DNA of 64,000 bases, from assembly GCF_013041615.1 (NCBI RefSeq), contig NZ_JABEPQ010000005.1, positions 124,001-188,000 of the forward strand, read 5' to 3'. The DNA comes from Knoellia koreensis (GTDB lineage Bacteria; Actinomycetota; Actinomycetes; Actinomycetales; Dermatophilaceae). The notes below the pieces were generated by a model. That model had not been told where the DNA came from, searched no databases, and saw only the letters and a list, made by a program, of their open reading frames with translations. How positions within the stretch are numbered: the first letter of the stretch is position 1; the number at the start of each line of letters is the position of its first letter. A program made the position numbers and the translations under genes. Of the stretch, positions 1 through 64,000 are shown piece by piece.

Positions 1-422
1 CGCAGTCGGAGGAAGTCGCCCAGGAGGCCCTGCTCGACATCTGGCGCACGAGCGCCCGGTTCGACCCCGCCCAGGGAAGCGCGGTCAGCTGGATGCTCAC
101 CATCGCCCACCGCAAGGCCGTCGACCGGGTCCGCTCGGCGCAGGCGGCCACCGACCGCGAGGACGTCTACGGCTCGCGCAACCAGGAGCGGGCGTTCGAC
201 GAGACCTCTGAGGCCGTCGAGCGCAGGCTCGAGGCACGGCGCGTCAGGAACGCCATGAACACACTCACCGACACCCAACGCGGGGCAGTCGAGCTCGCCT
301 ACTTCGGGGGGTACACCCACACCGAGGTGGCCTCGCTGCTCGACATCCCGCTGGGTACAGCGAAGACCCGGATCCGTGACGGGCTGATCCGGTTGAGGGA
401 CACCTTGGGGGTGCAGTCATGA
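1..422 (+). CDS. sigK: ECF RNA polymerase sigma factor, SigK-like (5' end outside window)
   Basis: The reading frame is open from base 3, so the gene starts before the window. The visible part begins in sigma region 2 (QSEEVAQEALLDIW, then ARFDPAQGSAVSWML) and continues into region 4, whose helix-turn-helix is visible as YTHTEVASLLDIPLGTAKTR. Region 4 recognises the -35 element and recruits RNA polymerase. The stop overlaps the start of the following zinc-binding anti-sigma gene by ATGA, the classic sigma/anti-sigma layout of the SigK-RskA type, so its activity is probably held in check at the membrane until the partner is degraded. The symbol rests on the RskA-like neighbour and on sequence style; another ECF group is possible. 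Confidence 0.88.
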   Translation, partial: QSEEVAQEALLDIWRTSARFDPAQGSAVSWMLTIAHRKAVDRVRSAQAATDREDVYGSRNQERAFDETSEAVERRLEARRVRNAMNTLTDTQRGAVELAYFGGYTHTEVASLLDIPLGTAKTRIRDGLIRLRDTLGVQS

Positions 423-1249
423 GTGCCGACATCCACAGTCTGGTCGGCGCCTACGCAGTCGACGCGGTCGACGACCCCGAACGTGCGGCGTTCGAGCTTC
501 ACCTGGCCGAGTGCGCGGAGTGCCGCGCCGAGGTCGCGAGCCTGCGGGCCGTGACCGGGGACCTCTCCTTGCTGGCCGAGAAGGCACCGCCGGCCAGCCT
601 CAAGGCTTCGGTCATGGCCGGCATCGCGACGATTCGTCCCGAGCCGCCGGTGGTCCGACCGACGGCGGCGGAGTCCGAGCTGAGGAGCGAGCCCACGCCG
701 GAGCCGACCCCGAGGTCGACAACGGGGGCGGCCCCGGGCGCGACGACGGAGCCGACGGGACGACAGGGTTCCGAGGCCACGGTGGTCCGGCTGAGCAGCT
801 GGCGCCGCAAGCCCACGACCTGGCTGGCCGCGGCCGCCGCCGCGGTGGCCATCGCCGTCGGTGGCCTGGTCTGGAGCCCATGGTCCGGCCAGGACCAGCA
901 GCTGAGCCCGACCCAGCAGGTCGTGGCAGCCAAGGACGCCCAGCGGTTCGAGAAGACCGTCGACGGCGCCCGCGCCACGATCGTGCGCAGCCCCTCACTG
1001 GGCAAGGCCGTGCTCATCGCCGACAACATGCCGTCGGCGCCCGACGGCAAGGACTTCCAGTTGTGGCTGCAGCGACCGGACGGGTCGATGGTGAGCGCCG
1101 GCCTCATGCCGCACGGCCACTCCGACACCGTCACGGTGATGCTCCAGGGCGATGCCACGACGGCGACCGGCGCGGGCATTACCCTCGAGCCGGCAGGTGG
1201 TTCGACTCAGCCGACCAGCAACCCGGTGGCCCTGTTCGCCTTCACCTGA
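419..1249 (+). CDS. rskA: RskA-like membrane anti-sigma factor
   Basis: 276 residues. The N-terminal anti-sigma domain has the zinc motif H28-x3-C32-x2-C35 (HLAECAEC). A low-complexity Pro/Thr/Glu linker follows, then one membrane segment at about residues 134-153 (LAAAAAAVAIAVGGLVW) and an extracytoplasmic RskA C-terminal domain containing FQLWLQRPDGSMVSAGLMP. It should bind the upstream sigma factor in the cytoplasm and release it after regulated proteolysis. The ATG overlaps the sigma stop (ATGA), indicating translational coupling. Its 3' end overlaps the convergent oxidoreductase gene by 8 bp. Confidence 0.9.
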   Translation: MSADIHSLVGAYAVDAVDDPERAAFELHLAECAECRAEVASLRAVTGDLSLLAEKAPPASLKASVMAGIATIRPEPPVVRPTAAESELRSEPTPEPTPRSTTGAAPGATTEPTGRQGSEATVVRLSSWRRKPTTWLAAAAAAVAIAVGGLVWSPWSGQDQQLSPTQQVVAAKDAQRFEKTVDGARATIVRSPSLGKAVLIADNMPSAPDGKDFQLWLQRPDGSMVSAGLMPHGHSDTVTVMLQGDATTATGAGITLEPAGGSTQPTSNPVALFAFT

Positions 1250-2105
1250 GTCGCGGGAGGCGTGAGGCGACGTCGTCGAGCACGGCCTGCTGGCCGGCAT
1301 ACACGCCCTCGGCACGCGGCCAGTGCGTGACGACGTCGGTGAAGCCGAGCTCGGCCGCGCGCCCCACCATGTCCTCGAACAGGCCGGCGGACTCCAGGGA
1401 GTACCGCGGGGATCCGTCGAGCGACAGGTAGCGGTCCAAGGGTGTGTCGCGGCCGGCGGCCGCCTCGGCGTCGTCGAGCCGGCGGCTGAGGTCGGCGACC
1501 CCGCCCCACCACTCCTCCAGGGTGTCGCCGCCCTTGCCGTAGGTGACCCAGCCCTGCCCGAGCCGAGCGGCCAGGCGCAGGACGCGCGGTCCGTTGGCGG
1601 CGATCACGAGCGGAACCGCGGGCTGGCGGGTGTCGCCCGGGAGGGTGCGGGCGTCGCGGGTGCGGTATCTCGGGCCGTCGAGGTCGACGTGGTCCTCGTG
1701 GGCCAGCCGGTCGAGGGCTTCGACGAACTCGTGGAACCGGTCGACGCGCTCCTTGAGGGTCAGGTCGTCACCGAGGAGCTGCGCGTCAAGATCACCGCCG
1801 GTGCCGATCCCGCACAGCATGCGCCCCTGTGAAATGTCTTGCAGCGCAAGGAGATCGCGGAAGTAGACATAGGGGTGCCGGTAGTTGGGCGAGCTCACGA
1901 ACGTGCCGATGCCGATGCGCTCGGTCACTGCGGCCGCCGCGGCGAGCACCGGCAGCGCGCCGTACCACGGCGAGTCCGGCAACCCGCCCCAGACGAGGTG
2001 GTCGTACGTCCAGGCGTGGTCGAACCCCATCTCCTCGGCGGCAACCCACCTCCCCCGGGTCTGGGTCCACGAGTCCTCGGGCAGGATGACGATGCCGACG
2101 CGCAT
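1242..2105 (-). CDS. LLM-class (luciferase-like) F420/flavin-dependent oxidoreductase
   Basis: 287 residues starting MRVGIVILPEDSW. The protein follows the bacterial-luciferase TIM-barrel pattern of F420-dependent oxidoreductases: the early GFDHAWTYDHL segment, the TERIGIGTFVSSPNYRHP strand, GRMLCGIGTGGD, and a C-terminal LGFTDVVTHWPR segment. The substrate cannot be told from sequence. The start is supported by a TACCCT box six bases upstream, which suggests a leaderless transcript. The stop overlaps the convergent anti-sigma gene. F420 use is an inference from the family in actinobacteria; an FMN enzyme is also possible. Confidence 0.88.
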   Translation of the reverse strand: MRVGIVILPEDSWTQTRGRWVAAEEMGFDHAWTYDHLVWGGLPDSPWYGALPVLAAAAAVTERIGIGTFVSSPNYRHPYVYFRDLLALQDISQGRMLCGIGTGGDLDAQLLGDDLTLKERVDRFHEFVEALDRLAHEDHVDLDGPRYRTRDARTLPGDTRQPAVPLVIAANGPRVLRLAARLGQGWVTYGKGGDTLEEWWGGVADLSRRLDDAEAAAGRDTPLDRYLSLDGSPRYSLESAGLFEDMVGRAAELGFTDVVTHWPRAEGVYAGQQAVLDDVASRLPRLR

Positions 2106-2111
2106 GTCGTG

Positions 2112-2117
2112 AGGGTA
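2112..2117 (-). promoter_or_regulatory. Candidate -10 box of a leaderless promoter (oxidoreductase at 1242-2105)
   Basis: TACCCT on the minus strand lies 6 nt before the ATG. It is formed by the repeated word CGGCATAC running into CCT. No clear -35 is visible. Confidence 0.45.
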
Positions 2118-2141
2118 TGCCGCGGGGTGGGAAAGGTGGGT

Positions 2142-2945
2142 ATGGAGGGCTTCGAGCTCGAGCAGGACGAGCACGGTGGGAGCGTCGTGAAGATCGGCGG
2201 CTACCCCCAGAGCTACGTCAGCCTCGACGACCCCGAGCTGTTGGTGTTCGGCTACGTGCAGCTGCTGGCCGCCGTCCTCGACTGCCTTCCCGCCGGCCGC
2301 CTCGCGGTCACGCACGTGGGCGGAGCGGCCATGACGTTGCCCCGCTACGTACAGCACGTCCGGCCGGGCTCGCCCCAGATCGTGTTCGAGCCCGATGCGG
2401 CCCTGACCGACCAGGTGCGGCGTGCGCTGCCCCTTCCCCGCGGCCACCGCATCCGGGTGCGACCGCAGGCGGGCCGCGAGGGAGTCGGCGCACTGCGCGC
2501 GGACAGCGCCGACGCCATGGTCGTCGACGCGTTCGCGGGCAACCAGGTGCCCGCGGACCTCACCAGCGTCGAGTGGTTCGCCGAGGTGGCCCGCGTGCTG
2601 CGTCCGGGCGGAGTGCACGCCATGAACACCGCCGACGACGTCGGCCACCGGCACGCGGCACGGCTGCACGCCGCCATGCGCGAGCACCTGCCCCACACGG
2701 CGGTCATCGCACAGACCGACATCTGGAAGCGTCGGCGGTTCGGCAACCTGGTCCTGGTGGGGAGCACGGCACCCCTTCCTCTGCAGGCCCTGTCGCGCGC
2801 CGTGGCTGCGACCGTCTTCCCCAGCACCGTGGTCGGCGGGGAGGGGGCGGCCCGGGCGCTCGGCGGCGCAAAGCCCTTCACCGACGCCGACGCGACTGCG
2901 AGCCCACCGCCGCCCACGCCACCCGATGGATGGCGGCTGCGCTGA
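2142..2945 (+). CDS. Spermidine synthase-like protein (class I methyltransferase fold)
   Basis: 267 residues from ATG 2142; an in-frame GTG at 2136 is an alternative. The protein has the spermine/spermidine synthase core: an early GYVQLLAAVLD segment, RLAVTHVGGAAMTLPRYV (nucleotide-binding loop with GGG altered to VGG), and VVDAFAGNQVP near residues 126-136, the family's DAFxG motif. No N-terminal membrane helices are present, unlike fused actinobacterial forms. It may be an aminopropyltransferase or a relative that has taken another role; polyamine genes are not seen nearby. Confidence 0.75.
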   Translation: MEGFELEQDEHGGSVVKIGGYPQSYVSLDDPELLVFGYVQLLAAVLDCLPAGRLAVTHVGGAAMTLPRYVQHVRPGSPQIVFEPDAALTDQVRRALPLPRGHRIRVRPQAGREGVGALRADSADAMVVDAFAGNQVPADLTSVEWFAEVARVLRPGGVHAMNTADDVGHRHAARLHAAMREHLPHTAVIAQTDIWKRRRFGNLVLVGSTAPLPLQALSRAVAATVFPSTVVGGEGAARALGGAKPFTDADATASPPPPTPPDGWRLR

Positions 2946-2972
2946 CCGCGCCCCGTCGAGCAGAATGAGGCC

Positions 2973-4007
2973 GTGGCAGACCTGACGCTCCCCAGCCCCC
3001 GCACCCCTGACCCGCACGAGGCGCCGCCGCTGCGCTGGGGTGTCCTCGCCCCGGGCGGCATCGCCCGGTCCTTCGCCAGCCCCGTGCAGGCGCGGTCCGG
3101 CCAGCAGGTGGTGGCCGTCGGGTCGCGGTCGTTCGAGCGGGCGCGGGAGTTCGCCGGCGACTTCTCGGTGCCGACGGTGCACGGGTCATACGAGGAGCTG
3201 GTCCACGACGCCAGCGTCGACGTGGTCTACGTCGCGTCGCCGCACTCCGCCCACCACGAGCACGCGCTGCTGGCGCTGCGTGCCGGCAAACCCGTTCTCG
3301 TGGAGAAGGCCTTCACCCGCAACGCGGCCGAGGCGCGCGACGTGGTCGAAACTGCCCGCGCCTCAAGGCTTTTCGCGATGGAGGCCATGTGGACGCGGTT
3401 CCTGCCGCATGTCGACGTCGTCCGGCAGTCGCTGGAGGACGGCCTGCTCGGTGAGGTGCACACGGTCTTCGCCGACCACGGGCAGCGGCTCTTCCCCGAC
3501 GGGCCCCAGCGCCTCGCCGACCCGGCCCTGGCCGGCGGTGCCCTGCTCGACCTCGGGATCTACCCGGTCTCGTTCGCGTCCTTTGCCATCGGCCCCTTCT
3601 CGTCCGTGACGGCGGCCGGGACGGTCACCGAAACCGGTGTCGACGGCCAGGAAGGCCTTGTGCTGCAGTCGGATTCGGGCGCACTGGCCAATGTCGCCGC
3701 GACCATGCTGACCAAGACGCCGACCACCGCGTCGATCTGCGGCACCCAGGCCCGCATCGACATCACCGGGGATTTCTACCGCCCCGGCGCGGTCGTCAAG
3801 CTGGTGGCGCCCGACGGCACCGTCCTCGACGAGTACGACGACGCCGAGAAGGAGCACGGCCTCCACCAGGAGGCGGTCGAGGTCGCCCGACGGATCAGCG
3901 CCGGCGAGCTCGAGTCGCCGCTCATGCCGCTCGACGAGACGATCGCGATCATGGAGGTCCTCGACTCGGCGCGCCAGCAGATCGGGGTGCGTTACCCCGG
4001 CGAGTGA
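2973..4007 (+). CDS. Gfo/Idh/MocA-family NAD(P)-dependent oxidoreductase
   Basis: 344 residues from a GTG start. The N-terminal Rossmann domain carries GVLAPGGIARSF at about residues 24-35. The family EKP-type motif appears as VEKAF near residue 110, and the catalytic region as DLGIYPVSF near 191. The C-terminal domain has the usual long sheet. These enzymes oxidise or reduce sugars, inositols or related diols, but the substrate cannot be read here. A CAGAAT box six bases before the GTG may be a leaderless -10. The gene stands alone on this strand. Confidence 0.88.
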   Translation: MADLTLPSPRTPDPHEAPPLRWGVLAPGGIARSFASPVQARSGQQVVAVGSRSFERAREFAGDFSVPTVHGSYEELVHDASVDVVYVASPHSAHHEHALLALRAGKPVLVEKAFTRNAAEARDVVETARASRLFAMEAMWTRFLPHVDVVRQSLEDGLLGEVHTVFADHGQRLFPDGPQRLADPALAGGALLDLGIYPVSFASFAIGPFSSVTAAGTVTETGVDGQEGLVLQSDSGALANVAATMLTKTPTTASICGTQARIDITGDFYRPGAVVKLVAPDGTVLDEYDDAEKEHGLHQEAVEVARRISAGELESPLMPLDETIAIMEVLDSARQQIGVRYPGE

Positions 4008-4082
4008 CGCCGTCCCTGCCCACCGTGCCGTTCCGGCTGACGCACGATCGGTTGCCGGTCGCAAACTGCCTCGGCCTGGAGG

Positions 4083-4445
4083 TCAGACGAGTGGCAGGTA
4101 TGCCGTGAGGTCGGCGCGCTGCCCACTCACCCGCAGGCGCCCGGACTCCCACGCCTCGTCCCACCCGAGCGCGCCGGTCGCCACCTCGAGCCAGGTCTGC
4201 GCGTCCGTCTCCACGACCGCAGGCGGCGTGCCGCGCGTGTGCGTGGGCCCCTCGATGCACTGCACCGCACCGAACGGCGGGACCCGCACCTCGACGCTGC
4301 GGCCCGGCGCCCGGATCGCGAGCTCCTCCAACGCGTACCGCACGGCCGTGGCCAGCTCGGCCCGCGCCGTGTCAGCCCCTGAGTCCTTCCAGACCGACAC
4401 CGCGGACTGCCCCGATGACACGGGAACTCGGCGACGCGGCGGCAT
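4083..4445 (-). CDS. Sterol-carrier-family (SCP2-like) small protein
   Basis: 120 residues, MPPRRRVPVSSGQSAVSVW at the start. The middle and C-terminus (VEVRVPPFGAVQCI, then TWLEVATGALGWDEAWESGRLRVSGQRADLTAYLPL) follow the SCP2-like domain seen in actinobacterial sterol carrier family and mycothiol-dependent proteins. No catalytic residues are known for this group; a lipid or thiol cofactor binding role is possible but not shown. It lies just downstream of purL on the same strand, separated by a strong terminator, and has its own leaderless promoter. Confidence 0.7.
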   Translation of the reverse strand: MPPRRRVPVSSGQSAVSVWKDSGADTARAELATAVRYALEELAIRAPGRSVEVRVPPFGAVQCIEGPTHTRGTPPAVVETDAQTWLEVATGALGWDEAWESGRLRVSGQRADLTAYLPLV

Positions 4446-4451
4446 ACCCGC

Positions 4452-4457
4452 ATCGTA
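4452..4457 (-). promoter_or_regulatory. Candidate leaderless -10 box of the SCP2-like gene
   Basis: TACGAT on the minus strand ends 6 nt before the ATG at 4445. The start itself lies inside a CGGCATAC word (4440-4447). Confidence 0.5.
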
Positions 4458-4504
4458 GGCGCGGCCCCGACAGGGTCCGCGCCTGAGCCCTCGCCGCCAC
4501 GCGA

Positions 4505-4522
4505 ATGGGTAGTTCTACCCAT
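4505..4522. promoter_or_regulatory. Perfect 18-bp palindrome upstream of the SCP2-like gene
   Basis: ATGGGTAG-TT-CTACCCAT, a perfect dyad about 60 bp upstream of the SCP2-like start, between it and the purL terminator. Its size and symmetry fit a repressor or activator site. The cognate regulator is not identifiable. Confidence 0.5.
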
Positions 4523-4579
4523 CGACGGCAGCAGCGGCCCGGCCTAATGTTCTTGGTGGGGACACGAAGAGGGGACGAA

Positions 4580-4615
4580 CGGCCCGGTCGCGAAGGGGGA
4601 ACCGCGACCGGGCCG
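4580..4615 (-). terminator. Hairpin terminator of the purSQL operon
   Basis: Perfect 13-bp stem CGGCCCGGTCGCG / CGCGACCGGGCCG with a 10-nt loop, 18 bp beyond the purL stop. It lacks a strong U-tract, as is common in actinobacteria. Confidence 0.75.
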
Positions 4616-4633
4616 CTCGATGTCCGGACGGGG

Positions 4634-6934
4634 TCAGCGGCCGAAGACGGCCGGCAAGGTGTCCTGGTGGGCGCGGCGCAGCTCCTCGAGCGACACCGTG
4701 AACTGGCCCTGCACGTCGAGCCCGTCGGTCTGGTCGTCGACCACACCGATCCGGGCGTGCACCTGGCCGCGGGCGGTGCACATGTCGGTGAACCGCACCT
4801 CCTCCGAGCGCGGCACCGCGACGATGGCGCGAGCGGTCGACTCGCTGAAGAGCGTGGTGAACACGTCGATCCCGTCACGGGCGGCGACGTCGTCGAGCCA
4901 GACGCGCGCACCAACACCGTGGCGCAGCGTGGCCTCGGCGAGGGCAATGGCGAGGCCGCCGTCGGACAGGTCATGGGCCGCGTCGACGAGGCCGTCACGG
5001 CTGGCGTTGACGAGGATCTCGCCCAGCAGCTGCTCCGCCGCGAGGTCGACGACCGGCGGGTGCCCACCGAGGTGCCCGTGCACGACATTGGCCCACTCGC
5101 CACCGTCGAGCTCGTCGCGGGTGGTGCCGAGCAGGTAGATCACCTGCCCCGGCGTGCGCCACCCACTCGGGGTGCGGCGGGCCACGTCGTCCATGACGCC
5201 CAGCACACCGATGACCGGGGTCGGGTGGATCGCGACGTCACCGGTCTGGTTGTAGAAGCTGACGTTGCCGCCGGTCACCGGGATGCCGAGCGTCTTGCAG
5301 CCCTCGGCGATGCCGCGGATGGCCTCGCGGAACTGCCACATGACGCCCGGGTCCTCGGGCGAGCCGAAGTTGAGGCAGTCGGTGACGGCCAGCGGCGTCG
5401 CACCGGACGTCGCGACGTTGCGGTAGGACTCGGCCAGCGCCAGCTGCGCGCCGGCATACGGGTCGAGCTTGGCAAACCGGCCGTTGCAGTCGGTCGACAC
5501 GGCGACCCCGCGGCCGGTCTCCTCGTCGACGCGCACCACACCGGCGTCGTCTGGCATCGCGAGCGCGGTGTTGCCCATGACGTAGCGGTCGTACTGGTCG
5601 GTGACCCACGACTTGTCGCAGAGGTTCGGCGAGGCGAGCAGGGTGAGCAGGTCGGCCCTGAGCGCGTCGCCCGTGGAGGGCTTGGCGAGCGTGCGGGTTC
5701 CGTTCTCCTGCAAGGCATCGAGGTATGCCGGCCGCTCCAGCGGCCGCTGGTAGGTCGGCCCCTCGTGGGCGACCGACCGCGGGGGCACGTCGACGATGAC
5801 GTCGCCGTGCCACGTGATGACGAGGCGGTCACCGTCGGTGACCTCGCCGAGCACGGTGGCCTCGACGTCCCAGCGGTCGGTGATAGCGAGGAACTCCTCG
5901 AGCCGCTCCGGGTGGACGACGGCCATCATGCGCTCCTGGCTCTCCGACATGAGGATCTCCTCGGGCCGGAGGCTTGCGTCACGCAGCGGCACCCGGTCGA
6001 GCTCGATCTGCATGCCGCCGTCGCCGTTGGACGCGAGTTCGCTGGTGGCACAAGACAATCCGGCACCACCGAGGTCTTGGATGCCGTCGACGACGCCGGC
6101 CTTGTAGAGGTCAAGGCAGCACTCGATGAGCACCTTCTCGGCGAACGGGTCGCCGACCTGCACGGCCGGGCGCTTGGTCGGCCCGCCCTCGTCGAACGTC
6201 TCGGAAGCCAGCACCGAGACACCGCCGATCCCGTCACCGCCGGTCTTGGCGCCGAACAGCACGACCTTGTTGCCGACGCCCGACGCCTTGGCGAGGTGGA
6301 TGTCCGAGGTCCGCATCGCGCCGACGCACAGGGCGTTGACGAGCGGGTTGCCCTGGTAGCAGTCGTCGAAGACGACCTCGCCGCCGATGTTCGGCAGGCC
6401 GAGGCAGTTGCCGTAACCGCCTACTCCCGCAACGACTCCCGGCAGCACCCGCTGGGTGTCGGGGTGGTGCAGGTTGCCGAACCGCAGCGGGTCCATCACG
6501 GCGATCGGGCGGGCACCCATCGACATGATGTCGCGGACGATGCCGCCGACACCGGTGGCTGCACCCTGGTAGGGCTCGACGTACGACGGGTGGTTGTGCG
6601 ACTCGGCCTTGAAGGTCACCGCCCAGCCCTCGCCTATGTCGACGACGCCGGCGTTCTCACCGATGCCGACGAGCAGCTTCTCGCGCATCTCGTCGGTGGT
6701 GTTCTCGCCCCAGAGCTTGAAGTGCACCTTGGACGACTTGTAGGAGCAGTGCTCGGACCACATGACCGAGTACATCGCCAGCTCGGCGCTCGTGGGCCGG
6801 CGGCCGACGATCTCGCGGATGTTGGCGTACTCGTCGGCCTTGAGCCCGAGCTCGGCCCACGGCTGGTCGACGTCGGGCGTGGTGGCCGCGTGCTCGACGG
6901 TGTCGACGGCGGGGCGGTTGAGCTGCTGTGTCAC
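4634..6934 (-). CDS. purL: Phosphoribosylformylglycinamidine synthase subunit PurL
   Basis: 766 residues from GTG 6934, the usual size of the small (bacterial, PurSQL-type) PurL. It makes FGAM from FGAR using ATP and ammonia supplied by PurQ, step 4 of purine synthesis. Diagnostic segments include [12 protein letters not shown] near residue 50, the AIR-synthase-like ATP site [20 protein letters not shown], the central [14 protein letters not shown], and [12 protein letters not shown] in the second half. The GTG start overlaps the purQ stop by four bases (GTGA), so translation is coupled. Confidence 0.97.
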
Positions 6935-7602
6935 GCCGAAACCGCCTGTCGCAGAACGGAAGTGAAGAACGGGAGCCCGTCGAGGCTCGGCCCGTAACCG
7001 TCCTCGATGCAGTGCTCCGGGTGCGGCATGAGGCCGACGACGTTGCCCCGCTCGTTGGTGACCCCCGCGATGTCGCGGTATGAGCCATTGGGGTTCGACG
7101 CGGCATACCGGAAGACGACCTGGCCCTCCCCCTCGAGCCGGTCGAGCGTCGCCTCGTCGGCGACGTAGCCGCCCTCGCCGTTCTTGAGGACGATGGTGAT
7201 CTCCTGGCCGGCCTCGAAGTCGGACGTCCAGGCGGTGGAGGCGTTCTCGACGACGAGCCGCTGGTCGACGCAGTTGAACTTGCGGTGGTCGTTGCGGATC
7301 AGCGCGCCCGGCAGCAGGTGGCTCTCGCACAGCACTTGGAAGCCGTTGCAGATGCCCAGCACGGGCAGCCCGCCCTGCGCCGCCGGGACCAGCGCGTCCA
7401 TCACCGGCGCGAACCGGGCGATGGCGCCGCAGCGCAGGTAGTCGCCGTAGGAGAACCCGCCCGGCAGGATGACCGCGTCGACGCCCTTGAGGTCGGCGTC
7501 GCCGTGCCAGAGGCTGACCGGCTCGGCGCCGACGGCTCGGACCGCCCGCAGGGCGTCACGGTCGTCGAGGGACCCCGGAAACGTGACGACCCCGACCTTC
7601 AC
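6931..7602 (-). CDS. purQ: Phosphoribosylformylglycinamidine synthase glutaminase subunit PurQ
   Basis: 223 residues. Class I glutamine amidotransferase that releases ammonia for PurL. The catalytic triad is visible: Cys85 in GICNGFQ, His194 and Glu196 in MPHPEH. The N-terminus [15 protein letters not shown] and oxyanion strand [15 protein letters not shown] match the family. It overlaps purS by four bases upstream and purL by four bases downstream, giving a tightly coupled purS-purQ-purL unit whose products form one complex. Confidence 0.97.
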
Positions 7603-7868
7603 TGGTCGGGGTCCTCGTCTGCGCCGGCTGCCCGGACGGACACGACGTCCTCGATCACCGGGTTGGACAGCAGCTTCTCGGCCGCGTCACGGGCGGCGGC
7701 CAGGTGCGCGTCGGTGACGTCGCCGTCGACCGTCAGCACGAACCGCTTGCCCTGACGGACGTCGGTGAACTGCTCGAAGCCGAGCCGGGGAAGTGCCCCG
7801 CCGACGGCCTGCCCCTGGGGGTCGAGGATCTCTGGTTTCAGCATGACGTCGATGACGACGTGGCCCAT
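7599..7868 (-). CDS. purS: Phosphoribosylformylglycinamidine synthase subunit PurS
   Basis: 89 residues from ATG 7868, preceded by a good ribosome site (AGGAGA). PurS bridges PurL and PurQ in the FGAM synthase complex. The sequence [20 protein letters not shown] and the later [10 protein letters not shown] segment are typical. The final residues are acidic (AGADEDPDQ). It is the first gene of the purSQL operon. Longer upstream reading frames on this strand lack PurS similarity, so the ATG with the ribosome site is preferred. Confidence 0.95.
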
Positions 7869-7908
7869 TCGGGTGTCTCCTGGGACGAGCGGCGAGGATG
7901 CGGGGACA

Positions 7909-7914
7909 AGTCTA
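7909..7914 (-). promoter_or_regulatory. Candidate -10 box of the purSQL operon
   Basis: TAGACT on the minus strand, about 40 bp before the purS ATG, leaves room for a short leader containing the AGGAGA ribosome site. No convincing -35 was found. Confidence 0.35.
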
Positions 7915-8008
7915 ACCACCGCGCAGGGTGTCCCCGACCACGAGGCGCTACACCTCCGGCCCGGCCGCACCGCGCAGTGGTCGGTTCCCCGTGTTCCCGC
8001 GGGTGATG

Positions 8009-8086
8009 TCAGCGATCGCCGTGGAGGTCGAAAGCCCGCTCGACGGCGAGGGCCAGCGCGAGCTGCACGACGTGGATGGGCCGCAT
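8009..8086 (-). pseudogene. Internally deleted MazF-type toxin remnant (25 codons)
   Basis: Starting at an ATG that overlaps the antitoxin stop (TGATG), this 25-codon frame reads MRPIHVVQL followed directly by ALALAVERAFDLHGDR and a stop. The first part looks like the start of actinobacterial MazF/PemK toxins (MRPIHxxQL...), the second like their extreme C-terminus (LAEAIRxAFDL). The whole RNA-cleaving core of about 85 residues is absent, with the frame preserved. This is read from sequence and from memory of the family; no alignment was run. If right, the toxin was inactivated by one in-frame deletion and cannot be functional. Confidence 0.6.
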
Positions 8087-8247
8087 CAATCGACGCTGAC
8101 CGGGCGCTCGTAGAGCTGCCTGCGCAGCTCACGCTCGAGCGCCGACTCGATGAGGTCCGCACGGCTCCGCGCGCCGCCCGAGGCGACCAGACGGTCCAGG
8201 GTGGCGACAAGGTCGGCGTCGAGCCGCACCGCGATCTGCTGCTTCAC
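8086..8247 (-). CDS. Ribbon-helix-helix (CopG/MazE-type) antitoxin, now without an intact toxin
   Basis: 53 residues from GTG 8247 (VKQQIAVRLDADLVATLDRL), which matches the usual start of MazE-type RHH antitoxins; an upstream ATG at 8283 would overlap the apparent operator. The beta strand QIAVRLD and the helices DLVATLDRLVASGGARSRADLIESALERELRR form the RHH DNA-binding dimer. Such antitoxins repress their own promoter and neutralise the toxin encoded by the overlapping downstream gene. Here that toxin is reduced to a scar, so the antitoxin may survive only as a repressor or a protective orphan. The gene lies 53 bp after purC on the same strand. Confidence 0.75.
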   Translation of the reverse strand: MKQQIAVRLDADLVATLDRLVASGGARSRADLIESALERELRRQLYERPVSVD

Positions 8248-8267
8248 ACCGCCATGACGTGCCAGAT

Positions 8268-8286
8268 GGGATGCCTGTTGCATCCC
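8268..8286. promoter_or_regulatory. Inverted repeat, probable antitoxin operator
   Basis: GGGATGC-ctgtt-GCATCCC, perfect 7-bp arms, 21 bp upstream of the antitoxin GTG. Size and position fit an autoregulatory RHH operator; this also argues against using the ATG at 8283, which lies inside it. Confidence 0.5.
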
Positions 8287-8300
8287 ACGTGGCACGGCGA

Positions 8301-9221
8301 TCAGGCCGTGAAGGTGCGGCCGGTCAGGCGTTCGTAGGCCTCGACGTACTTGGCCCGCGTCTTCTCGAGCACGTCCTGCGGCATGGGCGGCGGCGCGTCG
8401 CCGGAGTCCTTGTCCCAACCGCTCGCCGGCGACAGCAGCCACTCGCGGACGAACTCCTTGTCGAACGACGGCTGCGTGTGGCCCGGCTCCCACTGGTCGG
8501 CGGGCCAGAACCGCGACGAGTCCGGCGTCAGCACCTCGTCGGCGAGCACCAATCCGTCGGGAGCCGACGCGTCCAGCCCGAACTCCACCTTGGTGTCGGC
8601 GATGAGTATGCCGCGCTCGCTCGCGATCTCGTTGCCACGAGCCAGGATTCGCGTCGTCAGGTCGTTCGCCCGCGCGGCGGTCTCCTCACCCACGGCAGCC
8701 ACCACGTCGGCATACGACATCGGCTGGTCATGTTCGCCCTGGGGCGCCTTGGTCGACGGGGTGAACACGGGCGACGGCAGCCGCGACCCGTCGACGAGGC
8801 CCTCGGGCAGCTCGACGCCGCTGACGTGGCCGTCCGCCTTGTACTCCCGCAGCCCGCCGCCAGTGAGGTAGGCGCGGGCAACGCACTCGACGGGGAGCAT
8901 CGACAGCTTGCGCACGAGGACCGCGCGCCCTGCGACCTCGTCCGGCACGTCGGTCGACACGACGTGGTTGGGCACGACGTCGGCCAGTTGCTCGAACCAC
9001 CACAGCGACAGCTGGGTCAGGACGGCGCCCTTGTCGGGGACCGGCGTCGCGAGGATGTGGTCGAAGGCCGAGATCCGGTCACTCGCCACGAGCAGCAGCT
9101 GGTCGTCGCGCGCTTCCCCGGTCGCCGGGTCGAGCGGCGCGTAGAGGTCGCGGACCTTGCCGGAGTAGACGTGCGCGTAGCCGGGCAGCGCCGGCGGGGC
9201 GTCGAGCTGGGAGGACGTCAT
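8301..9221 (-). CDS. purC: Phosphoribosylaminoimidazole-succinocarboxamide synthase
   Basis: 306 residues, of the longer (about 300-residue) SAICAR synthase class. It joins CAIR and aspartate with ATP, step 7 of purine synthesis. Recognisable segments are HVYSGKVRDLYAPL (phosphate-binding N-terminus), LLVASDRISAFD, ECVARAYLTGGGLREY, and the aspartate-site region LIADTKVEFGLD with LADEVLTPDSSRFW. A GGGAGG ribosome site precedes the ATG. It sits on the same strand as purSQL, separated from it by the antitoxin locus. Confidence 0.97.
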   Translation of the reverse strand: MTSSQLDAPPALPGYAHVYSGKVRDLYAPLDPATGEARDDQLLLVASDRISAFDHILATPVPDKGAVLTQLSLWWFEQLADVVPNHVVSTDVPDEVAGRAVLVRKLSMLPVECVARAYLTGGGLREYKADGHVSGVELPEGLVDGSRLPSPVFTPSTKAPQGEHDQPMSYADVVAAVGEETAARANDLTTRILARGNEIASERGILIADTKVEFGLDASAPDGLVLADEVLTPDSSRFWPADQWEPGHTQPSFDKEFVREWLLSPASGWDKDSGDAPPPMPQDVLEKTRAKYVEAYERLTGRTFTA

Positions 9222-9263
9222 GGCGCCATCCTCCCAGCCGAGCCCACGAACGCGAGGGGCGGC

Positions 9264-10508
9264 TCAGCTGCGTCCGTAGACCAGTCGCAGGAGGTCGGTG
9301 ACGGCCGCGTCGGACAGGGCCTCAGGAGTGGGACCGGACTTCGGCCGGAGCACGGACAGCTCCACCGAGCCGCGCTTGCCGTCGACGGCGTCGAACCGCA
9401 GCGACGTGCGCACGCCGACGTCGGTGTCACGGGTGGAGGTCCACGCCGGAAGCCCGGCCACGGTCGTGCGGGTCTCGCCGGGCTGGGGCCCCGGGTCCGT
9501 CCCGCCGACGAGCATCTCGATCCCCGGCGGGGGGTCGACCTGGTTGTCGACCGGCGTCCCGGTGAACAGCCGAGCCCCAGGACCGGACGACGCGTCGGTG
9601 GTCGTGCCGTAGTTGCCGATGTTGAGGTGGTAGGTGTCAGTCCACACCCGGAAGGCCGCCCTGCACGACTCCGGATCGCGCGAGCAGTCCCCAGTCGGCG
9701 TCGTGGAAGCCGTTCGCGTCGGAGTGCCCACCGCCACGTCGGTGTGGACCACGGCCGGCCCGAGCAGCCGGTTGAGCAGGTTCGCGACGGCATCCTCGGT
9801 CCACCACCCGGGGGCCGACACGTCGCTCGACGCCTCGTCGTACACGCTGCCGGCCGGCCCCTGGTTCGCCACGTTCAACGCCACCTCGACAGCTGGATGC
9901 CCGCCCTTGACCGGCGCCACCGACCAGGTCTCGACGCGGTTGCCGCCACCCACGCGGACCAGCCGGTCCACGGGCTCGCCGAACCCGTCGATCATCAGCT
10001 TCGTAGGCCCCTCCGGACCGCGTACCTGCCCTTCGGCGGTGAGGTCCGTGGGCGCGATGACGACCGACAGGTACACGTCCTGCCGCTGCCGGATGCTGCT
10101 CACCGTCTGCGCGAGCACCACCGTCCCCGCCTCGTAACCGGCGGCATCCTGCCGCTGCACCCTCGCCGTCGACCCGGCCACCGCCCGGGACCAGGCAGCC
10201 ACCACGTCCAGACAGCTGGTGGGTCGGTCCACACACCCCGGGTATGCCGCTGCGCTCGCCGTCGTGCCGGAGGTCGCCGCCGGGGGCGTCACGTCTGCCC
10301 GGTCGCCACCCAGCGGCGCGAGGTTCACAGCCCCCACCGCGAGGGCCGCCACCGCCGCGGCGACCCCGGCCGCACCGACCCGGCGCCGCCGCACCCGCGC
10401 ACGACCACCGGCCACGACGTCGTCAGTCGTGTAGGGGGCATCACCCAGGTCCGCGGCATACGCCTCGCGCAGCCCGTCGGGCACTCGTTCCATCGTCTCC
10501 ATTGCCAT
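9264..10508 (-). CDS. Membrane-anchored protein of unknown function, coupled to a SigE-family sigma factor
   Basis: 414 residues. A short cytoplasmic N-terminus (VPDGLREAYAADLGDAPYTTDDVV) precedes a basic stretch RVRRRRV, one membrane helix at about residues 41-62 and a large secreted domain containing conserved-looking Cys pairs (CVDRPTSC, CSRDPESC). No catalytic motif is recognised. The ATG overlaps the sigma-factor stop (TGATG), so the two are co-translated; by position it could be an anti-sigma or signal-sensing partner, but no zinc anti-sigma motif is present. Function unknown. Confidence 0.7.
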   Translation of the reverse strand: MAMETMERVPDGLREAYAADLGDAPYTTDDVVAGGRARVRRRRVGAAGVAAAVAALAVGAVNLAPLGGDRADVTPPAATSGTTASAAAYPGCVDRPTSCLDVVAAWSRAVAGSTARVQRQDAAGYEAGTVVLAQTVSSIRQRQDVYLSVVIAPTDLTAEGQVRGPEGPTKLMIDGFGEPVDRLVRVGGGNRVETWSVAPVKGGHPAVEVALNVANQGPAGSVYDEASSDVSAPGWWTEDAVANLLNRLLGPAVVHTDVAVGTPTRTASTTPTGDCSRDPESCRAAFRVWTDTYHLNIGNYGTTTDASSGPGARLFTGTPVDNQVDPPPGIEMLVGGTDPGPQPGETRTTVAGLPAWTSTRDTDVGVRTSLRFDAVDGKRGSVELSVLRPKSGPTPEALSDAAVTDLLRLVYGRS

Positions 10509-11017
10509 CACTTCCCTTGTCCGGCAACGACTTCCAGCGCTGCGCGCAGCGCGCGCAGCCCATCGCTGGTCGTGCTCTTCACGGTGCCCTCGGAGCAACC
10601 CATGAGGCGGGCCACCTCCGCGACGGGAAGGTCCTCGAGGTGTCTCAGCACGACGGCCATCCGCTGCCGTGTCGGCAGCACGGCGAGCGCCGCCCGCAGG
10701 TCGAGCCGGGCATCCACCCCGTCCGACCCCGACGAGACGACCACGTCGTGCCCCGCGTCGGCCGCGGACCGCTCGCGCTGCCACCAGTGCCGGCGCTGCT
10801 CGCTGATCAGCGAACGCACCAGCACCGTGCGGGCGTATGCGTGCGGGTCGTCGACGCCATGGATCCGTGGCCACGCGGCATACAGCTTCTCCAGCGTGGT
10901 CTGCACGAGGTCCTCGGCCCGGTGCGGGTCGCGACTCGTCGCGAGCGCCACTCGGCGCAGCCGCGGGATCGCCGCCTGCACGAACCCACGGAACTCTTCC
11001 TCGAGGTCTGCCCTCAC
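10508..11017 (-). CDS. SigE-family (SIG-alt) ECF sigma-70 factor
   Basis: 169 residues, typical of the actinobacterial SigE-family group. Region 2 is visible as FVQAAIPRLRRVALATSRDPHRAEDLVQ...LEKLYAAW, and region 4 as RQRMAVVLRHLEDLPVAEVARLMGCSEGTVKS. It should direct RNA polymerase to a small set of extracytoplasmic-stress promoters. The following gene overlaps its stop and encodes a single-pass membrane protein that may respond to or control it. A TACCGGA-like region upstream was not good enough to call a promoter. Confidence 0.92.
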   Translation of the reverse strand: MRADLEEEFRGFVQAAIPRLRRVALATSRDPHRAEDLVQTTLEKLYAAWPRIHGVDDPHAYARTVLVRSLISEQRRHWWQRERSAADAGHDVVVSSGSDGVDARLDLRAALAVLPTRQRMAVVLRHLEDLPVAEVARLMGCSEGTVKSTTSDGLRALRAALEVVAGQGK

Positions 11018-11098
11018 ACCTCACCTCCCCTTCCGGCAGTAAGGATGCGATGAGCGGCCGGGCCGGTTGGGTCAGCGTCCCACGATCGGCCCGGCTTG

Positions 11099-11118
11099 AC
11101 TTGAAGTCGGCTTCAAGT
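11099..11118. promoter_or_regulatory. Perfect palindromic operator in the promoter of an efflux pump gene
   Basis: ACTTGAAG-tcgg-CTTCAAGT. A TTGACT (-35) overlaps its left end at 11096-11101 and GAGAGT at 11121-11126 could be the -10, giving a 19-bp spacer. Long spacers with a central dyad are typical of MerR-family activated promoters. The -10 is weak, so this remains a suggestion. Confidence 0.5.
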
Positions 11119-11133
11119 TCGAGAGTGGCACTC

Positions 11134-12525
11134 GTGTCCGCTCCCACATCACCCCGCCCGTCGCTGCACGACCGCCACCACCTGCCGTTCGCGATCGGGG
11201 CAGTGGCGCTGGTGACGTTGGGTGCGTTCGAGAACCGCGCCGTCACCACCGTCCTGCCCACCGTGGCCCGCGAGCTCGACGGGCTCTGGCTGTTCGGCGC
11301 GGCGAGCGCGGCGCCCCTGGTGACGTTCGTGGTCGCCACGACCGTCGCCGGCCTGTGGGCGGACCGGAGCGGGCCGACGCGGGTCCTGTATGCCGGCATG
11401 GCCGTCTTCGTCGCGGCCGAGCTGCTCATGGGGCTGGCTCCGTCGATGGTGCCGTTCGTGGGCGGGCGTCTGCTGGGCGGCTTCGCGGAGGGGCTCTTCG
11501 ACGTGGGCCTCACCGTGCTGGTGGCCCGCGCCCTGCCCGCCGTGCTGCGACCGAAGATGTTCGCCACGTTCGCTGCGGCGTGGGTGCTGCCCTCGCTGCT
11601 GGGCCCTTCGGTCGCAGGTTTCGTGGCCGAGCAGTGGCACTGGCGGCTCGTCTTCCTCCTCGGCGTCGCACTGTTGTTGCCGGTCGCCCTCTTCCTCCGC
11701 CCCGCCATGACCCGCTCGGCCGCCACCCACGCAGTCCCGACCCCCGACGAGGCGCAGCGGCTCCGGGCGCGCCGCACGACCGGCTGGGCGCTGGTCGCCG
11801 CCACCGGGCTGGCCGCCGTCACGGCCGGAGGTTCGCTGCTCACCCGGGAGGGCTGGTTGCAGGTCACCGGCGGCGCGCTCCTCGTCGCCGGGGCCACCCT
11901 GCTCGTGCCGGCGCTGCGCGTCGTGCTGCCCGCCGGCACGCTCACGGGAGCACCCGGCATACCCGCCCTCACGGCCCTGCGCGGGCTCCTGGGTGCCGCG
12001 TTCGGCACCGCCGGCGGACTGCTCCCGCTCCTGCTCACCGAGCTGCGCGGCTACGGCCCCACCGCCGCCGGCGTCAGCCTCACCATCACCGGGGTCTTCT
12101 GGGCGGCCGGTTCCCAGCTCCAGGGGCTGCGCGCCGTCCAGGCCCGCGCGAGCGTGGTCGGGCTGCTGCGCAGCGGGTTCGCCCTCATCACCGCCGGACT
12201 CGTCGGCCCCGTGCTGCTCGCCCTCGACGCCGTCCCCGTCTGGCTCGGCCTGGCCGGCTGGGCCGTCGCCGCGACCGGCATCGGCATCACCTCACCGACG
12301 ATCAGCACGCACGTGCTCACGCTCTCGACCGAAGCCGACCAGGGGCGCAACTCCGCCGCCTCGTTCCTCGCGCCCTCGGTCACTCAGGCACTCGCCTTCG
12401 CCGCCTCCGGTGCCGCCATCGCCTGGCAGGCGCCGCACCTCACCGGCGGCCTGTTCGCCGTCGTCATGGCGGCCTGCGTGGTGATGGCCGCCGCGGCGCT
12501 CGCCCTCAGCCCGCGCGCCCGCTGA
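11134..12525 (+). CDS. MFS transporter (drug efflux type)
   Basis: 463 residues from GTG 11134; GTG 11125 and ATG 11050 are in frame, but the palindrome and putative -10 favour the later starts. About 12-14 hydrophobic helices are present. The A-type loop after helix 2 reads GLWADRSGPTRVL and helix 5 has GPSVAGFVAEQWHWRLVF, the antiporter motif C style of drug-H+ exporters. The substrate is unknown. It is transcribed divergently from the SigE-type sigma gene and converges on purD, with a shared terminator. Confidence 0.85.
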   Translation: MSAPTSPRPSLHDRHHLPFAIGAVALVTLGAFENRAVTTVLPTVARELDGLWLFGAASAAPLVTFVVATTVAGLWADRSGPTRVLYAGMAVFVAAELLMGLAPSMVPFVGGRLLGGFAEGLFDVGLTVLVARALPAVLRPKMFATFAAAWVLPSLLGPSVAGFVAEQWHWRLVFLLGVALLLPVALFLRPAMTRSAATHAVPTPDEAQRLRARRTTGWALVAATGLAAVTAGGSLLTREGWLQVTGGALLVAGATLLVPALRVVLPAGTLTGAPGIPALTALRGLLGAAFGTAGGLLPLLLTELRGYGPTAAGVSLTITGVFWAAGSQLQGLRAVQARASVVGLLRSGFALITAGLVGPVLLALDAVPVWLGLAGWAVAATGIGITSPTISTHVLTLSTEADQGRNSAASFLAPSVTQALAFAASGAAIAWQAPHLTGGLFAVVMAACVVMAAAALALSPRAR

Positions 12526-12531
12526 CCCCAC

Positions 12532-12581
12532 AGTCTTCGGAACAACTTCCACGCTGGAGCGTCGGAATTCTTCCGAAGACT
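12532..12581. terminator. Bidirectional hairpin terminator between the MFS gene and purD
   Basis: Perfect 11-bp arms AGTCTTCGGAA / TTCCGAAGACT enclose a 28-nt loop with an inner ACGCT-gg-AGCGT hairpin. It lies 7 bp after the MFS stop and 10 bp from the purD stop. Confidence 0.75.
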
Positions 12582-12591
12582 CGCAAGCGGG

Positions 12592-13875
12592 TCAGCCGAC
12601 GTGGAGCTCGTCGCGCTCGGCCGCCAGCGCGATGTCCGAGCGGTGGTGCGACCCCTCGAGCTCGACCTTCCCCACCGCCTCGTAGACCCGCTCGCGCGCC
12701 TGGCTCAGGCTGTCCCCGAGCGCCACGACCGACAGGACGCGGCCGCCCGCGGACACCAGGGTGCCGTCGCCTTCGCGGGCCGTCCCCGCGTGGAGCACGT
12801 ATGCCGTGTCGACACCGTCGACCTCACCGAGCCCGTTGATGGGGTCGCCCTTGCGGGGTTTCGCCGGGTAGCCGTCGGCCGCGACGACCACGGTCACGGC
12901 GTGCTGCGGCGACCAGTGGAGCGCACCGACACCGGCCAGCCCGCCCGTGGCGGCTGCGTGCAACAGGCCACCCAGCGGCGTCTCCAGCCGGGCCAGCACC
13001 ACCTGGGTCTCGGGGTCACCGAACCGGGCGTTGAACTCCACCACCTTCGGGCCGCGCGACGTCAGCGCCAGACCGACATAGAGGACTCCCGAGAACGGCG
13101 CACCGCGGCGGGCCATCTCGTCGACCACCGGCTGGGCCACCCGGGTCACGACCTCGTCCACCAGCGTGGGCGGAGCCCAGTCGAGGGGTGAGTAGGCCCC
13201 CATGCCGCCGGTGTTCGGCCCTTCGTCCCCGTCACCCACGCGCTTGAAGTCCTGCGCCGGTGCCAACGGGATGACGTCGGTGCCGTCGCACAGGCAGAAG
13301 AGCGACACCTCGGGCCCGTCGAGGAACTCCTCGACCACGACCCGGCCGCCCTCCTTGGCGAGACAGGCCTGCGCGTGCGCGAGCGCCTCCGCGCGGTCAT
13401 CCGTCACGACGACGCCCTTGCCGGCCGCCAGCCCGTCGTCCTTGACGACGTACGGCGCGCCCATCGTGTCGAGGGCATCGCCAACCTCCTCGACCGTCCC
13501 GCACACCCGGGCCATCGCGGTCGGCACGTCCGCCGCCGCCATGACCTCCTTCGCGAAGGCCTTGCTGCCCTCGAGCTGCGCGGCCGCCGCCGACGGCCCG
13601 AAGACGGTGAACCCCGCCGCCGAGACGACATCGGCCACACCGGCCACGAGCGGCGCCTCCGGACCGATGACGACGAGGTCCACGGAGTGCCGCCGGGCGA
13701 GCTCGACGACACCCTCGGCGTCCTCCACCCCACCGGGCAGCGGTTCGCACAGGGCGACCGCGTCCATGCCCGGGTTGCCCGGCGCCACGATCACGGCGTC
13801 GACCGCCTGGTCGGCGCCCAGGGCCTTGACGATGGCGTGCTCACGGGCACCAGATCCGATGACGAGAACCTTCAC
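12592..13875 (-). CDS. purD: Phosphoribosylamine-glycine ligase (GARS)
   Basis: 427 residues from GTG 13875. ATP-grasp enzyme that ligates glycine to phosphoribosylamine, step 2 of purine synthesis. Family landmarks: MKVLVIGSGAREHAIVKAL at the N-terminus, APGNPGM, GPEAPLVAGVAD, PYVVKDDGLAAGKGVVV (ATP-grasp phosphate loop), HKR-like AQDFKRVGDGDEGPNTGGMG, and NARFGDPETQ near the metal site. There is no ribosome site; a TACGCT box seven bases before the GTG suggests a leaderless message. Confidence 0.96.
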   Translation of the reverse strand: MKVLVIGSGAREHAIVKALGADQAVDAVIVAPGNPGMDAVALCEPLPGGVEDAEGVVELARRHSVDLVVIGPEAPLVAGVADVVSAAGFTVFGPSAAAAQLEGSKAFAKEVMAAADVPTAMARVCGTVEEVGDALDTMGAPYVVKDDGLAAGKGVVVTDDRAEALAHAQACLAKEGGRVVVEEFLDGPEVSLFCLCDGTDVIPLAPAQDFKRVGDGDEGPNTGGMGAYSPLDWAPPTLVDEVVTRVAQPVVDEMARRGAPFSGVLYVGLALTSRGPKVVEFNARFGDPETQVVLARLETPLGGLLHAAATGGLAGVGALHWSPQHAVTVVVAADGYPAKPRKGDPINGLGEVDGVDTAYVLHAGTAREGDGTLVSAGGRVLSVVALGDSLSQARERVYEAVGKVELEGSHHRSDIALAAERDELHVG

Positions 13876-13882
13876 GGGCGCC

Positions 13883-13888
13883 AGCGTA
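13883..13888 (-). promoter_or_regulatory. Candidate leaderless -10 box of purD
   Basis: TACGCT on the minus strand, exactly 7 nt before the purD GTG. This geometry recurs throughout the window. Confidence 0.5.
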
Positions 13889-13955
13889 TTGGCGACCGGC
13901 CCCGGTCGGCGCACGCGGGCGGCATACCGGACGGACAGGGCCGCCAGACGAAGAA

Positions 13956-14005
13956 GCGCGGCGTCCCTGGGAGGCAGGGGGGACATTCTCCCGGGGACGC
14001 CGCGC
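13956..14005. repeat. Large hairpin between divergent purD and a LuxR-type gene
   Basis: Arms 13956-13973 and 13988-14005, 18 bp each with one mismatch (core GCGCGGCGTCCC / GGGACGCCGCGC), 14-nt loop. It lies upstream of both neighbouring genes and outside either predicted coding sequence, so it is not an ordinary terminator of them. The rest of 13876-14166 contains one CGGCATAC word and no gene. Confidence 0.7.
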
Positions 14006-14166
14006 AGCCAACGTGCGGTCGCCCGGCGGGGGAAACCTGCAACCAAGCACGCGGGTCGACGTGGTCGACTGGTCCAAGGTTGTACTACCAACTGCCCGCG
14101 AGTAAAGAGCAAAAGTGGCGGGCTCACGTCATTGACGGATATACGCCAGCGCCGGACCATGGACGG

Positions 14167-15249
14167 GTGGCGAGAGCGAAGGGCGACCGGTCGGCGACCG
14201 GCCAGCAGGGCGGCCACCGCGCCTCGTCCGCAGGCGGGTCCGGCGCAGACGCGGACCCACCTCTTCCCCGCACGTCGGCCCTCGACCTCACGGACTCGGC
14301 CCTCGAGCAGGCCGTGACCCGGGTGTTCCTGGCCGTCGTCCAGCACCCCGACCCGACCCGGGCCCTGCTCGTCGCCCAAGGGCTCGAGACCGAGCTGGTC
14401 GACCGGTCGCTGGAGGTGCTCTCGGCTCGCGGGCTGGTCCGCCTCCACGGTGGCGGGCACATCGAGGTCGTCCCCCCGGATGTCTCGCTGCCCGCCCTGG
14501 CGATGAGCTACGAGCGGCGGGCACGCGAAACCCGTTCCGCCGCACACGAACTCGCGCAAGTCTTCTTCCACGCCCGAGCGTCGCGCCGGACCCAGGACAC
14601 CAGCGCCATCCAGGTCCTCACGTCGCTCGACGAGGTCTCGTCCGCCACCTCCGAGGCGGTCGCCACGGCCACCGAGCAGATCCGCTCGTTCCGCACGATG
14701 TCCCCCCGCACCCGCGCCGTGATCGACTCGCCGCTGCACTCCCACTCGGCGCCGACCCTGGGACCGGACGGCACGCCACTGCCCTGCTACGCGGTCTTCG
14801 ACCCGGCGATCCTCGAGGCCGACAACATCCTCGCGGTGCTGCGCGCCCGCGAGGAGGGCGGCGAGCTGGCGCGGTTCAGCAACGCTGTGCCGTTCTCGGC
14901 GATCATCGTCGACGACACGGCCGCGGTGGTCGACCTGAGCGAGTTCGACGGCACGGGCTACGGCTCCCTGTTCGTCCGCAGCCGGCCCGCGGTGCTGGGG
15001 CTGATCTCCCTCTTCGACCGCCTGTGGGAGCTGGGGCATCCCCTCGACCAGTCCGCCGCCCGCGCGAGCCGCCACGACCAGACCATCCTGTCGATGCTGG
15101 CGACGGGCGTGACCGACGCGACCATCGCCCGACAGGTCGGCATCTCCCAGCGCACCGTCGAGCGACGGGTGCGCGCCCTCATGGACGAGCTCGGCGCCAA
15201 CACCAGGTTCCAGGCCGGGGTGCTGGCCGCGCGCCGCGGCCTGTTGTGA
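14167..15249 (+). CDS. LuxR-type transcriptional regulator with TrmB-like N-terminal domain
   Basis: 360 residues from GTG 14167. After a low-complexity N-terminus, residues about 40-110 resemble a TrmB winged-helix domain (VAQGLETELVDRSLEVLSARGLV). The middle part is helical and sensor-like; the C-terminus is a GerE/LuxR helix-turn-helix (LATGVTDATIARQVGISQRTVERRVRALMDELGANTRFQ). Such orphan regulators are abundant in this family of actinobacteria. A shorter paralogue-like gene lies at 20053-20862. The ligand and targets are unknown. It faces away from purD. Confidence 0.85.
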   Translation: MARAKGDRSATGQQGGHRASSAGGSGADADPPLPRTSALDLTDSALEQAVTRVFLAVVQHPDPTRALLVAQGLETELVDRSLEVLSARGLVRLHGGGHIEVVPPDVSLPALAMSYERRARETRSAAHELAQVFFHARASRRTQDTSAIQVLTSLDEVSSATSEAVATATEQIRSFRTMSPRTRAVIDSPLHSHSAPTLGPDGTPLPCYAVFDPAILEADNILAVLRAREEGGELARFSNAVPFSAIIVDDTAAVVDLSEFDGTGYGSLFVRSRPAVLGLISLFDRLWELGHPLDQSAARASRHDQTILSMLATGVTDATIARQVGISQRTVERRVRALMDELGANTRFQAGVLAARRGLL

Positions 15250-15345
15250 GAGGTATGCCGTCCGGGTGCCGGGATGTGCGCCGGTGCGCCATGGTGCGCG
15301 GTTAGACTCGTGCGTTCGCGCAAGGGACGAGCAGAAAGACCACCT

Positions 15346-17601
15346 GTGACCGCAGCCGACAGCTCGGGTCGTCGGGCCACCTCTGCCGAGGTGGCCCGCG
15401 AGATCGCCACCGAGCAAGCCCACGTCGACCTCGTCTACGCCGAGCTCGCCAAGGCCCAGGCTCGTGCCGGGCTCGTCGAGGCAGACGGTCTCGCCCGCGG
15501 CCGCACGGACCGCACCGGCGACGTCCGCGACGAGGAGCTCACCGGCCTCTTCGAACGAGATGCGTTGGTGTTCAACGCTGCCCGTCGTCGCTCAACCCTT
15601 GACACGCAGTACGAAGGGCTCGTCTTCGGGCGCCTGGACCTCGACCACGCGCTGGGCAAGGACGACGCGCAGCCCGACCGCGAGGTCCGCTACATCGGCC
15701 GGCTCGGCGTCCGCGACGACGACTACGAGCCGCTGGTCGTCGACTGGCGCGCCCCGGCGGCCTCCGCGTTCTACCGCGCGACGCCGGTGGAGCCGATGGA
15801 CGTGGTGCGTCGGCGCGTCCTGCGCTGCAAAGGCCCCGACGTCGTCGGCGTCGAGGACGACCTCATGGTCACCGACCCGCCAGACGACCTGGTCGTGGTC
15901 GGTGACGGTGCACTGCTCGCCGCCCTCACCCGCAGCCGCGGCGCGCAGATGCGCGACATCGTCGCCACCATCCAGCGCCACCAGGACGAGGCGATCCGGG
16001 CCCCCGCCCGCGGCATCACCGAGATCACCGGCGGCCCTGGCACGGGCAAGACGGTCGTGGCGCTGCACCGCGCGGCCTACCTGCTCTACTCCGACCGGCG
16101 CCGGTTCGAGTCCGGCGGCATCCTCGTCGTCGGCCCCTCAGCTGCCTACACGGCATACATCGAGCGCGTCCTGCCCTCGCTCGGCGAGGAGTCGGTGACG
16201 TTGCGCTCGCTCGGTGACGTCGTCGACGGCGTCACCGCGACGCGGCTCGACAGCCCCGAGCTCGCGGCAACCAAGGGGTCACTGCGGATCCGCCGGTTGC
16301 TGTCCCGAGCCGCCGGTGGACGCGTGCCGGACGGGCCGACGGAGTTCCGCGCCTTCGTGGCGGGCAAGGCGGTGCGGGTCGACACCAGGACGCTGGACCG
16401 GATCCGCAGCCAGGTGCTGCGCAACCACCAGCGCAACCTGGCCCGGGGCGCCGTCGAGGCCGCGCTGGGCGAGGCCGCCTGGGCGAGCGTGCGCGAGGGC
16501 GACAAGGCCGAGTTCATGGACCGCTTCGACGGCCACCTCGAGGTCGAGGCGTTCCTCGACCGGTGGTGGCCGCAGGTCGACCCGCGCGAGGTGCTGCTCT
16601 GGCTCGCCGCGCCCGAGCTCGCCCTGCGGCACGGGCAGGGCGCGATCAGCCCCGAAGAGGCCGAAGCCTTCTCCGCGTCGATGCGCGAGGCGCTGGCCGA
16701 AGGCACCTGGTCGGTGGCCGACGTCGCCCTCATCGACGACCTGGCCGCGCGGCTGGGGCCGGTGCAGGACGCGCCGGCCGAGGAGCGTGGCTTCTACGAG
16801 ATCGAGGAGCTCGAGGACGTCTCGCAGTTCGGGGTGGCCGAGGTGGGCGGCGGGCGCGCCGCCCGTCGTGCCGGCGGTGGGGTCGAGCGCCAGTCCGCCG
16901 ACCCGCGCGAACGTCTCCTGCAGGGCCGGATCGGCACCCCCGGCGAGTACGCCCACGTCCTCGTCGACGAGGCGCAGGACCTCTCACCCATGCAGTGGCG
17001 GATGCTCGGTCGCCGGGGTCGCTACTCGTCGTGGACCGTCGTGGGTGATGCCGCGCAGGCGTCCTGGGGCGATGCGGCCGAGGCGGCGCGCGCCCGGGAC
17101 GAGGCCTTCGGCACCCAGCCGCGACGCGACTTCCACATGGACACCAACTACCGCAACGCCCGCGAGATCTTCGACTACGCGGCCCGCGTCGTCCGCGAGC
17201 AGGTGCCGGACGCCGACATCCCCCACGCGGTGCGCGAGACGGGCGTCGACCCGGTCGAGGTGACCGCCCGCGCGGCGGACGTCCGCACCGCCGTGGCGTC
17301 GGCGGTCGAGGGCCTCCTCGACGAGGTCGAGGGCTCGATCGCGGTCGTGACGCCCAGCCGGTATGCCGCGGAGCTGGCCGCCGTGGGCGAGGAGACGGGG
17401 CGTGTGGTCGTCGTCGATCCCATGTCCACCAAGGGGCTCGAGTACGACGCGACGGTCATCGTCGACCCGGACGAGATCGTCCGCGAGTCGCCGGGCGGCA
17501 TCCGGGTCCTCTACGTCGCGCTCACCCGCGCCGCCCACCGCATGACCCTGGTCCACCTCGACCAGAACGGCGACCAGGCGGGCGACCCGCCGCGCGACTG
17601 A
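15346..17601 (+). CDS. helD: HelD-like superfamily 1 ATPase, RNA polymerase recycling factor
   Basis: 751 residues from GTG 15346. The N-terminal coiled-coil arm (SAEVAREIATEQAHVDLVYAEL) is the part that enters the RNA polymerase channel in characterised HelD proteins. The ATPase core has Walker A GGPGTGKTVV at about residues 229-238, Walker B HVLVDEAQDLSPMQW near 535, and the motif VI region VLYVALTRAAHRMTL. HelD removes stalled RNA polymerase from DNA and, in some actinobacteria, gives rifampicin tolerance. A TAGACT box lies at 15303-15308. The gene is transcribed alone. Confidence 0.9.
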   Translation: MTAADSSGRRATSAEVAREIATEQAHVDLVYAELAKAQARAGLVEADGLARGRTDRTGDVRDEELTGLFERDALVFNAARRRSTLDTQYEGLVFGRLDLDHALGKDDAQPDREVRYIGRLGVRDDDYEPLVVDWRAPAASAFYRATPVEPMDVVRRRVLRCKGPDVVGVEDDLMVTDPPDDLVVVGDGALLAALTRSRGAQMRDIVATIQRHQDEAIRAPARGITEITGGPGTGKTVVALHRAAYLLYSDRRRFESGGILVVGPSAAYTAYIERVLPSLGEESVTLRSLGDVVDGVTATRLDSPELAATKGSLRIRRLLSRAAGGRVPDGPTEFRAFVAGKAVRVDTRTLDRIRSQVLRNHQRNLARGAVEAALGEAAWASVREGDKAEFMDRFDGHLEVEAFLDRWWPQVDPREVLLWLAAPELALRHGQGAISPEEAEAFSASMREALAEGTWSVADVALIDDLAARLGPVQDAPAEERGFYEIEELEDVSQFGVAEVGGGRAARRAGGGVERQSADPRERLLQGRIGTPGEYAHVLVDEAQDLSPMQWRMLGRRGRYSSWTVVGDAAQASWGDAAEAARARDEAFGTQPRRDFHMDTNYRNAREIFDYAARVVREQVPDADIPHAVRETGVDPVEVTARAADVRTAVASAVEGLLDEVEGSIAVVTPSRYAAELAAVGEETGRVVVVDPMSTKGLEYDATVIVDPDEIVRESPGGIRVLYVALTRAAHRMTLVHLDQNGDQAGDPPRD

Positions 17602-17848
17602 GGCGCTCGGCGCGGTCCGCGGAGGCGACGCATGCTTAGGGCGCGTGGCACGGTGCACGGTGGTTCGGCCGTCGAAACTCGTGCCCGGTATGCCCGGTTT
17701 CGCGGGAATCGCCCCTCACCCGTTCGGTCGGTCCTGCGACCGCGTCGGCGAACGCCTCTTTACTATCTCTTTACCTGTGGCTTACTTGTTCTGGATGAAG
17801 CCGGTGCGGCGCGGACCGCTCGGCCCGGATTGAGGAAAGCAGCACACC

Positions 17849-18544
17849 GTGCAGGGAACGCCAAGGGGCGCCGTGGTCGCCCTCCTGATGACCGTCGCAG
17901 CGACGGTGCCAACAGGGGTGGCGCACGCTGCCGACTGCAGCGACCCGGCCGGCGGCTCCCAGGCGTCCGCGGCTGGAGCGTCGGGCGCGACTTCCACCGA
18001 CGGCGGCGACTCCGGGTCACAGCCGCAGCTCGCGCAGCCGTCCTGCACCAATGACTCCCCTGCCGACACCACCACCCCAGCCGCCCCGGAGGGCTCCGAG
18101 ACCACCTCGGCCGACCCGACCGACCCGGCCACCGGCACCCAGGCCGGCACCCCGGACGGCACGCAGGACCCCGACGGATCCGACCCGGGCGAGGAGCCCG
18201 CACCTCCTGCTGGGGAAACAGGAGCGGGTGCCGATGACCCGGCGCAGATCGAGAGCGGCGGCGGCGAGATCAGCGGCCCGGCGGAGTCGGCCGGCACGAC
18301 GACCGACGCGACCACCGTGCCCTCCACGACACTGACACCTGCCGCGGGGGTCGCACCCCGGGCCGGCACGCACACCGCGCCGAGCGCGGGTGCCGACCCG
18401 GCCTCGGCAGCACCAACCTTGGCGTACACCGGAACCTCGTCGACCACACCCCTCGTACTCGGGGTGTTCCTCGTCGGCGGAGGACTCGTGCTGAGTGCCG
18501 CGGGCCGTCGGCTCACGCGGCGTGAGGGACAGCGCGAGGGCTAA
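17849..18544 (+). CDS. LAxTG-anchored (sortase E-type) surface protein, low complexity
   Basis: 231 residues from GTG 17849 with a GAGGAAAG ribosome site. A signal peptide ends at about residue 27 (GVAHA-ADC). The mature part is almost entirely Thr/Pro/Ala/Gly/Asp linker with two Cys residues. The C-terminus has the sorting signal LAYTG, a hydrophobic helix and a basic RRLTRREGQREG tail. LAxTG is the motif cut by class E sortases of high-GC actinobacteria, so the protein is probably attached to peptidoglycan. No sortase gene is in the window. It probably acts as a stalk or decoy; no catalytic domain is present. Confidence 0.82.
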   Translation: MQGTPRGAVVALLMTVAATVPTGVAHAADCSDPAGGSQASAAGASGATSTDGGDSGSQPQLAQPSCTNDSPADTTTPAAPEGSETTSADPTDPATGTQAGTPDGTQDPDGSDPGEEPAPPAGETGAGADDPAQIESGGGEISGPAESAGTTTDATTVPSTTLTPAAGVAPRAGTHTAPSAGADPASAAPTLAYTGTSSTTPLVLGVFLVGGGLVLSAAGRRLTRREGQREG

Positions 18545-18553
18545 GGGGCAGGT

Positions 18554-18588
18554 CGTGCGGGGTGGGTCGGCGGGGCCCACTCCGCACG
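18554..18588 (+). terminator. Hairpin terminator after the LAYTG protein gene
   Basis: Arms CGTGCGGGGTGGG / CCCACTCCGCACG (13 bp, one G-U pair), 9-nt loop, starting 10 bp after the stop. Confidence 0.7.
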
Positions 18589-18708
18589 ATCGGGCGTCAG
18601 GACCCGGTGAGCCGGTCCGTCCGGCGCTGCCACTGGTTCGCACTGGACATGCTGAAAAGTGTTGCGCCAGAACGGATGTCCGTCATCACCGGGCCGTGCC
18701 CCCGTCGC

Positions 18709-20025
<1,317 letters not shown>

Positions 20026-20052
20026 TCATTCGCCGCGGCTTCCGCGGGAAGG

Positions 20053-20862
20053 CTACCCGCCGCCGGACCCACCGCGGTCGCCGAGACCGTTCCGGCCGAC
20101 CGAGACGCCCAGCTGGAAGCGCGTCTCGGCGCCGTGCGCCTCCATCAGCGCCGCGACGCGACGCCGGACGGTGCGCAGGCTCACGCCGAGATAGCGGGCG
20201 ATCGACTCGTCCTTGACTCCGCGCATCATCAGACGCAGGTATGCCGCGTCGCCCAGCTGGCCGGTGCGTGGCACCGGGAGCGCCTTCTCCCAGGCGAAGT
20301 CGAAGAGCTCGGTGAACGCCTGCACCACCATGGGCTCGCGCACCAGGACGTAGTCGGCCGCCGAGTCGCCCCACGTCGCCACAGCCATCACCGCACTGTC
20401 ACCGAACACGGCGAAGTCGCTCGGCGGCTGCAGGGAGAGGCGCTGCCGCTCCCCCGCCTCGGCCCATGTGTCCATCCAGGCCCGCGCCCCCGGGTCCTCG
20501 CGGGCGCTTTGCGGGTAGAGCGTGCGCAGCTCGTACTCACCGCGCGCGAGCCGGCCCCGGGTGTCGGCGGCCGTCTCCGGCTCGGTGCCCGGCCCGACCT
20601 CGACCGACACCACCGAGGACCGCACGACCGTGGTGGTCGCCTCGACGAGCTGGCGGATCAGCTCGGGCGCGAGGTCGACGGACACGCGTTCCCACACCGG
20701 TCCCGCGGCCTCGCTGGGCACCGGGCGCGACGACAGCTGCAGGATGGCGTTGCGCATCTGGGCCATGTCGGCGCGGCGCTCGTCGTAACGCTGCTGCTCG
20801 CGACCGAAGACCTCCCGCAGGGTCTCCATCGGGTCGCGGCCCTGGAACGTGTCGCCTGCCAT
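20053..20862 (-). CDS. LuxR-type helix-turn-helix transcriptional regulator
   Basis: 269 residues. The C-terminus has a GerE-type helix-turn-helix (MRGVKDESIARYLGVSLRTVRRRVAALMEAHGAETRFQLGV), very similar in layout to the protein at 14167-15249. The N-terminal two thirds, with the coiled segment REQQRYDERRADMAQ and a conserved-looking sensor region, lack a recognised domain; a full TrmB winged helix is not obvious, so the N-terminus seems shorter than in its relative. Ligand and targets are unknown. It lies 42 bp upstream of purA on the same strand and may be read through into it. Confidence 0.82.
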   Translation of the reverse strand: MAGDTFQGRDPMETLREVFGREQQRYDERRADMAQMRNAILQLSSRPVPSEAAGPVWERVSVDLAPELIRQLVEATTTVVRSSVVSVEVGPGTEPETAADTRGRLARGEYELRTLYPQSAREDPGARAWMDTWAEAGERQRLSLQPPSDFAVFGDSAVMAVATWGDSAADYVLVREPMVVQAFTELFDFAWEKALPVPRTGQLGDAAYLRLMMRGVKDESIARYLGVSLRTVRRRVAALMEAHGAETRFQLGVSVGRNGLGDRGGSGGG

Positions 20863-21257
20863 GGCGCCGGATCACCCCGATTTCGTGCTGTGAACGGTCC
20901 AATCGGCCGCTGCGGTGGTCATTTGTGGACATTGGCACCTTAGTGACACGCGTGGCAGGTGTCGACCGTGCATCATGGTCGTCGTCACGCGCCACCGGAA
21001 TGGCAGGGGACGCACCGAGCGGGCGGTGACCCGCGGGCCCAGTCCGGGTCTGCGCAGGGGGCGACGCCGGGGGGCTTGACCAGCAAAGGTCCGGCCCCCC
21101 GGCTTCACTGTGTGGTGGCACCGTGTGGCGGCACTGTGTGGTGGGCACCTGCGGTGGGAACGTGGGCTGGGCACGGACGAAACCGACCCCCGCGCCGCTG
21201 CGTCACACCCGACATCCCCAAGCCCACGCCGTGGGCTGCGACCCGACGGAACGAACC
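20863..21257. other. 395-bp gene-free region between divergent genes, with a G6/C6 hairpin
   Basis: No convincing gene is seen. A perfect 10-bp stem GCCGGGGGGC (21066-21075) / GCCCCCCGGC (21094-21103) with an 18-nt loop looks like a plus-strand terminator, although no plus-strand gene precedes it. It is followed at about 21109-21160 by imperfect iterations of TGTGTGGTGGCAC. The region could hold a small RNA or only promoters. Confidence 0.45.
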
Positions 21258-21818
21258 ATGTGGAGAACCGTGTCCCCCACCCGCGTCCTCACCCCGCCCG
21301 GCACGCTTGCCCAGCTAGCCGTCCTGGGGCTGGCCGTGGCCACCCTCACCGCGTGCGGCACGGAACGCCCGCGCACCGAACCCGGCCGCCCGAGCCCCAG
21401 TAGCGCGCCCACGTCCTCGGTGCCGAACCCGACGGCCTCATCGGCTCCCCCGTTCACCCCACCCACGCCGACGCGGCCCCAACGTCCGGGCCCGTCCTCG
21501 ACCCCGCAGATCCCGCCGCCGGCCCGCGACCCCGTCGGCGTCATGCCGGACACGCCCAAGGCCTACGCCGAGGCCTTCGTCGCAGCCTGGGTCTCCGGCA
21601 CTACTCCCGCTCTGGCCGAGCTCGGCACCAGGGCAGCCGTGGCCCAGGCCCGCACCGCCAAACCAGCCGGTATGCCGCAGTTGCGTGCCTGCCGACCGAA
21701 TGCCCGATCGACCTACTGCACCTTCGAGGGCGACGAGTACACCGTCACCGTCCGCGTGGTCGACGACCTCGTGCAGGACAAGCGTCCGCAGGCAGTCACC
21801 GAGGTGATCTTCCACTGA
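21258..21818 (+). CDS. Secreted lipoprotein of unknown function
   Basis: 186 residues from ATG 21258. The signal sequence ends in a lipobox, LAVATLTAC, so Cys33 is probably lipidated. A Pro/Ser/Thr-rich spacer (residues about 40-95) leads to a small C-terminal domain with two Cys (RACRPNARSTYCTF) that may form a disulfide, and a VTVRVVDDLV strand. The fold is not recognised. The surface-exposed spacer suggests it projects through the wall. It is divergent from the LuxR-type gene. Confidence 0.7.
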   Translation: MWRTVSPTRVLTPPGTLAQLAVLGLAVATLTACGTERPRTEPGRPSPSSAPTSSVPNPTASSAPPFTPPTPTRPQRPGPSSTPQIPPPARDPVGVMPDTPKAYAEAFVAAWVSGTTPALAELGTRAAVAQARTAKPAGMPQLRACRPNARSTYCTFEGDEYTVTVRVVDDLVQDKRPQAVTEVIFH

Positions 21819-21857
21819 GGTGACCACGCGGCATACCGACGCCGCGGTGACGCCGGC

Positions 21858-22274
21858 TCAGCCGGCCGCGAAGCCGAGCTCGCGCGCGGCGGTGGCCGAG
21901 GAGTCGCGCACGAACTGGGCGGTGCGCTGCTCCTCCTCGGTCTCGCCGATCGCCCCAGCCGCGCGCGACAGCGCGGCGAGCGCGCGCAGGAAGCCGCGGT
22001 TGGGCTCGTGCTCCCAGGGCACCGGGCCCTGGCCGCGCCAGCCCGCGCGCCGGAGCGCGTCGAGCCCGCGGTGGTAGCCGGTGCGGGCGTAGGCGTACGC
22101 CTCGACCGTGCGGTTGTCGGCGAGCGCGTCCTCGGCGAGGGTCGCCCAGGCCAGGGACGAGGCGGGGTATGCCGCGGCGACCTGGTCGGCCGCGACGCCC
22201 TCCTCGAGCTTGGCGGCGGCCGGGTCGGGCGGGAGCTCGGTCGCGGGGACGCCGAGCAGGTTGTCTCCGGGCAT
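21858..22274 (-). CDS. DUF3151 family protein
   Basis: 138 residues, MPGDNLLGVPATELPPD at the start, matching the actinobacterial DUF3151 family in length and in segments such as YPASSLAWATLAE, AYAYARTGYHRGLDALRRAGWRGQGPVPWEHEPNRGFLRAL. The helical repeats resemble TPR. The function is unknown. The ATG overlaps the stop of fba (TGATG), so the two are translated together; the same fba-DUF3151 neighbourhood is common in actinobacteria as far as I recall. Confidence 0.85.
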   Translation of the reverse strand: MPGDNLLGVPATELPPDPAAAKLEEGVAADQVAAAYPASSLAWATLAEDALADNRTVEAYAYARTGYHRGLDALRRAGWRGQGPVPWEHEPNRGFLRALAALSRAAGAIGETEEEQRTAQFVRDSSATAARELGFAAG

Positions 22275-23299
22275 CACTGGTGCTTGCCCGCGGAGCGGAG
22301 GTTCTCGCACGCCTCGACGACGCGCGCGGCCATGCCGGCCTCGGCCTCCTTGCCCCAGGCGCGGGGGTCGTAGTCCTTCTTGTTGCCGACCTCGCCGTCG
22401 ATCTTGAGGACACCGTCGTACTTGCTGAACATGAATCCGGCGACAGGGCGGGTGAAGGCGTACTGGGTGTCGGTGTCGACGTTCATCTTGACGACGCCGT
22501 AGTCGACCGCGGCCGAGATCTCCTCAGGCGACGAACCGGAGCCGCCGTGGAAGACGAGGTGGAACGGCTTGTCGTCGGCGGTCTTGAACTCCTGGTGCAC
22601 GGCGTCCTGCGCGGCCTTGAGGACCTCGGGACGCAGCTTGACGTTGCCCGGCTTGTAGACGCCGTGGACGTTGCCGAAGGTGAGCGCGGTCATGTAGTAG
22701 CCGTTCTCGCCGGTGCCGAGCGCGCGGGCGGTGGCGATGGCGTCCTCGGGCGTCGAGTAGAGCTTGTCGTTGATCTCGTTGGCGACACCGTCCTCCTCGC
22801 CGCCGACGACACCGACCTCGATCTCGAGGATGACCTTGGCGGCCTTGGCCTTGTCGAGCAGCTCGCGGGCGATCTCGAGGTTCTCGTCGAGCGGCACGGC
22901 CGAGCCGTCCCACATGTGCGACTGGAACCACGGGTTGCCGCCGGCCTCGACCCGCTTGGTGGAGGCCTCGAGCAGCGGGCGGACGAAGCCGTCGAGCTTG
23001 TCCTTGGGGCAGTGGTCGGTGTGCAGGGCGATGTTGACGTCGTACTTCGCGGCGACGACCTCGGCGTAGGCCGCGAGCGCGAGGGCGCCGGTGACCATGT
23101 CCTTGACGGTCGGGCCGGAGAGGTACTCCGCGCCACCGGTGGAGACCTGGATGATGCCGTCGGAGTTCGCCTCGGCGAAGCCGCGGATCGCGGCATTGAG
23201 CGTCTGCGAGGACGAGACGTTGATGGCGGGGTACGCGAAGGAGCCGGCCTTCGCGCGGTCCAGCATGTCGGCGTACACCTCAGGGGTGGCGATGGGCAT
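22274..23299 (-). CDS. fba: Class II fructose-bisphosphate aldolase
   Basis: 341 residues with a strong AAGGAG ribosome site. It splits fructose 1,6-bisphosphate to dihydroxyacetone phosphate and glyceraldehyde 3-phosphate, central to glycolysis and gluconeogenesis. The zinc site HTDHCPKD (His93, Asp95, His96) and the later ILEIEVGVVGGEEDG, GNVHGVYKPGNVKL and FHGGSGSSPEEI are diagnostic of class II enzymes. It is followed by the coupled DUF3151 gene. Confidence 0.97.
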   Translation of the reverse strand: MPIATPEVYADMLDRAKAGSFAYPAINVSSSQTLNAAIRGFAEANSDGIIQVSTGGAEYLSGPTVKDMVTGALALAAYAEVVAAKYDVNIALHTDHCPKDKLDGFVRPLLEASTKRVEAGGNPWFQSHMWDGSAVPLDENLEIARELLDKAKAAKVILEIEVGVVGGEEDGVANEINDKLYSTPEDAIATARALGTGENGYYMTALTFGNVHGVYKPGNVKLRPEVLKAAQDAVHQEFKTADDKPFHLVFHGGSGSSPEEISAAVDYGVVKMNVDTDTQYAFTRPVAGFMFSKYDGVLKIDGEVGNKKDYDPRAWGKEAEAGMAARVVEACENLRSAGKHQ

Positions 23300-23393
23300 G
23301 TGCGTCTCCTTGCACCAGTCGGACTTCCTCGTCGGGGCAATCCTTCCACGGTGGGTCGCCGGTCTCCCACCCCGGCCTCCCTCCGGAGCGCCG

Positions 23394-24653
23394 TCAGGTG
23401 AGGGCGTCGCGACGCTGGGTGAGGAGGGCGCGCTCGGCGTCGTTGTCGCAGCGTTGGATGGCGAGGTCGTATGCCGCGTGCGCGCCTTGGGTGTCGCCGG
23501 CGCGGGTGAGCAGCTCGGCCCGGACCGCCGGCAGCCGGTGGCTGAGCGGCAGCTCGTCGTCGAGTCCGTCGAGGGCTGCGAGCCCGGCCTCCGGTCCCTG
23601 CGCCTCGGCCACAGCGACGGCCCGAGCCAGCCGGGCACTCGGCGTCGGCGACAGCGCCAGGAGGTCGTCGTAGTGGCCGACGACGCGAGCCCAGTCGGTG
23701 GCGTCGGCGGTGGGCGCGGTGGCGTGCTCGGCCGCGATCCTGGCCTGGACGGCATACGCGGCGGTCTGGATGGTGACCGGCCCGCTGAGGCTCGGTGAGC
23801 GCAGGAGCCGCACCGCCTCGTCGACCTCGTCGTGGTGCCAGCGCGACCGGTCCTGGTCGGGGAGCAGGACGATGGCGCCCTCGTCGTCGACGCGGGCGTC
23901 GCGGCGGGAGTGCTGGAGCAGCATGAGGGCGAGAAGCGCGACGAGGACGGGCTCGTCGGGTCGGGCGCCCAGAACTACCCGGACGAGGCGAATCGCCTCT
24001 CCTGCCAATGCGATTCGCACGGCGTCGGGTCCACTGCCCGGCGCATAACCGGCGGTGAAGGCGAGGTATGCCGTGTGCGCGACCGTGTCGAGCCGCTGCG
24101 GCAACACGTCGGCCGAGGGCACCGCGAACGGGATGCCGGCCGCCACGATCTTCTTCTTGGCCCGGGTGATCCGGGCGGCCATGGTGGGCTCGCTGACAAG
24201 GAACAGTCGGGCGATGTCAGGTGTGGTGACACCGAGGACGAGGCGCAGCGACAGGGCGCTGGCGGCGGCGAGGTCGAGCGCGGGGTGGGCGCACATGAGC
24301 ACCAGCCGGAGCAGGTCGTCCTCGACGAGGTCGCCGGGGTCGGCCCGGATGCCGTCGGTGGCCGTGCTCTGCGTGTGCTCGTGGTCGACGAGCAGGAGCG
24401 GTGCCTTGCGTTGCGCCATCGCCTCGGCGCGCAGCCGGTCGAGGATGCGGCGCCGGGCGGTCGTGTGCAGCCAGCCAGCCGGGTTGTCGGGGACACCGTC
24501 GGTCGGCCAGCGTCGGGCCGCCGCCTCCACCGCGTCACCGAGGGCGTCCTCGACCAGGTCGAGGCGGCGGAAGTGCACGAGGAGCAGAGACGTCAGGCGT
24601 CCCCACTCCTCGCGCACGACCGTCGCGAGCGCCTCCTCGTGACCCTGCGGCAT
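23394..24653 (-). CDS. ECF42-type sigma factor with C-terminal TPR-like extension
   Basis: 419 residues, far longer than a simple ECF sigma. Residues about 10-90 hold region 2 (LLVHFRRLDLVEDALGDAVEAAARRWP) and about 120-165 region 4 (LVLGVTTPDIARLFLVSEPTMAARITRAKKKI). The remaining 250 residues (DUF6596-like, then helical repeats ending AELLTRAGDTQGAHAAYDLAIQRCDNDAERALL) form the extension that replaces an anti-sigma factor in this group. The adjoining YCII/DGPF genes are the usual partners and probable targets. The ligand sensed is unknown. Confidence 0.9.
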   Translation of the reverse strand: MPQGHEEALATVVREEWGRLTSLLLVHFRRLDLVEDALGDAVEAAARRWPTDGVPDNPAGWLHTTARRRILDRLRAEAMAQRKAPLLLVDHEHTQSTATDGIRADPGDLVEDDLLRLVLMCAHPALDLAAASALSLRLVLGVTTPDIARLFLVSEPTMAARITRAKKKIVAAGIPFAVPSADVLPQRLDTVAHTAYLAFTAGYAPGSGPDAVRIALAGEAIRLVRVVLGARPDEPVLVALLALMLLQHSRRDARVDDEGAIVLLPDQDRSRWHHDEVDEAVRLLRSPSLSGPVTIQTAAYAVQARIAAEHATAPTADATDWARVVGHYDDLLALSPTPSARLARAVAVAEAQGPEAGLAALDGLDDELPLSHRLPAVRAELLTRAGDTQGAHAAYDLAIQRCDNDAERALLTQRRDALT

Positions 24654-24658
24654 ACGTC

Positions 24659-25021
24659 TCAGACGCTCTCGTAGCCGTCGACCTTGACCGTCGGGCGGAT
24701 CTCGACGGTGTACTGGTGCGGCAGCAGCTTGGCCGCGGCGATGGCGGTGTCGAGGTCGGGGAGGTCGACGTCGTAGTAGCCGCCCACTTGTTCGGCGAGC
24801 TCGGCGAAGGGGCCGTCCGTGACGACCGGTTCGCCCGCCTCGTCGCGCCGGATGGTCGTCGCCAACTCAGCGTCGGAGAGGGCCGCGCTGTCGATCCGCC
24901 TGCCGTGTTCGTCGACGAACCGCTCGAAGGCGTGGTGGTCGTCGAAGAACTGCTGCCGCGTGGCGTCGTCGGCCATGTCCCACTGCCCCGGCGTGTAGGC
25001 AACCATGACGACGTACCTCAT
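24659..25021 (-). CDS. YCII-related (DGPF-domain) protein
   Basis: 120 residues, full length for the family. MRYVVMVAYTPGQWDM begins the ferredoxin-like fold; VVTDGPFAELAEQVGGYYDVDLPDLD carries the DGPF motif that names the group, with the C-terminal strand VEIRPTVKV. YCII-like proteins may be dioxygenase-like or sensory; no activity is established for this group. It is five bases upstream of the ECF42 sigma gene in the same operon and overlaps the preceding YCII gene by ATGA. Confidence 0.9.
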   Translation of the reverse strand: MRYVVMVAYTPGQWDMADDATRQQFFDDHHAFERFVDEHGRRIDSAALSDAELATTIRRDEAGEPVVTDGPFAELAEQVGGYYDVDLPDLDTAIAAAKLLPHQYTVEIRPTVKVDGYESV

Positions 25022-25224
25022 GACGGCTCGCCCGCGGCGCCCGGGATCCGCTTGGCCTCGGTGGTGGCGTGCAGCTCGGCGCCGCCGACGATCTTGTGCC
25101 CACGCTCGGTGAGCTCGGCCGCGAACCGGTTGTACTCGGCATACCCGGCCTTGCGCTGGTCCTCGTCCATGGTGGTCCACCAGCGGTTGGCGTCCCCCAC
25201 GATCAACACGACGTACTCGGTCAT
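25018..25224 (-). CDS. YCII-related protein, C-terminally truncated
   Basis: 68 residues. MTEYVVLIVGDANRWWTTM...GHKIVGGAELHATTEAKRIPGAAGEPS is a good N-terminal half of a YCII protein, but the frame ends just where homologues, and the next gene, have GEPVVTDGPFAE. The DGPF half and the final strands are missing. Its stop overlaps the ATG of the complete YCII gene. It may be the leftover of a tandem duplication that lost one C-terminal half. An AGGAGA-type ribosome site precedes the ATG, so it is probably still translated. Confidence 0.72.
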   Translation of the reverse strand: MTEYVVLIVGDANRWWTTMDEDQRKAGYAEYNRFAAELTERGHKIVGGAELHATTEAKRIPGAAGEPS

Positions 25225-25273
25225 GGTGCTCTCCTTGCCCTGTAGTCCTCGGTGCGTGGCCGCGGTTGCGGCC

Positions 25274-25969
25274 TCACTCCCCTGACGTACGAGGTGGCCC
25301 CGAATCGACAGCCTGCCCGAAAACGTGTTGGCGCACCCAGGAATGCATGGCGATGGCGGCCGCGGCCCCGGCGTTGATCGAGCGGGTGGAGCCGTACTGC
25401 TCGATGTGCAGGATCGCCGCGCACGCGTCGCGAACCTCGGGCGTGAGGCCGGGGCCTTCCTGTCCGAAGACGAGCACGCATTCCCTTGGGAGAGTGGCGG
25501 TTTCGAGCGACGTGGAGCCGGGCAAGTTGTCGATGCCGATGAGGGGTATGCCGCTGGGCTGGCCGTCGCGGTCGGGCTCACCGGCCGTCGCGCCCCAGGC
25601 CACGAAGTCGGTGACCGTGGGGTGGTGGTACTCGTGCTGGTAGCGGTCGGTCACCATGGCGCCGCGACGGTTCCAGCGGCGCTTGCCGATGATGTGGAAA
25701 GCCTTGGCGCCCATGGCATTTGCGGTGCGCACGACCGAGCCGATGTTGAAGTCGTGGCCCCAGTTCTCGATGGCGACGTGGAAGTCGTGGCGGCGGGTAT
25801 CGAGGTCGGCGACGATCGCCTCGTGCCGCCAGTAGCGGTACTCGTCGACGACGTTGCGCCGGTCGCCCTCGCGCAGCAGCTCTGGGTCGTAGCGGTTGTC
25901 GTCGGGCCACGGCCCCTCCCACGGCCCCACCCCCACCGTCGGCACCAGCCCGGGCCCCGGTTCCGTCAC
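25274..25969 (-). CDS. TrmH/SpoU-family RNA 2'-O-methyltransferase
   Basis: 231 residues from GTG 25969. The SPOUT knot motifs are visible: motif 1 NWGHDFNIGSVVRTANAMGAKAF, motif 2 CVLVFGQEGPGLTPEV and motif 3 YGSTRSINAGAAAAIAMHSWV. It should methylate a ribose in tRNA or rRNA using S-adenosylmethionine; which site cannot be told. Length is typical of the short TrmH group. The GTG overlaps the stop of the upstream VOC gene (GTGA). Confidence 0.92.
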   Translation of the reverse strand: MTEPGPGLVPTVGVGPWEGPWPDDNRYDPELLREGDRRNVVDEYRYWRHEAIVADLDTRRHDFHVAIENWGHDFNIGSVVRTANAMGAKAFHIIGKRRWNRRGAMVTDRYQHEYHHPTVTDFVAWGATAGEPDRDGQPSGIPLIGIDNLPGSTSLETATLPRECVLVFGQEGPGLTPEVRDACAAILHIEQYGSTRSINAGAAAAIAMHSWVRQHVFGQAVDSGPPRTSGE

Positions 25970-26376
25970 GCGCCGAGTTCCTCGAAGAGGGTGAGCTGCA
26001 CGGCGCCAGGCGCGTCGAGGCGGGCGTTGAGCGAGTTCCACGGAGTGCGTGTGGGCTCGGCGACGAGGGTCGCGCCGCCCGCGAGCGCGGCTCGCGTCAC
26101 CCCGGCTGCGTCGGCGACCTCCAACGCGACCCGGAAGTGGGGCGCCACGCGGCGGCCAACCTCGACCTCGTCGATCAGCTCGACCTGGGCTGTGTTCGAC
26201 AGCTCGAGCGTGGCCCGGCCAGCACCCAGGATCATGACCTTGGCGCCGCCCTCGCCCTCGTAAGCCTCCTCGGGCGGCATACCGAGGACGTCCCGGTAGA
26301 ACCGCACTGCTTCGTCGTAGTCCTCGACGTGGACGACGAGCCGCACCTGGGAAACGCGTGGTGTCACCGGGGGCAT
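25966..26376 (-). CDS. VOC (glyoxalase/bleomycin resistance) family protein
   Basis: 136 residues from ATG 26376. One VOC module made of two beta-alpha-beta-beta-beta units: QVRLVVHVEDYDEAVRFYRDVLGMPPEEAY and, after ILGAGRATLELSN, the second half RVALEVADAAGVTRAALAGGATLVAEP ending AVQLTLFEEL. Such proteins bind metals or sequester drugs; the activity cannot be deduced. A CATTGT box seven bases upstream may be a leaderless -10 shared symmetrically with the divergent DinB-like gene. It is translationally coupled to the RNA methyltransferase. Confidence 0.85.
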   Translation of the reverse strand: MPPVTPRVSQVRLVVHVEDYDEAVRFYRDVLGMPPEEAYEGEGGAKVMILGAGRATLELSNTAQVELIDEVEVGRRVAPHFRVALEVADAAGVTRAALAGGATLVAEPTRTPWNSLNARLDAPGAVQLTLFEELGA

Positions 26377-26382
26377 GAAGAC

Positions 26383-26389
26383 CACAATG
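26383..26389. promoter_or_regulatory. Candidate bidirectional -10 element shared by two divergent leaderless genes
   Basis: CACAATG: read forward, CACAAT ends 7 nt before ATG 26396; read in reverse, CATTGT ends 7 nt before ATG 26376. The start codons are 19 bp apart, so both messages would start at or next to the codon. Confidence 0.4.
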
Positions 26390-26395
26390 GCAGGC

Positions 26396-26950
26396 ATGCC
26401 ATCCCAGTCCCAGCAGGACCCGACCATGTGGGTCGACTCGAACGACGACCCGCGCCAGGACCAGCAGCACGAGCAGGACGAGCGGGGGACCTATCAGGAC
26501 TACCTCGGCCACTACCGGCTGACGCTGCAGATGAAGTGCGACGGACTCACGCCCGAGCAGCTGGCGACGCGGTCGGTGCCGCCGTCGACCATGTCCCTCC
26601 TGGGGATGGTGCGGCACATGGCCGAGGTCGAACGGGTGTGGTTCCGACGCGTGTTGTCGCAGCAGGACGCCGACCGGTTCTGGGGGCCTCGGCGCGGCGA
26701 CGACGACTGGAACGGCGCCGTCGGCGAGCAGGCGGCGGTCGACGAGGCGTTCGCAGCGTGGCGCGGCGAGGTCGCCTATGCCGAGGAGTGGCTTGAGGCG
26801 CACCCCGACATGGACGCCGTCATCGACGACCCCGAGCGCGGCCCGATCGCCGTCCGGGACGTGTTGGTGCACATGGTCGAGGAGTACGCCCGGCACTGCG
26901 GCCACGCCGACCTGCTGCGCGAGTGCATCGACGGTCGCACCGGCCAGTGA
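26396..26950 (+). CDS. DinB/DUF664 family protein
   Basis: 184 residues from ATG 26396. Other ATGs at 26375, 26387 and 26426 are in frame; 26396 is chosen because a CACAAT box lies seven bases before it. A four-helix DinB-like bundle is indicated by YLGHYRLTLQMKCDGLTPEQL, MSLLGMVRHMAEVERVWF and VRDVLVHMVEEYARHCGHADLLRECIDG, giving the three metal-binding His positions (in RHMAEVE, VHMVEEYARHCGH). Relatives include mycothiol and bacillithiol transferases; the substrate here is unknown. Confidence 0.86.
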   Translation: MPSQSQQDPTMWVDSNDDPRQDQQHEQDERGTYQDYLGHYRLTLQMKCDGLTPEQLATRSVPPSTMSLLGMVRHMAEVERVWFRRVLSQQDADRFWGPRRGDDDWNGAVGEQAAVDEAFAAWRGEVAYAEEWLEAHPDMDAVIDDPERGPIAVRDVLVHMVEEYARHCGHADLLRECIDGRTGQ

Positions 26951-27014
26951 CCCCGCGCGCTTGCTTGCGTCCGCGGTTTCGGTTGTCCGGACAGCCAGAT
27001 CCGCGGACGCAAGC
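26951..27014. repeat. Intergenic dyad element, copy 1 of a GCTTGCGTCYGCG family
   Basis: Perfect 14-bp arms 26963-26976 / 27001-27014 (GCTTGCGTCCGCGG and complement), inner palindrome GTCCGGAC, 24-nt loop. The 21 bases 26951-26971 recur as their exact complement at 27979-27999, on the other side of the following gene. Confidence 0.8.
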
Positions 27015-27052
27015 GGGGTGGGGTGTCGGGAAGCGGTGCGAGCATGGGCCGC

Positions 27053-27922
27053 ATGACCAGGCTCGGGATCATGTTCACGCCCTCCTTGCCGCCGGAGTCA
27101 CTGCCCACAGTGGCGCGCGCGGCCGACGAGCATCTCGACGACCTGTGGGTCTGGGAGGACTGCTTCAAGCAGAGCGGTCTCGCGAGCGCCGCCGTCGCAC
27201 TCGCCCGCACCGATCGGCTGCGCGTCGGCATCGGGCTCATGCCGGCGCCCCTGCGCGCAGTCGCCCTCACCGCCATGGAGGTCGCCACCCTCGCCCGCCT
27301 CTTTCCGGGGCGTTTCGTCCCCGGTGTGGGTCACGGCGTGCAGTCGTGGATGGGGCAGGCCGGTGTCCGGGTCGAGTCACCCCTCACGCTGCTGCGCGAG
27401 TATGCCGTGGCGTTGCGTCAGCTCCTCGCCGGCGAGGAGGTGTCGGTGCAGGGCCGGTACGTCCAGCTGGACGGGGTGAAGCTGGACTGGCCGCCCGACC
27501 CCGCGCCGCTGCTGATGAGCGGTGGCCAGGGACCGAAAACCCTTGCGCTGGCAGGGAAAGTCGCCGACGGCATACTCCTCGCGGCCGGGGTGAGTGAGGA
27601 CGACCTCGAGCGTTCGCTGCGATCGGCACTCGCGGAGCGACCCGCCGACCTTCCCGCGCCCGAGGTCGTGCACGCGCTCATCGTCGCGACCGGTGACGGT
27701 GCCGAGCGGCGGCTGGCCGCCGAGTACGCGATGTGGGACGTCGAGGCGGCACCGGGCCGAGGGGTCGCCGGGGACGCGGAGGCCGTCGCTGCGGCCGTGC
27801 GCGCGTTGTCGGCACGCGGCGCGACGACGGTCGCGCTGCAACCGACCACCTACCTCGACGCCGAGGGAGTCGCGGCGCTCGTCGAGTTCGCCGGCCGCGA
27901 GGTGCGGCCCCTCCTCGCCTGA
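27053..27922 (+). CDS. LLM-class flavin/F420-dependent oxidoreductase
   Basis: 289 residues from ATG 27053 (an ATG at 27044 is in frame). Luciferase-like barrel: MTRLGIMFTPSLPPESL, DDLWVWEDCFKQSGLASAAVAL, DRLRVGIGLMPAPLRAVALTAMEVATLARLFPGRFVPGVGHGVQSWM and the late PAPLLMSGGQGPKTLALAGKVADGILLAAG. This is a different subgroup from the gene at 1242-2105. The substrate is unknown. Both flanks carry the related intergenic dyads, facing each other, so the gene sits like cargo between two repeat copies, although no transposase is present. Confidence 0.87.
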   Translation: MTRLGIMFTPSLPPESLPTVARAADEHLDDLWVWEDCFKQSGLASAAVALARTDRLRVGIGLMPAPLRAVALTAMEVATLARLFPGRFVPGVGHGVQSWMGQAGVRVESPLTLLREYAVALRQLLAGEEVSVQGRYVQLDGVKLDWPPDPAPLLMSGGQGPKTLALAGKVADGILLAAGVSEDDLERSLRSALAERPADLPAPEVVHALIVATGDGAERRLAAEYAMWDVEAAPGRGVAGDAEAVAAAVRALSARGATTVALQPTTYLDAEGVAALVEFAGREVRPLLA

Positions 27923-27936
27923 CCGCCGCGCCCCTC

Positions 27937-27999
27937 GCTGCGTCTGCGTCGGTGGCTGCCACAGCCACCGTTCACGCAGACGCAAGCAAGCGCGCGGGG
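27937..27999. repeat. Intergenic dyad element, copy 2
   Basis: GCTGCGTCTGCG (27937) pairs with CGCAGACGCAAGC (27975-27987), with inner arms GGTGGCT / AGCCACC. The outer 21 bases 27979-27999 are the exact complement of 26951-26971. Confidence 0.75.
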
Positions 28000-28079
28000 A
28001 GAAAACCCGTTGCTGCCAAGGCTTCCGCTCTGCTGCCATGAACGGGTCCGATCCATCCACCCGAACGACAGGAAGACCG

Positions 28080-28175
28080 ATGCGAGCAGCTTTCACGTCC
28101 CGCCAGGTACCCACCTACCGAATGGATGTGAAGGCAGTTGCGAACGCTCACTGTGGGTGTGGTCGCGCATGTTGA
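28080..28175 (+). CDS. Possible leader peptide overlapping the start of the tet-like gene
   Basis: 31-codon frame from ATG 28080 with a good GGAAG ribosome site four bases before it. It reads MRAAFTSRQVPTYRMDV and ends ANAHCGCGRAC, stopping 38 bases inside the following gene in another frame. The main gene has only a TTG start and a weak ribosome site inside this frame. Ribosomes translating the leader would pass over the TTG, so stalling or slow translation could control access to it, as in drug-induced translational attenuation. No homologue is recognised. Confidence 0.35.
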   Translation: MRAAFTSRQVPTYRMDVKAVANAHCGCGRAC

Positions 28176-30048
28176 CGCCGGCAAGACCAGCCTGACCGAA
28201 CGGCTCCTCTTCGAGACCGGCGTCCTCGACCGGCTCGGCCGCGTCGACGACGGCGACACCCAGACCGACACCATGGCGCTGGAGCGCCAGCGCGGCATCA
28301 CCATCAGGTCGGCCGTCGCCACCTTCGAGTGGCGGGGCACCGTCGTCAACCTGCTCGACACCCCAGGCCACTCCGACTTCGTGGCCGAGGTCGAGCGGGC
28401 CCTCGCCGTCCTCGACGCGGCGGTGCTCGTCGTGTCTGCTGTCGAAGGCGTGCAGGCCCAGACCCTCGTCCTCATGCGGGCACTGCAACGGCTCCGCCTG
28501 CCTGCCGTGCTCTTCGTCAACAAGGTCGACCGCGCCGGCGCCGACCCGGAACGCGTCCTGACCCAGGTGGCCGAACGCCTCACCAGCGACGCCGTTCCGC
28601 TGGGACTCGTGGAGGCACCGGGAACCAGCGCAGCGGCCTACGAGCCCTTCGAGCTCGGCCCATCCGAGCGCGAGTCCCTGCGCGCACGCACACTGGCCGA
28701 CACGGCATACCCGGTCGTCTTCGGCTCCGCCGTGACCGGCGCCGGCGTGCCCGAGCTGCTCGATGTGCTCGTCGACCTCGCCGACACCGAAAGCGATGCG
28801 ACACAAGGCGATCCGTCGGGGGTCGTGTTCAAGATCGAGCGCACCGAGGGTGGCCAACGACGGGCGTTCGTGCGGATGACCGGCGGCACTCTGCGGGTGC
28901 GTGACCGCGTGGCGGTCGCTGGGGGCGCGCCCGACCGGGTCACCGGCATCGAGGTGTTCGAGCCCGGTGGCCTCCGGGTCGAGGGCGCGGCCACCGACGG
29001 CCGCATCGCGGTCGTGCGTGGCTGGTCCGGTGCCCGCGTCGGCGACCGGTTCGGCCCGCAGACGAGACGCAGGTATGCCGTGGAGCTCACCCGGCCGAGC
29101 CTGGAGACGGTCGTCGAACCCGTCGACCCGACCCAGCGCGGGCGCCTCTTCACCGGGCTCACCGATCTCGCCGAGCAGGACCCGCTCATCGCGCTGCGGC
29201 AGGACGACGGGCGCGGCGAGGTCGCGGTCTCGCTCTACGGCGAGGTGCAGAAGGAGGTGCTCGCGGCGCTGCTCGAGCAGGACCACGGCGTGCGCGCGAC
29301 GTTCCGGCCCACCACCGCCATCTGCGTCGAGCGGGTGCGCGGAGTCGGTGCGGCCCACCAGCTCATCGGGGTCGCCCCCAACCCGTTCCTCGCCCAGCTC
29401 GGGCTGCGGGTCGAACCCGCTCCGGTGGACAGCGGGCTCGAGCTGGCGCTGGAGGTCGAGCTCGGCTCGATGCCACCAGCCTTCTTTGCCGCCGTCGAGG
29501 AGGGCGTGCGCGCCACCCTCTCGGAGGGAGTGCACGGATGGGCCGTGCCCGACGCCCGCGTGGTCGTGACGCACTCGGGCTACTACCCGCGCCAGAGCGC
29601 GATGCATGCGACCTTCGACAAGTCGATGTCGAGCACCGCCCAGGACTTCCGCAGCCTGGCCAAGCTGCTCCTGGCCGAGGCGCTCACCCGCGCCGGGACG
29701 ACGGTCTGCGCCCCCATCCACGCCTTCGAGCTCGAGGTGCCGCAGGACCTGCTCGGCGCCGTCCTCGCCGAGCTGCCCCGGCACCGGGCGGTGCCGCTCA
29801 CGACGACTGTGCTCGGGTCGGGTCACCATGCGCCCGCCCGGCTCATCGGCGAGCTGCCGGCGGACGAGGTGCACGGACTCGCGCAGCGCCTGCCGCACCT
29901 CACCCGCGGCGAGGGTCTGCTGACGACGCACCTCGACCACTACGCGCCGGTGACGGGTTCGCCGCCGAGCCGGACCCGCGCCCTGCCCGACCCGTTCGCC
30001 CAGATCGGGGACTGGACCCGCATCCAGCGCACCTGGCCCGCCGGCTGA
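28138..30048 (+). CDS. Ribosomal-protection GTPase of the Tet(M)/Otr(A) family
   Basis: 636 residues, the usual length (about 640). EF-G-like GTPase that ejects tetracycline from the ribosome. G domain motifs: AHVDAGKT (10-17), DTPGH (74-78), NKVD (128-131). Later domains follow EF-G; the domain IV loop region SSTAQDFR corresponds to VSTxADFR of Tet proteins. The start must be TTG 28138: an in-frame TGA lies three codons upstream and later starts would cut the G1 motif. Many actinobacteria carry such genes natively, so resistance is likely but not proven; a ribosomal maintenance role is possible. The preceding leader frame may regulate it. Confidence 0.88.
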   Translation: MRTLTVGVVAHVDAGKTSLTERLLFETGVLDRLGRVDDGDTQTDTMALERQRGITIRSAVATFEWRGTVVNLLDTPGHSDFVAEVERALAVLDAAVLVVSAVEGVQAQTLVLMRALQRLRLPAVLFVNKVDRAGADPERVLTQVAERLTSDAVPLGLVEAPGTSAAAYEPFELGPSERESLRARTLADTAYPVVFGSAVTGAGVPELLDVLVDLADTESDATQGDPSGVVFKIERTEGGQRRAFVRMTGGTLRVRDRVAVAGGAPDRVTGIEVFEPGGLRVEGAATDGRIAVVRGWSGARVGDRFGPQTRRRYAVELTRPSLETVVEPVDPTQRGRLFTGLTDLAEQDPLIALRQDDGRGEVAVSLYGEVQKEVLAALLEQDHGVRATFRPTTAICVERVRGVGAAHQLIGVAPNPFLAQLGLRVEPAPVDSGLELALEVELGSMPPAFFAAVEEGVRATLSEGVHGWAVPDARVVVTHSGYYPRQSAMHATFDKSMSSTAQDFRSLAKLLLAEALTRAGTTVCAPIHAFELEVPQDLLGAVLAELPRHRAVPLTTTVLGSGHHAPARLIGELPADEVHGLAQRLPHLTRGEGLLTTHLDHYAPVTGSPPSRTRALPDPFAQIGDWTRIQRTWPAG

Positions 30049-30049
30049 C

Positions 30050-30104
30050 GCTTGCGTCCGCGCTTTTGCCTCGCCGTGGGGCAAGTTCGCAGACGCCAGC
30101 AAGC
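30050..30104. repeat. Intergenic dyad element, copy 3
   Basis: GCTTGCGTCCGCG at 30050-30062 pairs imperfectly with 30088-30104 (CGCAGACGCCAGCAAGC); inner TTGCC / GGCAA arms. It begins 2 bp after the tet-like stop and may act as its terminator. Confidence 0.7.
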
Positions 30105-30193
30105 GCACCCGGGTAGGTGCGGCGATCTGAGAGGGCGCTGAGAAACGGGGCCGGAACGGCGGCGAGGATTCGGGAGAAGGCGACCACGCGGCA

Positions 30194-30199
30194 TACCCT
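30194..30199 (+). promoter_or_regulatory. Candidate leaderless -10 box of the DedA gene
   Basis: TACCCT ends 6 nt before GTG 30206. As at 2112-2117, it is made by the CGGCATAC word followed by CCT. Confidence 0.45.
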
Positions 30200-30205
30200 T
30201 GGCTC

Positions 30206-30898
30206 GTGATGGCTCCCACCCTCGGCCCTGACTGGATGGACCCCCAGTGGCTGCTGACCAAGTTCGGCGCGCAGTTCTTCTGGGTCAGCGCCGCGATCGT
30301 CTTCATCGAGTGCGGTCTGCTGTTCCCGATCCTCCCCGGTGACTCGCTGCTGTTCGCGGTGGGGCTGTTCATCGCGCAGGGGTCGATCCACATCAACATC
30401 GCGCTGGCCTGCCTGCTGCTCACGGTCGCGGCCTTCGCGGGCAACGTCGTGGGGTACGAGATCGGGCGCGCGGTCGGGGCGCCGCTCTACGAGCGCGACG
30501 GGCGGATCCTCAAGAAGAAGTACTTCGACGACACCCACGCGTTCTTCGACAAGCACGGCGCCAAGGCCCTGGTGCTCGGGCGGTTCGTGCCGATCGTGCG
30601 GACCTTCATCACCGTGGTCGCCGGCGTGAGTCGGATGGACCGCCGCCACTTCTTCGTGTGGAGCGGGGTCGGAGCGGTGCTGTGGGCGACCGGCATCACG
30701 CTCCTCGGCTACTTCCTGGGGCAGCAGTTCCCGGTGCTCAAGGACAACCTCGAGCTGGCGATGCTCGTGATCGTGGGCATCTCGGTGGTGCCGATGATCA
30801 TCGAGTTCATCCGCGCGAAGCGTCCCGGCAAGACGACCGGTCCCGAGCAGGTCGTCGAGGAGACCGTCGAGGCCGCCAAGGACCTGCGCGACAGCTGA
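30206..30898 (+). CDS. DedA family membrane protein
   Basis: 230 residues from GTG 30206 (ATG 30209 is the next codon). DedA proteins are polyprenyl-phosphate or phospholipid scramblase-like transporters. Hydrophobic segments flank the conserved FIECGLLFPILPGDSLLFAVG and the signature GAKALVLGRFVPIVRTFITVVAGVSRM, which supplies the key Arg residues (GRFVPxxR, RT). The acidic tail EQVVEETVEAAKDLRDS is cytoplasmic. Transcribed alone. Confidence 0.94.
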   Translation: MMAPTLGPDWMDPQWLLTKFGAQFFWVSAAIVFIECGLLFPILPGDSLLFAVGLFIAQGSIHINIALACLLLTVAAFAGNVVGYEIGRAVGAPLYERDGRILKKKYFDDTHAFFDKHGAKALVLGRFVPIVRTFITVVAGVSRMDRRHFFVWSGVGAVLWATGITLLGYFLGQQFPVLKDNLELAMLVIVGISVVPMIIEFIRAKRPGKTTGPEQVVEETVEAAKDLRDS

Positions 30899-30929
30899 CG
30901 GTACCCGTAGGGGCCGCCTGAGCGCTGGC

Positions 30930-30997
30930 ACTCGTTGCCGACCGCTCGGCACGAACGCGCCAGATCACGCCTTGGTGCCGAGCCAACGGCAATGAGT
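30930..30997. repeat. Imperfect intergenic inverted repeat
   Basis: Arms 30930-30952 and 30975-30997 match at 19 of 23 positions (outer core CTCGGCAC / GTGCCGAG). Downstream of dedA; may terminate it. A GTATGCCG word follows at 31000. Confidence 0.6.
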
Positions 30998-31140
30998 CGG
31001 TATGCCGTCCGGTCGGCTCGGCGTCGACACGCACCTTCGGCGTCCGTCACGGGGTGGACGGCCCCCGGATGTCGAGCAGCGGTGTCGGACCCCCCGCCTA
31101 CGGTCGGCGCATTCCATTTCGACGACCGGCAGGGGGGACC

Positions 31141-31686
31141 ATGTCCACACCGGCACTGACCGCATGGCACGACCAGAACCGTCGCAGGACGACCGAGGCG
31201 ATCCGGACCTTCGGCTGTTCCAACACCTATGTGTCGGACGACGCCGACTGTCCGTGCTGCGCGCTCGAAGGGAACCGCGCGCAGCGACGCGCAGCGGGAG
31301 CCCGGGGCAGGCGCAAGGCGCCGAAGCCACCGTTCTGTTACACCACGGGCCTGTTCGGCGTAGGGCACCCCGAGCTGGTGGTGTTCAGCCTGGGACCTGA
31401 CGCTTCGAGCGCCCTGCTCAACAGCCTGGCGCACCGGGTGCTGCACGGCCACGACCTCACCCCCGGGGACGAGGTGCCCACGGACGAGCCCAGCCGGCGC
31501 ATCCTCGTGGAGGAACTGCCCAACCCCGGCCAGATCGTGCTCGCTGCCAACGACTACTACGACCGACCGGCCAGCCACTCCGTCCCCGCCTTCCAGCTGA
31601 CCTGGTCAGACGCGTTGGGACGGTTCCCGTGGGAGGCGGGGTACTCCGGAGGCGCCCAGCCACGGCCGGGAACCTTCAAGGCCTGA
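31141..31686 (+). CDS. DUF4262 family protein
   Basis: 181 residues from ATG 31141 after a GGGGGG-rich ribosome site. The domain is recognised from PPFCYTTGLFGVGHPELVVFSL, the HDLTPGD segment and VLAANDYYDRPASHSVPAFQLTWSDALGRFPWE near the end. Near the N-terminus it also has a CSN...DCPCC cysteine cluster (Cys residues in FGCSNTYVSDDADCPCCALE) that could bind zinc, which I do not remember as general for DUF4262. The function is unknown. Confidence 0.78.
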   Translation: MSTPALTAWHDQNRRRTTEAIRTFGCSNTYVSDDADCPCCALEGNRAQRRAAGARGRRKAPKPPFCYTTGLFGVGHPELVVFSLGPDASSALLNSLAHRVLHGHDLTPGDEVPTDEPSRRILVEELPNPGQIVLAANDYYDRPASHSVPAFQLTWSDALGRFPWEAGYSGGAQPRPGTFKA

Positions 31687-31694
31687 CAACCGAG

Positions 31695-33029
31695 CTAGCT
31701 CCTGACACCCGCGCTGGTTTCGTCGACCCGCGCTGTCGTGGCAGCGCGGTCCGTCGAGGTCGGCGCGGGTGTTGAGGTGGTGAGGGCGCCAGCGCGGTGC
31801 AGGGCGAGGCCGGCCCAGACCGCGACGAGGACGCCGAGCGCACCGGCCACCACGTACGACAGTCGCGGCCCGAGCGTCGATGCCGCGAGGCCGCCGAGCA
31901 CCAGCGCGAGCATGGTGCAGGTGCGGGCGGAGCCGTTGATGAACGCCATCGCCTTACCGCGCTCGCGCCCGGGTATGCCGCGCACGATCACCGCGAAGAG
32001 GCAGGCGTTGCTGACCGCGTTGGCCAGGCCGAGGACCGCGCCCCACCCGTAGAGCCAGGTGATGCCGGGCGCCAGCCCCTGCCCGACCTGCGCCAGCGAC
32101 ATCATTGCGAGGCACACGACGATGGCGCGCAACCGCACCACATCGCGACCGAACCACCCGGCGGCGACCGCGCCCGCGAAAGCCCCGACGCCGGTCATCG
32201 TCTGCCAGAACCCGAACTCCGCCTGCGACGCCCCGAGCGCGTCCCGGGCAAGGAACACCTCGACGGCGTTCATGCTCTCCAGCGTCACGACGAACGGCAG
32301 CAGCGCCAGTACCAGCACCCAGACGACGCGGTTGCGCCGCACGACCGCGAGCCCGGCGCGGGGCACCAGCGCACCCGCGTGCCGCACCCATCGCGCCCCC
32401 GCGGGCGCAACCGACGAGCCGGGCGAGGAGTCAACCGACACGTCGGAGGACAGGTGCGGCTCGGACCGGCTGCGGACGAGGACACCCGCCACGAGGAGCG
32501 TCAGCGTCGTCGCGGCATCCACGAGGAACACCACGCGGTCGCCGTGCAGCTCGACGAGCAGGCCGCCGAGGCCCGCACCAAGCGGCGAGGCGACGGCAGC
32601 CAGCGCCTGCTGCACCGACACCAGCCGCCCCACGTGGTCGTCACCGACGGCACGGCTCAGCACCGAGCTCCACAGCGGGTTGCTGAACGCGAACCCGGTC
32701 TGCAGCACGAGCACCAGCCCGTAGGTCGCCACCAGCCCATCGGTGAGCGCGAGGCCGACGAGCGCAGCCACCTGCGCCCCGTGGCCCAGTCCGAACACGA
32801 CGCGCGGATCGACCCGGTCGGCGACCTCCCCGGCCAGGCCCATGGTGACCACGACGGGCAGCGAGAAGCAGACGAGGAGCGCCGTCACGGCATACGGACC
32901 AGCCCCGGAGTCGTGCACCCGCAGGAGGAGCGCGACCATCGCCATCGCGTCGCCGGTGATGGAAACGGCGGCGGCCGGCACGGCCAGCCGCACGTTCCGC
33001 GCTCGCCATATATGAAGCGTCTCCTTCAT
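31695..33029 (-). CDS. MFS transporter (drug efflux type), probable ArsR target
   Basis: 444 residues, about 12 membrane helices. Features include GDAMAMVALLLRVHD, the motif A loop GLAGEVADRVDPRVVFGLGH and SNPLWSSVLSRAVGDDHVGRLVSVQQAL. The start is fixed by a complete leaderless promoter: TTGACG at 33061-33066, 18-bp spacer, TACCTT at 33037-33042 and seven bases to the ATG. A 40-bp dyad covers the -10 and the start codon, and a divergent ArsR-family gene lies 50 bp away, so it is probably repressed by that product. The substrate is unknown. Confidence 0.88.
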   Translation of the reverse strand: MKETLHIWRARNVRLAVPAAAVSITGDAMAMVALLLRVHDSGAGPYAVTALLVCFSLPVVVTMGLAGEVADRVDPRVVFGLGHGAQVAALVGLALTDGLVATYGLVLVLQTGFAFSNPLWSSVLSRAVGDDHVGRLVSVQQALAAVASPLGAGLGGLLVELHGDRVVFLVDAATTLTLLVAGVLVRSRSEPHLSSDVSVDSSPGSSVAPAGARWVRHAGALVPRAGLAVVRRNRVVWVLVLALLPFVVTLESMNAVEVFLARDALGASQAEFGFWQTMTGVGAFAGAVAAGWFGRDVVRLRAIVVCLAMMSLAQVGQGLAPGITWLYGWGAVLGLANAVSNACLFAVIVRGIPGRERGKAMAFINGSARTCTMLALVLGGLAASTLGPRLSYVVAGALGVLVAVWAGLALHRAGALTTSTPAPTSTDRAATTARVDETSAGVRS

Positions 33030-33051
33030 AGTTTTGAAGGTAACGCTTCAT
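33012..33051. promoter_or_regulatory. Nested dyad operator over the MFS promoter and start codon
   Basis: ATGAAGCGT-ct-CCTTCA-tagttt-TGAAGG-ta-ACGCTTCAT: two perfect nested inverted repeats with a common centre. Probable site for the divergent ArsR-like protein. Confidence 0.7.
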
Positions 33052-33066
33052 TTCATGTCCCGTCAA
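33037..33066 (-). promoter_or_regulatory. Leaderless promoter of the MFS gene
   Basis: -35 TTGACG and -10 TACCTT with an 18-bp spacer; the ATG follows the -10 by 7 nt. The best-formed promoter seen in the window. Confidence 0.65.
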
Positions 33067-33067
33067 C

Positions 33068-33073
33068 TACGCT
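33068..33073 (+). promoter_or_regulatory. Candidate leaderless -10 box of the ArsR-like gene
   Basis: TACGCT, 6 nt before ATG 33080. The ATG itself begins inside a GTATGCCG word. The promoter interleaves with that of the divergent MFS gene. Confidence 0.45.
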
Positions 33074-33079
33074 CTTGGT

Positions 33080-33658
33080 ATGCCGCGCAGCCGCCGACGT
33101 TCGACCCTCACCATCGACGACCCCAAGGCCCTGCGCGCGCTTGCCCATCCGGCTCGCCAACGGATCATCAACGAGCTCTACAACGGCGAGGTCCTCACGG
33201 CGACCGAGGCTGCCGAGCTGTGCGGGCTGACCCCGTCGGCGACGAGCTACCACCTGCGGGCGCTGGAGAAGTGGGGCATCGTCGAGCGCGGTGACGCGAG
33301 TGGCGACGGCCGCGAACGCCCTTGGCGGTCGGTCGCCGAGCACATCACCGTGTCACCCGTGGCGCACCAGGCTGCGGGTGCCTCCGCGAGCGCGGCGTTC
33401 CTGCACCCCTGGGCCCAAGAGGTGACCGGAGGCATCGAACGCGCCGCCGAGGTCATCGCCGCCGACGGGGCGGACGAGCGGACCACGATGAGCCGCGGCC
33501 GCCTGTGGCTCACCGCCGACGAGGCCAAGGACCTGCACCGCGAGCTCGAGGCGGTGCTGAAGCCCTACAAGAAGCGCACCCGCGCCAACCACCCCGACGG
33601 GTCCGTGCCCCGCGACGGTTACTGGCTGCTCCTGCCTCCCCCGGGCGCCGACTCCTGA
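33080..33658 (+). CDS. ArsR-family winged-helix transcriptional regulator
   Basis: 192 residues. The N-terminal winged helix is clear: LTIDDPKALRALAHPARQRIINELYNGEVLTATEAAELCGLTPSATSYHLRALEKWGIVER. The C-terminal part (SAAFLHPWAQEVTGGIERAAEV, then LTADEAKDLHRELEAVLKPYKKRT) is helical and probably dimerises; no Cys-rich metal site is present, so it likely senses a drug or metabolite rather than arsenic. It is divergent from an efflux gene with a dyad operator between them, and probably represses both. Confidence 0.9.
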   Translation: MPRSRRRSTLTIDDPKALRALAHPARQRIINELYNGEVLTATEAAELCGLTPSATSYHLRALEKWGIVERGDASGDGRERPWRSVAEHITVSPVAHQAAGASASAAFLHPWAQEVTGGIERAAEVIAADGADERTTMSRGRLWLTADEAKDLHRELEAVLKPYKKRTRANHPDGSVPRDGYWLLLPPPGADS

Positions 33659-33676
33659 CCGGCCACGTCGGTGACG

Positions 33677-34315
33677 TCAGAGGGTGATGAGACCGGCCTT
33701 GTATGCCGCGGTGACGGCGGCGGTGCGGTCGGTCACCCCGAGCTTCTCGAAGGCGCGGAGCAGGTGCGTCTTCACCGTCGCCTCGCCGATGTGCAGCTCG
33801 CGGCCGACCTCGTTGTTGGACAGGCCACGGGCCACACACTGGAGCACCTGCGTCTCTCGCTCGGTCAGTGCCGGCGCAGCGGGTTCGCGCATGCGTGACG
33901 CGAGGCGTGCGACGACGGGTGGGGCGAGCACGGTCTCGCCACGGGCGGCCCGGCGGATCGCATCGGCAAGGGTCTCGCGGGGTGCGTCCTTGAGCAGGTA
34001 GCCGGTGGCACCCGCCTCGACGGCGCGGACGATGTCGGCATCCGTGTCGTAGGTGGTGAGCACCAGCACCGCCGGGGCATCGGCGCCCGATGACCGCAGC
34101 CGAGCGGTGGCCTCGGCGCCGTCGACGCCGGGCATCCGCAGGTCCATGAGCACGACGTCGGGCGTGAGCCGCGCGGCCTGGGCGACTGCCTCCGCACCAT
34201 CTGCGGCCTCCCCCACCACCTCGAAGTCCTCGTGCTCGGACAGCATCGCCACCAGACCCATCCGCACGACGGGGTGGTCGTCGACGACCAGCAACCGCAA
34301 CGCTTCCGCGCTCAC
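33677..34315 (-). CDS. NarL/FixJ-family response regulator
   Basis: 212 residues. Receiver domain with acidic pocket DDH (12-14), phosphoacceptor Asp58 in LMDLRMP, the Thr in LTTYD and Lys109 in LLKD. The C-terminal GerE helix-turn-helix reads LTERETQVLQCVARGLSNNEVGRELHIGEATVKTHL. It pairs with the overlapping upstream histidine kinase and is the last gene of an ABC ATPase-permease-kinase-regulator operon, so it probably controls that exporter. Confidence 0.95.
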   Translation of the reverse strand: MSAEALRLLVVDDHPVVRMGLVAMLSEHEDFEVVGEAADGAEAVAQAARLTPDVVLMDLRMPGVDGAEATARLRSSGADAPAVLVLTTYDTDADIVRAVEAGATGYLLKDAPRETLADAIRRAARGETVLAPPVVARLASRMREPAAPALTERETQVLQCVARGLSNNEVGRELHIGEATVKTHLLRAFEKLGVTDRTAAVTAAYKAGLITL

Positions 34316-35547
34316 AACGGCACCTCCACTCTCAACCGGGTGCCCTCACCGGGCGCTGTCTTGACCTCAAACCTGCCACCCACCTCGGCAGCGCGAGCTG
34401 TCGCACCGTCCAACCCGTAGCCTGCGCGCTCACCCGACCACTCGAAGCCGACCCCGTCGTCGGCAACCTCGAGGCTCACCGGCTCGTCCGCGGCATACCG
34501 CAGCCTCACCTCGAACGACGACGCGCCCGAGTGGCGCCGCACGTTGGCCAACCCTTCCTGTGCGGTGCGCACCAGGACCACCTCCGAGTTCGCCTGCAGG
34601 ACAACGGGTTCGCCCTCGACGACCAGCCGCCCGGACATCCCGCTGCCCTGACCCACCGCGTCGACGAGCCGCTGCAGCGCCTCGGCCAGCGTGCGGGACT
34701 GCAGGTGCCCCGGCGTCATCTCGGCGACGATGAGGCGCGCCTCGGCGAGGTTCTCCGAGGCCGTCTGCTCGATGATGCGCAGCCGCTCCCGCACGGCCTC
34801 CAGGTCGCCGCGGTCGACTGCCGACTGGGTTGCGCGTGCCAGCGTCACCACCGACGTGAAGCCCTGGGCCAGCGTGTCGTGGATCTCGCGGGACATCCGT
34901 TCGCGTTCTGCCGCAACACCTTGCGCGCGTTCGGCAGCGGCCAGCTGGGCCTGGGCGAGGTGCAGCTCGTCGATGGTGCGTGCCCTGGAGTCGGCCTCGC
35001 GGATGATGCGGTCGATGAAGAGCCCGAGCGTCAGGGACAGCACGAGCATGATCACGGTGCTGATCACGATCGCCGCGAGCTGGTCGTGGGTGCGCGGCGC
35101 CTGCCACACCCGGACGATGGCGATGGCGATGACGGCCACGACGACCGCCACGGCGGCGCGGTTGCGCGGCAGGCTCGCCCAGGTCTGCGGGAACAGGCCG
35201 AACGTGAGGATCCACGCCGACCCCGTCCCGTCCAGCGACATGAGGACGACCATCAGCGCCCAGGCGACGACCACGTATGCCGTTGCCGCGCGGAGGTCCT
35301 GTTGGCCCAGCCCGCGCCAGCCCCACACGGCATACACGACGGCGACGCCGGCCACGTCGGCCAGCTGCCATGGCAGCTGGGGCTTGCCCTCGAAGACGAG
35401 CACCCCAGTGGTGGCCACCAGGAGGATGGCGAACAGGGCGTGCCACCAGCGCACCTGGCGGCGCCACATCTCGTCGAGCTCCTCCGACGACGGGCCGTCG
35501 ACGGCCGCAGTCGCCTGGGGCGGCTCGGCAGGGTGGACGAGGCTCAC
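34312..35547 (-). CDS. DesK-type (HisKA_3) sensor histidine kinase
   Basis: 411 residues. About five or six membrane segments occupy residues 35-185 with almost no extracytoplasmic loop, indicating intramembrane sensing. The phosphoacceptor His near 221 lies in ERMSREIHDTLAQGF, typical of HisKA_3, followed by an HATPase_c domain (VLVRTAQEGLANVRRHSGAS, VADDGVGFEW, GYGLDGATARAAEVGG). It probably phosphorylates the regulator encoded by the gene it overlaps by four bases. Confidence 0.94.
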   Translation of the reverse strand: MSLVHPAEPPQATAAVDGPSSEELDEMWRRQVRWWHALFAILLVATTGVLVFEGKPQLPWQLADVAGVAVVYAVWGWRGLGQQDLRAATAYVVVAWALMVVLMSLDGTGSAWILTFGLFPQTWASLPRNRAAVAVVVAVIAIAIVRVWQAPRTHDQLAAIVISTVIMLVLSLTLGLFIDRIIREADSRARTIDELHLAQAQLAAAERAQGVAAERERMSREIHDTLAQGFTSVVTLARATQSAVDRGDLEAVRERLRIIEQTASENLAEARLIVAEMTPGHLQSRTLAEALQRLVDAVGQGSGMSGRLVVEGEPVVLQANSEVVLVRTAQEGLANVRRHSGASSFEVRLRYAADEPVSLEVADDGVGFEWSGERAGYGLDGATARAAEVGGRFEVKTAPGEGTRLRVEVPL

Positions 35548-35554
35548 GGCACCA

Positions 35555-36358
35555 TCATGTCGTGCCGCGCTTGGACCAGCGGAAGGTCCGCGCGCACAGG
35601 ACCAGGCCGACCACGAGCCAGGCGCCGATCACGAGCGCGGTGCGGCCGTGCTCCCAGCTGCCCGCCATCTCCATCGACTTCCAGTCGTCGGGGTAGAACA
35701 CCGACCGCATGCCCTGCGCGATCCACTTGAGCGGAAAGACCGACGCCACCTGCTTGAGCCAGTCGGGCAGGTCGCCCCAGGCGAAGTAGACGCCGGAGAT
35801 GAACTGCAGCACCAGCGTCGGCGCGATCACGAGCGCACCCACCGACCGGGACGACGTAGCCAGGGAGGAGTAGGCGATGCCGAGCACCGTGCCGCACGCG
35901 ACCCCGAGCAGGAACACCCAGGCAAAGGTGGCCCAGCGACCGGCATCGGTCGGCAGCTCGACACCGAAAGCCAAGCGGGCAAAGGCGATCAGCAATGCGA
36001 ACTGCGCCAAGGATGTGAGCGCGACGAGCCCGATCTTGCCCAGGAAGTAGGAAATCGGCGGCATCGGCGTCGCCCGCAGCCGCTTGAGCGTCCCGTCGTC
36101 CCGCTCGACCGCCACGGACAACGCCATCGTCTGGAAGCTGGTCAGCATCACTCCCGCCGCCGCCATCCCCGGCAGAAAGAACCGCGCCGCATTGACCTCG
36201 GTCTCCGCGCCTCGGTCGAAGTTTCCGCCGAAGACGACGGAGAACAGACCGAGCATGAGGATCGGGAAGGCGAACGAGAAGAACACCGCCTCCTTCTCGC
36301 GAAAGTACATCTTGAGCTCGAGCAGGGTGCGGTCCCAGCCGATCGCGACGGCGTTCAC
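35555..36358 (-). CDS. ABC-2 type exporter permease
   Basis: 267 residues, six membrane helices in the ABC-2 pattern. The N-terminal LLELKMYFREKEAVFFSFAFPILMLGLFSVVFGG, the cytoplasmic ERDDGTLKRLRATPMPPISYFLGK and the final SGVYFAWGDLPDWLKQVASVFPLKWIAQGMR are typical of drug or antimicrobial exporters. It overlaps the ATPase gene by four bases, forming the membrane half of that exporter. The substrate is unknown. Confidence 0.93.
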   Translation of the reverse strand: MNAVAIGWDRTLLELKMYFREKEAVFFSFAFPILMLGLFSVVFGGNFDRGAETEVNAARFFLPGMAAAGVMLTSFQTMALSVAVERDDGTLKRLRATPMPPISYFLGKIGLVALTSLAQFALLIAFARLAFGVELPTDAGRWATFAWVFLLGVACGTVLGIAYSSLATSSRSVGALVIAPTLVLQFISGVYFAWGDLPDWLKQVASVFPLKWIAQGMRSVFYPDDWKSMEMAGSWEHGRTALVIGAWLVVGLVLCARTFRWSKRGTT

Positions 36359-37260
36359 TTGGCGTCCTCCAGCTCTCGTGCGGTGGCGTGGTCGGGCTCG
36401 CCGCCGGCGAGGTGCGGCGCGATGAGCGAGAGGTAGGTGTCCTCCAGCGACGGTCTCGTCACCGTGAGGCCGGGCACCTCGCCGCCCCGATCCCGGGCGA
36501 GCCGGGTGACGAGTTGCGTTGGGCTGCTAGTTCTTTCGGTATGCCGCGTGCCTGACTCGTCCTCCCAGGTCACCGTCGCCTGCGAGGACGCCCGGCCGCC
36601 GAGGTTGGCCGGGGAGTCGAGGGCGAGCATGCGCCCGGCCGCGATGACGCCGACCCGGTCGGCGAGGTGCTCAGCCTCGTCGAGGTAGTGCGTCGTCAGC
36701 AGGATCGTCGTCCCGCCCTGCTTGAGGCCGCGGATGAGCTCCCAGAAGTCTCGGCGCGCCTGCGGGTCGAACCCGGTCGTCGGCTCGTCGAGGAAGAGCA
36801 GCTCGGGCCGGCCGATGATGCCGAGCCCGACGTCGAGGCGGCGCCGCTGGCCACCGGACAGCTTGCCGACGCGGTCGTCGGCCTTCTCGGTCAGCCCGAC
36901 GGCGGCGATGACCTCCTCGACGTCGCGCGGGTCGCGGTAGACCTTGGCGGTGCTGCGCAGCGCCTCGCGTGGCGTGATGAGGTCGAGGCCGGTCGAGCTC
37001 TGCAGCACGATGCCGATCCGGTTGCGCCAGGCCAGGCCCGCCGTCTGCGGGTCCTCGCCCAGCACGGACACCTCACCGGCGTCACGCTCCCGAAAACCCT
37101 CGAGGACCTCGACGGTGGTGGTCTTACCGGCCCCGTTCGGTCCGAGCAGGGCGAAGACCTCGCCGGGCTCGATCACCAGGTCGAGGCCGTCGACGGCGGC
37201 GCGGGCGCCATAGGTCTTGCGCAGTCCGGTCACACGGATGGGAGCGTCTGCTGCGGGCAT
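36355..37260 (-). CDS. ABC-2 type exporter ATPase (DrrA-like)
   Basis: 301 residues. Walker A GPNGAGKTT (40-48), Q-loop VLQSSTGLD, signature LSGGQ (134-138), Walker B LLFLDEPTTGFDP and switch TTHYLDEAEHLADRV. The C-terminal extension VTRPSLEDTYLSLI is typical of DrrA-type drug ATPases. A patch near 36513-36545 uses codons rare in this genome (AGA, ACT, CCA, CAA, GAA). A CAGGCT box six bases before the ATG may be a leaderless -10. First gene of the exporter/two-component operon. Confidence 0.94.
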   Translation of the reverse strand: MPAADAPIRVTGLRKTYGARAAVDGLDLVIEPGEVFALLGPNGAGKTTTVEVLEGFRERDAGEVSVLGEDPQTAGLAWRNRIGIVLQSSTGLDLITPREALRSTAKVYRDPRDVEEVIAAVGLTEKADDRVGKLSGGQRRRLDVGLGIIGRPELLFLDEPTTGFDPQARRDFWELIRGLKQGGTTILLTTHYLDEAEHLADRVGVIAAGRMLALDSPANLGGRASSQATVTWEDESGTRHTERTSSPTQLVTRLARDRGGEVPGLTVTRPSLEDTYLSLIAPHLAGGEPDHATARELEDAK

Positions 37261-37314
37261 GCCCCCAGCCTGCCGGGTCACCACCGCCAACGATCAGCCC
37301 CGACCGGTGGACGC

Positions 37315-37338
37315 GGGGTCCACCACTCGGTGGACCCC
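37315..37338 (-). terminator. Hairpin terminator after lemA
   Basis: Perfect 10-bp stem GGGGTCCACC / GGTGGACCCC with a 4-nt loop, 21 bp beyond the lemA stop. Confidence 0.65.
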
Positions 37339-37358
37339 ATGTGACTGGTGGGGTTGGG

Positions 37359-38126
37359 TCAGGGTTGCTGGGGCGGCTGCTGGCCCTGGCTCTGGCCGGG
37401 CTGCGGCTCGGGAGCGGCCGGTGGCGGCGTCGGGGCTGCACCCTCGGGTGCCGGACCGGCCGCACTCGCCTCACCGGCGCTGGGCGCCGACGGCGCAGGC
37501 GGGGCGGGGTCGCCCGCTGGCGTGCCCCCGGCATACCCGCTGGGCGGGGGGATCGTGGCGTCGCGCTGCCCGAAGTCGACCTTCACGGGGTCGCGCTCTT
37601 CGCCCTCGACCTCGAAGTACTCCTCGCGGCCGATGTTGAACATGCCGGCGATGATGTTCGAGGGGACGGTCTCGACCTTGGTGTTGAGCTCGCGCACGTT
37701 GGCGTTGTAGTAGCGGCGGGCGCTGGCGATGCGGTCCTCGGTGGAGGTCAGCTCCTGCTGGAGCGCCATGAAGTTCTGGTTGGCCTTGAGGTCGGGGTAG
37801 GCCTCGGCGACCGCGATCAGCCGACCGAGCGCCTGGGACAGCAGGCCCTCGGACTGCGCCTGCTGCGCGGGCGACTGGCCGCCGGCCATCGCGGCCGAGC
37901 GCGCCTTCATGACGTCCTCGAGGGTGCCGCGCTCGTGCGCCGCGTAACCCTTGACCGTCTCGACGAGGTTGCCGATCAGGTCGTGCCGACGCTTGAGCTC
38001 GACGTCGATCTGGCGCCACGCCTCCTGCACGAGGTTGCGCAGCTTGATGAGCCCGTTGTAGACGCCGACCGCCCACAACAGCAGCAGCACGACGATGACG
38101 CCGATGACGATGAGTGCGATGACCAT
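37359..38126 (-). CDS. lemA: LemA family membrane-anchored protein
   Basis: 255 residues. One N-terminal membrane helix (VIALIVIGVIVVLLLLWAVGVYNGLI) precedes the LemA helical bundle: LRNLVQEAWRQIDVELKRRHDLIGNLVETVKGYAAHERGTLEDV, AEAYPDLKANQNFMALQQEL and YYNANVRELNTKVETVPSNIIAGMF. The last 60 residues are Pro/Ala/Gly-rich. LemA function is not settled; it is often linked to envelope or membrane proteases. A GGGAGGG ribosome site precedes the ATG. Confidence 0.93.
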   Translation of the reverse strand: MVIALIVIGVIVVLLLLWAVGVYNGLIKLRNLVQEAWRQIDVELKRRHDLIGNLVETVKGYAAHERGTLEDVMKARSAAMAGGQSPAQQAQSEGLLSQALGRLIAVAEAYPDLKANQNFMALQQELTSTEDRIASARRYYNANVRELNTKVETVPSNIIAGMFNIGREEYFEVEGEERDPVKVDFGQRDATIPPPSGYAGGTPAGDPAPPAPSAPSAGEASAAGPAPEGAAPTPPPAAPEPQPGQSQGQQPPQQP

Positions 38127-38168
38127 GGGGTCCCTCCCGATCAGGTTGTGCCCAGCCTAGGGGCAGAA

Positions 38169-38747
38169 CTACGCGAGGCCGAGGTCCTCGAGCCCGTAGA
38201 CGAAGCGGTACTCCAGCCCGGACTTGGCCTTGACGTTCTCCGGCGCGCCGGTGGACCGGTCCGCAATCGCTGCCACCGCAACGACTTCCGCGCCGTCCTC
38301 GCGCGCCGCGGCCACGGCCTCGAGCGCCGAGTCACCGGTCGTCGACGTGTCCTCGACGACGACCACCCGACGGCCCTTGATCGAGGGACCCTCGATGCGC
38401 TGTTGCAGCCCGTGCGCCTTGCCGGCCTTGCGCACGACGAACGCGTCCTTGCGCTCACCCGCCGCCGCACTCGCATGCAGCACCGACGTCGCGACGGGGT
38501 CGGCACCGAGGGTGAGGCCGCCGACGGCGTCGTAGTCGAGGTCCGAGATCAGGTCGCGCATGACGATGCCGACCAACGGCGCCGCCTCGGCGTCGAGGGT
38601 GATGCGGCGCAGGTCGACGTAGTAGTCGGCCTCCTTGCCCGACGACAAGGTCACCTTGCCGTGGACGATGGCCTTGTCCTTGATGATCTCGAGCAGCCGG
38701 GCGCGGGCGGCAGCGATGTCGGGCGTGGTGTCGATGCTGTCGGTCAC
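38169..38747 (-). CDS. pyrE: Orotate phosphoribosyltransferase
   Basis: 192 residues from GTG 38747. It makes OMP from orotate and PRPP in pyrimidine synthesis. The PRPP motif VVVVEDTSTTGDSAL, the substrate region HGKVTLSSGKEADYYVDLRR and the flexible-loop Lys residues in FVVRKAGKAHGLQQRIEG are present. A TAGGCT box eight bases upstream of the GTG supports this start over longer ones. It stands away from other pyr genes. Confidence 0.95.
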   Translation of the reverse strand: MTDSIDTTPDIAAARARLLEIIKDKAIVHGKVTLSSGKEADYYVDLRRITLDAEAAPLVGIVMRDLISDLDYDAVGGLTLGADPVATSVLHASAAAGERKDAFVVRKAGKAHGLQQRIEGPSIKGRRVVVVEDTSTTGDSALEAVAAAREDGAEVVAVAAIADRSTGAPENVKAKSGLEYRFVYGLEDLGLA

Positions 38748-38755
38748 GGTCCGTG

Positions 38756-38761
38756 AGCCTA
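38756..38761 (-). promoter_or_regulatory. Candidate leaderless -10 box of pyrE
   Basis: TAGGCT on the minus strand, 8 nt before the GTG. Confidence 0.4.
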
Positions 38762-38838
38762 CCGAGCGCGCGGCGGACGGTGATCGCCGCTGCCATGCCA
38801 GGTATGCCGCCCGCTCGCCTGCCGTGGTGCGGCGCACC

Positions 38839-38844
38839 TAGGGT
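38839..38844 (+). promoter_or_regulatory. Candidate leaderless -10 box of the DUF3500 gene
   Basis: TAGGGT, exactly 7 nt before ATG 38852. Confidence 0.5.
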
Positions 38845-38851
38845 GGCGAGC

Positions 38852-39817
38852 ATGGCCGGCACCGACCCAGCCCTCGTCGCCGAGATGCGCGCCGCCGCAG
38901 CAGCGCTCGCCGACGCCCTTGACCCGGACTCCCGGGCGAGGCTCGCCACGACGCTCGACGACCCGGCATACCGCGAATGGACTTATCTGCCGGGACCGCG
39001 CGACGGGGCGATCCTCGCCGACATGACCGAGCCCCAGCGCGACCTCGCCCTCGCCCTCCTCGACACCGGGTGCAGCGCGACCAGCCGCCACAGCGCCCGC
39101 GCCGTCATCGACCTCGACATCGTGCGGCGCCAGCTCGGCGGGGGAAACCCGCAGCCCGGCGACGACCGGTTCTGGTGGCGCGTCATCGGCGACCCGGCCC
39201 GCGACGATGCCTGGGCGTGGCGCGTCAACGGTCACCACCTCGCGATCCACGTGACCGTCGTCGGCGACGACATCACCGTGACGCCCAGCTTCTTCGGCTC
39301 CGAACCCGCCACCGTCCTCTCCGGTCCCCGCCAGGGCCTGCGCGTCCTCACCGCCGAGGAGGACCTCGCCCGCGACCTCCTCGCGACCCTCGACGCCGAC
39401 CAGCAGGCCATCGCGGTCACCAGCGACGAGGCGCCCGACGACATCCTCACCCGCAACGACCCCGTCGCCGACGACTCCGTGATCGCCCGGGGCATCGCCC
39501 GCGCCGACCTGCGCCCGGACCAGCAGGAGCGGCTCGCCGCCCTCGTGCAGCACTACTTCGGGCGCACCCCCGATGCCGCCGCCCGCGACGCCTGGGACCG
39601 CGCGACCCGGGCCGGCCTCGACGAGATCCGCTTTGCCTGGGCTGGTGGGCTCGAGCGCGGCCAGCGCCACTACTACTCCGTGCTCGGCCCCACGTTCCTG
39701 CTCGAGTACGACAACACCCAGGACGACGCCAACCACATCCACAGCGTCTGGCGCGACCTGCGCGAGGACTTCGGCGGCGATCTCCTCGCCGCCCACTACA
39801 ACGCCTCGGCGCACTGA
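38852..39817 (+). CDS. DUF3500 family protein
   Basis: 321 residues from ATG 38852. Family signatures include WRVNGHHLAIHVTVVGDDITVTPSFFGSEPA, RGIARADLRPDQQERLAALVQHYF and the C-terminal RHYYSVLGPTFLLEYDNTQDDANHIHSVWRDLREDFGGDLL. The repeated His, Asp and Tyr residues look like a metal or catalytic site, but no biochemical function is known to me. Transcribed alone, ending in a hairpin made from two inverted GTATGCCG words. Confidence 0.85.
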   Translation: MAGTDPALVAEMRAAAAALADALDPDSRARLATTLDDPAYREWTYLPGPRDGAILADMTEPQRDLALALLDTGCSATSRHSARAVIDLDIVRRQLGGGNPQPGDDRFWWRVIGDPARDDAWAWRVNGHHLAIHVTVVGDDITVTPSFFGSEPATVLSGPRQGLRVLTAEEDLARDLLATLDADQQAIAVTSDEAPDDILTRNDPVADDSVIARGIARADLRPDQQERLAALVQHYFGRTPDAAARDAWDRATRAGLDEIRFAWAGGLERGQRHYYSVLGPTFLLEYDNTQDDANHIHSVWRDLREDFGGDLLAAHYNASAH

Positions 39818-39820
39818 CGA

Positions 39821-39857
39821 GAGGTATGCCGCGGGCGCCAGCCACGCGGCATACCTC
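39821..39857. terminator. Bidirectional terminator built from paired GTATGCCG words
   Basis: Perfect 12-bp stem GAGGTATGCCGC / GCGGCATACCTC with a 13-nt loop, between the convergent DUF3500 and SDR genes. Confidence 0.8.
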
Positions 39858-39859
39858 GC

Positions 39860-40639
39860 CTAGCTCTTGCGGCGCCGACCTGGGCGGTGCGCCGAGGCGG
39901 CGTTGGCGCGCACGATGGGACGCGGGATCACGCGCAGGGCGGTGACGATCGCCTTGTACTGCGGTCCAGGCACGGACACGACCTTGCCCTTGGCGACGTC
40001 GTCGAGGGCGTCGCGCACGAGGCGGTCGGAGTCGAGCCACATGAAGTCGGGGATGCTCGACATGTCGAGCTTGGCGCGGTCGTGGAACTCGGTGTGCGTG
40101 AACCCGGGACACAGCGCGGTCGCGGTGACCCCGCTGCCCTTGAGCTCGCTCGCGAGTCCCTCGGTGAAGACGGTGACGAACGACTTGGCCGCCGAGTAGG
40201 TGCCGGACGCGATGAACGACGCCACCGAGCTCACGTTGACGATGGCGCCGTGGCCGCGCTCGCGCATGGCATTGGCAGCAGCGTGCGAGAGCACCATGAC
40301 GGTCCGGGCGAGCACGTCGAAGACGGCTTCCTCGGACTCGATGGCGTTGTCGAGGAAGCGTCCCTTGAGCGAGTACCCCGCGTTGTTGACGAGCAGGTCG
40401 ACCGGCCGGGCCTGGTCGGCGAGGCGCTCGGCGACCTTACCGGTCTCGGCGCGGTCGGACAGGTCGGCCACGAGGATCTCGGTGCCGACGCCATAGGTCG
40501 CCTGCAGCTCGTCGGACACGTTCTCCAGCCGTGCCCGGTCGCGCGCGACGAGCACGATGTCGTGCCCGCGCTCGGCGAGCTGGTGCACGAACGACAGGCC
40601 GATGCCGGCGGTTGCTCCGGTCACGAGGGCAGTGCTCAT
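39860..40639 (-). CDS. Short-chain dehydrogenase/reductase (SDR)
   Basis: 259 residues. Classical SDR: TGATAGIG (7-14) for NAD(P), NNAG (85-88), catalytic Ser138 in VNVSSVAS and Tyr148-x3-Lys152 in YSAAKS. The last 20 residues are basic (RPGRRRKS). The subfamily resembles actinobacterial dehydrogenases annotated as acting on fatty or ketoacyl substrates; the true substrate is unknown. A TACGGT box six bases upstream, made from a CGGCATAC word, may be the -10. Confidence 0.93.
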   Translation of the reverse strand: MSTALVTGATAGIGLSFVHQLAERGHDIVLVARDRARLENVSDELQATYGVGTEILVADLSDRAETGKVAERLADQARPVDLLVNNAGYSLKGRFLDNAIESEEAVFDVLARTVMVLSHAAANAMRERGHGAIVNVSSVASFIASGTYSAAKSFVTVFTEGLASELKGSGVTATALCPGFTHTEFHDRAKLDMSSIPDFMWLDSDRLVRDALDDVAKGKVVSVPGPQYKAIVTALRVIPRPIVRANAASAHRPGRRRKS

Positions 40640-40645
40640 GGGCCC

Positions 40646-40651
40646 ACCGTA
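40646..40651 (-). promoter_or_regulatory. Candidate leaderless -10 box of the SDR gene
   Basis: TACGGT on the minus strand, 6 nt before the ATG, formed by a CGGCATAC word followed by GGT. Confidence 0.4.
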
Positions 40652-40744
40652 TGCCGCGCGGCTGGCTCCTGTCGTGGCGCGCACCACCGGCTGGACACCG
40701 GGCGCATCCGACCAAAGTCGGAACCGCGCGCGGGCAATGTCCAT

Positions 40745-40766
40745 CTGCCGGCGGATTCGCCGGCAG
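40745..40766. promoter_or_regulatory. Perfect inverted repeat upstream of the serine hydrolase gene
   Basis: CTGCCGGCG-gatt-CGCCGGCAG, 9-bp arms, 85 bp before the ATG. It could be an operator or a leader hairpin. Confidence 0.45.
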
Positions 40767-40850
40767 AGCATCAGCGGCAAGGGTGGAGGGGCACGACGAA
40801 CACCGAACACCGAACCAACCACCACACACCTGACGCAAGGAGACCTCGTC

Positions 40851-42164
40851 ATGCCCGGGCCATCGTCTGTCCGCCGCCGGACCACCCTCGCCGCCACCAC
40901 CGTGCTTGCGCTCGGCGCCACGCTCGCCGCGCCGGCCGCCGCCCAGGCGGCCGACCGCCCGACCGACCCGACGGCCCTCGAGCGGGTCGCGCGCAGCCTC
41001 CAGCAGCCCGGACCGCTCGCCACTGCGGACCCCCAACGGTCCGAGCGGCTGAGCCCACGCTCGGCCGCCCCGGGCGGACCAGCGTCGGCCACCCTCCAGC
41101 AGGCAGTACAGGGCGTCGTCGACGACGGAGCGGTCGGCATGACGGTCCGCGTCGACACCGCGTCCGCGACCACGGCAGCCGCGGCCGGACGCCGCGACAT
41201 CACCCGCAAGGCACCGGCGAAGACGAACAGCCCGTTCCGCGTCGCCAGCAACACCAAGATGATGGTGGCCACCACCGCGATGCAGCTCGTCGAGGACGGC
41301 ACCTGGTCGCTCGACACCACCGTCGACGACGTGTGGCCGGGCCTGATCGGCGCACGCGGGTCCCAGGTCACCGTGCGCAACCTGCTGCAGCACTCCTCCG
41401 GTCTGCCCGACGGCGTCTCGCCGCTGATCGTCGCCAACGCGGGCGGTGACGTGACGATCAACGGCGCCGCGAAGGCGCTCGCCGCCGACTACGAGCCCGA
41501 GCAGGTGCTGCAGGCCGCCCTCGCCAAGCCGTGGCTGTTCGAGCCCGGCACCCAGGCCGTCTACTCCAACACCGGCTACATCGTGCTCGGCATGCTGTTG
41601 GAGAAGCAGACCGGCAAGCCGCTCGCCCAGCTCCTCGAGCAGCGCATCTTCACGCCGGCCGGGATGCAGCACACGCGTTACGCGACGACCCCCAAGCTCA
41701 CCGGCAACTCCCTCATGGACGTCCTCAAGAGCGACGGGGCGGCGATCTCCCTCAACCGGTTCGACCCCGAGCTGTTCGCCGCAGCGGGTGCCGTCGTCTC
41801 CACCACCGAGGACCTCAGCGACTTCACCCGCGCCCTCATGACCGGCCGGCTCGTGTCGAAGCAGACGCTCACCACCATGCAGCAGACCCGCAAGGTGACC
41901 ACGGCCGTCGGACCCGACGGCACGGCATACAGCATCGACTATGGCCTGGGCATCTATCGGCTCCCCGACCCGTGCCAGCCGGGCGCGTTCCTGTGGGGAC
42001 ACGACGGCGCGACCTTCGGCACGCTGAGCCTTGCGGTCAGCTCGGCCGACGGCACCCGTCAGGTCAGCGCGGGGTGGAACGGCCGGTACATCAACACTGA
42101 CGGTTCCACTCCCTACAACCCCGACGACGCGCTCGCCCCGGCGCTGCTGGCAAGCTGCGACTGA
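40851..42164 (+). CDS. Secreted beta-lactamase-family serine hydrolase
   Basis: 437 residues with an AAGGAG ribosome site. The signal peptide ends near residue 33 (AAPAAAQA-AD). Class C beta-lactamase/D-Ala-D-Ala peptidase fold: catalytic Ser133-x-x-Lys136 (SNTK), Tyr238-x-Asn240 (YSN), and HDG in LWGHDGATFG. The second motif has Tyr as in esterases and DD-peptidases. Most relatives are EstB-like esterases or DD-carboxypeptidases rather than antibiotic-hydrolysing enzymes; which applies is unknown. Secreted, transcribed alone. Confidence 0.92.
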   Translation: MPGPSSVRRRTTLAATTVLALGATLAAPAAAQAADRPTDPTALERVARSLQQPGPLATADPQRSERLSPRSAAPGGPASATLQQAVQGVVDDGAVGMTVRVDTASATTAAAAGRRDITRKAPAKTNSPFRVASNTKMMVATTAMQLVEDGTWSLDTTVDDVWPGLIGARGSQVTVRNLLQHSSGLPDGVSPLIVANAGGDVTINGAAKALAADYEPEQVLQAALAKPWLFEPGTQAVYSNTGYIVLGMLLEKQTGKPLAQLLEQRIFTPAGMQHTRYATTPKLTGNSLMDVLKSDGAAISLNRFDPELFAAAGAVVSTTEDLSDFTRALMTGRLVSKQTLTTMQQTRKVTTAVGPDGTAYSIDYGLGIYRLPDPCQPGAFLWGHDGATFGTLSLAVSSADGTRQVSAGWNGRYINTDGSTPYNPDDALAPALLASCD

Positions 42165-42172
42165 CCTCTCGT

Positions 42173-42178
42173 TAGGGT
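42173..42178 (+). promoter_or_regulatory. Candidate leaderless -10 box of xth
   Basis: TAGGGT, 7 nt before GTG 42186; decides this start over the GTG at 42177, which lies next to the box. Confidence 0.5.
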
Positions 42179-42185
42179 GGCGGTC

Positions 42186-42971
42186 GTGCGCATCGCCACC
42201 TGGAACGTCAACTCGATCCGCTCCCGCATCGACCGCGTGGAGGCGTGGCTGCAACGCACCGACGTCGACGTCCTGGCGATCCAGGAGACCAAGGCCACCG
42301 ACGAGAAGTTCCCCTTCGACCGGTTCCGCGCGCTGGGCTACGACGTCGCCCACCACGGCCTCAACCACTGGAACGGCGTGGCCGTCGTGTCGCGCATCGG
42401 CATCGACGACATCGAGCCGTCGTTCCCCGACGCCCCGGGCTGGGGCGAGCCGCCCGTCGTCGAGGCGCGTGCACTCACGGTGAGCTGCGGCGGCATTCAT
42501 CTCACCTCCGTCTACGTGCCGAACGGGCGCAACATCGCCGACCCGCACATGGACTACAAGGTCGCCTGGCTCGAGCGGCTGCGGGCCCGAGCCGCCCAGC
42601 GGGTCGCGGCCGGCGAGACAGCCGCGCTCCTCGGCGACTGGAACATCGCGCCGCAGGACGACGACGTCTGGTCGATGGAGTACTACCTCGACAAGAGCCA
42701 CGTCTCGCCGCGGGAACGTGCCGCGTTCCAGGGCTTCCTCGACGACGGGTACGTCGACGTGGTCCGGCCGCACACCCCCGGCCCGGGCGTCTACACCTAC
42801 TGGGACTACACGCAGCTCGCCTTCCAGAAGCGCCGCGGCATGCGGATTGACTTCATCATCGGCACCCCGGCGTTCGCCGCCCGCGTCGAGGGTGCGGCGA
42901 TCGACCGTGAGGAACGCAAGGGCAAGGGCGCGTCCGACCACGCCCCCGTCGTCGTCCAGCTCGCCGGCTGA
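42186..42971 (+). CDS. xth: Exodeoxyribonuclease III (AP endonuclease)
   Basis: 261 residues from GTG 42186, giving MRIATWNVNSIRSRI, the usual start. Endonuclease/exonuclease/phosphatase fold acting at abasic sites in base excision repair. Catalytic landmarks: Glu in LAIQETK, the AYVPNG-like SVYVPNGRN, GDWNIAPQDDDVW, TYWDYTQLAFQKRRGMRIDFIIGT and the final SDHAPV with catalytic His. Length is typical. Confidence 0.96.
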   Translation: MRIATWNVNSIRSRIDRVEAWLQRTDVDVLAIQETKATDEKFPFDRFRALGYDVAHHGLNHWNGVAVVSRIGIDDIEPSFPDAPGWGEPPVVEARALTVSCGGIHLTSVYVPNGRNIADPHMDYKVAWLERLRARAAQRVAAGETAALLGDWNIAPQDDDVWSMEYYLDKSHVSPRERAAFQGFLDDGYVDVVRPHTPGPGVYTYWDYTQLAFQKRRGMRIDFIIGTPAFAARVEGAAIDREERKGKGASDHAPVVVQLAG

Positions 42972-42988
42972 CCTCTGGCGGTCGCTAA

Positions 42989-43005
42989 CTTACTCTTGGT
43001 AAGAT
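42989..43005 (+). promoter_or_regulatory. Leaderless -10 box with overlapping inverted repeat, alpha/beta hydrolase gene
   Basis: TAAGAT at 43000-43005 lies 7 nt before ATG 43013. CTTAC-tcttg-GTAAG (42989-43003) overlaps it and could be a TetR-type operator. No -35 is clear. Confidence 0.5.
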
Positions 43006-43012
43006 AGGTCGT

Positions 43013-43876
43013 ATGAGCCGGACGAGGACCTTCACCGTGGCCGCCCCCGACGGCGCCCTCCTGCGCGTCGAGGAGTATGCCGCGCAGCCGCCCGCCGAGG
43101 ACGCGCCCACCGTGGTGCTGGCCCACGGCTGGACCCTCACCCGACGGTCCTGGCTCCCTGTCATCGAGCGCCTGGTGGAGCAGGACGTCCGGGTCATCGC
43201 CTACGACCAGCGCGGCCACGGCCAGTCCTCCGCCCTGCGCGACCAGCCGACCGTGCGCCAGCTGGGGGACGACCTCTACGCCGTGCTCAATGTCGTTGCA
43301 CCGCAAGGGAAAGTCGTGCTCGGTGGCCACTCGATGGGTGGCATGACGATCATGGCGTATGCCGGTCGGCACCCTGTCGACTTCGCCGACCGGGTCGCCG
43401 GGGTCGTCCTCGTGGCGACGTCGGCCGGACAGCTGCGGACCGCCCTGCCCCCGATGGAGGCGGCCTTCATGCGCGTGGCCGCGCGCCTCCCCCGCCTCAA
43501 GGCCGGCCCGGCCATCACGACGTCGGGCCAGCGGCGGCTGCTCTTCGGCACGGACGCCGACCCGGAGCACGTCCGCCTCACCCGCAACCAGGTCGCGGCC
43601 ACGAGCCTGCCGACCCTCGGCCGCTTCTTCAGCGCCCTGGGTCGTCACGACGAGGCCGAGGCGCTGGCCCACCTCGCCGAGACCCCCACGGTGGTGCTCG
43701 CCGGCGAACGCGACCGGCTCACCCCACCCAGCCACGCGCAACGCATCGGCGAGCTCGTGCCGAACGCCCGGGTCGAGGTGCTGGCCGGCAAGGGCCACAT
43801 GCTCATGTACGAGGCGACCGACGAGGTGGTCGCCGCCTTCGACTCAGTGCTGGCGGCGCAGCCCGAGCGCCACTGA
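43013..43876 (+). CDS. Alpha/beta hydrolase
   Basis: 287 residues. The HG oxyanion motif is VVLAHGW, the nucleophile Ser107 lies in GGHSMGG, the acid is probably Asp234 in AGERDRLTPP and the base His262 in GKGHML. The cap region between residues 135 and 205 is helical. It resembles esterases or lactone/epoxide hydrolases; the substrate is unknown. The 3' end overlaps the convergent MFS gene by 33 bp. Confidence 0.93.
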   Translation: MSRTRTFTVAAPDGALLRVEEYAAQPPAEDAPTVVLAHGWTLTRRSWLPVIERLVEQDVRVIAYDQRGHGQSSALRDQPTVRQLGDDLYAVLNVVAPQGKVVLGGHSMGGMTIMAYAGRHPVDFADRVAGVVLVATSAGQLRTALPPMEAAFMRVAARLPRLKAGPAITTSGQRRLLFGTDADPEHVRLTRNQVAATSLPTLGRFFSALGRHDEAEALAHLAETPTVVLAGERDRLTPPSHAQRIGELVPNARVEVLAGKGHMLMYEATDEVVAAFDSVLAAQPERH

Positions 43877-45472
43877 CAGCACGGCGGCGAGCAGGGCGGC
43901 CACGGCGGCACCGGCGAACACGGTCTGCACCTGCACCAGGCCGGCTGCCAGCAGGGCGTCGGCATCGGTCTGGTCGGGCAGGGCGGCGACAGCCTCGTAG
44001 TAGCGGTGCAGCCCGACCGCGGTGAGCAGGGCCAGCCCGACGACCATGCCGACCATCCGCGCGACCACCACGAGCGACGACGCCACGCCGTGCGCGTCGT
44101 CGGGCGCGCAGGCGAGGGCGACGTTGTTGACCGGCGCCAGCGTCGCACCGAGCCCGAGCCCGACGAGCACGAGAACCGCTGTGGCAGAGGCGGATTCGAG
44201 CGCGCCGTCGCCCCACCGGCTCATGAGAACCAGGCCGATGCCGGCCGCCACCAGGCCGGTCAGGCAGACCGCACCCTCGGGGACGCGCCGCAACAGCCAG
44301 CCACCCGCCAGCGCGCCGACCGGGACTGCGACGAGGAACCGCACCAGCACCAGGGCGGCCTCGGTCTGCGAGTCGGTGAGGGTGAGCCGGGCGAGCACCG
44401 GCACGTCGACCACCACGGCCACCAGCGCCACCCCGACGAGCAGGCTCACGACCAGACCGGCCCTCGCGCGGCCACGCACGACACCACGCGCCACGAGCGG
44501 TTCGGCCGCGACCCGGTGTCGCCAGAGGTATGCCGCGGCCGTCACCACCGCGACCGGCAGGAGGGCGTAGCCCCACGGCCCCACCACCTCTCGCTCCGGG
44601 TCGCTCGCGGCGAAGGTCAGCACGATGCAACCCAGGGCGGTGCCGAGCAGGAGGGCACCCGGCAGGTCGGCCCGGCGCAGCAGCGGCCAGGCCCGCACCA
44701 GCACGAGCACCGCCCACACCACGGCGAGGGCCAGCGCGACGACTCCGATCGGTGTGAGCAGCCGCGCCGTGTGGCCCGCAAAGGGCACGAACGGCATACC
44801 CAGGGTCACGTCGGTGACGAGCCGCTCGGGTGCGGCGAGCGCGAGACCGCCCACGGCGACGGCCGCCAGGCCGACGACCGACACCAGGACTCGCGGCCGG
44901 GCCGGCCGCTGACCGCCCACGACCACCACCAGGGCGGCGAGCACCAGACCGAGGGCGGCGTTGAGCCAGAAGATCGCCCGCCAGTCCGCAACGGCGAGGA
45001 CGAGCGCGCCGAGCACCGGGCCGAGGACGCTGCCCAGCTCCTGCACCGCGCCGACGACCCCGAGGGGCGTGCCACGACGCCCGGCCGGCCACAGGTCGGC
45101 GACCAGCGCCAGGGTGGCGGGCACGAGACCGCCCCCACCGACACCCTGGAGCACCCTGCCGCTCACCAGCACCGGCAGCTCCACGGCAACCGCCGTGATG
45201 GCCGAGCCGAGGACGAAGAGCAGGAGGCAGGCGAGCAGGATGCGTTGCCGCGACACGAGATCCGCAAGCCGGCCGATGAGGGGCAACACCGCGATGTAGC
45301 CCAAAAGGAAGCCGGAGATGATCGGCGTTGCCTGTTGCAGCGCGTCGATGCCGAGGCCGACACCGGTCATCATGTCGGTGAGCGCGAGGACGACGACGTA
45401 GGTGTCCGCCGCCGCCAGCGCCACCGCAACCGACGCGGTGGCGAGCAGTGCCCTAGGGGCGGGTGATCGCAA
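43844..45472 (-). CDS. P55-like 14-helix MFS exporter, partner of the LprG-like lipoprotein
   Basis: 542 residues, DHA2-type with about 14 helices. The start appears to be TTG 45472 (LRSPAPRALL...), overlapping the lipoprotein stop by 20 bp; no in-frame ATG or GTG precedes the first helix. Motifs: GRLADLVSRQR (motif A) and LQGVGGGGLVPATLALVADLWP. The lipoprotein-MFS order matches mycobacterial lprG-Rv1410c (P55), which exports triacylglycerides and affects drug tolerance. That role is inferred from synteny and family only. Confidence 0.88.
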   Translation of the reverse strand: MRSPAPRALLATASVAVALAAADTYVVVLALTDMMTGVGLGIDALQQATPIISGFLLGYIAVLPLIGRLADLVSRQRILLACLLLFVLGSAITAVAVELPVLVSGRVLQGVGGGGLVPATLALVADLWPAGRRGTPLGVVGAVQELGSVLGPVLGALVLAVADWRAIFWLNAALGLVLAALVVVVGGQRPARPRVLVSVVGLAAVAVGGLALAAPERLVTDVTLGMPFVPFAGHTARLLTPIGVVALALAVVWAVLVLVRAWPLLRRADLPGALLLGTALGCIVLTFAASDPEREVVGPWGYALLPVAVVTAAAYLWRHRVAAEPLVARGVVRGRARAGLVVSLLVGVALVAVVVDVPVLARLTLTDSQTEAALVLVRFLVAVPVGALAGGWLLRRVPEGAVCLTGLVAAGIGLVLMSRWGDGALESASATAVLVLVGLGLGATLAPVNNVALACAPDDAHGVASSLVVVARMVGMVVGLALLTAVGLHRYYEAVAALPDQTDADALLAAGLVQVQTVFAGAAVAALLAAVLSVALGLRRQH

Positions 45473-46154
45473 CGGCCTGCGGCAGGCTGCTCAGGCGGAC
45501 GGTGTAGGTCGACGTCGATCCGGCGTAGAAGGGTCCCTTGAGGACGACCGAGCGCAGCTCGTTGCCCTCGTCGGTGACGCCGTAGGTGATGTCGAACGTG
45601 CCGCTGCGGTCACCGATGACGAACAGGTCGGCCACGGCGTCACCCGGGACCTTGCCGGTGAAGGTGTCGAGCACCGCTGCGCCGTCGCGGGTGCGGCCAC
45701 CGGCCTTGAGGTCGGTGGTGTCGCCGACGAGGCTCGTGACACCGGTCTTCGTGTCGAACAGCTGGGCCGGGTTGGGTGCCCCGTAGGTCTTCGGGTCGAT
45801 CTTGTTGTAGCCGGGCGTGAAGAACTTCAGGTAGACGTCCTGCTCGACGGCGATCACCTCGACCGTGCCGGTCACCCCGTTGATGGTGGCGTTGAGGGTG
45901 CCCTTGAACGAGGGCGGCGTGAACAGGCCGGTCCCCTTGGCGCCCGAGACCCCGATCGCCTTGCTGGGCAAGCCCTGTGACTCGAGGGTGAAGCTGACGG
46001 CCGGCGCCTTCTCGAGGGTCGCGCGGGCCGCCGCCAGCCGCTCGGCGGGTGGCTTGTCGGCGGTCTTCTTGTCCCCGCCGCCGCTGCACCCGGCCAGGAC
46101 GACAGCACCCGTCACGACGACGGTCACGACGCTCGCCACAGCCCCTCGACGCAT
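45453..46154 (-). CDS. LppX/LprAFG family lipoprotein, LprG-like
   Basis: 233 residues from ATG 46154. Signal peptide with lipobox VLAGCSGGG, so Cys is lipidated. The mature part follows the LppX_LprAFG half-barrel: LAAARATLEKAPAVSFTLESQGLPS, LNATINGVTGTVEVIAVEQDVYLKFF and FDITYGVTDEGNELRSVVL. These proteins bind lipids in a hydrophobic cavity. It precedes and overlaps a P55-like exporter gene, the arrangement of mycobacterial lprG-p55. A TAGCGT box 7 nt upstream supports the start. Confidence 0.9.
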   Translation of the reverse strand: MRRGAVASVVTVVVTGAVVLAGCSGGGDKKTADKPPAERLAAARATLEKAPAVSFTLESQGLPSKAIGVSGAKGTGLFTPPSFKGTLNATINGVTGTVEVIAVEQDVYLKFFTPGYNKIDPKTYGAPNPAQLFDTKTGVTSLVGDTTDLKAGGRTRDGAAVLDTFTGKVPGDAVADLFVIGDRSGTFDITYGVTDEGNELRSVVLKGPFYAGSTSTYTVRLSSLPQAVAITRP

Positions 46155-46161
46155 GGCCCCA

Positions 46162-46167
46162 ACGCTA
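46162..46167 (-). promoter_or_regulatory. Candidate leaderless -10 box of the LprG-like gene
   Basis: TAGCGT on the minus strand, 7 nt before ATG 46154. Confidence 0.5.
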
Positions 46168-46212
46168 TCCGGCCGGGGAGCGCTCCCCATGGTCGCCACG
46201 CGCTTGCGCACC

Positions 46213-46218
46213 TACCGT
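46213..46218 (+). promoter_or_regulatory. Candidate leaderless -10 box of the NlpC/P60 gene
   Basis: TACCGT, 8 nt before ATG 46227. Confidence 0.4.
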
Positions 46219-46226
46219 CGGGGCCC

Positions 46227-47063
46227 ATGCGAACCACCACCACGAGGCGCCGACGCCTCCTCACCACCGCAGTTGCCACCCTCGGCCTCGTCGTCGTGCC
46301 GGCCGCCGCGGCCTGCGTCGCGCAGGCGGCCGCCGCCGACACCACGACGGGAGTCGTCAACACCAAGGGCGACCCCGGGCCGCGCCTCACCGTGCGCGAG
46401 CGCCCGACCTCGGCCTCGGCGGCCGTCGGCTCACGCGCCGACGGTGCGCGCATCACCATCGTCTGCCAGACCTACGGGCAGAGCGTCACCGGCACCTATG
46501 GCACGAGCCGGGTCTGGGACAAGGTGGGGTCGGGCGGCTTCGTCAGTGACGCCTACGTGCGCACCGGCTCCGACGGGCTGGTCGCCCCACTCTGCCCGGG
46601 CACCAACACCTCGACCAGCGCCCGCGTCAAGGCCACGATCGACGCGGCGAAGTCGATGACGGGCAAGTACCCCTACTCCTGGGGCGGGGGCAACTACGCC
46701 GGCCCGACCAAGGGGATCTGCTGCAGCCCCAGCGGAATCGACGACCGGCAGACGGTCGGCTTCGACTGCTCCGGCCTCATGGAGTACGCGTTCTACCAGG
46801 GCGCGGGCCTGCGGCTGTCGAGCACCTCACGCAGCCAGTACGCCGACGGGCCACGCAAGCCGCTGTCCACACTCAAGGCCGGCGACATGGTGTTCTGGTC
46901 GGACTCGAGCCGCTCGGCCAGTCGCATCCACCACGTCGCGCTGTACATCGGTGACGGCAAGATCGTCGAGGCCAACCGGGTGAGCGGCCCCGACGTGCGG
47001 GTCCGTGCGTTCTCGACCCGCGAGGCCGGGGTCATGCCCTACGTGGTGCGCCCCATCCGCTGA
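46227..47063 (+). CDS. Secreted NlpC/P60 peptidoglycan endopeptidase with SH3-like domain
   Basis: 278 residues. Signal peptide with basic TRRRRLL start, cut near residue 37. Residues 45-112 form an SH3-like wall-binding domain (RLTVRERPTSAS, WDKVGSGGFVSDAYV). The C40 peptidase has Cys181 in FDCSGL, His236 in RIHHVALYIG and a polar third residue in VEANR. An unusual ICCSPSGIDD insert with two Cys precedes the catalytic Cys. It should cut peptide stems of peptidoglycan during growth or division. Confidence 0.92.
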   Translation: MRTTTTRRRRLLTTAVATLGLVVVPAAAACVAQAAAADTTTGVVNTKGDPGPRLTVRERPTSASAAVGSRADGARITIVCQTYGQSVTGTYGTSRVWDKVGSGGFVSDAYVRTGSDGLVAPLCPGTNTSTSARVKATIDAAKSMTGKYPYSWGGGNYAGPTKGICCSPSGIDDRQTVGFDCSGLMEYAFYQGAGLRLSSTSRSQYADGPRKPLSTLKAGDMVFWSDSSRSASRIHHVALYIGDGKIVEANRVSGPDVRVRAFSTREAGVMPYVVRPIR

Positions 47064-47093
47064 CCCCTCACCTCTGCGTCGCCAAGGGCAGCG

Positions 47094-47131
47094 CAAGAGG
47101 GGTATGCCGCCCACGCGGCATACCCCTCTTG
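47094..47131. terminator. Bidirectional terminator, perfect 17-bp stem from paired GTATGCCG words
   Basis: Left arm 47094-47110, right arm 47115-47131, loop CCAC. The stem core is GGGGTATGCCGC. It lies between the convergent NlpC/P60 and clpB genes. Confidence 0.85.
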
Positions 47132-47149
47132 TCTTGCGTCCCAGCGCTG

Positions 47150-49750
<2,601 letters not shown>

Positions 49751-49801
49751 GCGTCGATGTTCTCCTGTGGTGGGTGATTGGTCTACTCGGAACAACACCG
49801 T

Positions 49802-49830
49802 CAAAGTTGAGTCTGTTCCACTCAACTTTG
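49802..49830. promoter_or_regulatory. HspR operator (HAIR) of clpB
   Basis: GTTGAGT-N7-ACTCAAC at 49806-49826, extended to a perfect dyad with 11-bp arms (CAAAGTTGAGT / ACTCAACTTTG). It fits the HAIR consensus CTTGAGT-N7-ACTCAAG and lies about 55-80 bp before the ATG. Confidence 0.9.
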
Positions 49831-49840
49831 AGTTTTTTCG

Positions 49841-49899
49841 GGTATGCCGGCGGGTCACCCGGGTGACCGGCGCACGGGTGCCCGCCCCCGCGGCATACC
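49841..49899 (-). terminator. Terminator of the ROK gene with paired GTATGCCG words
   Basis: Outer arms GGTATGCCG / CGGCATACC (49841-49849, 49891-49899) enclose the palindrome GGTCACCCGGGTGACC (49853-49868). Just after the ROK stop and before the clpB promoter. Confidence 0.65.
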
Positions 49900-49901
49900 G
49901 G

Positions 49902-51089
49902 TCAGCCGCTGAGCAGCAGCTCGCGTGCCGTCTCGAGCCCGACCAGGTGGGCGCCCCGCATCACGCCCAGGGCGGGCACGCGACCGGCGACCACCCGTGC
50001 CTGCATGGGCGCCACCGCGGCCGCGTCCCGCGCGACCATGTCGCACAGCTGCGGCCCGGCCGCCTCGGCGAGCGGTCCGGCCAGCACCACCAGCCGCGGG
50101 TCGACGACCACGGCCACTGCGGCCACCCCGAGCGCAAGTCGCGCAGCCAGCTCCTCGACGAAGGGACGACCACCCGAGGCCACGGCGGTGGCCAGGGTCG
50201 TGGCGTCATACCCCCGCTCGCGGGCGAGGGCGAGCACCGCCTCCTCGGCGACGAGCTGTTGGAACCCACCCTTGTCGCGGCGACCGATGTGCCCGGGCGC
50301 GGCCACGCCCGGCACGGGCAGGTAGCCGACCTCACCCGCCGCACCGGTCGTCCCACGCCGCACCGCGCCGGAGAGCACGATCGCGCACCCGACCCCGCCG
50401 CCGACCCACAGGTAGACGAAGTCCTGCTCGCCGACCGCGACCCCTTCACGCTGCTCGGCGATGGCCAGCAGGTTGACGTCGTTGTCGACCGTGACGGGCC
50501 GGCCCAGGTCGCGTTCCAGCGCCGCCCGCACCCCGGCGCCCCACTGCGGGTGGTCGTAGGAGAACGCCACGTCACCGGTGCGGGGGTCGACGATGCCGGC
50601 GATGCCGACGACGACCGCCCGCACCGAGTCCTCGGGCACCCCGGCGGCGGCGACGGCCCGGGCGACGGCGGTCCGGACGAGGGCGACCGGGTCGTCGGTG
50701 AGCCCGCTCTCCGACGCCGACAGCTCGATGGACGGTCCGGGGTTGGCGAGGAGGTCGCAAGTGGCCGCCGTGACGAGGTCCTGGTCGACCTGGACGCCCA
50801 CGACGTGCCCGGCGGCGGCGACGACCCCGTGCACGTCGGCGTTCGGGCCCCGCCCGCCGGCGCGCGTGCCGACGACCTCGACCACGCCCAGCTCGTCGAG
50901 GCGGGCCAGCAGCTGGCCGGCCGTCACCTTCGACAGCCCCGTGAGCGCCGCCAGCTCGGTGCGCGACATGGGGCCACGCTCGACCAGGAGGGCGAAGGCT
51001 GCGCGGACGTTGATCTCACGCAGCAGCCGCGGGGTACCCGGTGGTCCGCCCCCGGCCCCCGCTCCCGAACCAGTGCCCGCGGTCGACAC
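49902..51089 (-). CDS. ROK-family transcriptional regulator
   Basis: 395 residues from GTG 51089. A MarR-like winged helix (RLLREINVRAAFALLVERGPMSRTELAALTGLSKVTAGQLLARLDELGVV) precedes a ROK sugar-kinase-like domain (VVVGIAGIVDPRTG, VDNDVNLLAIAEQ, VGGGVGCAIVLSGAVRRG, GEVGYLPV). The ROK zinc motif CxCGxxGC is absent, so the zinc site seems lost. It is divergent from a family 3 glycosidase, a probable target responding to a sugar. Confidence 0.9.
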   Translation of the reverse strand: MSTAGTGSGAGAGGGPPGTPRLLREINVRAAFALLVERGPMSRTELAALTGLSKVTAGQLLARLDELGVVEVVGTRAGGRGPNADVHGVVAAAGHVVGVQVDQDLVTAATCDLLANPGPSIELSASESGLTDDPVALVRTAVARAVAAAGVPEDSVRAVVVGIAGIVDPRTGDVAFSYDHPQWGAGVRAALERDLGRPVTVDNDVNLLAIAEQREGVAVGEQDFVYLWVGGGVGCAIVLSGAVRRGTTGAAGEVGYLPVPGVAAPGHIGRRDKGGFQQLVAEEAVLALARERGYDATTLATAVASGGRPFVEELAARLALGVAAVAVVVDPRLVVLAGPLAEAAGPQLCDMVARDAAAVAPMQARVVAGRVPALGVMRGAHLVGLETARELLLSG

Positions 51090-51096
51090 GAGCGAC

Positions 51097-51102
51097 ACTG
51101 TA
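51097..51102 (-). promoter_or_regulatory. Candidate leaderless -10 box of the ROK gene
   Basis: TACAGT on the minus strand, 7 nt before GTG 51089; favours this start over the GTG at 51098. Confidence 0.45.
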
Positions 51103-51185
51103 GGTGAGGGACACACCTCACGCCCGACAAACCGGACTGACAACACTCTTTCCAGATATGTCCCGGCCTGTTACGGTGTCCGACT

Positions 51186-51311
51186 GTCGGAGGGAGCGCT
51201 CCGCTCTACCCCCTGCGAGGGGAGTCTCCCTCCGACCAGAGCCTTCAGGCTCCGTCCCCCACCGTTGCGCCGCCCTCAGGCATTTCCCTCCGCCTTCGAG
51301 GGCGGCGCAAC
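51186..51311 (+). other. Structured leader with three perfect hairpins upstream of the GH3 gene
   Basis: Stem 1: 11-bp arms 51186-51196 / 51226-51236 (GTCGGAGGGAG / CTCCCTCCGAC), inner CCCC / GGGG. Stem 2: GAGCC-ttcagg... read as GAGCC / GGCTC at 51239-51252. Stem 3: 14-bp arms 51264-51277 / 51298-51311 (GTTGCGCCGCCCTC and complement). It ends 46 bp before the GTG and matches no riboswitch class I can recognise. Confidence 0.6.
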
Positions 51312-51356
51312 GCGTTCCGGGGCCTGTTGGCGGCGGGGGCTCGAGAGGGGTGGGGC

Positions 51357-52853
51357 GTGCACGAGCCGGGGTATGCCGTGGGCGGGCGTTCGCGTGAGCT
51401 CGCCCGGTTGGCGTTGTCGCTGGTCCAGCCCGGTTTCGTCGGTCTGGAGCTGCCGGACTGGGTGCGGCGCCGGCTCGACGACGGGCTCGGCGGGGTGGCG
51501 TTGTTCTCCCGCAACATCGCCCGGTCCGAGCAGGTGGCGCGGCTCACGGCACAGGTCCACAGCGCCAACCCCGACGCGCTGGTGGCCGTCGATGAGGAGG
51601 GCGGTGACGTCACCCGCCTCGAGTACCGGACCGGGTCGTCGTGGCCGGGCAACCTGGCGCTGGGCCGGGTCGACGACGTCGGCCTGACCGAGCGCGTGGC
51701 CGCCGAGATCGGTGCGTTGTTGGCTGAGGTGGGCGTCGATCTCGACTACGCCCCCGACGCCGACGTCAACACGAATGCGGCCAACCCGGTGATCGGCGTG
51801 CGCAGCTTCGGGTCGGATGCGGCGCTGGCCGCCCGCCACACCGCGGCCTGGGTGCGGGGGTTGCAGTCGGCGGGCGTGCTGGCCTGTGCCAAGCACTTCC
51901 CCGGCCACGGCGACACCCACGTCGACAGCCACCTCGCGGTGCCGGAGGCCGAGCTCGGCGACGAGGCCACGAGCCCGGCGCTCGAGCCCTTCCGTGCCGC
52001 CGTGGCGGCCGGCTGCGCCGCGGTGATGAGCGCCCACATCCGCCTGCGCGGGTGGCCGGACGACCGCCCGGCGACGCTGGTGCCCGACGTCATGACGGGG
52101 TTGCTGCGCGACCAGCTGGGCTTTGCCGGGCTCGCGGTGTCGGACGGTCTGGAGATGGGCGCGGTCTCCTCGACCGTCGGCCTCGCCGAGGGCGGCGTGC
52201 TGGCCGTCGCCGCCGGTGTCGACGCGCTGTGCGTCGGTGGTGGGCTGGCCGATCCCGAGACCTGCGACGCCGTCGTCGTCGCGCTGGTCGATGCGGTGGC
52301 GCAGGGCAGGCTGCCGGAAGCGCGGCTGGTCGAGGCAGCCGGGCGAGTCAGCGCCGCTGCTGCGCTGCGAGACGACCTGCGCCGGGCGGCGGGCCCGCCC
52401 GTGGTCACGAGCGGTCGGAGGGCCGGGCTGGAAGCGGCCCGACGCGCACTGGAGGTCAGCGGAACGCCCACCACCACCGCGCAGGCACCGGTCATCGCCC
52501 AGCTGAACGCCAGCCAGAACTTCGCCGTCGGGGACGAGACCCCGGCCGGGGTGGTGGCCGCGGCGCGGGACCGGTGGGGTGAGGTGCCGGTGCACTCGAT
52601 CGGCCCCGCGGACGACCCGCGCGCGGCGGTGGCCGGCACCGAGGGGCACCCGCTGTGGGTGGTCACCCGCGACGCCCACCGGCACACCTGGATGACGTCG
52701 GCTCTCGAGCACGTGCTCGCCGCCCGCCCGGACGCGGTCGTCATCGACACTGGCTGGCCGGGGTGGCGCCCCGCGGACGGGACGGCACTGGTGGTGACGC
52801 ACGGCGCGTCCCGGGCGAGCGGGGCTGCCGTCGTCGACCTGCTCGCGCGCTGA
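51357..52853 (+). CDS. Family 3 glycoside hydrolase, NagZ-like beta-N-acetylhexosaminidase
   Basis: 498 residues from GTG 51357. The TIM barrel has the NagZ signature KHFPGHGDTHVDSH near residues 179-192, whose Asp-His dyad is the acid/base of N-acetylglucosaminidases, and the nucleophile Asp near 262 in VSDGLEMGA. A C-terminal alpha/beta domain (VIAQLNASQNFAVGDETPAG...) follows, longer than in proteobacterial NagZ. No signal peptide is evident. It probably releases GlcNAc from wall fragments or chitin. The ROK gene and a structured leader lie upstream. Confidence 0.92.
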   Translation: MHEPGYAVGGRSRELARLALSLVQPGFVGLELPDWVRRRLDDGLGGVALFSRNIARSEQVARLTAQVHSANPDALVAVDEEGGDVTRLEYRTGSSWPGNLALGRVDDVGLTERVAAEIGALLAEVGVDLDYAPDADVNTNAANPVIGVRSFGSDAALAARHTAAWVRGLQSAGVLACAKHFPGHGDTHVDSHLAVPEAELGDEATSPALEPFRAAVAAGCAAVMSAHIRLRGWPDDRPATLVPDVMTGLLRDQLGFAGLAVSDGLEMGAVSSTVGLAEGGVLAVAAGVDALCVGGGLADPETCDAVVVALVDAVAQGRLPEARLVEAAGRVSAAAALRDDLRRAAGPPVVTSGRRAGLEAARRALEVSGTPTTTAQAPVIAQLNASQNFAVGDETPAGVVAAARDRWGEVPVHSIGPADDPRAAVAGTEGHPLWVVTRDAHRHTWMTSALEHVLAARPDAVVIDTGWPGWRPADGTALVVTHGASRASGAAVVDLLAR

Positions 52854-52883
52854 CGTCGCCGGTCAGCGTCCCGTCGGCAGGGG

Positions 52884-53156
52884 TCAGCGGCGGGTCTGCG
52901 GGTCCGGGTCGTACCAGCCGTCGTGCTCCTCGACGAGCGTCGCGAACCGGTCGCGGAGGCCCTGCTCGACCGGGCCCGTCTCGTCGGCGATGTTGGTCTC
53001 CACGACGTGGACGGCCCACTCGTGCGACTCCGAGTCGTCTTCTCCTGCAAGGGCTTCCCGCACGACCCGCACCTCGGTGAAGCCCTCGTCGGCGAGCTCG
53101 GACGCCACCTGCTCGGCGACGTCGCGGTCGGGGAAGACGAGGAGGTGCTCACTCAT
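52884..53156 (-). CDS. RraB-like (ribonuclease E inhibitor family) small protein
   Basis: 90 residues from ATG 53156. The ferredoxin-like pattern HLLVFPDRDVAEQVASELADEGFTEVRVV, then SHEWAVHVVETNIADETGPVEQGLRDRFATLVEEHDGWYDP, matches the regulator of ribonuclease E activity B domain, including the closing DGWYDP. In enterobacteria RraB binds RNase E; whether this acts on an RNase E/G here is unknown. A CATACT box 7 nt upstream supports the start. Confidence 0.78.
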   Translation of the reverse strand: MSEHLLVFPDRDVAEQVASELADEGFTEVRVVREALAGEDDSESHEWAVHVVETNIADETGPVEQGLRDRFATLVEEHDGWYDPDPQTRR

Positions 53157-53163
53157 GCCAGCG

Positions 53164-53169
53164 AGTATG
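53164..53169 (-). promoter_or_regulatory. Candidate leaderless -10 box of the RraB-like gene
   Basis: CATACT on the minus strand, 7 nt before the ATG, contained in a CGGCATAC word. Confidence 0.35.
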
Positions 53170-53170
53170 C

Positions 53171-53210
53171 CGCGTGGGCAAGCCACCACCTCGGGTGGCA
53201 CGCCCACGCG
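53171..53210 (-). terminator. Hairpin terminator of the phosphodiesterase gene
   Basis: Outer arms CGCGTGGGC / GCCCACGCG (53171-53179, 53202-53210) and inner GCCACC / GGTGGC, 30 bp past the stop at 53240. Confidence 0.7.
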
Positions 53211-53239
53211 CTGAGGATGTTCGGCCTCGGGAGCGGTCG

Positions 53240-54331
53240 TCAGCTCGCGGCTGCGTCGGGGTAGGCCTTGGGCAGGCGCATCCCGCGCTCGGCCATGAGG
53301 TCGCGCACCCGGTTCGGGTAGTCGGTGATGACGCCGTCGACACCGGCGTCCATCAGGGCCTCGATCGTGGCCGGGTCGTCGACGGTCCACGGGACCACCT
53401 TGAGGCCGCGGGCGTGGGCGGCGTCGACCATCGCCTTGTCGGCGTAGAACCGGAACCCGGGCTGGCCGACGGTGCCGTTCTGCGGGAAGCCGTAGTTGGG
53501 CGACAGGGTGGTGACGCCATCGATGCTCGCGGCAGCGGCGACGAAGTCACCGCCGAAGTCGTCGGCGTCGATGCCGCCCAGCCACGGCGAGGCGCCGGGC
53601 TTGCCCACCTGGAGGAAGTCGTAGTTGGTGAGGGCGACCAGCGGCCACTTGGGCGCGAGCTCGTGCATCGCCATGAGCGCGCCCCAGTCGAAGGACTGGA
53701 TCGTCACCTGCTTCTCGATGCCCGACGCGCGAATCTCCTCGAAGACGCGGCGGACGAACAGCTCACGGGGTGCGGTCTGCTCCGGCGCCCCGGCCTCGAC
53801 CTTGGTCTCGATGTTGAGCTTGACCTGGTTGGCCTTGGTGTCACGGACGAGGGCGAGGACGTCGCGCAGCTCGGCCAGCCGGTTGCCGGCGACGACCTCC
53901 TGCTGCGGATAGCCGGGCAGCTGCTGGTAGCCGCAGTCCATGGTCTTGACCTGCGCGAGGGTGAGGTCCTTGATGTAGTCGCCGACGTAGGGGAACTGCG
54001 GGTCACCGGGGGTGACGGGTGCGGTGTCGCGGCACTTGGTGCGGCTCACCTGACGGTCGTGGGTGACGACGACCGCCCCGTCCTTGGTGATCTGGGTGTC
54101 GAGCTCGAGGGTGCTGACGCCCATGCGCAGTGCCTTGGCGAACCCGGGCAGCGACTCCTCGGTCGTCAGGCCGAGCCCGCCGCGGTGGGCCTGCAGGTCG
54201 AACTGGGTCTTCTGCGGCAGCACCTTGGGGCCGGGTGTCCCGGCGACAGCCGCGGTGGCCGACCCGGCGGACAGGGCAAAGGTGACCGCGGCGGTGGCGG
54301 CCAGAGCGGAGAGTCTGCGTGCGGAGGTCAT
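53240..54331 (-). CDS. Secreted glycerophosphodiester phosphodiesterase
   Basis: 363 residues. A signal peptide ends near residue 30 (SAGSATAAVA). GDPD barrel: catalytic HRGG (QAHRGGLGLTTEES) with the second His in VVTHD, metal-binding Glu-x-Asp in TLELDTQ, and LNIETKVE. The C-terminal GLKVVPWTVDDPATIEALMDAGVDGVITDYP is typical. It hydrolyses glycerophosphodiesters to glycerol 3-phosphate and an alcohol outside the cell. A TAACGT box 8 nt upstream suggests a leaderless message. Confidence 0.95.
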   Translation of the reverse strand: MTSARRLSALAATAAVTFALSAGSATAAVAGTPGPKVLPQKTQFDLQAHRGGLGLTTEESLPGFAKALRMGVSTLELDTQITKDGAVVVTHDRQVSRTKCRDTAPVTPGDPQFPYVGDYIKDLTLAQVKTMDCGYQQLPGYPQQEVVAGNRLAELRDVLALVRDTKANQVKLNIETKVEAGAPEQTAPRELFVRRVFEEIRASGIEKQVTIQSFDWGALMAMHELAPKWPLVALTNYDFLQVGKPGASPWLGGIDADDFGGDFVAAAASIDGVTTLSPNYGFPQNGTVGQPGFRFYADKAMVDAAHARGLKVVPWTVDDPATIEALMDAGVDGVITDYPNRVRDLMAERGMRLPKAYPDAAAS

Positions 54332-54339
54332 GCCTCGCG

Positions 54340-54345
54340 ACGTTA
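54340..54345 (-). promoter_or_regulatory. Candidate leaderless -10 box of the phosphodiesterase gene
   Basis: TAACGT on the minus strand, 8 nt before ATG 54331. Confidence 0.4.
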
Positions 54346-54525
54346 GGCGCCGCCGTGGGCCCGGCGGTGAAGCCGAGGGAAACACTCGGTGCGCAGCCGC
54401 CGACTGGCACGGCTTCCGCAAACCGGGAGTTGCGTGCATGAAACCCGGGAAAATGCAGTCCGTTTCGTGCTCGCAACCCCCGTATTGCCACACGGTACCG
54501 GGCCGCTCTTGACCCTGCGGCGAGG

Positions 54526-54987
54526 TCAGCGGGGCGCGCCGGGCGGGCGCCACAGCACCAGCGCTCCGGCGTTGCCGGTGGGCTGGCGACCGGCGCGCAG
54601 CGGTGTCACGTCACCGGCCGGCCCGACGGCGAAGACCCGCGACCGGCGGCTGGGCTGGCCAGCCGCGGCGCGGGTCTCGTCGAGCTCGGTCCGCAGCTCT
54701 CGGACGCGGGACTGCAGAGCCGTCACCTGGTCCTCGAGCGCGAGGATGCGCTGGATGCCTGCGAGGCTGATGCCCTCGTCCTGGGAGAGCCGCTGCACCT
54801 CGCGCAGCAGCGCCACGTCGCGCCCCGAGTAGCGGCGTCCGCCACCTCGGGTGCGCGACGGGATGACCAGACCCAGCCGGTCGTACTGGCGCAGGGTCTG
54901 GGCGTGCATTCCGGCCAGCGACGCCGCCACCGAGATCACGTAGATCGGGGCGTCGTCGTCTGGCCGAAAGTCAACCTGTTCTGCCAT
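54526..54987 (-). CDS. hspR: Heat-shock repressor HspR (MerR family)
   Basis: 153 residues. The MerR helix-turn-helix ISVAASLAGMHAQTLRQYDRLGLVIPSRTRGGGRRYSGRDVALLREVQRLS leads into a short coiled coil (ILALEDQVTALQSRVRELRTELDETRAAA). HspR binds HAIR inverted repeats with DnaK as co-repressor; when DnaK is titrated by unfolded proteins the regulon opens. Two HAIR sites lie before dnaK and one before clpB in this window. Last gene of the dnaK operon, giving autoregulation. Confidence 0.96.
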   Translation of the reverse strand: MAEQVDFRPDDDAPIYVISVAASLAGMHAQTLRQYDRLGLVIPSRTRGGGRRYSGRDVALLREVQRLSQDEGISLAGIQRILALEDQVTALQSRVRELRTELDETRAAAGQPSRRSRVFAVGPAGDVTPLRAGRQPTGNAGALVLWRPPGAPR

Positions 54988-55038
54988 GTCCTGCTGTCCT
55001 GCCGATCAGTCCTGCCGACCCGTCTCGTGGCCGGTACG

Positions 55039-56061
55039 TCAGCGCCGGGCCTCCTCGAACAGCTCCGCACGCGGGTCGTGACCTGCGTCCTGCGCCTTGA
55101 GCACCTCGACGGCGTCCTTGGCCTCATCGGAAAGGCGTTGCGGCACAACGACATGCACCTTTGCCATGAGGTCGCCGGGCTTGTCCTTCTTCGGGACACC
55201 CCGGCCCTTGACGCGCAGCACCCGCCCGCTCGGCGTGCCGGGTGCGATGCGCACCTTGACCGGCTTGCCGTCGAGGGTCGGCACCGAGACCGTGGCCCCG
55301 AGCGCCGCCTCGGCGAACGTCACCGGCAGGTCGACGGTGATGTTGTCACCGTCGCGCCCGAACGCCGGGTGCTTCTCCACGCTGACCGTGAGGATGAGGT
55401 CGCCCGCGGGGCCGCCGGCCTCGCCGGGCTCACCCTTGCCGCGCAGCCGGATCTTCTGACCGTCCTTGACCCCCACCGGGATTCGCGTGGTGATGTGCCC
55501 ACCGTCGCTGGTGCCCAGCGTGACCGTCTTGCCCTCGACTGCGTCGCGGAACGACAAGGTCGTACGGGCGGTGAGGTCCGCTCCCTTGCGCGGCCCGCGA
55601 GGGGCGCCGTACCCGGCATACCCCTGCTGTCCGCCGTAGGGCGAGGCCCCACCGAACATGCCACTCAGCAGGTCCTCGAGGTCGGGCTGGCCGCCACCAC
55701 CGCCGGTGGAGTAGCGCACTCGTGTGCCACCGCCCCCACCGCCGCCGAACATCGAGGAGAACACGTCCTCGAAGCCGCCCTGGCCGCCGCTGCCCGGACC
55801 GCCCGCGGTGAAGCGGGCGCCGCCACGCGCCATCTGGCGGATGGCGTCGTACTCCTGGCGCTGCTCGGGGTCGGACAGGACCGAGTTGGCCTCGCCGATC
55901 TCCTTGAACTTCTGTTCCGCCGCAGCGTCACCGGGGTTCTGGTCGGGGTGGTACTTGCGGGCGAGCTTCCGGTACGCCTTCTTGATCGCCGCCTCGTCGG
56001 CGTCCTGGGGGACGCCGAGAGTGGCGTAGAAGTCCTTCTCGAACCAGTCTTGGCTGGCCAT
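55039..56061 (-). CDS. dnaJ: DnaJ-type co-chaperone without zinc domain
   Basis: 340 residues. J domain with HPD in RKYHPDQNPG, then a Gly/Phe-rich linker (GGGGGGGTRVRY, GMFGGASPYGGQQ), then the two substrate-binding CTD barrels (LTARTTLSFRDAVEGKTVTLGTSDGG, FGRDGDNITVDLPVTFAEAALGATVSVPTL). The four CxxCxGxG zinc repeats are absent, as in CbpA/type II J proteins. It stimulates DnaK ATPase. Lies between grpE and hspR. Confidence 0.95.
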   Translation of the reverse strand: MASQDWFEKDFYATLGVPQDADEAAIKKAYRKLARKYHPDQNPGDAAAEQKFKEIGEANSVLSDPEQRQEYDAIRQMARGGARFTAGGPGSGGQGGFEDVFSSMFGGGGGGGTRVRYSTGGGGGQPDLEDLLSGMFGGASPYGGQQGYAGYGAPRGPRKGADLTARTTLSFRDAVEGKTVTLGTSDGGHITTRIPVGVKDGQKIRLRGKGEPGEAGGPAGDLILTVSVEKHPAFGRDGDNITVDLPVTFAEAALGATVSVPTLDGKPVKVRIAPGTPSGRVLRVKGRGVPKKDKPGDLMAKVHVVVPQRLSDEAKDAVEVLKAQDAGHDPRAELFEEARR

Positions 56062-56108
56062 GCGTGCGCCCTCCTCTCAGTGGGACGTCGATGGGTTGGG
56101 GTATGCCG

Positions 56109-56689
56109 TCACTCGGGGTCGGCGACCGCGACACGGGCGGCGCGCAGCACCTGCTCGCCGCTCTTGTAGCCCGGCTGCAGGACCTGGACGACGGTGGTCG
56201 TGCCGGTCGCCGGGACCGACCCGTCCGCAGGCCAGGCCGTGTGCATGAGGGCCTCGTGCACGTTCGGGTCGAACTCCTCGCCTGCGGCGCCGAACCGCTC
56301 GAGCCCGAACTTGCGCAGCGAGTTCTCGAGCTTGTCCGCGATCGCGGCGAACGGGCCACCAGCGAGGTCGCCGTGGTCGCGGGCGGCCTGGATGTCGTCG
56401 AGCACCGGCAGCAGCGCCTCGAGCACGGACTGGGCCGCGCGCTCCTGGATCACCGCGCGGTCGCGGTCGACCCGGCGCTTGTAGTTGACGTACTCGGCGT
56501 TCAGCCGCTGCAGGTCCTCGAGCCGTTGCGCCGCAAGGGCTTCGTGGTCGGGACCGTCGGCGACCGGCGCGCCCTCAGCGGGCTTCTGGTCACCCTCGGG
56601 CGCCGCCTCGGGGGCGGAGGGGGCAGCGGCCTGGTCGGCAGCTGCACCCTCCGCACCCTCGGCACCGTCAGGCGTGTTTGCCTGGTCGG

Positions 56690-56693
<4 letters not shown>
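56109..56693 (-). CDS. grpE: Nucleotide exchange factor GrpE
   Basis: 194 residues. A disordered acidic/Ala-rich N-terminus (about 50 residues) leads to the long dimerising helix [26 protein letters not shown] and the beta-wing domain ([46 protein letters not shown]). It releases ADP from DnaK. The start overlaps the dnaK stop by four bases. Confidence 0.96.
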
Positions 56694-58582
<1,889 letters not shown>

Positions 58583-58609
58583 GGTGATTCTCCCTGTGTC
58601 GAACTGTGG

Positions 58610-58630
58610 GTTGAGTTACTGCTACTCAAG
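58610..58630. promoter_or_regulatory. HspR operator (HAIR) 1 of the dnaK operon
   Basis: GTTGAGT-tactgct-ACTCAAG: exact 7-7-7 spacing and one base from the CTTGAGT-N7-ACTCAAG consensus, 27 bp before the dnaK ATG. Confidence 0.92.
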
Positions 58631-58670
58631 TTAGGAGCCGGTATGCCGTGCGGCAAGTCGACGCTGCAAA

Positions 58671-58691
58671 CTTGAGTTCACTTGACTCAAC
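58671..58691. promoter_or_regulatory. HspR operator (HAIR) 2 of the dnaK operon
   Basis: CTTGAGT-tcacttg-ACTCAAC, 61 bp centre-to-centre from the first. A GTATGCCG word (58641) lies between the two operators. Confidence 0.92.
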
Positions 58692-58847
58692 TCTGAGCGT
58701 GGGGGTGTTGTTCCCGTCCCGCCGAACTTTTCTCCGAGGTGGGGCCGGCGGGGCGCCAGGGAGTCGGCTCGACCTCGCATGAAAGGCCCGCGCGAAGGGT
58801 AGGGAGAGATGCGAGTCAGGAACACCCCATCGGTCAAAGGAGCGAGC

Positions 58848-59156
58848 ATGGTCAAGGTTGCGTTGTCAGTGATCGTGGAGGCACGGCCCGGCAAGGAGGC
58901 CGAGGTCGCCGAGTTCCTCCGGGACGCACGCTCCGTCGTCGAGCAGGAGGAGGGCACCCGGGCGTGGTTCGCCCTGCAGTTCGACGAGTCGACCTTCGGG
59001 ATCTTCGACGTGTTCCCCGACGGCGACGCCCGCAGCACCCACCTGGCCGGTGGTGTCGGCCAAGCCCTGGCCGAGCGGGGTGGGGATCTGTTCAGTGCGG
59101 AGCCGAGCATCCGGAAGATGGACGTGCTCGCGGCCAAGCTGCCCGGCGACAGCTGA
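58848..59156 (+). CDS. Antibiotic biosynthesis monooxygenase (ABM) domain protein
   Basis: 102 residues with a strong AAAGGAG ribosome site. Dimeric ferredoxin-like fold: MVKVALSVIVEARPGKEAEVAEFLRDAR, then EEGTRAWFALQFDESTFGIFDVFPDGDARSTHLAG and a C-terminal helix. Small ABM proteins are often quinone monooxygenases or haem degrading; residues for either are not distinctive here. It is divergent from dnaK and followed 37 bp later by an aldo-keto reductase, perhaps one operon. Confidence 0.87.
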   Translation: MVKVALSVIVEARPGKEAEVAEFLRDARSVVEQEEGTRAWFALQFDESTFGIFDVFPDGDARSTHLAGGVGQALAERGGDLFSAEPSIRKMDVLAAKLPGDS

Positions 59157-59193
59157 CCCGGCGGGGCGCGCGCGGAGACGAAGGCGACGACAG

Positions 59194-60024
59194 TTGCGAC
59201 GAATCGCATTGGCGGGCGGGGATTCCGTCCCGGTCCTGGGTCTGGGCACCTGGGGCTGGGGCGAGGACCCGGGCCGGCGCGGCGACGAGATCGCGGCGCT
59301 GCGCACGGGGATCGAGCTGGGCCTGACCCTGGTGGACACGGCCGAGATGTACGGCGGCGGCGCCGCGGAGGAGGTGCTCGCAGAGGCGCTCGCGGGTCAC
59401 CGGGACGAGGTGTTCGTGGTCAGCAAGGTGTTGCCGTCCAACGCATCTCGCTCCGGCACGGTGGCTGCGTGCGAGCGCAGCCTGGAGCGCCTGAGCACGG
59501 ACCGGATCGACCTCTACCTCCTGCACTGGCAGGGCTCGCACCCCGTGGAGGACACGCTCGCGGCCTTCCAGCAACTGGTCGATGACGGGAAGATCCGGCA
59601 CTGGGGCGTCAGCAACTTCGACCACACCGACCTCGCCAAGCTCGAGCAGGTGCCCGGCAGTGAGGGACTCGCCACCGACCAGGTGCTGTACAACCTGTCG
59701 CGGCGGGGGCCGGAGTACGACCTGTTCCCGTGGTGCGCCGACCACGACCTGCTGGTGATGGCGTACTCCCCCATCGAGCAGGGCCGCATCCTCGGCGACC
59801 CGACGCTCGGCGAGGTCGCCGCTGCGCACGGCATCAGCCCGGCAGCCGCAGCCCTGGCCTGGGTGCTGCGCCGCGACGGGCTCTGCACGATCCCCAAGGC
59901 GAGCAGCCCGGAGCACGTGCACGACAACGCCGCGGCACTCGAGGTGGACCTGACGCGCGAGGACCTGGACGCCCTGGACCGGGCCTTCCCGCCCGCCGGA
60001 CCACGACCGCTGGAAATGCTCTGA
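59194..60024 (+). CDS. Aldo/keto reductase
   Basis: 276 residues from TTG 59194; no ATG or GTG lies between the upstream stop-free region and LRRIALAGGDSVPVLGLGTWGWG, the conserved first strand. Catalytic tetrad: Asp in TLVDTAEMYGGG with Tyr, Lys in VVSKVLP, His in YLLHWQGS. SNFD and LFPWCADHDLLVMAYSPIEQG follow the family. NADPH-dependent carbonyl reduction is likely; the substrate is unknown. It ends just before two tandem dyad repeats. Confidence 0.92.
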   Translation: MRRIALAGGDSVPVLGLGTWGWGEDPGRRGDEIAALRTGIELGLTLVDTAEMYGGGAAEEVLAEALAGHRDEVFVVSKVLPSNASRSGTVAACERSLERLSTDRIDLYLLHWQGSHPVEDTLAAFQQLVDDGKIRHWGVSNFDHTDLAKLEQVPGSEGLATDQVLYNLSRRGPEYDLFPWCADHDLLVMAYSPIEQGRILGDPTLGEVAAAHGISPAAAALAWVLRRDGLCTIPKASSPEHVHDNAAALEVDLTREDLDALDRAFPPAGPRPLEML

Positions 60025-60053
60025 TCGCCACCTGAGCCCTTCCCTCCACTGCG

Positions 60054-60185
60054 CACTTCGGGCCACTGAGGGTCGGTGTTGCGGTCCAGATCGAGCCTGT
60101 GTGGCCCGAAGTGGAACGCCTTCCGCACTTCGGGCCACTGCGGCTCGGTGTGCCGGGCCAGGTCGAGCGTCAGTGGCCCGAAGTG
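60054..60185. repeat. Two tandem 60-bp dyad elements
   Basis: Copy 1 60054-60113 and copy 2 60126-60185 match at 51 of 60 positions. Each begins CACTTCGGGCCAC and ends with its exact complement GTGGCCCGAAGTG, so each can fold into a hairpin with a 34-nt inner part. They may terminate the reductase gene. Confidence 0.85.
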
Positions 60186-60200
60186 GCAGCGTATTTACCC

Positions 60201-60230
60201 TTGCGGGTACGTACCCAACTGGTTACAGTT
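60201..60230 (+). promoter_or_regulatory. Leaderless promoter with embedded operators, ArsR/SRPBCC operon
   Basis: TTGCGG (60201-60206), 17-bp spacer, TACAGT (60224-60229), then 7 nt to the ATG. The palindrome GGGTACGTACCC (60205-60216) fills the spacer and AACTG-gtta-CAGTT overlaps the -10. Confidence 0.6.
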
Positions 60231-60236
60231 ACGGCC

Positions 60237-60632
60237 ATGGACGCAGTACTCCAGGCCCTGGCCGACCCGAGCCGGCGAACGATCCTCGAGACCTTGCGCG
60301 ACCACCCGGCCACGGCCGGAGAGCTCGCCGACCTGCTCCCGATCGCCCGGCCCGGCGTCTCCCGGCACCTGCGGGTGCTGCGCGAGGCCGAGCTCGTCGA
60401 GGTGCGCCAGGACGCCCAGCGGCGCATCTACAGCCTGCGACCGGAGGCGCTCGTCGAGCTCGACGGGTGGCTCGCGGCATACCGCGTCCTCTGGGAGCAG
60501 CGACTCGACGCGCTGCACACCGAGATCGCCCGCGGCACGTCGCGGGCGCGAAAAGCGCTGCGCAGCAATGAAATCCCGGGCAGCAACGAGGAGCCCACCA
60601 AGACCACCCCACGGAAGAAGGCAACAGGATGA
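60237..60632 (+). CDS. ArsR-family regulator (SRPBCC-associated)
   Basis: 131 residues. Winged helix LQALADPSRRTILETLRDHPATAGELADLLPIARPGVSRHLRVLREAELVEVRQDAQRRIYSLRPEALVELDGWL, the pattern of ArsR proteins paired with AHSA1/SRPBCC genes, with no metal-site Cys. The basic, Ser/Thr-rich tail is variable. It overlaps the SRPBCC gene by ATGA and its promoter carries palindromes, so it probably represses its own operon. Confidence 0.92.
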   Translation: MDAVLQALADPSRRTILETLRDHPATAGELADLLPIARPGVSRHLRVLREAELVEVRQDAQRRIYSLRPEALVELDGWLAAYRVLWEQRLDALHTEIARGTSRARKALRSNEIPGSNEEPTKTTPRKKATG

Positions 60633-61147
60633 CCACCACCGGAACCATGCGACAGCTCGACGGCGGCCGCGGAGCCGTCCGCGTCGAGGACCTCTACGAC
60701 ACCGACATCGCCGACCTCTGGTCGGCGTGCACCGAGCCCGAGCGCCTCGCGCGCTGGATCGCGCAAGTCTCCGGCGACCTGCGCGAGGGCGGCACGGTCG
60801 AGGTGCTCTTCACCAGCACCGCCAACGGACCGCTGCGCATCGACACCTGCGAGGCGCCGCACCACCTGCTCCTGACCGGCGAGGCGGGCACCGACGAGGA
60901 GACACAGATCGAGGCCTGGCTCACCGCCGAGGGGCCCAAGACCCGCCTGGTCGTCGAGGAGCGCGGGCTGCCCGGCGACAAGCTCCATTTCTACGGCGCC
61001 GGCTGGCAGACCCACCTCGAGGATCTCGGCCGCGCCCTCTCCACCGACGCCACGGCCCACCCCGACGGCTGGTCGGCCGACGAGCCCGCCACCGCGTGGA
61101 AAGAGCGCTGGACCGAGCTCACGCCGGAGTACCAGACCGCCACCTGA
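60629..61147 (+). CDS. SRPBCC/AHSA1 domain protein
   Basis: 172 residues. START-like helix-grip fold: VRVEDLYDTDIADLWSACTEPERLARWIAQVSGDLREGGTVEVLF, IDTCEAPHHLLLTGEAG and a long C-terminal helix (GWQTHLEDLGRALS). AHSA1-like proteins bind small hydrophobic ligands; coupled to an ArsR partner they form a common bacterial regulator-effector pair of unknown ligand. Translationally coupled to the upstream regulator. Confidence 0.92.
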   Translation: MTTTGTMRQLDGGRGAVRVEDLYDTDIADLWSACTEPERLARWIAQVSGDLREGGTVEVLFTSTANGPLRIDTCEAPHHLLLTGEAGTDEETQIEAWLTAEGPKTRLVVEERGLPGDKLHFYGAGWQTHLEDLGRALSTDATAHPDGWSADEPATAWKERWTELTPEYQTAT

Positions 61148-61308
61148 ACCGCCGCTGGGCGCATCGTCGCAGGTCAGAGGCCCGTCCAGCTTGCGAGTGC
61201 GCCGCCCCGCGCTTTGACTGAAACGGACGGGGAACGTCCCTTCGCCCAGTGGTGGGAAGCGCGTGGGCGAAGAGGCGCCCCGTCCCGACCGCGCGGAGGA
61301 CGACGCCC

Positions 61309-61764
61309 ATGATGATCACGGACAGCTCCAAACGGGTCATCCCGTTCCGGCCGAGCGACGCCAAGCGTGTCGGCGAGGGGTGCATGTACCTCGACCAGAT
61401 CGTCTGGCTCAACGGCAGCAACATCGAGCTGGGCGACAACGTCCGCTTCAACTTCGGGTGCTGGGTCAACGGGTACGGCGGGCTCGTCATCGGCAACGAC
61501 GTCGGGGTCGGCCCGGGCACCATGATCCACACGGCCAACCACCGCAGCGGCGACCACGATCGACCGACCATCGACCAGGGCTGGGAGTCGCGCCCCGTCA
61601 CCATCGGCAACAACGTCTGGATCGGCATGGGGGTGCGGATCCTGCCCGGCGTCACGATCGGTGACGGCGCGATCGTGGGGGCGGGTTCGGTGGTCACCAA
61701 GGACCTTCCCGCCATGAGCGTCAGCGTCGGCCTCCCGGCCGCTCCCATCAGGACGCGCGACTGA
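61309..61764 (+). CDS. Left-handed beta-helix (hexapeptide) acyltransferase
   Basis: 151 residues from ATG 61309 with a GGAGGA ribosome site. Hexapeptide repeats form a left-handed helix: IVWLNGSNIELGDNVRFNFGCWVNGYGGLVIGNDVGVGPGTMIHT, catalytic His in HTANHRSGDH, then VTIGNNVWIGMGVRILPGVTIGDGAIVGAGSVV. Maltose/galactoside O-acetyltransferase type, probably acetylating an envelope sugar. The following glycosyltransferase start overlaps the stop (TGATG), indicating a shared surface-polysaccharide task. Confidence 0.92.
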   Translation: MMITDSSKRVIPFRPSDAKRVGEGCMYLDQIVWLNGSNIELGDNVRFNFGCWVNGYGGLVIGNDVGVGPGTMIHTANHRSGDHDRPTIDQGWESRPVTIGNNVWIGMGVRILPGVTIGDGAIVGAGSVVTKDLPAMSVSVGLPAAPIRTRD

Positions 61765-62864
61765 TGCGCGTCCTCTTCCTCCAGCGACAGCCCTGCATCA
61801 AGACGCTGAAGTATGCCGTGGCCCTGCGCGCCCGCGTGCCCGGCCTGCACCTCGAGTTCGCCTACCAGGGCAGGACCTTGAGCGACTTCTACGGCGAGGG
61901 TGACGAGCTGTTCGACGCCTGGCACCTGCTCGCACCCGACCCCACGCACGACCTGCGCCGGGTCGTCGAGCGGGTGCGCCCGGACGTGATCCACTCCCAC
62001 AACCTGCCCGACACCCTCACGGTCGCGGCGTTGGAGGTCGCGGGCGGGCGGGTGCCGATCGTCCACGACGTCCACGACTTCCAGAGCCTGCGCGCCACCC
62101 CGTACGAGGACGGCTTTCCCGACCCGCCGGACCCGATCGCCTCCGAACGCGCCGCGATCGAGGGAAGCGACGCCCTCATCACGGTCTCCGACGTCCTCCT
62201 CGAGGAGATCACCGCCAGGTATGCCGTGCCGGCACCTCACCTGGTCGTGCCCAACTTCGCGTTGGCGCGCGACCTGCCACCGCTGCCGGACGAGCTCGAG
62301 ACGCACGAGCAGGACGTGGGCGAACCCCTGCGGTTCGTCTACGAAGGCACGATCTCCACCTGCGGTGGCCACTACGACCTGCGCGAGATCTTCGCGGCCA
62401 TCGCCAGTACTCCGGGCGTACGGCTCGACGTCCACTGCGGACGCGAGCCGATGGCGGCATACCGCGGGCTCGCCGAGCGCTTCGACTCCCTCACGCTGCA
62501 TCCGCCGATGCCCACGCGTGCCCTCATGCGGATGCTGCCCCGCTACGACGTCGGCTGGGCCGGCTTCAACGCCACCCTCAACGACGCGCACCTCGAGACG
62601 GTGCTGCCCAACAAGGCGTTCGAGTACGTCGGTGCGGGTCTTGGTGTCCTGACGCTCCCGCACAAGGCCTTGGCGCGGTGGGTCGAGGCGGAGGGCGTGG
62701 GCATCGTCCTGGACTCCCTCGACGACCTGTCGACCTCGCTGCGGGCCGCCGACGTGGAGACCGTGCGCAAGACGGCACGCGCCCACCGGGAGCGCTACAC
62801 CCTCGACGCCCACATCCACGAGGTCCTCGGGCTCTACCGCTCCCTGGGGGCCGGCCCGGCGTGA
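61764..62864 (+). CDS. Glycosyltransferase, GT4-like (GT-B fold)
   Basis: 366 residues. N-terminal Rossmann half (MRVLFLQRQPCIKTLKYAVAL, RPDVIHSHNLPDTLTVAALE, VPIVHDVHDFQSLR), hinge near LVVPNFALARDLP, then the donor half (FVYEGTISTCGGHYDLREIFAAI, and KAFEYVGAGLGVLTLPHKAL with the EYxGAG nucleotide-sugar motif). Donor and acceptor are unknown. Coupled to the acyltransferase; probably envelope polysaccharide synthesis. Confidence 0.92.
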   Translation: MRVLFLQRQPCIKTLKYAVALRARVPGLHLEFAYQGRTLSDFYGEGDELFDAWHLLAPDPTHDLRRVVERVRPDVIHSHNLPDTLTVAALEVAGGRVPIVHDVHDFQSLRATPYEDGFPDPPDPIASERAAIEGSDALITVSDVLLEEITARYAVPAPHLVVPNFALARDLPPLPDELETHEQDVGEPLRFVYEGTISTCGGHYDLREIFAAIASTPGVRLDVHCGREPMAAYRGLAERFDSLTLHPPMPTRALMRMLPRYDVGWAGFNATLNDAHLETVLPNKAFEYVGAGLGVLTLPHKALARWVEAEGVGIVLDSLDDLSTSLRAADVETVRKTARAHRERYTLDAHIHEVLGLYRSLGAGPA

Positions 62865-62926
62865 TGGGGCCGTCGATCCTGGCGCACCGCTCAGGCTCGG
62901 GTGACAACGCTGTCGGTGGTGGGTCC

Positions 62927-62932
62927 TACCTT
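62927..62932 (+). promoter_or_regulatory. Candidate leaderless -10 box of a 47-residue gene
   Basis: TACCTT, 7 nt before ATG 62940; a GTGACA lies about 20 bp upstream of the box. Same geometry as the best promoters in the window. Confidence 0.5.
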
Positions 62933-62939
62933 CTGGTGC

Positions 62940-63083
62940 ATGGCCAAGACACGAGGCAACCACCTGCGGGTGGTGCGTGACGAGCAGGACCGACCCGCTC
63001 GGTCGGCGACGGACCACCGCGCCGACTACTGGTCGCAGGTGCAGACGTTGCGGGCCGAGCAGCGGCGGCTGCGCGCCGGCTGA
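62940..63083 (+). CDS. Small basic protein of unknown function (47 residues)
   Basis: MAKTRGNHLRVVRDEQDRPA followed by RSATDHRADYWSQVQTLRAEQ and a basic RRLRAG end. It is highly charged with a C-terminal amphipathic helix and no Cys. No family is recognised. Its reality is supported by the -10 box placed exactly 7 nt before the ATG and by the compact fit between the glycosyltransferase and DUF488 genes. Confidence 0.55.
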   Translation: MAKTRGNHLRVVRDEQDRPARSATDHRADYWSQVQTLRAEQRRLRAG

Positions 63084-63096
63084 CGCCCCGTGATGG

Positions 63097-63102
63097 CACA
63101 GT
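63097..63102 (+). promoter_or_regulatory. Candidate leaderless -10 box of the DUF488 gene
   Basis: CACAGT, 7 nt before ATG 63110. Confidence 0.4.
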
Positions 63103-63109
63103 GGTCGCC

Positions 63110-63496
63110 ATGCCGGTGAGCGTGGTGCGTCTCGGGACGCCGCGAGCTGCGGACGAGGGCCTGCGGATCGGGACCGTGCGGCGCCCTCCCCGGGGGGTGC
63201 CCAAGGCCGAGTTCGCGAGTGGGGACTGGTACGACACCTGGCTGCCGGAGCTGAGCCCGAGCGCCGGGCTGGTCACGCAGGCCCAGGCGGCTGCAACCGA
63301 CGGCGAGTGGCGCAGGTTCGTTCGCGCCTACCGCCGCGAAATGGCCGAGCCCGGGCCTCGACACCTCGTCGAGCTGCTGGCCGCCCTGTCGCACACCAGT
63401 GCTCTGGCAGTCGGCTGTTACTGCGTGGACGAGTCCCGGTGCCACCGCTCGGTCCTGCGCGAGCTGCTGGTCGAGGCCGGCGCAAGCGTCCGGTAG
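63110..63496 (+). CDS. DUF488 family protein
   Basis: 128 residues from ATG 63110. The family is recognised by RLGTPRAADEGLRIGTVRRPPRGVPK, WYDTWLPELSPSAGLV, WRRFVRAYRREMAEPGPRHLVELLAALSH and ALAVGCYCVDESRCHRSVLRELL; the CYCxxxxxCHR cluster resembles a metal or redox site conserved in the group. The function is unknown. The next gene begins 5 bp later, suggesting a shared transcript. Confidence 0.85.
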   Translation: MPVSVVRLGTPRAADEGLRIGTVRRPPRGVPKAEFASGDWYDTWLPELSPSAGLVTQAQAAATDGEWRRFVRAYRREMAEPGPRHLVELLAALSHTSALAVGCYCVDESRCHRSVLRELLVEAGASVR

Positions 63497-63501
63497 CGCG
63501 C

Positions 63502-64000
63502 GTGGACGACGACCTCTTCCGGCGCACGGTCGCGACCCTCACCGCCGCCGACCCGGCGCTGGCCGCCATCACCCGGGCACACGGCATACCCCCGTTGTGG
63601 TTGCGTGACCCCGGGTTTGCGAGCCTCGTGCTGTTCATCCTCGAGCAGCAGGTGTCGCTCGCGAGCGCGGCGGCGGCCTATCGCAAGGTGTTGGCGCGGA
63701 TCGGGACGATGTCGCCGCGGGCGCTGCTGGCCGCCACGCCGGAGGAGCTGCGCGCCGACGGGGTGTCGCGGCAGAAGGACCGCTACCTGCGGGCGCTGGC
63801 CGAGGCGGTCGAGTCGGGTTCGCTGGACCTCGAGGCGTTGGCGGGTATGCCGGACGATGAGGTCCGCGCCCGGCTCACCTCCCTGCCGGGGATCGGCCGG
63901 TGGACCGCCGATGTCTACCTGCTCGCCTGCCTGGGTCGGCCGGACCTGTGGCCGGTCGGCGACCGTGCGTTGCAGGTGGCGGTGGCCGAGGCGCTCGGCC
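63502..64000 (+). CDS. DNA-3-methyladenine glycosylase II family (AlkA/HhH-GPD), 3' end outside window
   Basis: Open from GTG 63502 to the window edge (166 codons visible). FILEQQVSLASAAAAYRKVLAR is the family's early helix with the QQ(V/I)S motif; LTSLPGIGRWTADVYLLACLGRPDLWPVGDRAL contains the helix-hairpin-helix and the Asp of PVGD, the catalytic position. It excises alkylated bases in repair. The absence of an extra N-terminal domain suggests the short, MPG-II type. Confidence 0.88.
   Translation, partial: MDDDLFRRTVATLTAADPALAAITRAHGIPPLWLRDPGFASLVLFILEQQVSLASAAAAYRKVLARIGTMSPRALLAATPEELRADGVSRQKDRYLRALAEAVESGSLDLEALAGMPDDEVRARLTSLPGIGRWTADVYLLACLGRPDLWPVGDRALQVAVAEALG

Follow-up and report, generated by a model that had tools for sequence, protein, structure and literature searches.

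According to a passage of a 2025 paper (PMC12616744), uptake of DNA by sequence is known from two proteobacterial families only, Neisseriaceae and Pasteurellaceae. Neisseriaceae DUS, as described in part of PMC3630211, number 1543-3770 copies per genome, form dialects among related species and occur as terminator-associated inverted pairs; the Neisseria word is given as GCCGTCTGAA in an excerpt of PMC6370729. The Pasteurellaceae USS is presented in the same parts of PMC12616744 as a short enriched word with types inside one family and a role in self-recognition. DNA taken up by Haemophilus has reportedly been recovered and sequenced (PMC7811141). The word studied here, GTATGCCG, resembles the DUS, so far as these excerpts describe it, in its thousands of copies, its dialects and its inverted pairs at terminator-like sites, but the Neisseriaceae system uses another word, a type IV pilus and the ComP receptor. 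It shares with the USS, on the same partial basis, a short enriched word and several types within one family, although the excerpt names two types and a Gram-negative type IV pilus, while the window's family has at least five words.

The window, which is the whole 64-kb stretch of DNA that was analysed, contains exactly 73 copies of GTATGCCG between 1295 and 63852, 38 on the plus and 35 on the minus strand (Table 1), just as the initial annotation had counted them, and its estimate of a 35-fold excess is about right from base composition alone. GTATGCCG was the top 8-mer of the window by z-score, with 3.6 copies expected under an order-3 Markov model whose training sequence includes the word itself. 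A comparison of the genome-wide count with Markov expectation had been proposed, and it upheld the excess: with the word masked during training, 124 kb from this genome had 126 copies versus 0.75 expected (~168-fold), and the whole 4.28-Mb draft genome holds 3986 copies (strands 1983 and 2003) versus 114 of the reversed word, a density of ~1 per kb throughout. The 24 one-mismatch variants, summed over the 124 kb, were near background (78 seen, 59.6 expected). Strand counts were about equal, and a local test over 42 loci found no KOPS-like or leading-strand polarity (256 vs 287, dispersion chi2 18.4 on 35 df), in agreement with its earlier exclusion. HIP1 (GCGATCGC) of cyanobacteria is likewise a genome-wide word of high density, but it is palindromic and GTATGCCG is not, a difference correctly drawn at the outset; hairpin pairs are not known for HIP1. 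In the Alkalinema locus L165, GCGATCGC ranked first among the words.

Table 1. Copies of GTATGCCG and inverted word pairs in the window.
Feature	Position	Strand	Basis
GTATGCCG copy	2115..2122	+	exact match
GTATGCCG copy	4098..4105	+	exact match
GTATGCCG copy	5723..5730	+	exact match
GTATGCCG copy	8606..8613	+	exact match
GTATGCCG copy	10242..10249	+	exact match
GTATGCCG copy	11388..11395	+	exact match
GTATGCCG copy	12799..12806	+	exact match
GTATGCCG copy, outside called genes	15253..15260	+	exact match
GTATGCCG copy	17361..17368	+	exact match
GTATGCCG copy	20239..20246	+	exact match
GTATGCCG copy	21670..21677	+	exact match
GTATGCCG copy	22167..22174	+	exact match
GTATGCCG copy	23469..23476	+	exact match
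GTATGCCG copy	24066..24073	+	exact match
GTATGCCG copy	25546..25553	+	exact match
GTATGCCG copy	27400..27407	+	exact match
GTATGCCG copy	29073..29080	+	exact match
GTATGCCG copy, outside called genes	31000..31007	+	exact match
GTATGCCG copy	31973..31980	+	exact match
GTATGCCG copy, straddles called gene edge	33078..33085	+	exact match
GTATGCCG copy	33701..33708	+	exact match
GTATGCCG copy	35275..35282	+	exact match
GTATGCCG copy	36539..36546	+	exact match
GTATGCCG copy, outside called genes	38802..38809	+	exact match
GTATGCCG copy, hairpin arm	39824..39831	+	exact match, folding
GTATGCCG copy, outside called genes	40649..40656	+	exact match
GTATGCCG copy	43075..43082	+	exact match
GTATGCCG copy	43357..43364	+	exact match
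GTATGCCG copy	44528..44535	+	exact match
GTATGCCG copy, hairpin arm	47102..47109	+	exact match, folding
GTATGCCG copy, outside called genes	49842..49849	+	exact match
GTATGCCG copy	51371..51378	+	exact match
GTATGCCG copy, outside called genes	53165..53172	+	exact match
GTATGCCG copy, outside called genes	56101..56108	+	exact match
GTATGCCG copy, outside called genes	58641..58648	+	exact match
GTATGCCG copy	61811..61818	+	exact match
GTATGCCG copy	62219..62226	+	exact match
GTATGCCG copy, beyond last called gene	63845..63852	+	exact match
GTATGCCG copy	1295..1302	-	exact match
GTATGCCG copy, outside called genes	4440..4447	-	exact match
GTATGCCG copy	5452..5459	-	exact match
GTATGCCG copy	7101..7108	-	exact match
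GTATGCCG copy	8708..8715	-	exact match
GTATGCCG copy	10454..10461	-	exact match
GTATGCCG copy	10876..10883	-	exact match
GTATGCCG copy	11955..11962	-	exact match
GTATGCCG copy, outside called genes	13920..13927	-	exact match
GTATGCCG copy	16151..16158	-	exact match
GTATGCCG copy	19419..19426	-	exact match
GTATGCCG copy, straddles called gene edge	20005..20012	-	exact match
GTATGCCG copy, outside called genes	21829..21836	-	exact match
GTATGCCG copy	23750..23757	-	exact match
GTATGCCG copy, straddles called gene edge	24648..24655	-	exact match
GTATGCCG copy	25137..25144	-	exact match
GTATGCCG copy	26275..26282	-	exact match
GTATGCCG copy	27568..27575	-	exact match
GTATGCCG copy	28703..28710	-	exact match
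GTATGCCG copy, outside called genes	30189..30196	-	exact match
GTATGCCG copy	32888..32895	-	exact match
GTATGCCG copy	34491..34498	-	exact match
GTATGCCG copy	35328..35335	-	exact match
GTATGCCG copy	37529..37536	-	exact match
GTATGCCG copy	38964..38971	-	exact match
GTATGCCG copy, hairpin arm	39847..39854	-	exact match, folding
GTATGCCG copy	41923..41930	-	exact match
GTATGCCG copy	44792..44799	-	exact match
GTATGCCG copy, hairpin arm	47116..47123	-	exact match, folding
GTATGCCG copy, outside called genes	49891..49898	-	exact match
GTATGCCG copy	55614..55621	-	exact match
GTATGCCG copy	56827..56834	-	exact match
GTATGCCG copy	60475..60482	-	exact match
GTATGCCG copy	62455..62462	-	exact match
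GTATGCCG copy, beyond last called gene	63582..63589	-	exact match
Inverted word pair, hairpin, 15-bp stem, terminator-like	47096..47129	.	-30.7 kcal/mol, z -8.1
Inverted word pair, hairpin, terminator-like	39818..39860	.	-33.7 kcal/mol, z -7.3

Placement relative to genes was assessed with a simple codon-based caller made for this analysis rather than a standard annotator, and loci L107, L110 and G014 were without usable gene calls. Called genes make up 89% of the window, and 22 of the 73 copies do not lie wholly within them, including three that straddle a gene edge and two beyond the last called gene. Across the loci of word-rich genomes most copies lie within genes, with 130 of 543 outside called genes compared with 13% of bases being non-coding; the samples of G007 and G017 showed no such enrichment (5/41 and 3/29). 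The impression that copies fall in coding and non-coding DNA alike was thus incorrect. The even spacing that had been claimed did hold up, as the gap CV over 41 word-rich loci was 0.77 versus 0.89 +- 0.04 at random placement, with none of 1000 simulations as low. In these loci short gaps were rarer than chance, and long gaps showed no clear deficit (123 of 1000 simulations as low). Inverted pairs at terminators, another early claim, were found as two tight pairs in the window (39824/39847 and 47102/47116), both between convergent called genes and with strong predicted hairpins. The window's genome (G000) holds 108 inverted pairs versus 26 under independent placement, and 11 of 13 word-rich genomes showed a two- to elevenfold excess, the other two being near chance (G047 1.1-fold, G011 1.2-fold); the three word-poor genomes examined had none. 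Pairs of GTATGNCG showed no orientation preference in the sampled loci (3 +-, 5 -+, 9 same-strand).

Comparing copies per Mb across relatives, as had been suggested, placed at least 200 copies/Mb in 79 of 149 genomes of the window's family and no excess in 148 genomes from 19 other families of the same order. The proposal that the word may define a lineage of Micrococcales therefore stands for the spelling GTATGCCG, with high counts only in this family, and does not extend to related words, which were found in named actinobacteria from beyond it, among 12 loci chosen from at least 80 matches, in some cases because they stood out in an earlier survey. The Salinibacterium metalliresistens locus, for example, carries GGATGCCG. 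GTATGCCG itself occurred 29 times in 1.43 Mb from 71 loci no shorter than 12 kb, among the matches listed to the window's 866-aa protein (at least 80 loci). Sixteen genomes from 14 other families, each represented by one 13- to 20-kb sample and remaining from 20 chosen after four samples under 5 kb were left out, had at most weak related words, in G170 and G207.

In several GTATGCCG-poor relatives a different word reaches a comparable density, namely GTATGNCG, GTACGNCG, GRATGCCG or CGAAGGGG. These dialect words were picked from k-mer lists and then counted genome-wide on chosen genomes with chosen controls, not on all 149: GTATGDCG gave 2147-5477 copies versus 537-884 reversed (seven genomes, three genera; only 2.8-fold in G004), GRATGCCG 3647-3984 versus 258-472 (four genomes), GTACGVCG 4934-7965 versus 596-1088 (four genomes), and CGAAGGGG 1746-3180 versus 104-147 (seven genomes). 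Codons uncommon overall prevailed in the contexts of two further dialects, with GAT in 14/18 cases in G026 (3% overall) and 9/10 in G016 (10% overall), and AAT in 8/8 in G012 (17% overall). The flank test for GTACGNCG was uneven in small samples (G124 11/34, G053 and G083 5/13, vs G069 104/246). The rich, poor and dialect groups of the loci comparison were assigned by hand, and 'poor' means poor in GTATGCCG only, since G069, G037, G038, G126 and G138 were afterwards assigned other words or fall in genera having them.

Ungapped comparisons between congeners were identical at 32 of 86 GTATGCCG sites (37%), against 22% when random 8-mers were compared; of the 54 aligned words of relatives, 32 were shared. 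In 32 word-rich genomes four HK97-type capsid genes were found, all of them within word-free stretches of 6.8-14.7 kb, and these four islands constituted the whole check of foreign DNA. Other slow words spread over a genome would likewise be lost from phage islands and conserved.

A functionless codon-pair or mutational by-product could account for 42 of the 51 coding copies in the window lying in Tyr-Ala or Ala-Tyr frames. This reading is already contradicted by the counts and has next to no probability left: in the window's genome TAT makes up 10% of Tyr codons overall but 43 of 48 in the context xxG-TAY-GCC-Gxx, and G-Tyr-Ala-G was written TAT-GCC in 184 of 217 cases in 42 loci of word-rich genomes versus 3 of 59 in 37 loci of GTATGCCG-poor ones. 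The dominance of a rare codon in the exact context, together with the copies outside genes, rules out a codon-pair artefact and answers the concern raised earlier that conserved codon pairs might be the only source; the near-background one-mismatch neighbours and the lack of excess in the other families of the order also speak against it. Another reading, a mark for methylation or restriction or else a word of the HIP1 type that a methyltransferase or repair enzyme maintains, has a precedent in the similar abundance of HIP1, but GTATGCCG is non-palindromic, and the 54 non-identical congener comparisons showed several sequences at its sites (GTAGGCCG 6, GGGTGCCG 6, GTGTGCCG 5, GTACGCCG 2). With GTACGCCG so infrequent, C-to-T change in a methylated GTACGCCG was rejected as the main source. 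TAC-GCG and TAC-GCC contexts were both reduced, so that, given the several alternative sequences, a single repair or deamination step is insufficient, and such a mark appears improbable.

A Chi-like recombination hot spot, read by enzymes of the AdnAB/RecBCD type, would suit a short, non-palindromic and frequent word, but the absence of local strand polarity argues against it, as do the hairpin pairs and sharp genus-level dialects, neither of which is a known feature of Chi; I regard it as equally improbable. A site bound by a chromosomal protein inside the cell (a nucleoid-associated protein, one for condensin loading or a transcription-termination factor), selected at ~1 per kb, is the less far-fetched alternative, though still an unlikely one. 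It would fit a word that is genome-wide, evenly spaced, enriched between genes and conserved between congeners, but the site would have to change repeatedly among genera of one family, the near-complete codon override points to strong pressure on each of thousands of sites, the majority of copies are inside genes, and paired hairpins would be unexpected.

The window's genome encodes comEA-comEC, an Flp/Tad locus and a second tad cluster, whose flp ORF was recognised by eye rather than by family search; the gene before tadA is presumably 'ssd'. ComEC was found in 145 of 149 family genomes, the four misses being assemblies of 58, 68, 81 and 95% completeness, while a PilT-family match exceeded the cut-off in two of 149 and in the window's genome none reached it. 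Neither therefore separates word-rich from word-poor genomes, and the presence of either was rejected as the cause of the word. GTATGCCG-poor members retain comEA/comEC (e.g. G001, G013, G045, G125) and a tad cluster (G013, G061, G125 and others), which is common to both groups, so that possessing the machinery does not predict the word. A TadA match was absent at one locus, G014, which also had no usable gene calls, and ComEA and ComEC trees (18 genomes each) did not sort by dialect; the analysis turned up no receptor. Genes of the same kinds, comEA/EC and two tad clusters, serve transformation in Micrococcus luteus, which requires comEC and both tad clusters according to the portion of PMC4322843 consulted; the main text of that paper contains neither 'uptake sequence' nor 'uptake signal'.

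Among the uptake, Chi-like and nucleoid or methylation roles initially offered, the dialects, the hairpin pairs in most genomes tested, the even spacing, the word-free phage-like islands and the com/tad genes favour the uptake type, and the lack of polarity disfavours a Chi-like or polar signal. I thus consider GTATGCCG a putative self-recognition word of the DNA-uptake-sequence type with dialects (probability about 0.7), a role suggested by sequence comparison. Some component of the competence apparatus that recognises DNA by sequence would bind free DNA bearing the word, the probable candidates being a minor Tad/Flp pilin or a different receptor at the surface; ComEA/ComEC would bring this DNA in, and RecA would recombine it. 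Word-bearing alleles would therefore be taken up and re-inserted more often, and such molecular drive, rather than binding of an internal protein, may have loaded the genome to ~1 copy per kb, with even spacing proposed to arise because a single copy per fragment suffices. Altered receptor specificity would rewrite the word, giving the dialects GTATGNCG, GTACGNCG, GRATGCCG and possibly CGAAGGGG in related genera.

A literature search covering few subscription journals and no bioRxiv found no report of uptake words in actinobacteria, and within its reach the word string appeared alongside 'uptake sequence' only in a transposon-vector paper on Actinobacillus. On balance, and somewhat less firmly than the uptake role itself, the sequences suggest a third, independently evolved uptake system that selects DNA by sequence, the first of its kind in a Gram-positive and the first via Tad/Flp pili, whose dialects (core G-N-A-Y-G-N-C-G) would have been rewritten repeatedly, replaced in two genera by the unrelated-looking CGAAGGGG, and may reach named actinobacteria outside the family. 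If true, sequence-specific uptake arose again in a monoderm phylum using other pili, and the many natural dialect switches would aid the search for the receptor. The words would also predict naturally transformable actinobacteria, and DNA furnished with the word could ease the genetics of environmental species that are hard to transform.

The non-palindromic octamer GTATGCCG was recounted in the window at 38 + 35 copies, the numbers by strand that had been claimed for it (about 73 in all), and it was the top over-represented 8-mer there by z-score. The window's own draft genome, G000 (4.28 Mb, 15 contigs), holds 1983 + 2003 copies, compared to 54 + 60 for the reversed letters. The Markov comparison proposed in the initial annotation bore out the excess: in 124 kb of G000, 126 copies were found where an order 3 model, trained with GTATGCCG masked, expected 0.75. 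The 24 one-mismatch neighbours, summed, were near background in 124 kb of G000 (78 seen, 59.6 expected), and the word therefore has a sharp eight-letter specificity. On its two sides, G in front and (C/T)G behind are weakly favoured.

Genes were called with a simple caller made for this analysis, giving a coverage of 89% of the window; 51 of the 73 copies lie within genes, 42 of them in Tyr-Ala or Ala-Tyr frames, while 22 are not wholly within a gene. An origin as a by-product of codon use was ruled out by the override towards TAT in the exact context, both in G000, where TAT makes up 10% of Tyr codons overall, yet 43 of 48 in xxG-TAY-GCC-Gxx, and in the rich loci: TAT-GCC fills 184 of 217 G-Tyr-Ala-G contexts in 42 loci of word-rich genomes versus 3 of 59 across 37 GTATGCCG-poor loci. 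These contexts are about one-third as frequent in poor loci as in rich ones. A single C-to-T change as the source was ruled out as well, since TAC-GCC and TAC-GCG contexts are both rarer in the rich group. Non-genic copies account for 130 of 543 in loci of word-rich genomes, against 13% non-coding bases. A KOPS-like (polar, strand-skewed) or leading-strand word would be a further explanation, and the strand balance of GTATGCCG speaks against it: the split is 256 versus 287 over 42 loci, and the imbalance from locus to locus is no larger than chance (for loci with 6 or more copies, dispersion chi2 18.4 on 35 df), in agreement with the earlier discounting of KOPS-type polarity.

Once copies less than 60 bases apart had been merged, spacing was more even than random, with a gap CV of 0.77 against 0.89 +- 0.04 (41 loci, 518 copies; 0 of 1000 simulations as low); short gaps are in deficit, and a deficit of long gaps is not clear. 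Facing pairs of the form GTATGCCG-N3..30-CGGCATAC numbered 108 in G000 and 207 in G043, a further rich genome, versus 26 and 19 under independent placement. The excess was two- to elevenfold in 11 of 13 rich genomes searched and absent from the other two, G047 and G011, and three word-poor genomes searched had no facing GTATGCCG pair; pairing into hairpins is not universal. The window's two tight pairs lie between convergent called genes, and form hairpins with folding energies of -30.7 kcal/mol (z -8.1) and -33.7 kcal/mol (z -7.3).

Of the 149 genomes in the window's family, 79, from 30 of its 53 genera, carry 200 or more copies per Mb; 10 further genomes have 60-200 and 60 fall below. There was no excess of GTATGCCG in 148 genomes from 19 other families of the order (maximum 167, reversed word 184). 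The window's DNA as query recovered ten congeners, in which 23 sites within 19.6 kb were identical in 32 of 86 ungapped comparisons (37%, versus 22% for random 8-mers); of the congeners' 54 aligned words in this stretch, 32 are also words in the window. An HK97-type capsid gene is present in 4 of 32 rich genomes, each time within a word-free stretch (6.8, 14.5, 14.7 and 7.2 kb), and these genomes average one GTATGCCG per 1.1-2.3 kb.

Candidates for dialects, i.e. other words at similar density in relatives, were taken from k-mer lists of sampled stretches, and counts in chosen genomes supported them (reversed-word controls in brackets). Seven genomes from three genera carry GTATGDCG at 2147-5477 copies (537-884) and three genomes of genus g35 at 1151-1550 (203-325), while G000 has just 107, under its control of 313. 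GRATGCCG reached 3647-3984 (258-472) in G012, G016, G026 and G064, with 535-1353 in nine others, and GTACGVCG 4934-7965 (596-1088) in G069 and three genomes of genus g40, with 556-1409 in seven others. CGAAGGGG, whose letters are unlike GTATGCCG, is apparently a separate genome word, with 1746-3180 copies (104-147) in seven genomes of genera g37 and g38 and 159-242 in five others; in samples (L014, L015, L102, L103, L200, L225, L226) it is strand-balanced, with 7 +- and 3 -+ facing pairs. Codon choice is overridden in dialect genomes too: GAT rises from 3% of Asp codons overall to 14/18 in word context in G026 and from 10% to 9/10 in G016, and AAT from 17% of Asn codons to 8/8 in G012. Flanking G's accompany TAC-GNC pairs in 104/246 cases in G069, 24/144 in G001 and 24/138 in G045, and in 0 to 5 of 13 in small samples of other genomes. 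No strong word was seen in sampled 32-156 kb of G045, G125, G013 and G009. On a ComEC tree of 18 genomes the word changes several times, and G069 (GTACGNCG) is sister to G096 (GTATGCCG) with full support.

For the codon test outside the family, 12 named loci were chosen, two of them without gene calls; GTATGCCG itself was not in excess in these loci. Related words may nevertheless extend past the family, because of both word counts and a GAT override in Salinibacterium metalliresistens (24 GGATGCCG in 22 kb, 1 reversed; GAT in 13/14 contexts, 23% overall) and Protaetiibacter mangrovi (23 CGGATGCG in a 22-kb locus, 4 reversed; GAT in 8/12 contexts, 8% overall). A related word, GTACGCCG, is over-represented in a 22-kb locus of Nocardioides szechwanensis. 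As for palindromes, AAGGCCTT occurs 8 times over both strands of the window (4 places; 0.6 expected), and GCGATCGC, the HIP1 palindrome of cyanobacteria, ranks first among the 8-mers of 20 kb sampled from another actinobacterium (G163, family f14), at 15 places or 30 counts over both strands (z 8.6).

Coordinates of individual features
Feature	Location	Coordinates	Observation
Wider GTATGCCG pair	Window	49842/49891	Weaker fold than the tight pairs, z -2.75
Part of second tad cluster	G000, L049	5992-7676	Cation-efflux and DUF1345 genes separate tadC from the Flp-like ORF
Word-free stretch	G000 contig 1, L207	6761-13557	Surrounds HK97-type capsid gene; a small phage-like or encapsulin-like element

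G000 carries adjacent comEA and comEC genes, a Flp/Tad locus (two Flp pilins, TadE, TadG-like, CpaB, ParA-like, ATPase and two membrane proteins). Elsewhere it has a further tad cluster (tadA, tadB, tadC, Flp-like ORF, tadE- and tadG-like genes). Micrococcus luteus can no longer be transformed once comEC is lost, and it needs both of its tad clusters for the process (PMC4322843). ComEC was detected in 145 of 149 genomes of the window's family and the tad cluster occurs in word-poor genomes too, so having this machinery is not enough to produce the word; nor does the ComEA tree follow the dialects. In Neisseriaceae, DNA uptake sequences (DUS) number in the thousands, occur as hairpin pairs and differ in dialect among related species (PMC3630211). 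GTATGCCG resembles them in all three respects. None of the other word classes considered is known to unite these features. Judged by this likeness, GTATGCCG is probably an uptake-type word, a putative counterpart of the DUS in the window's family.
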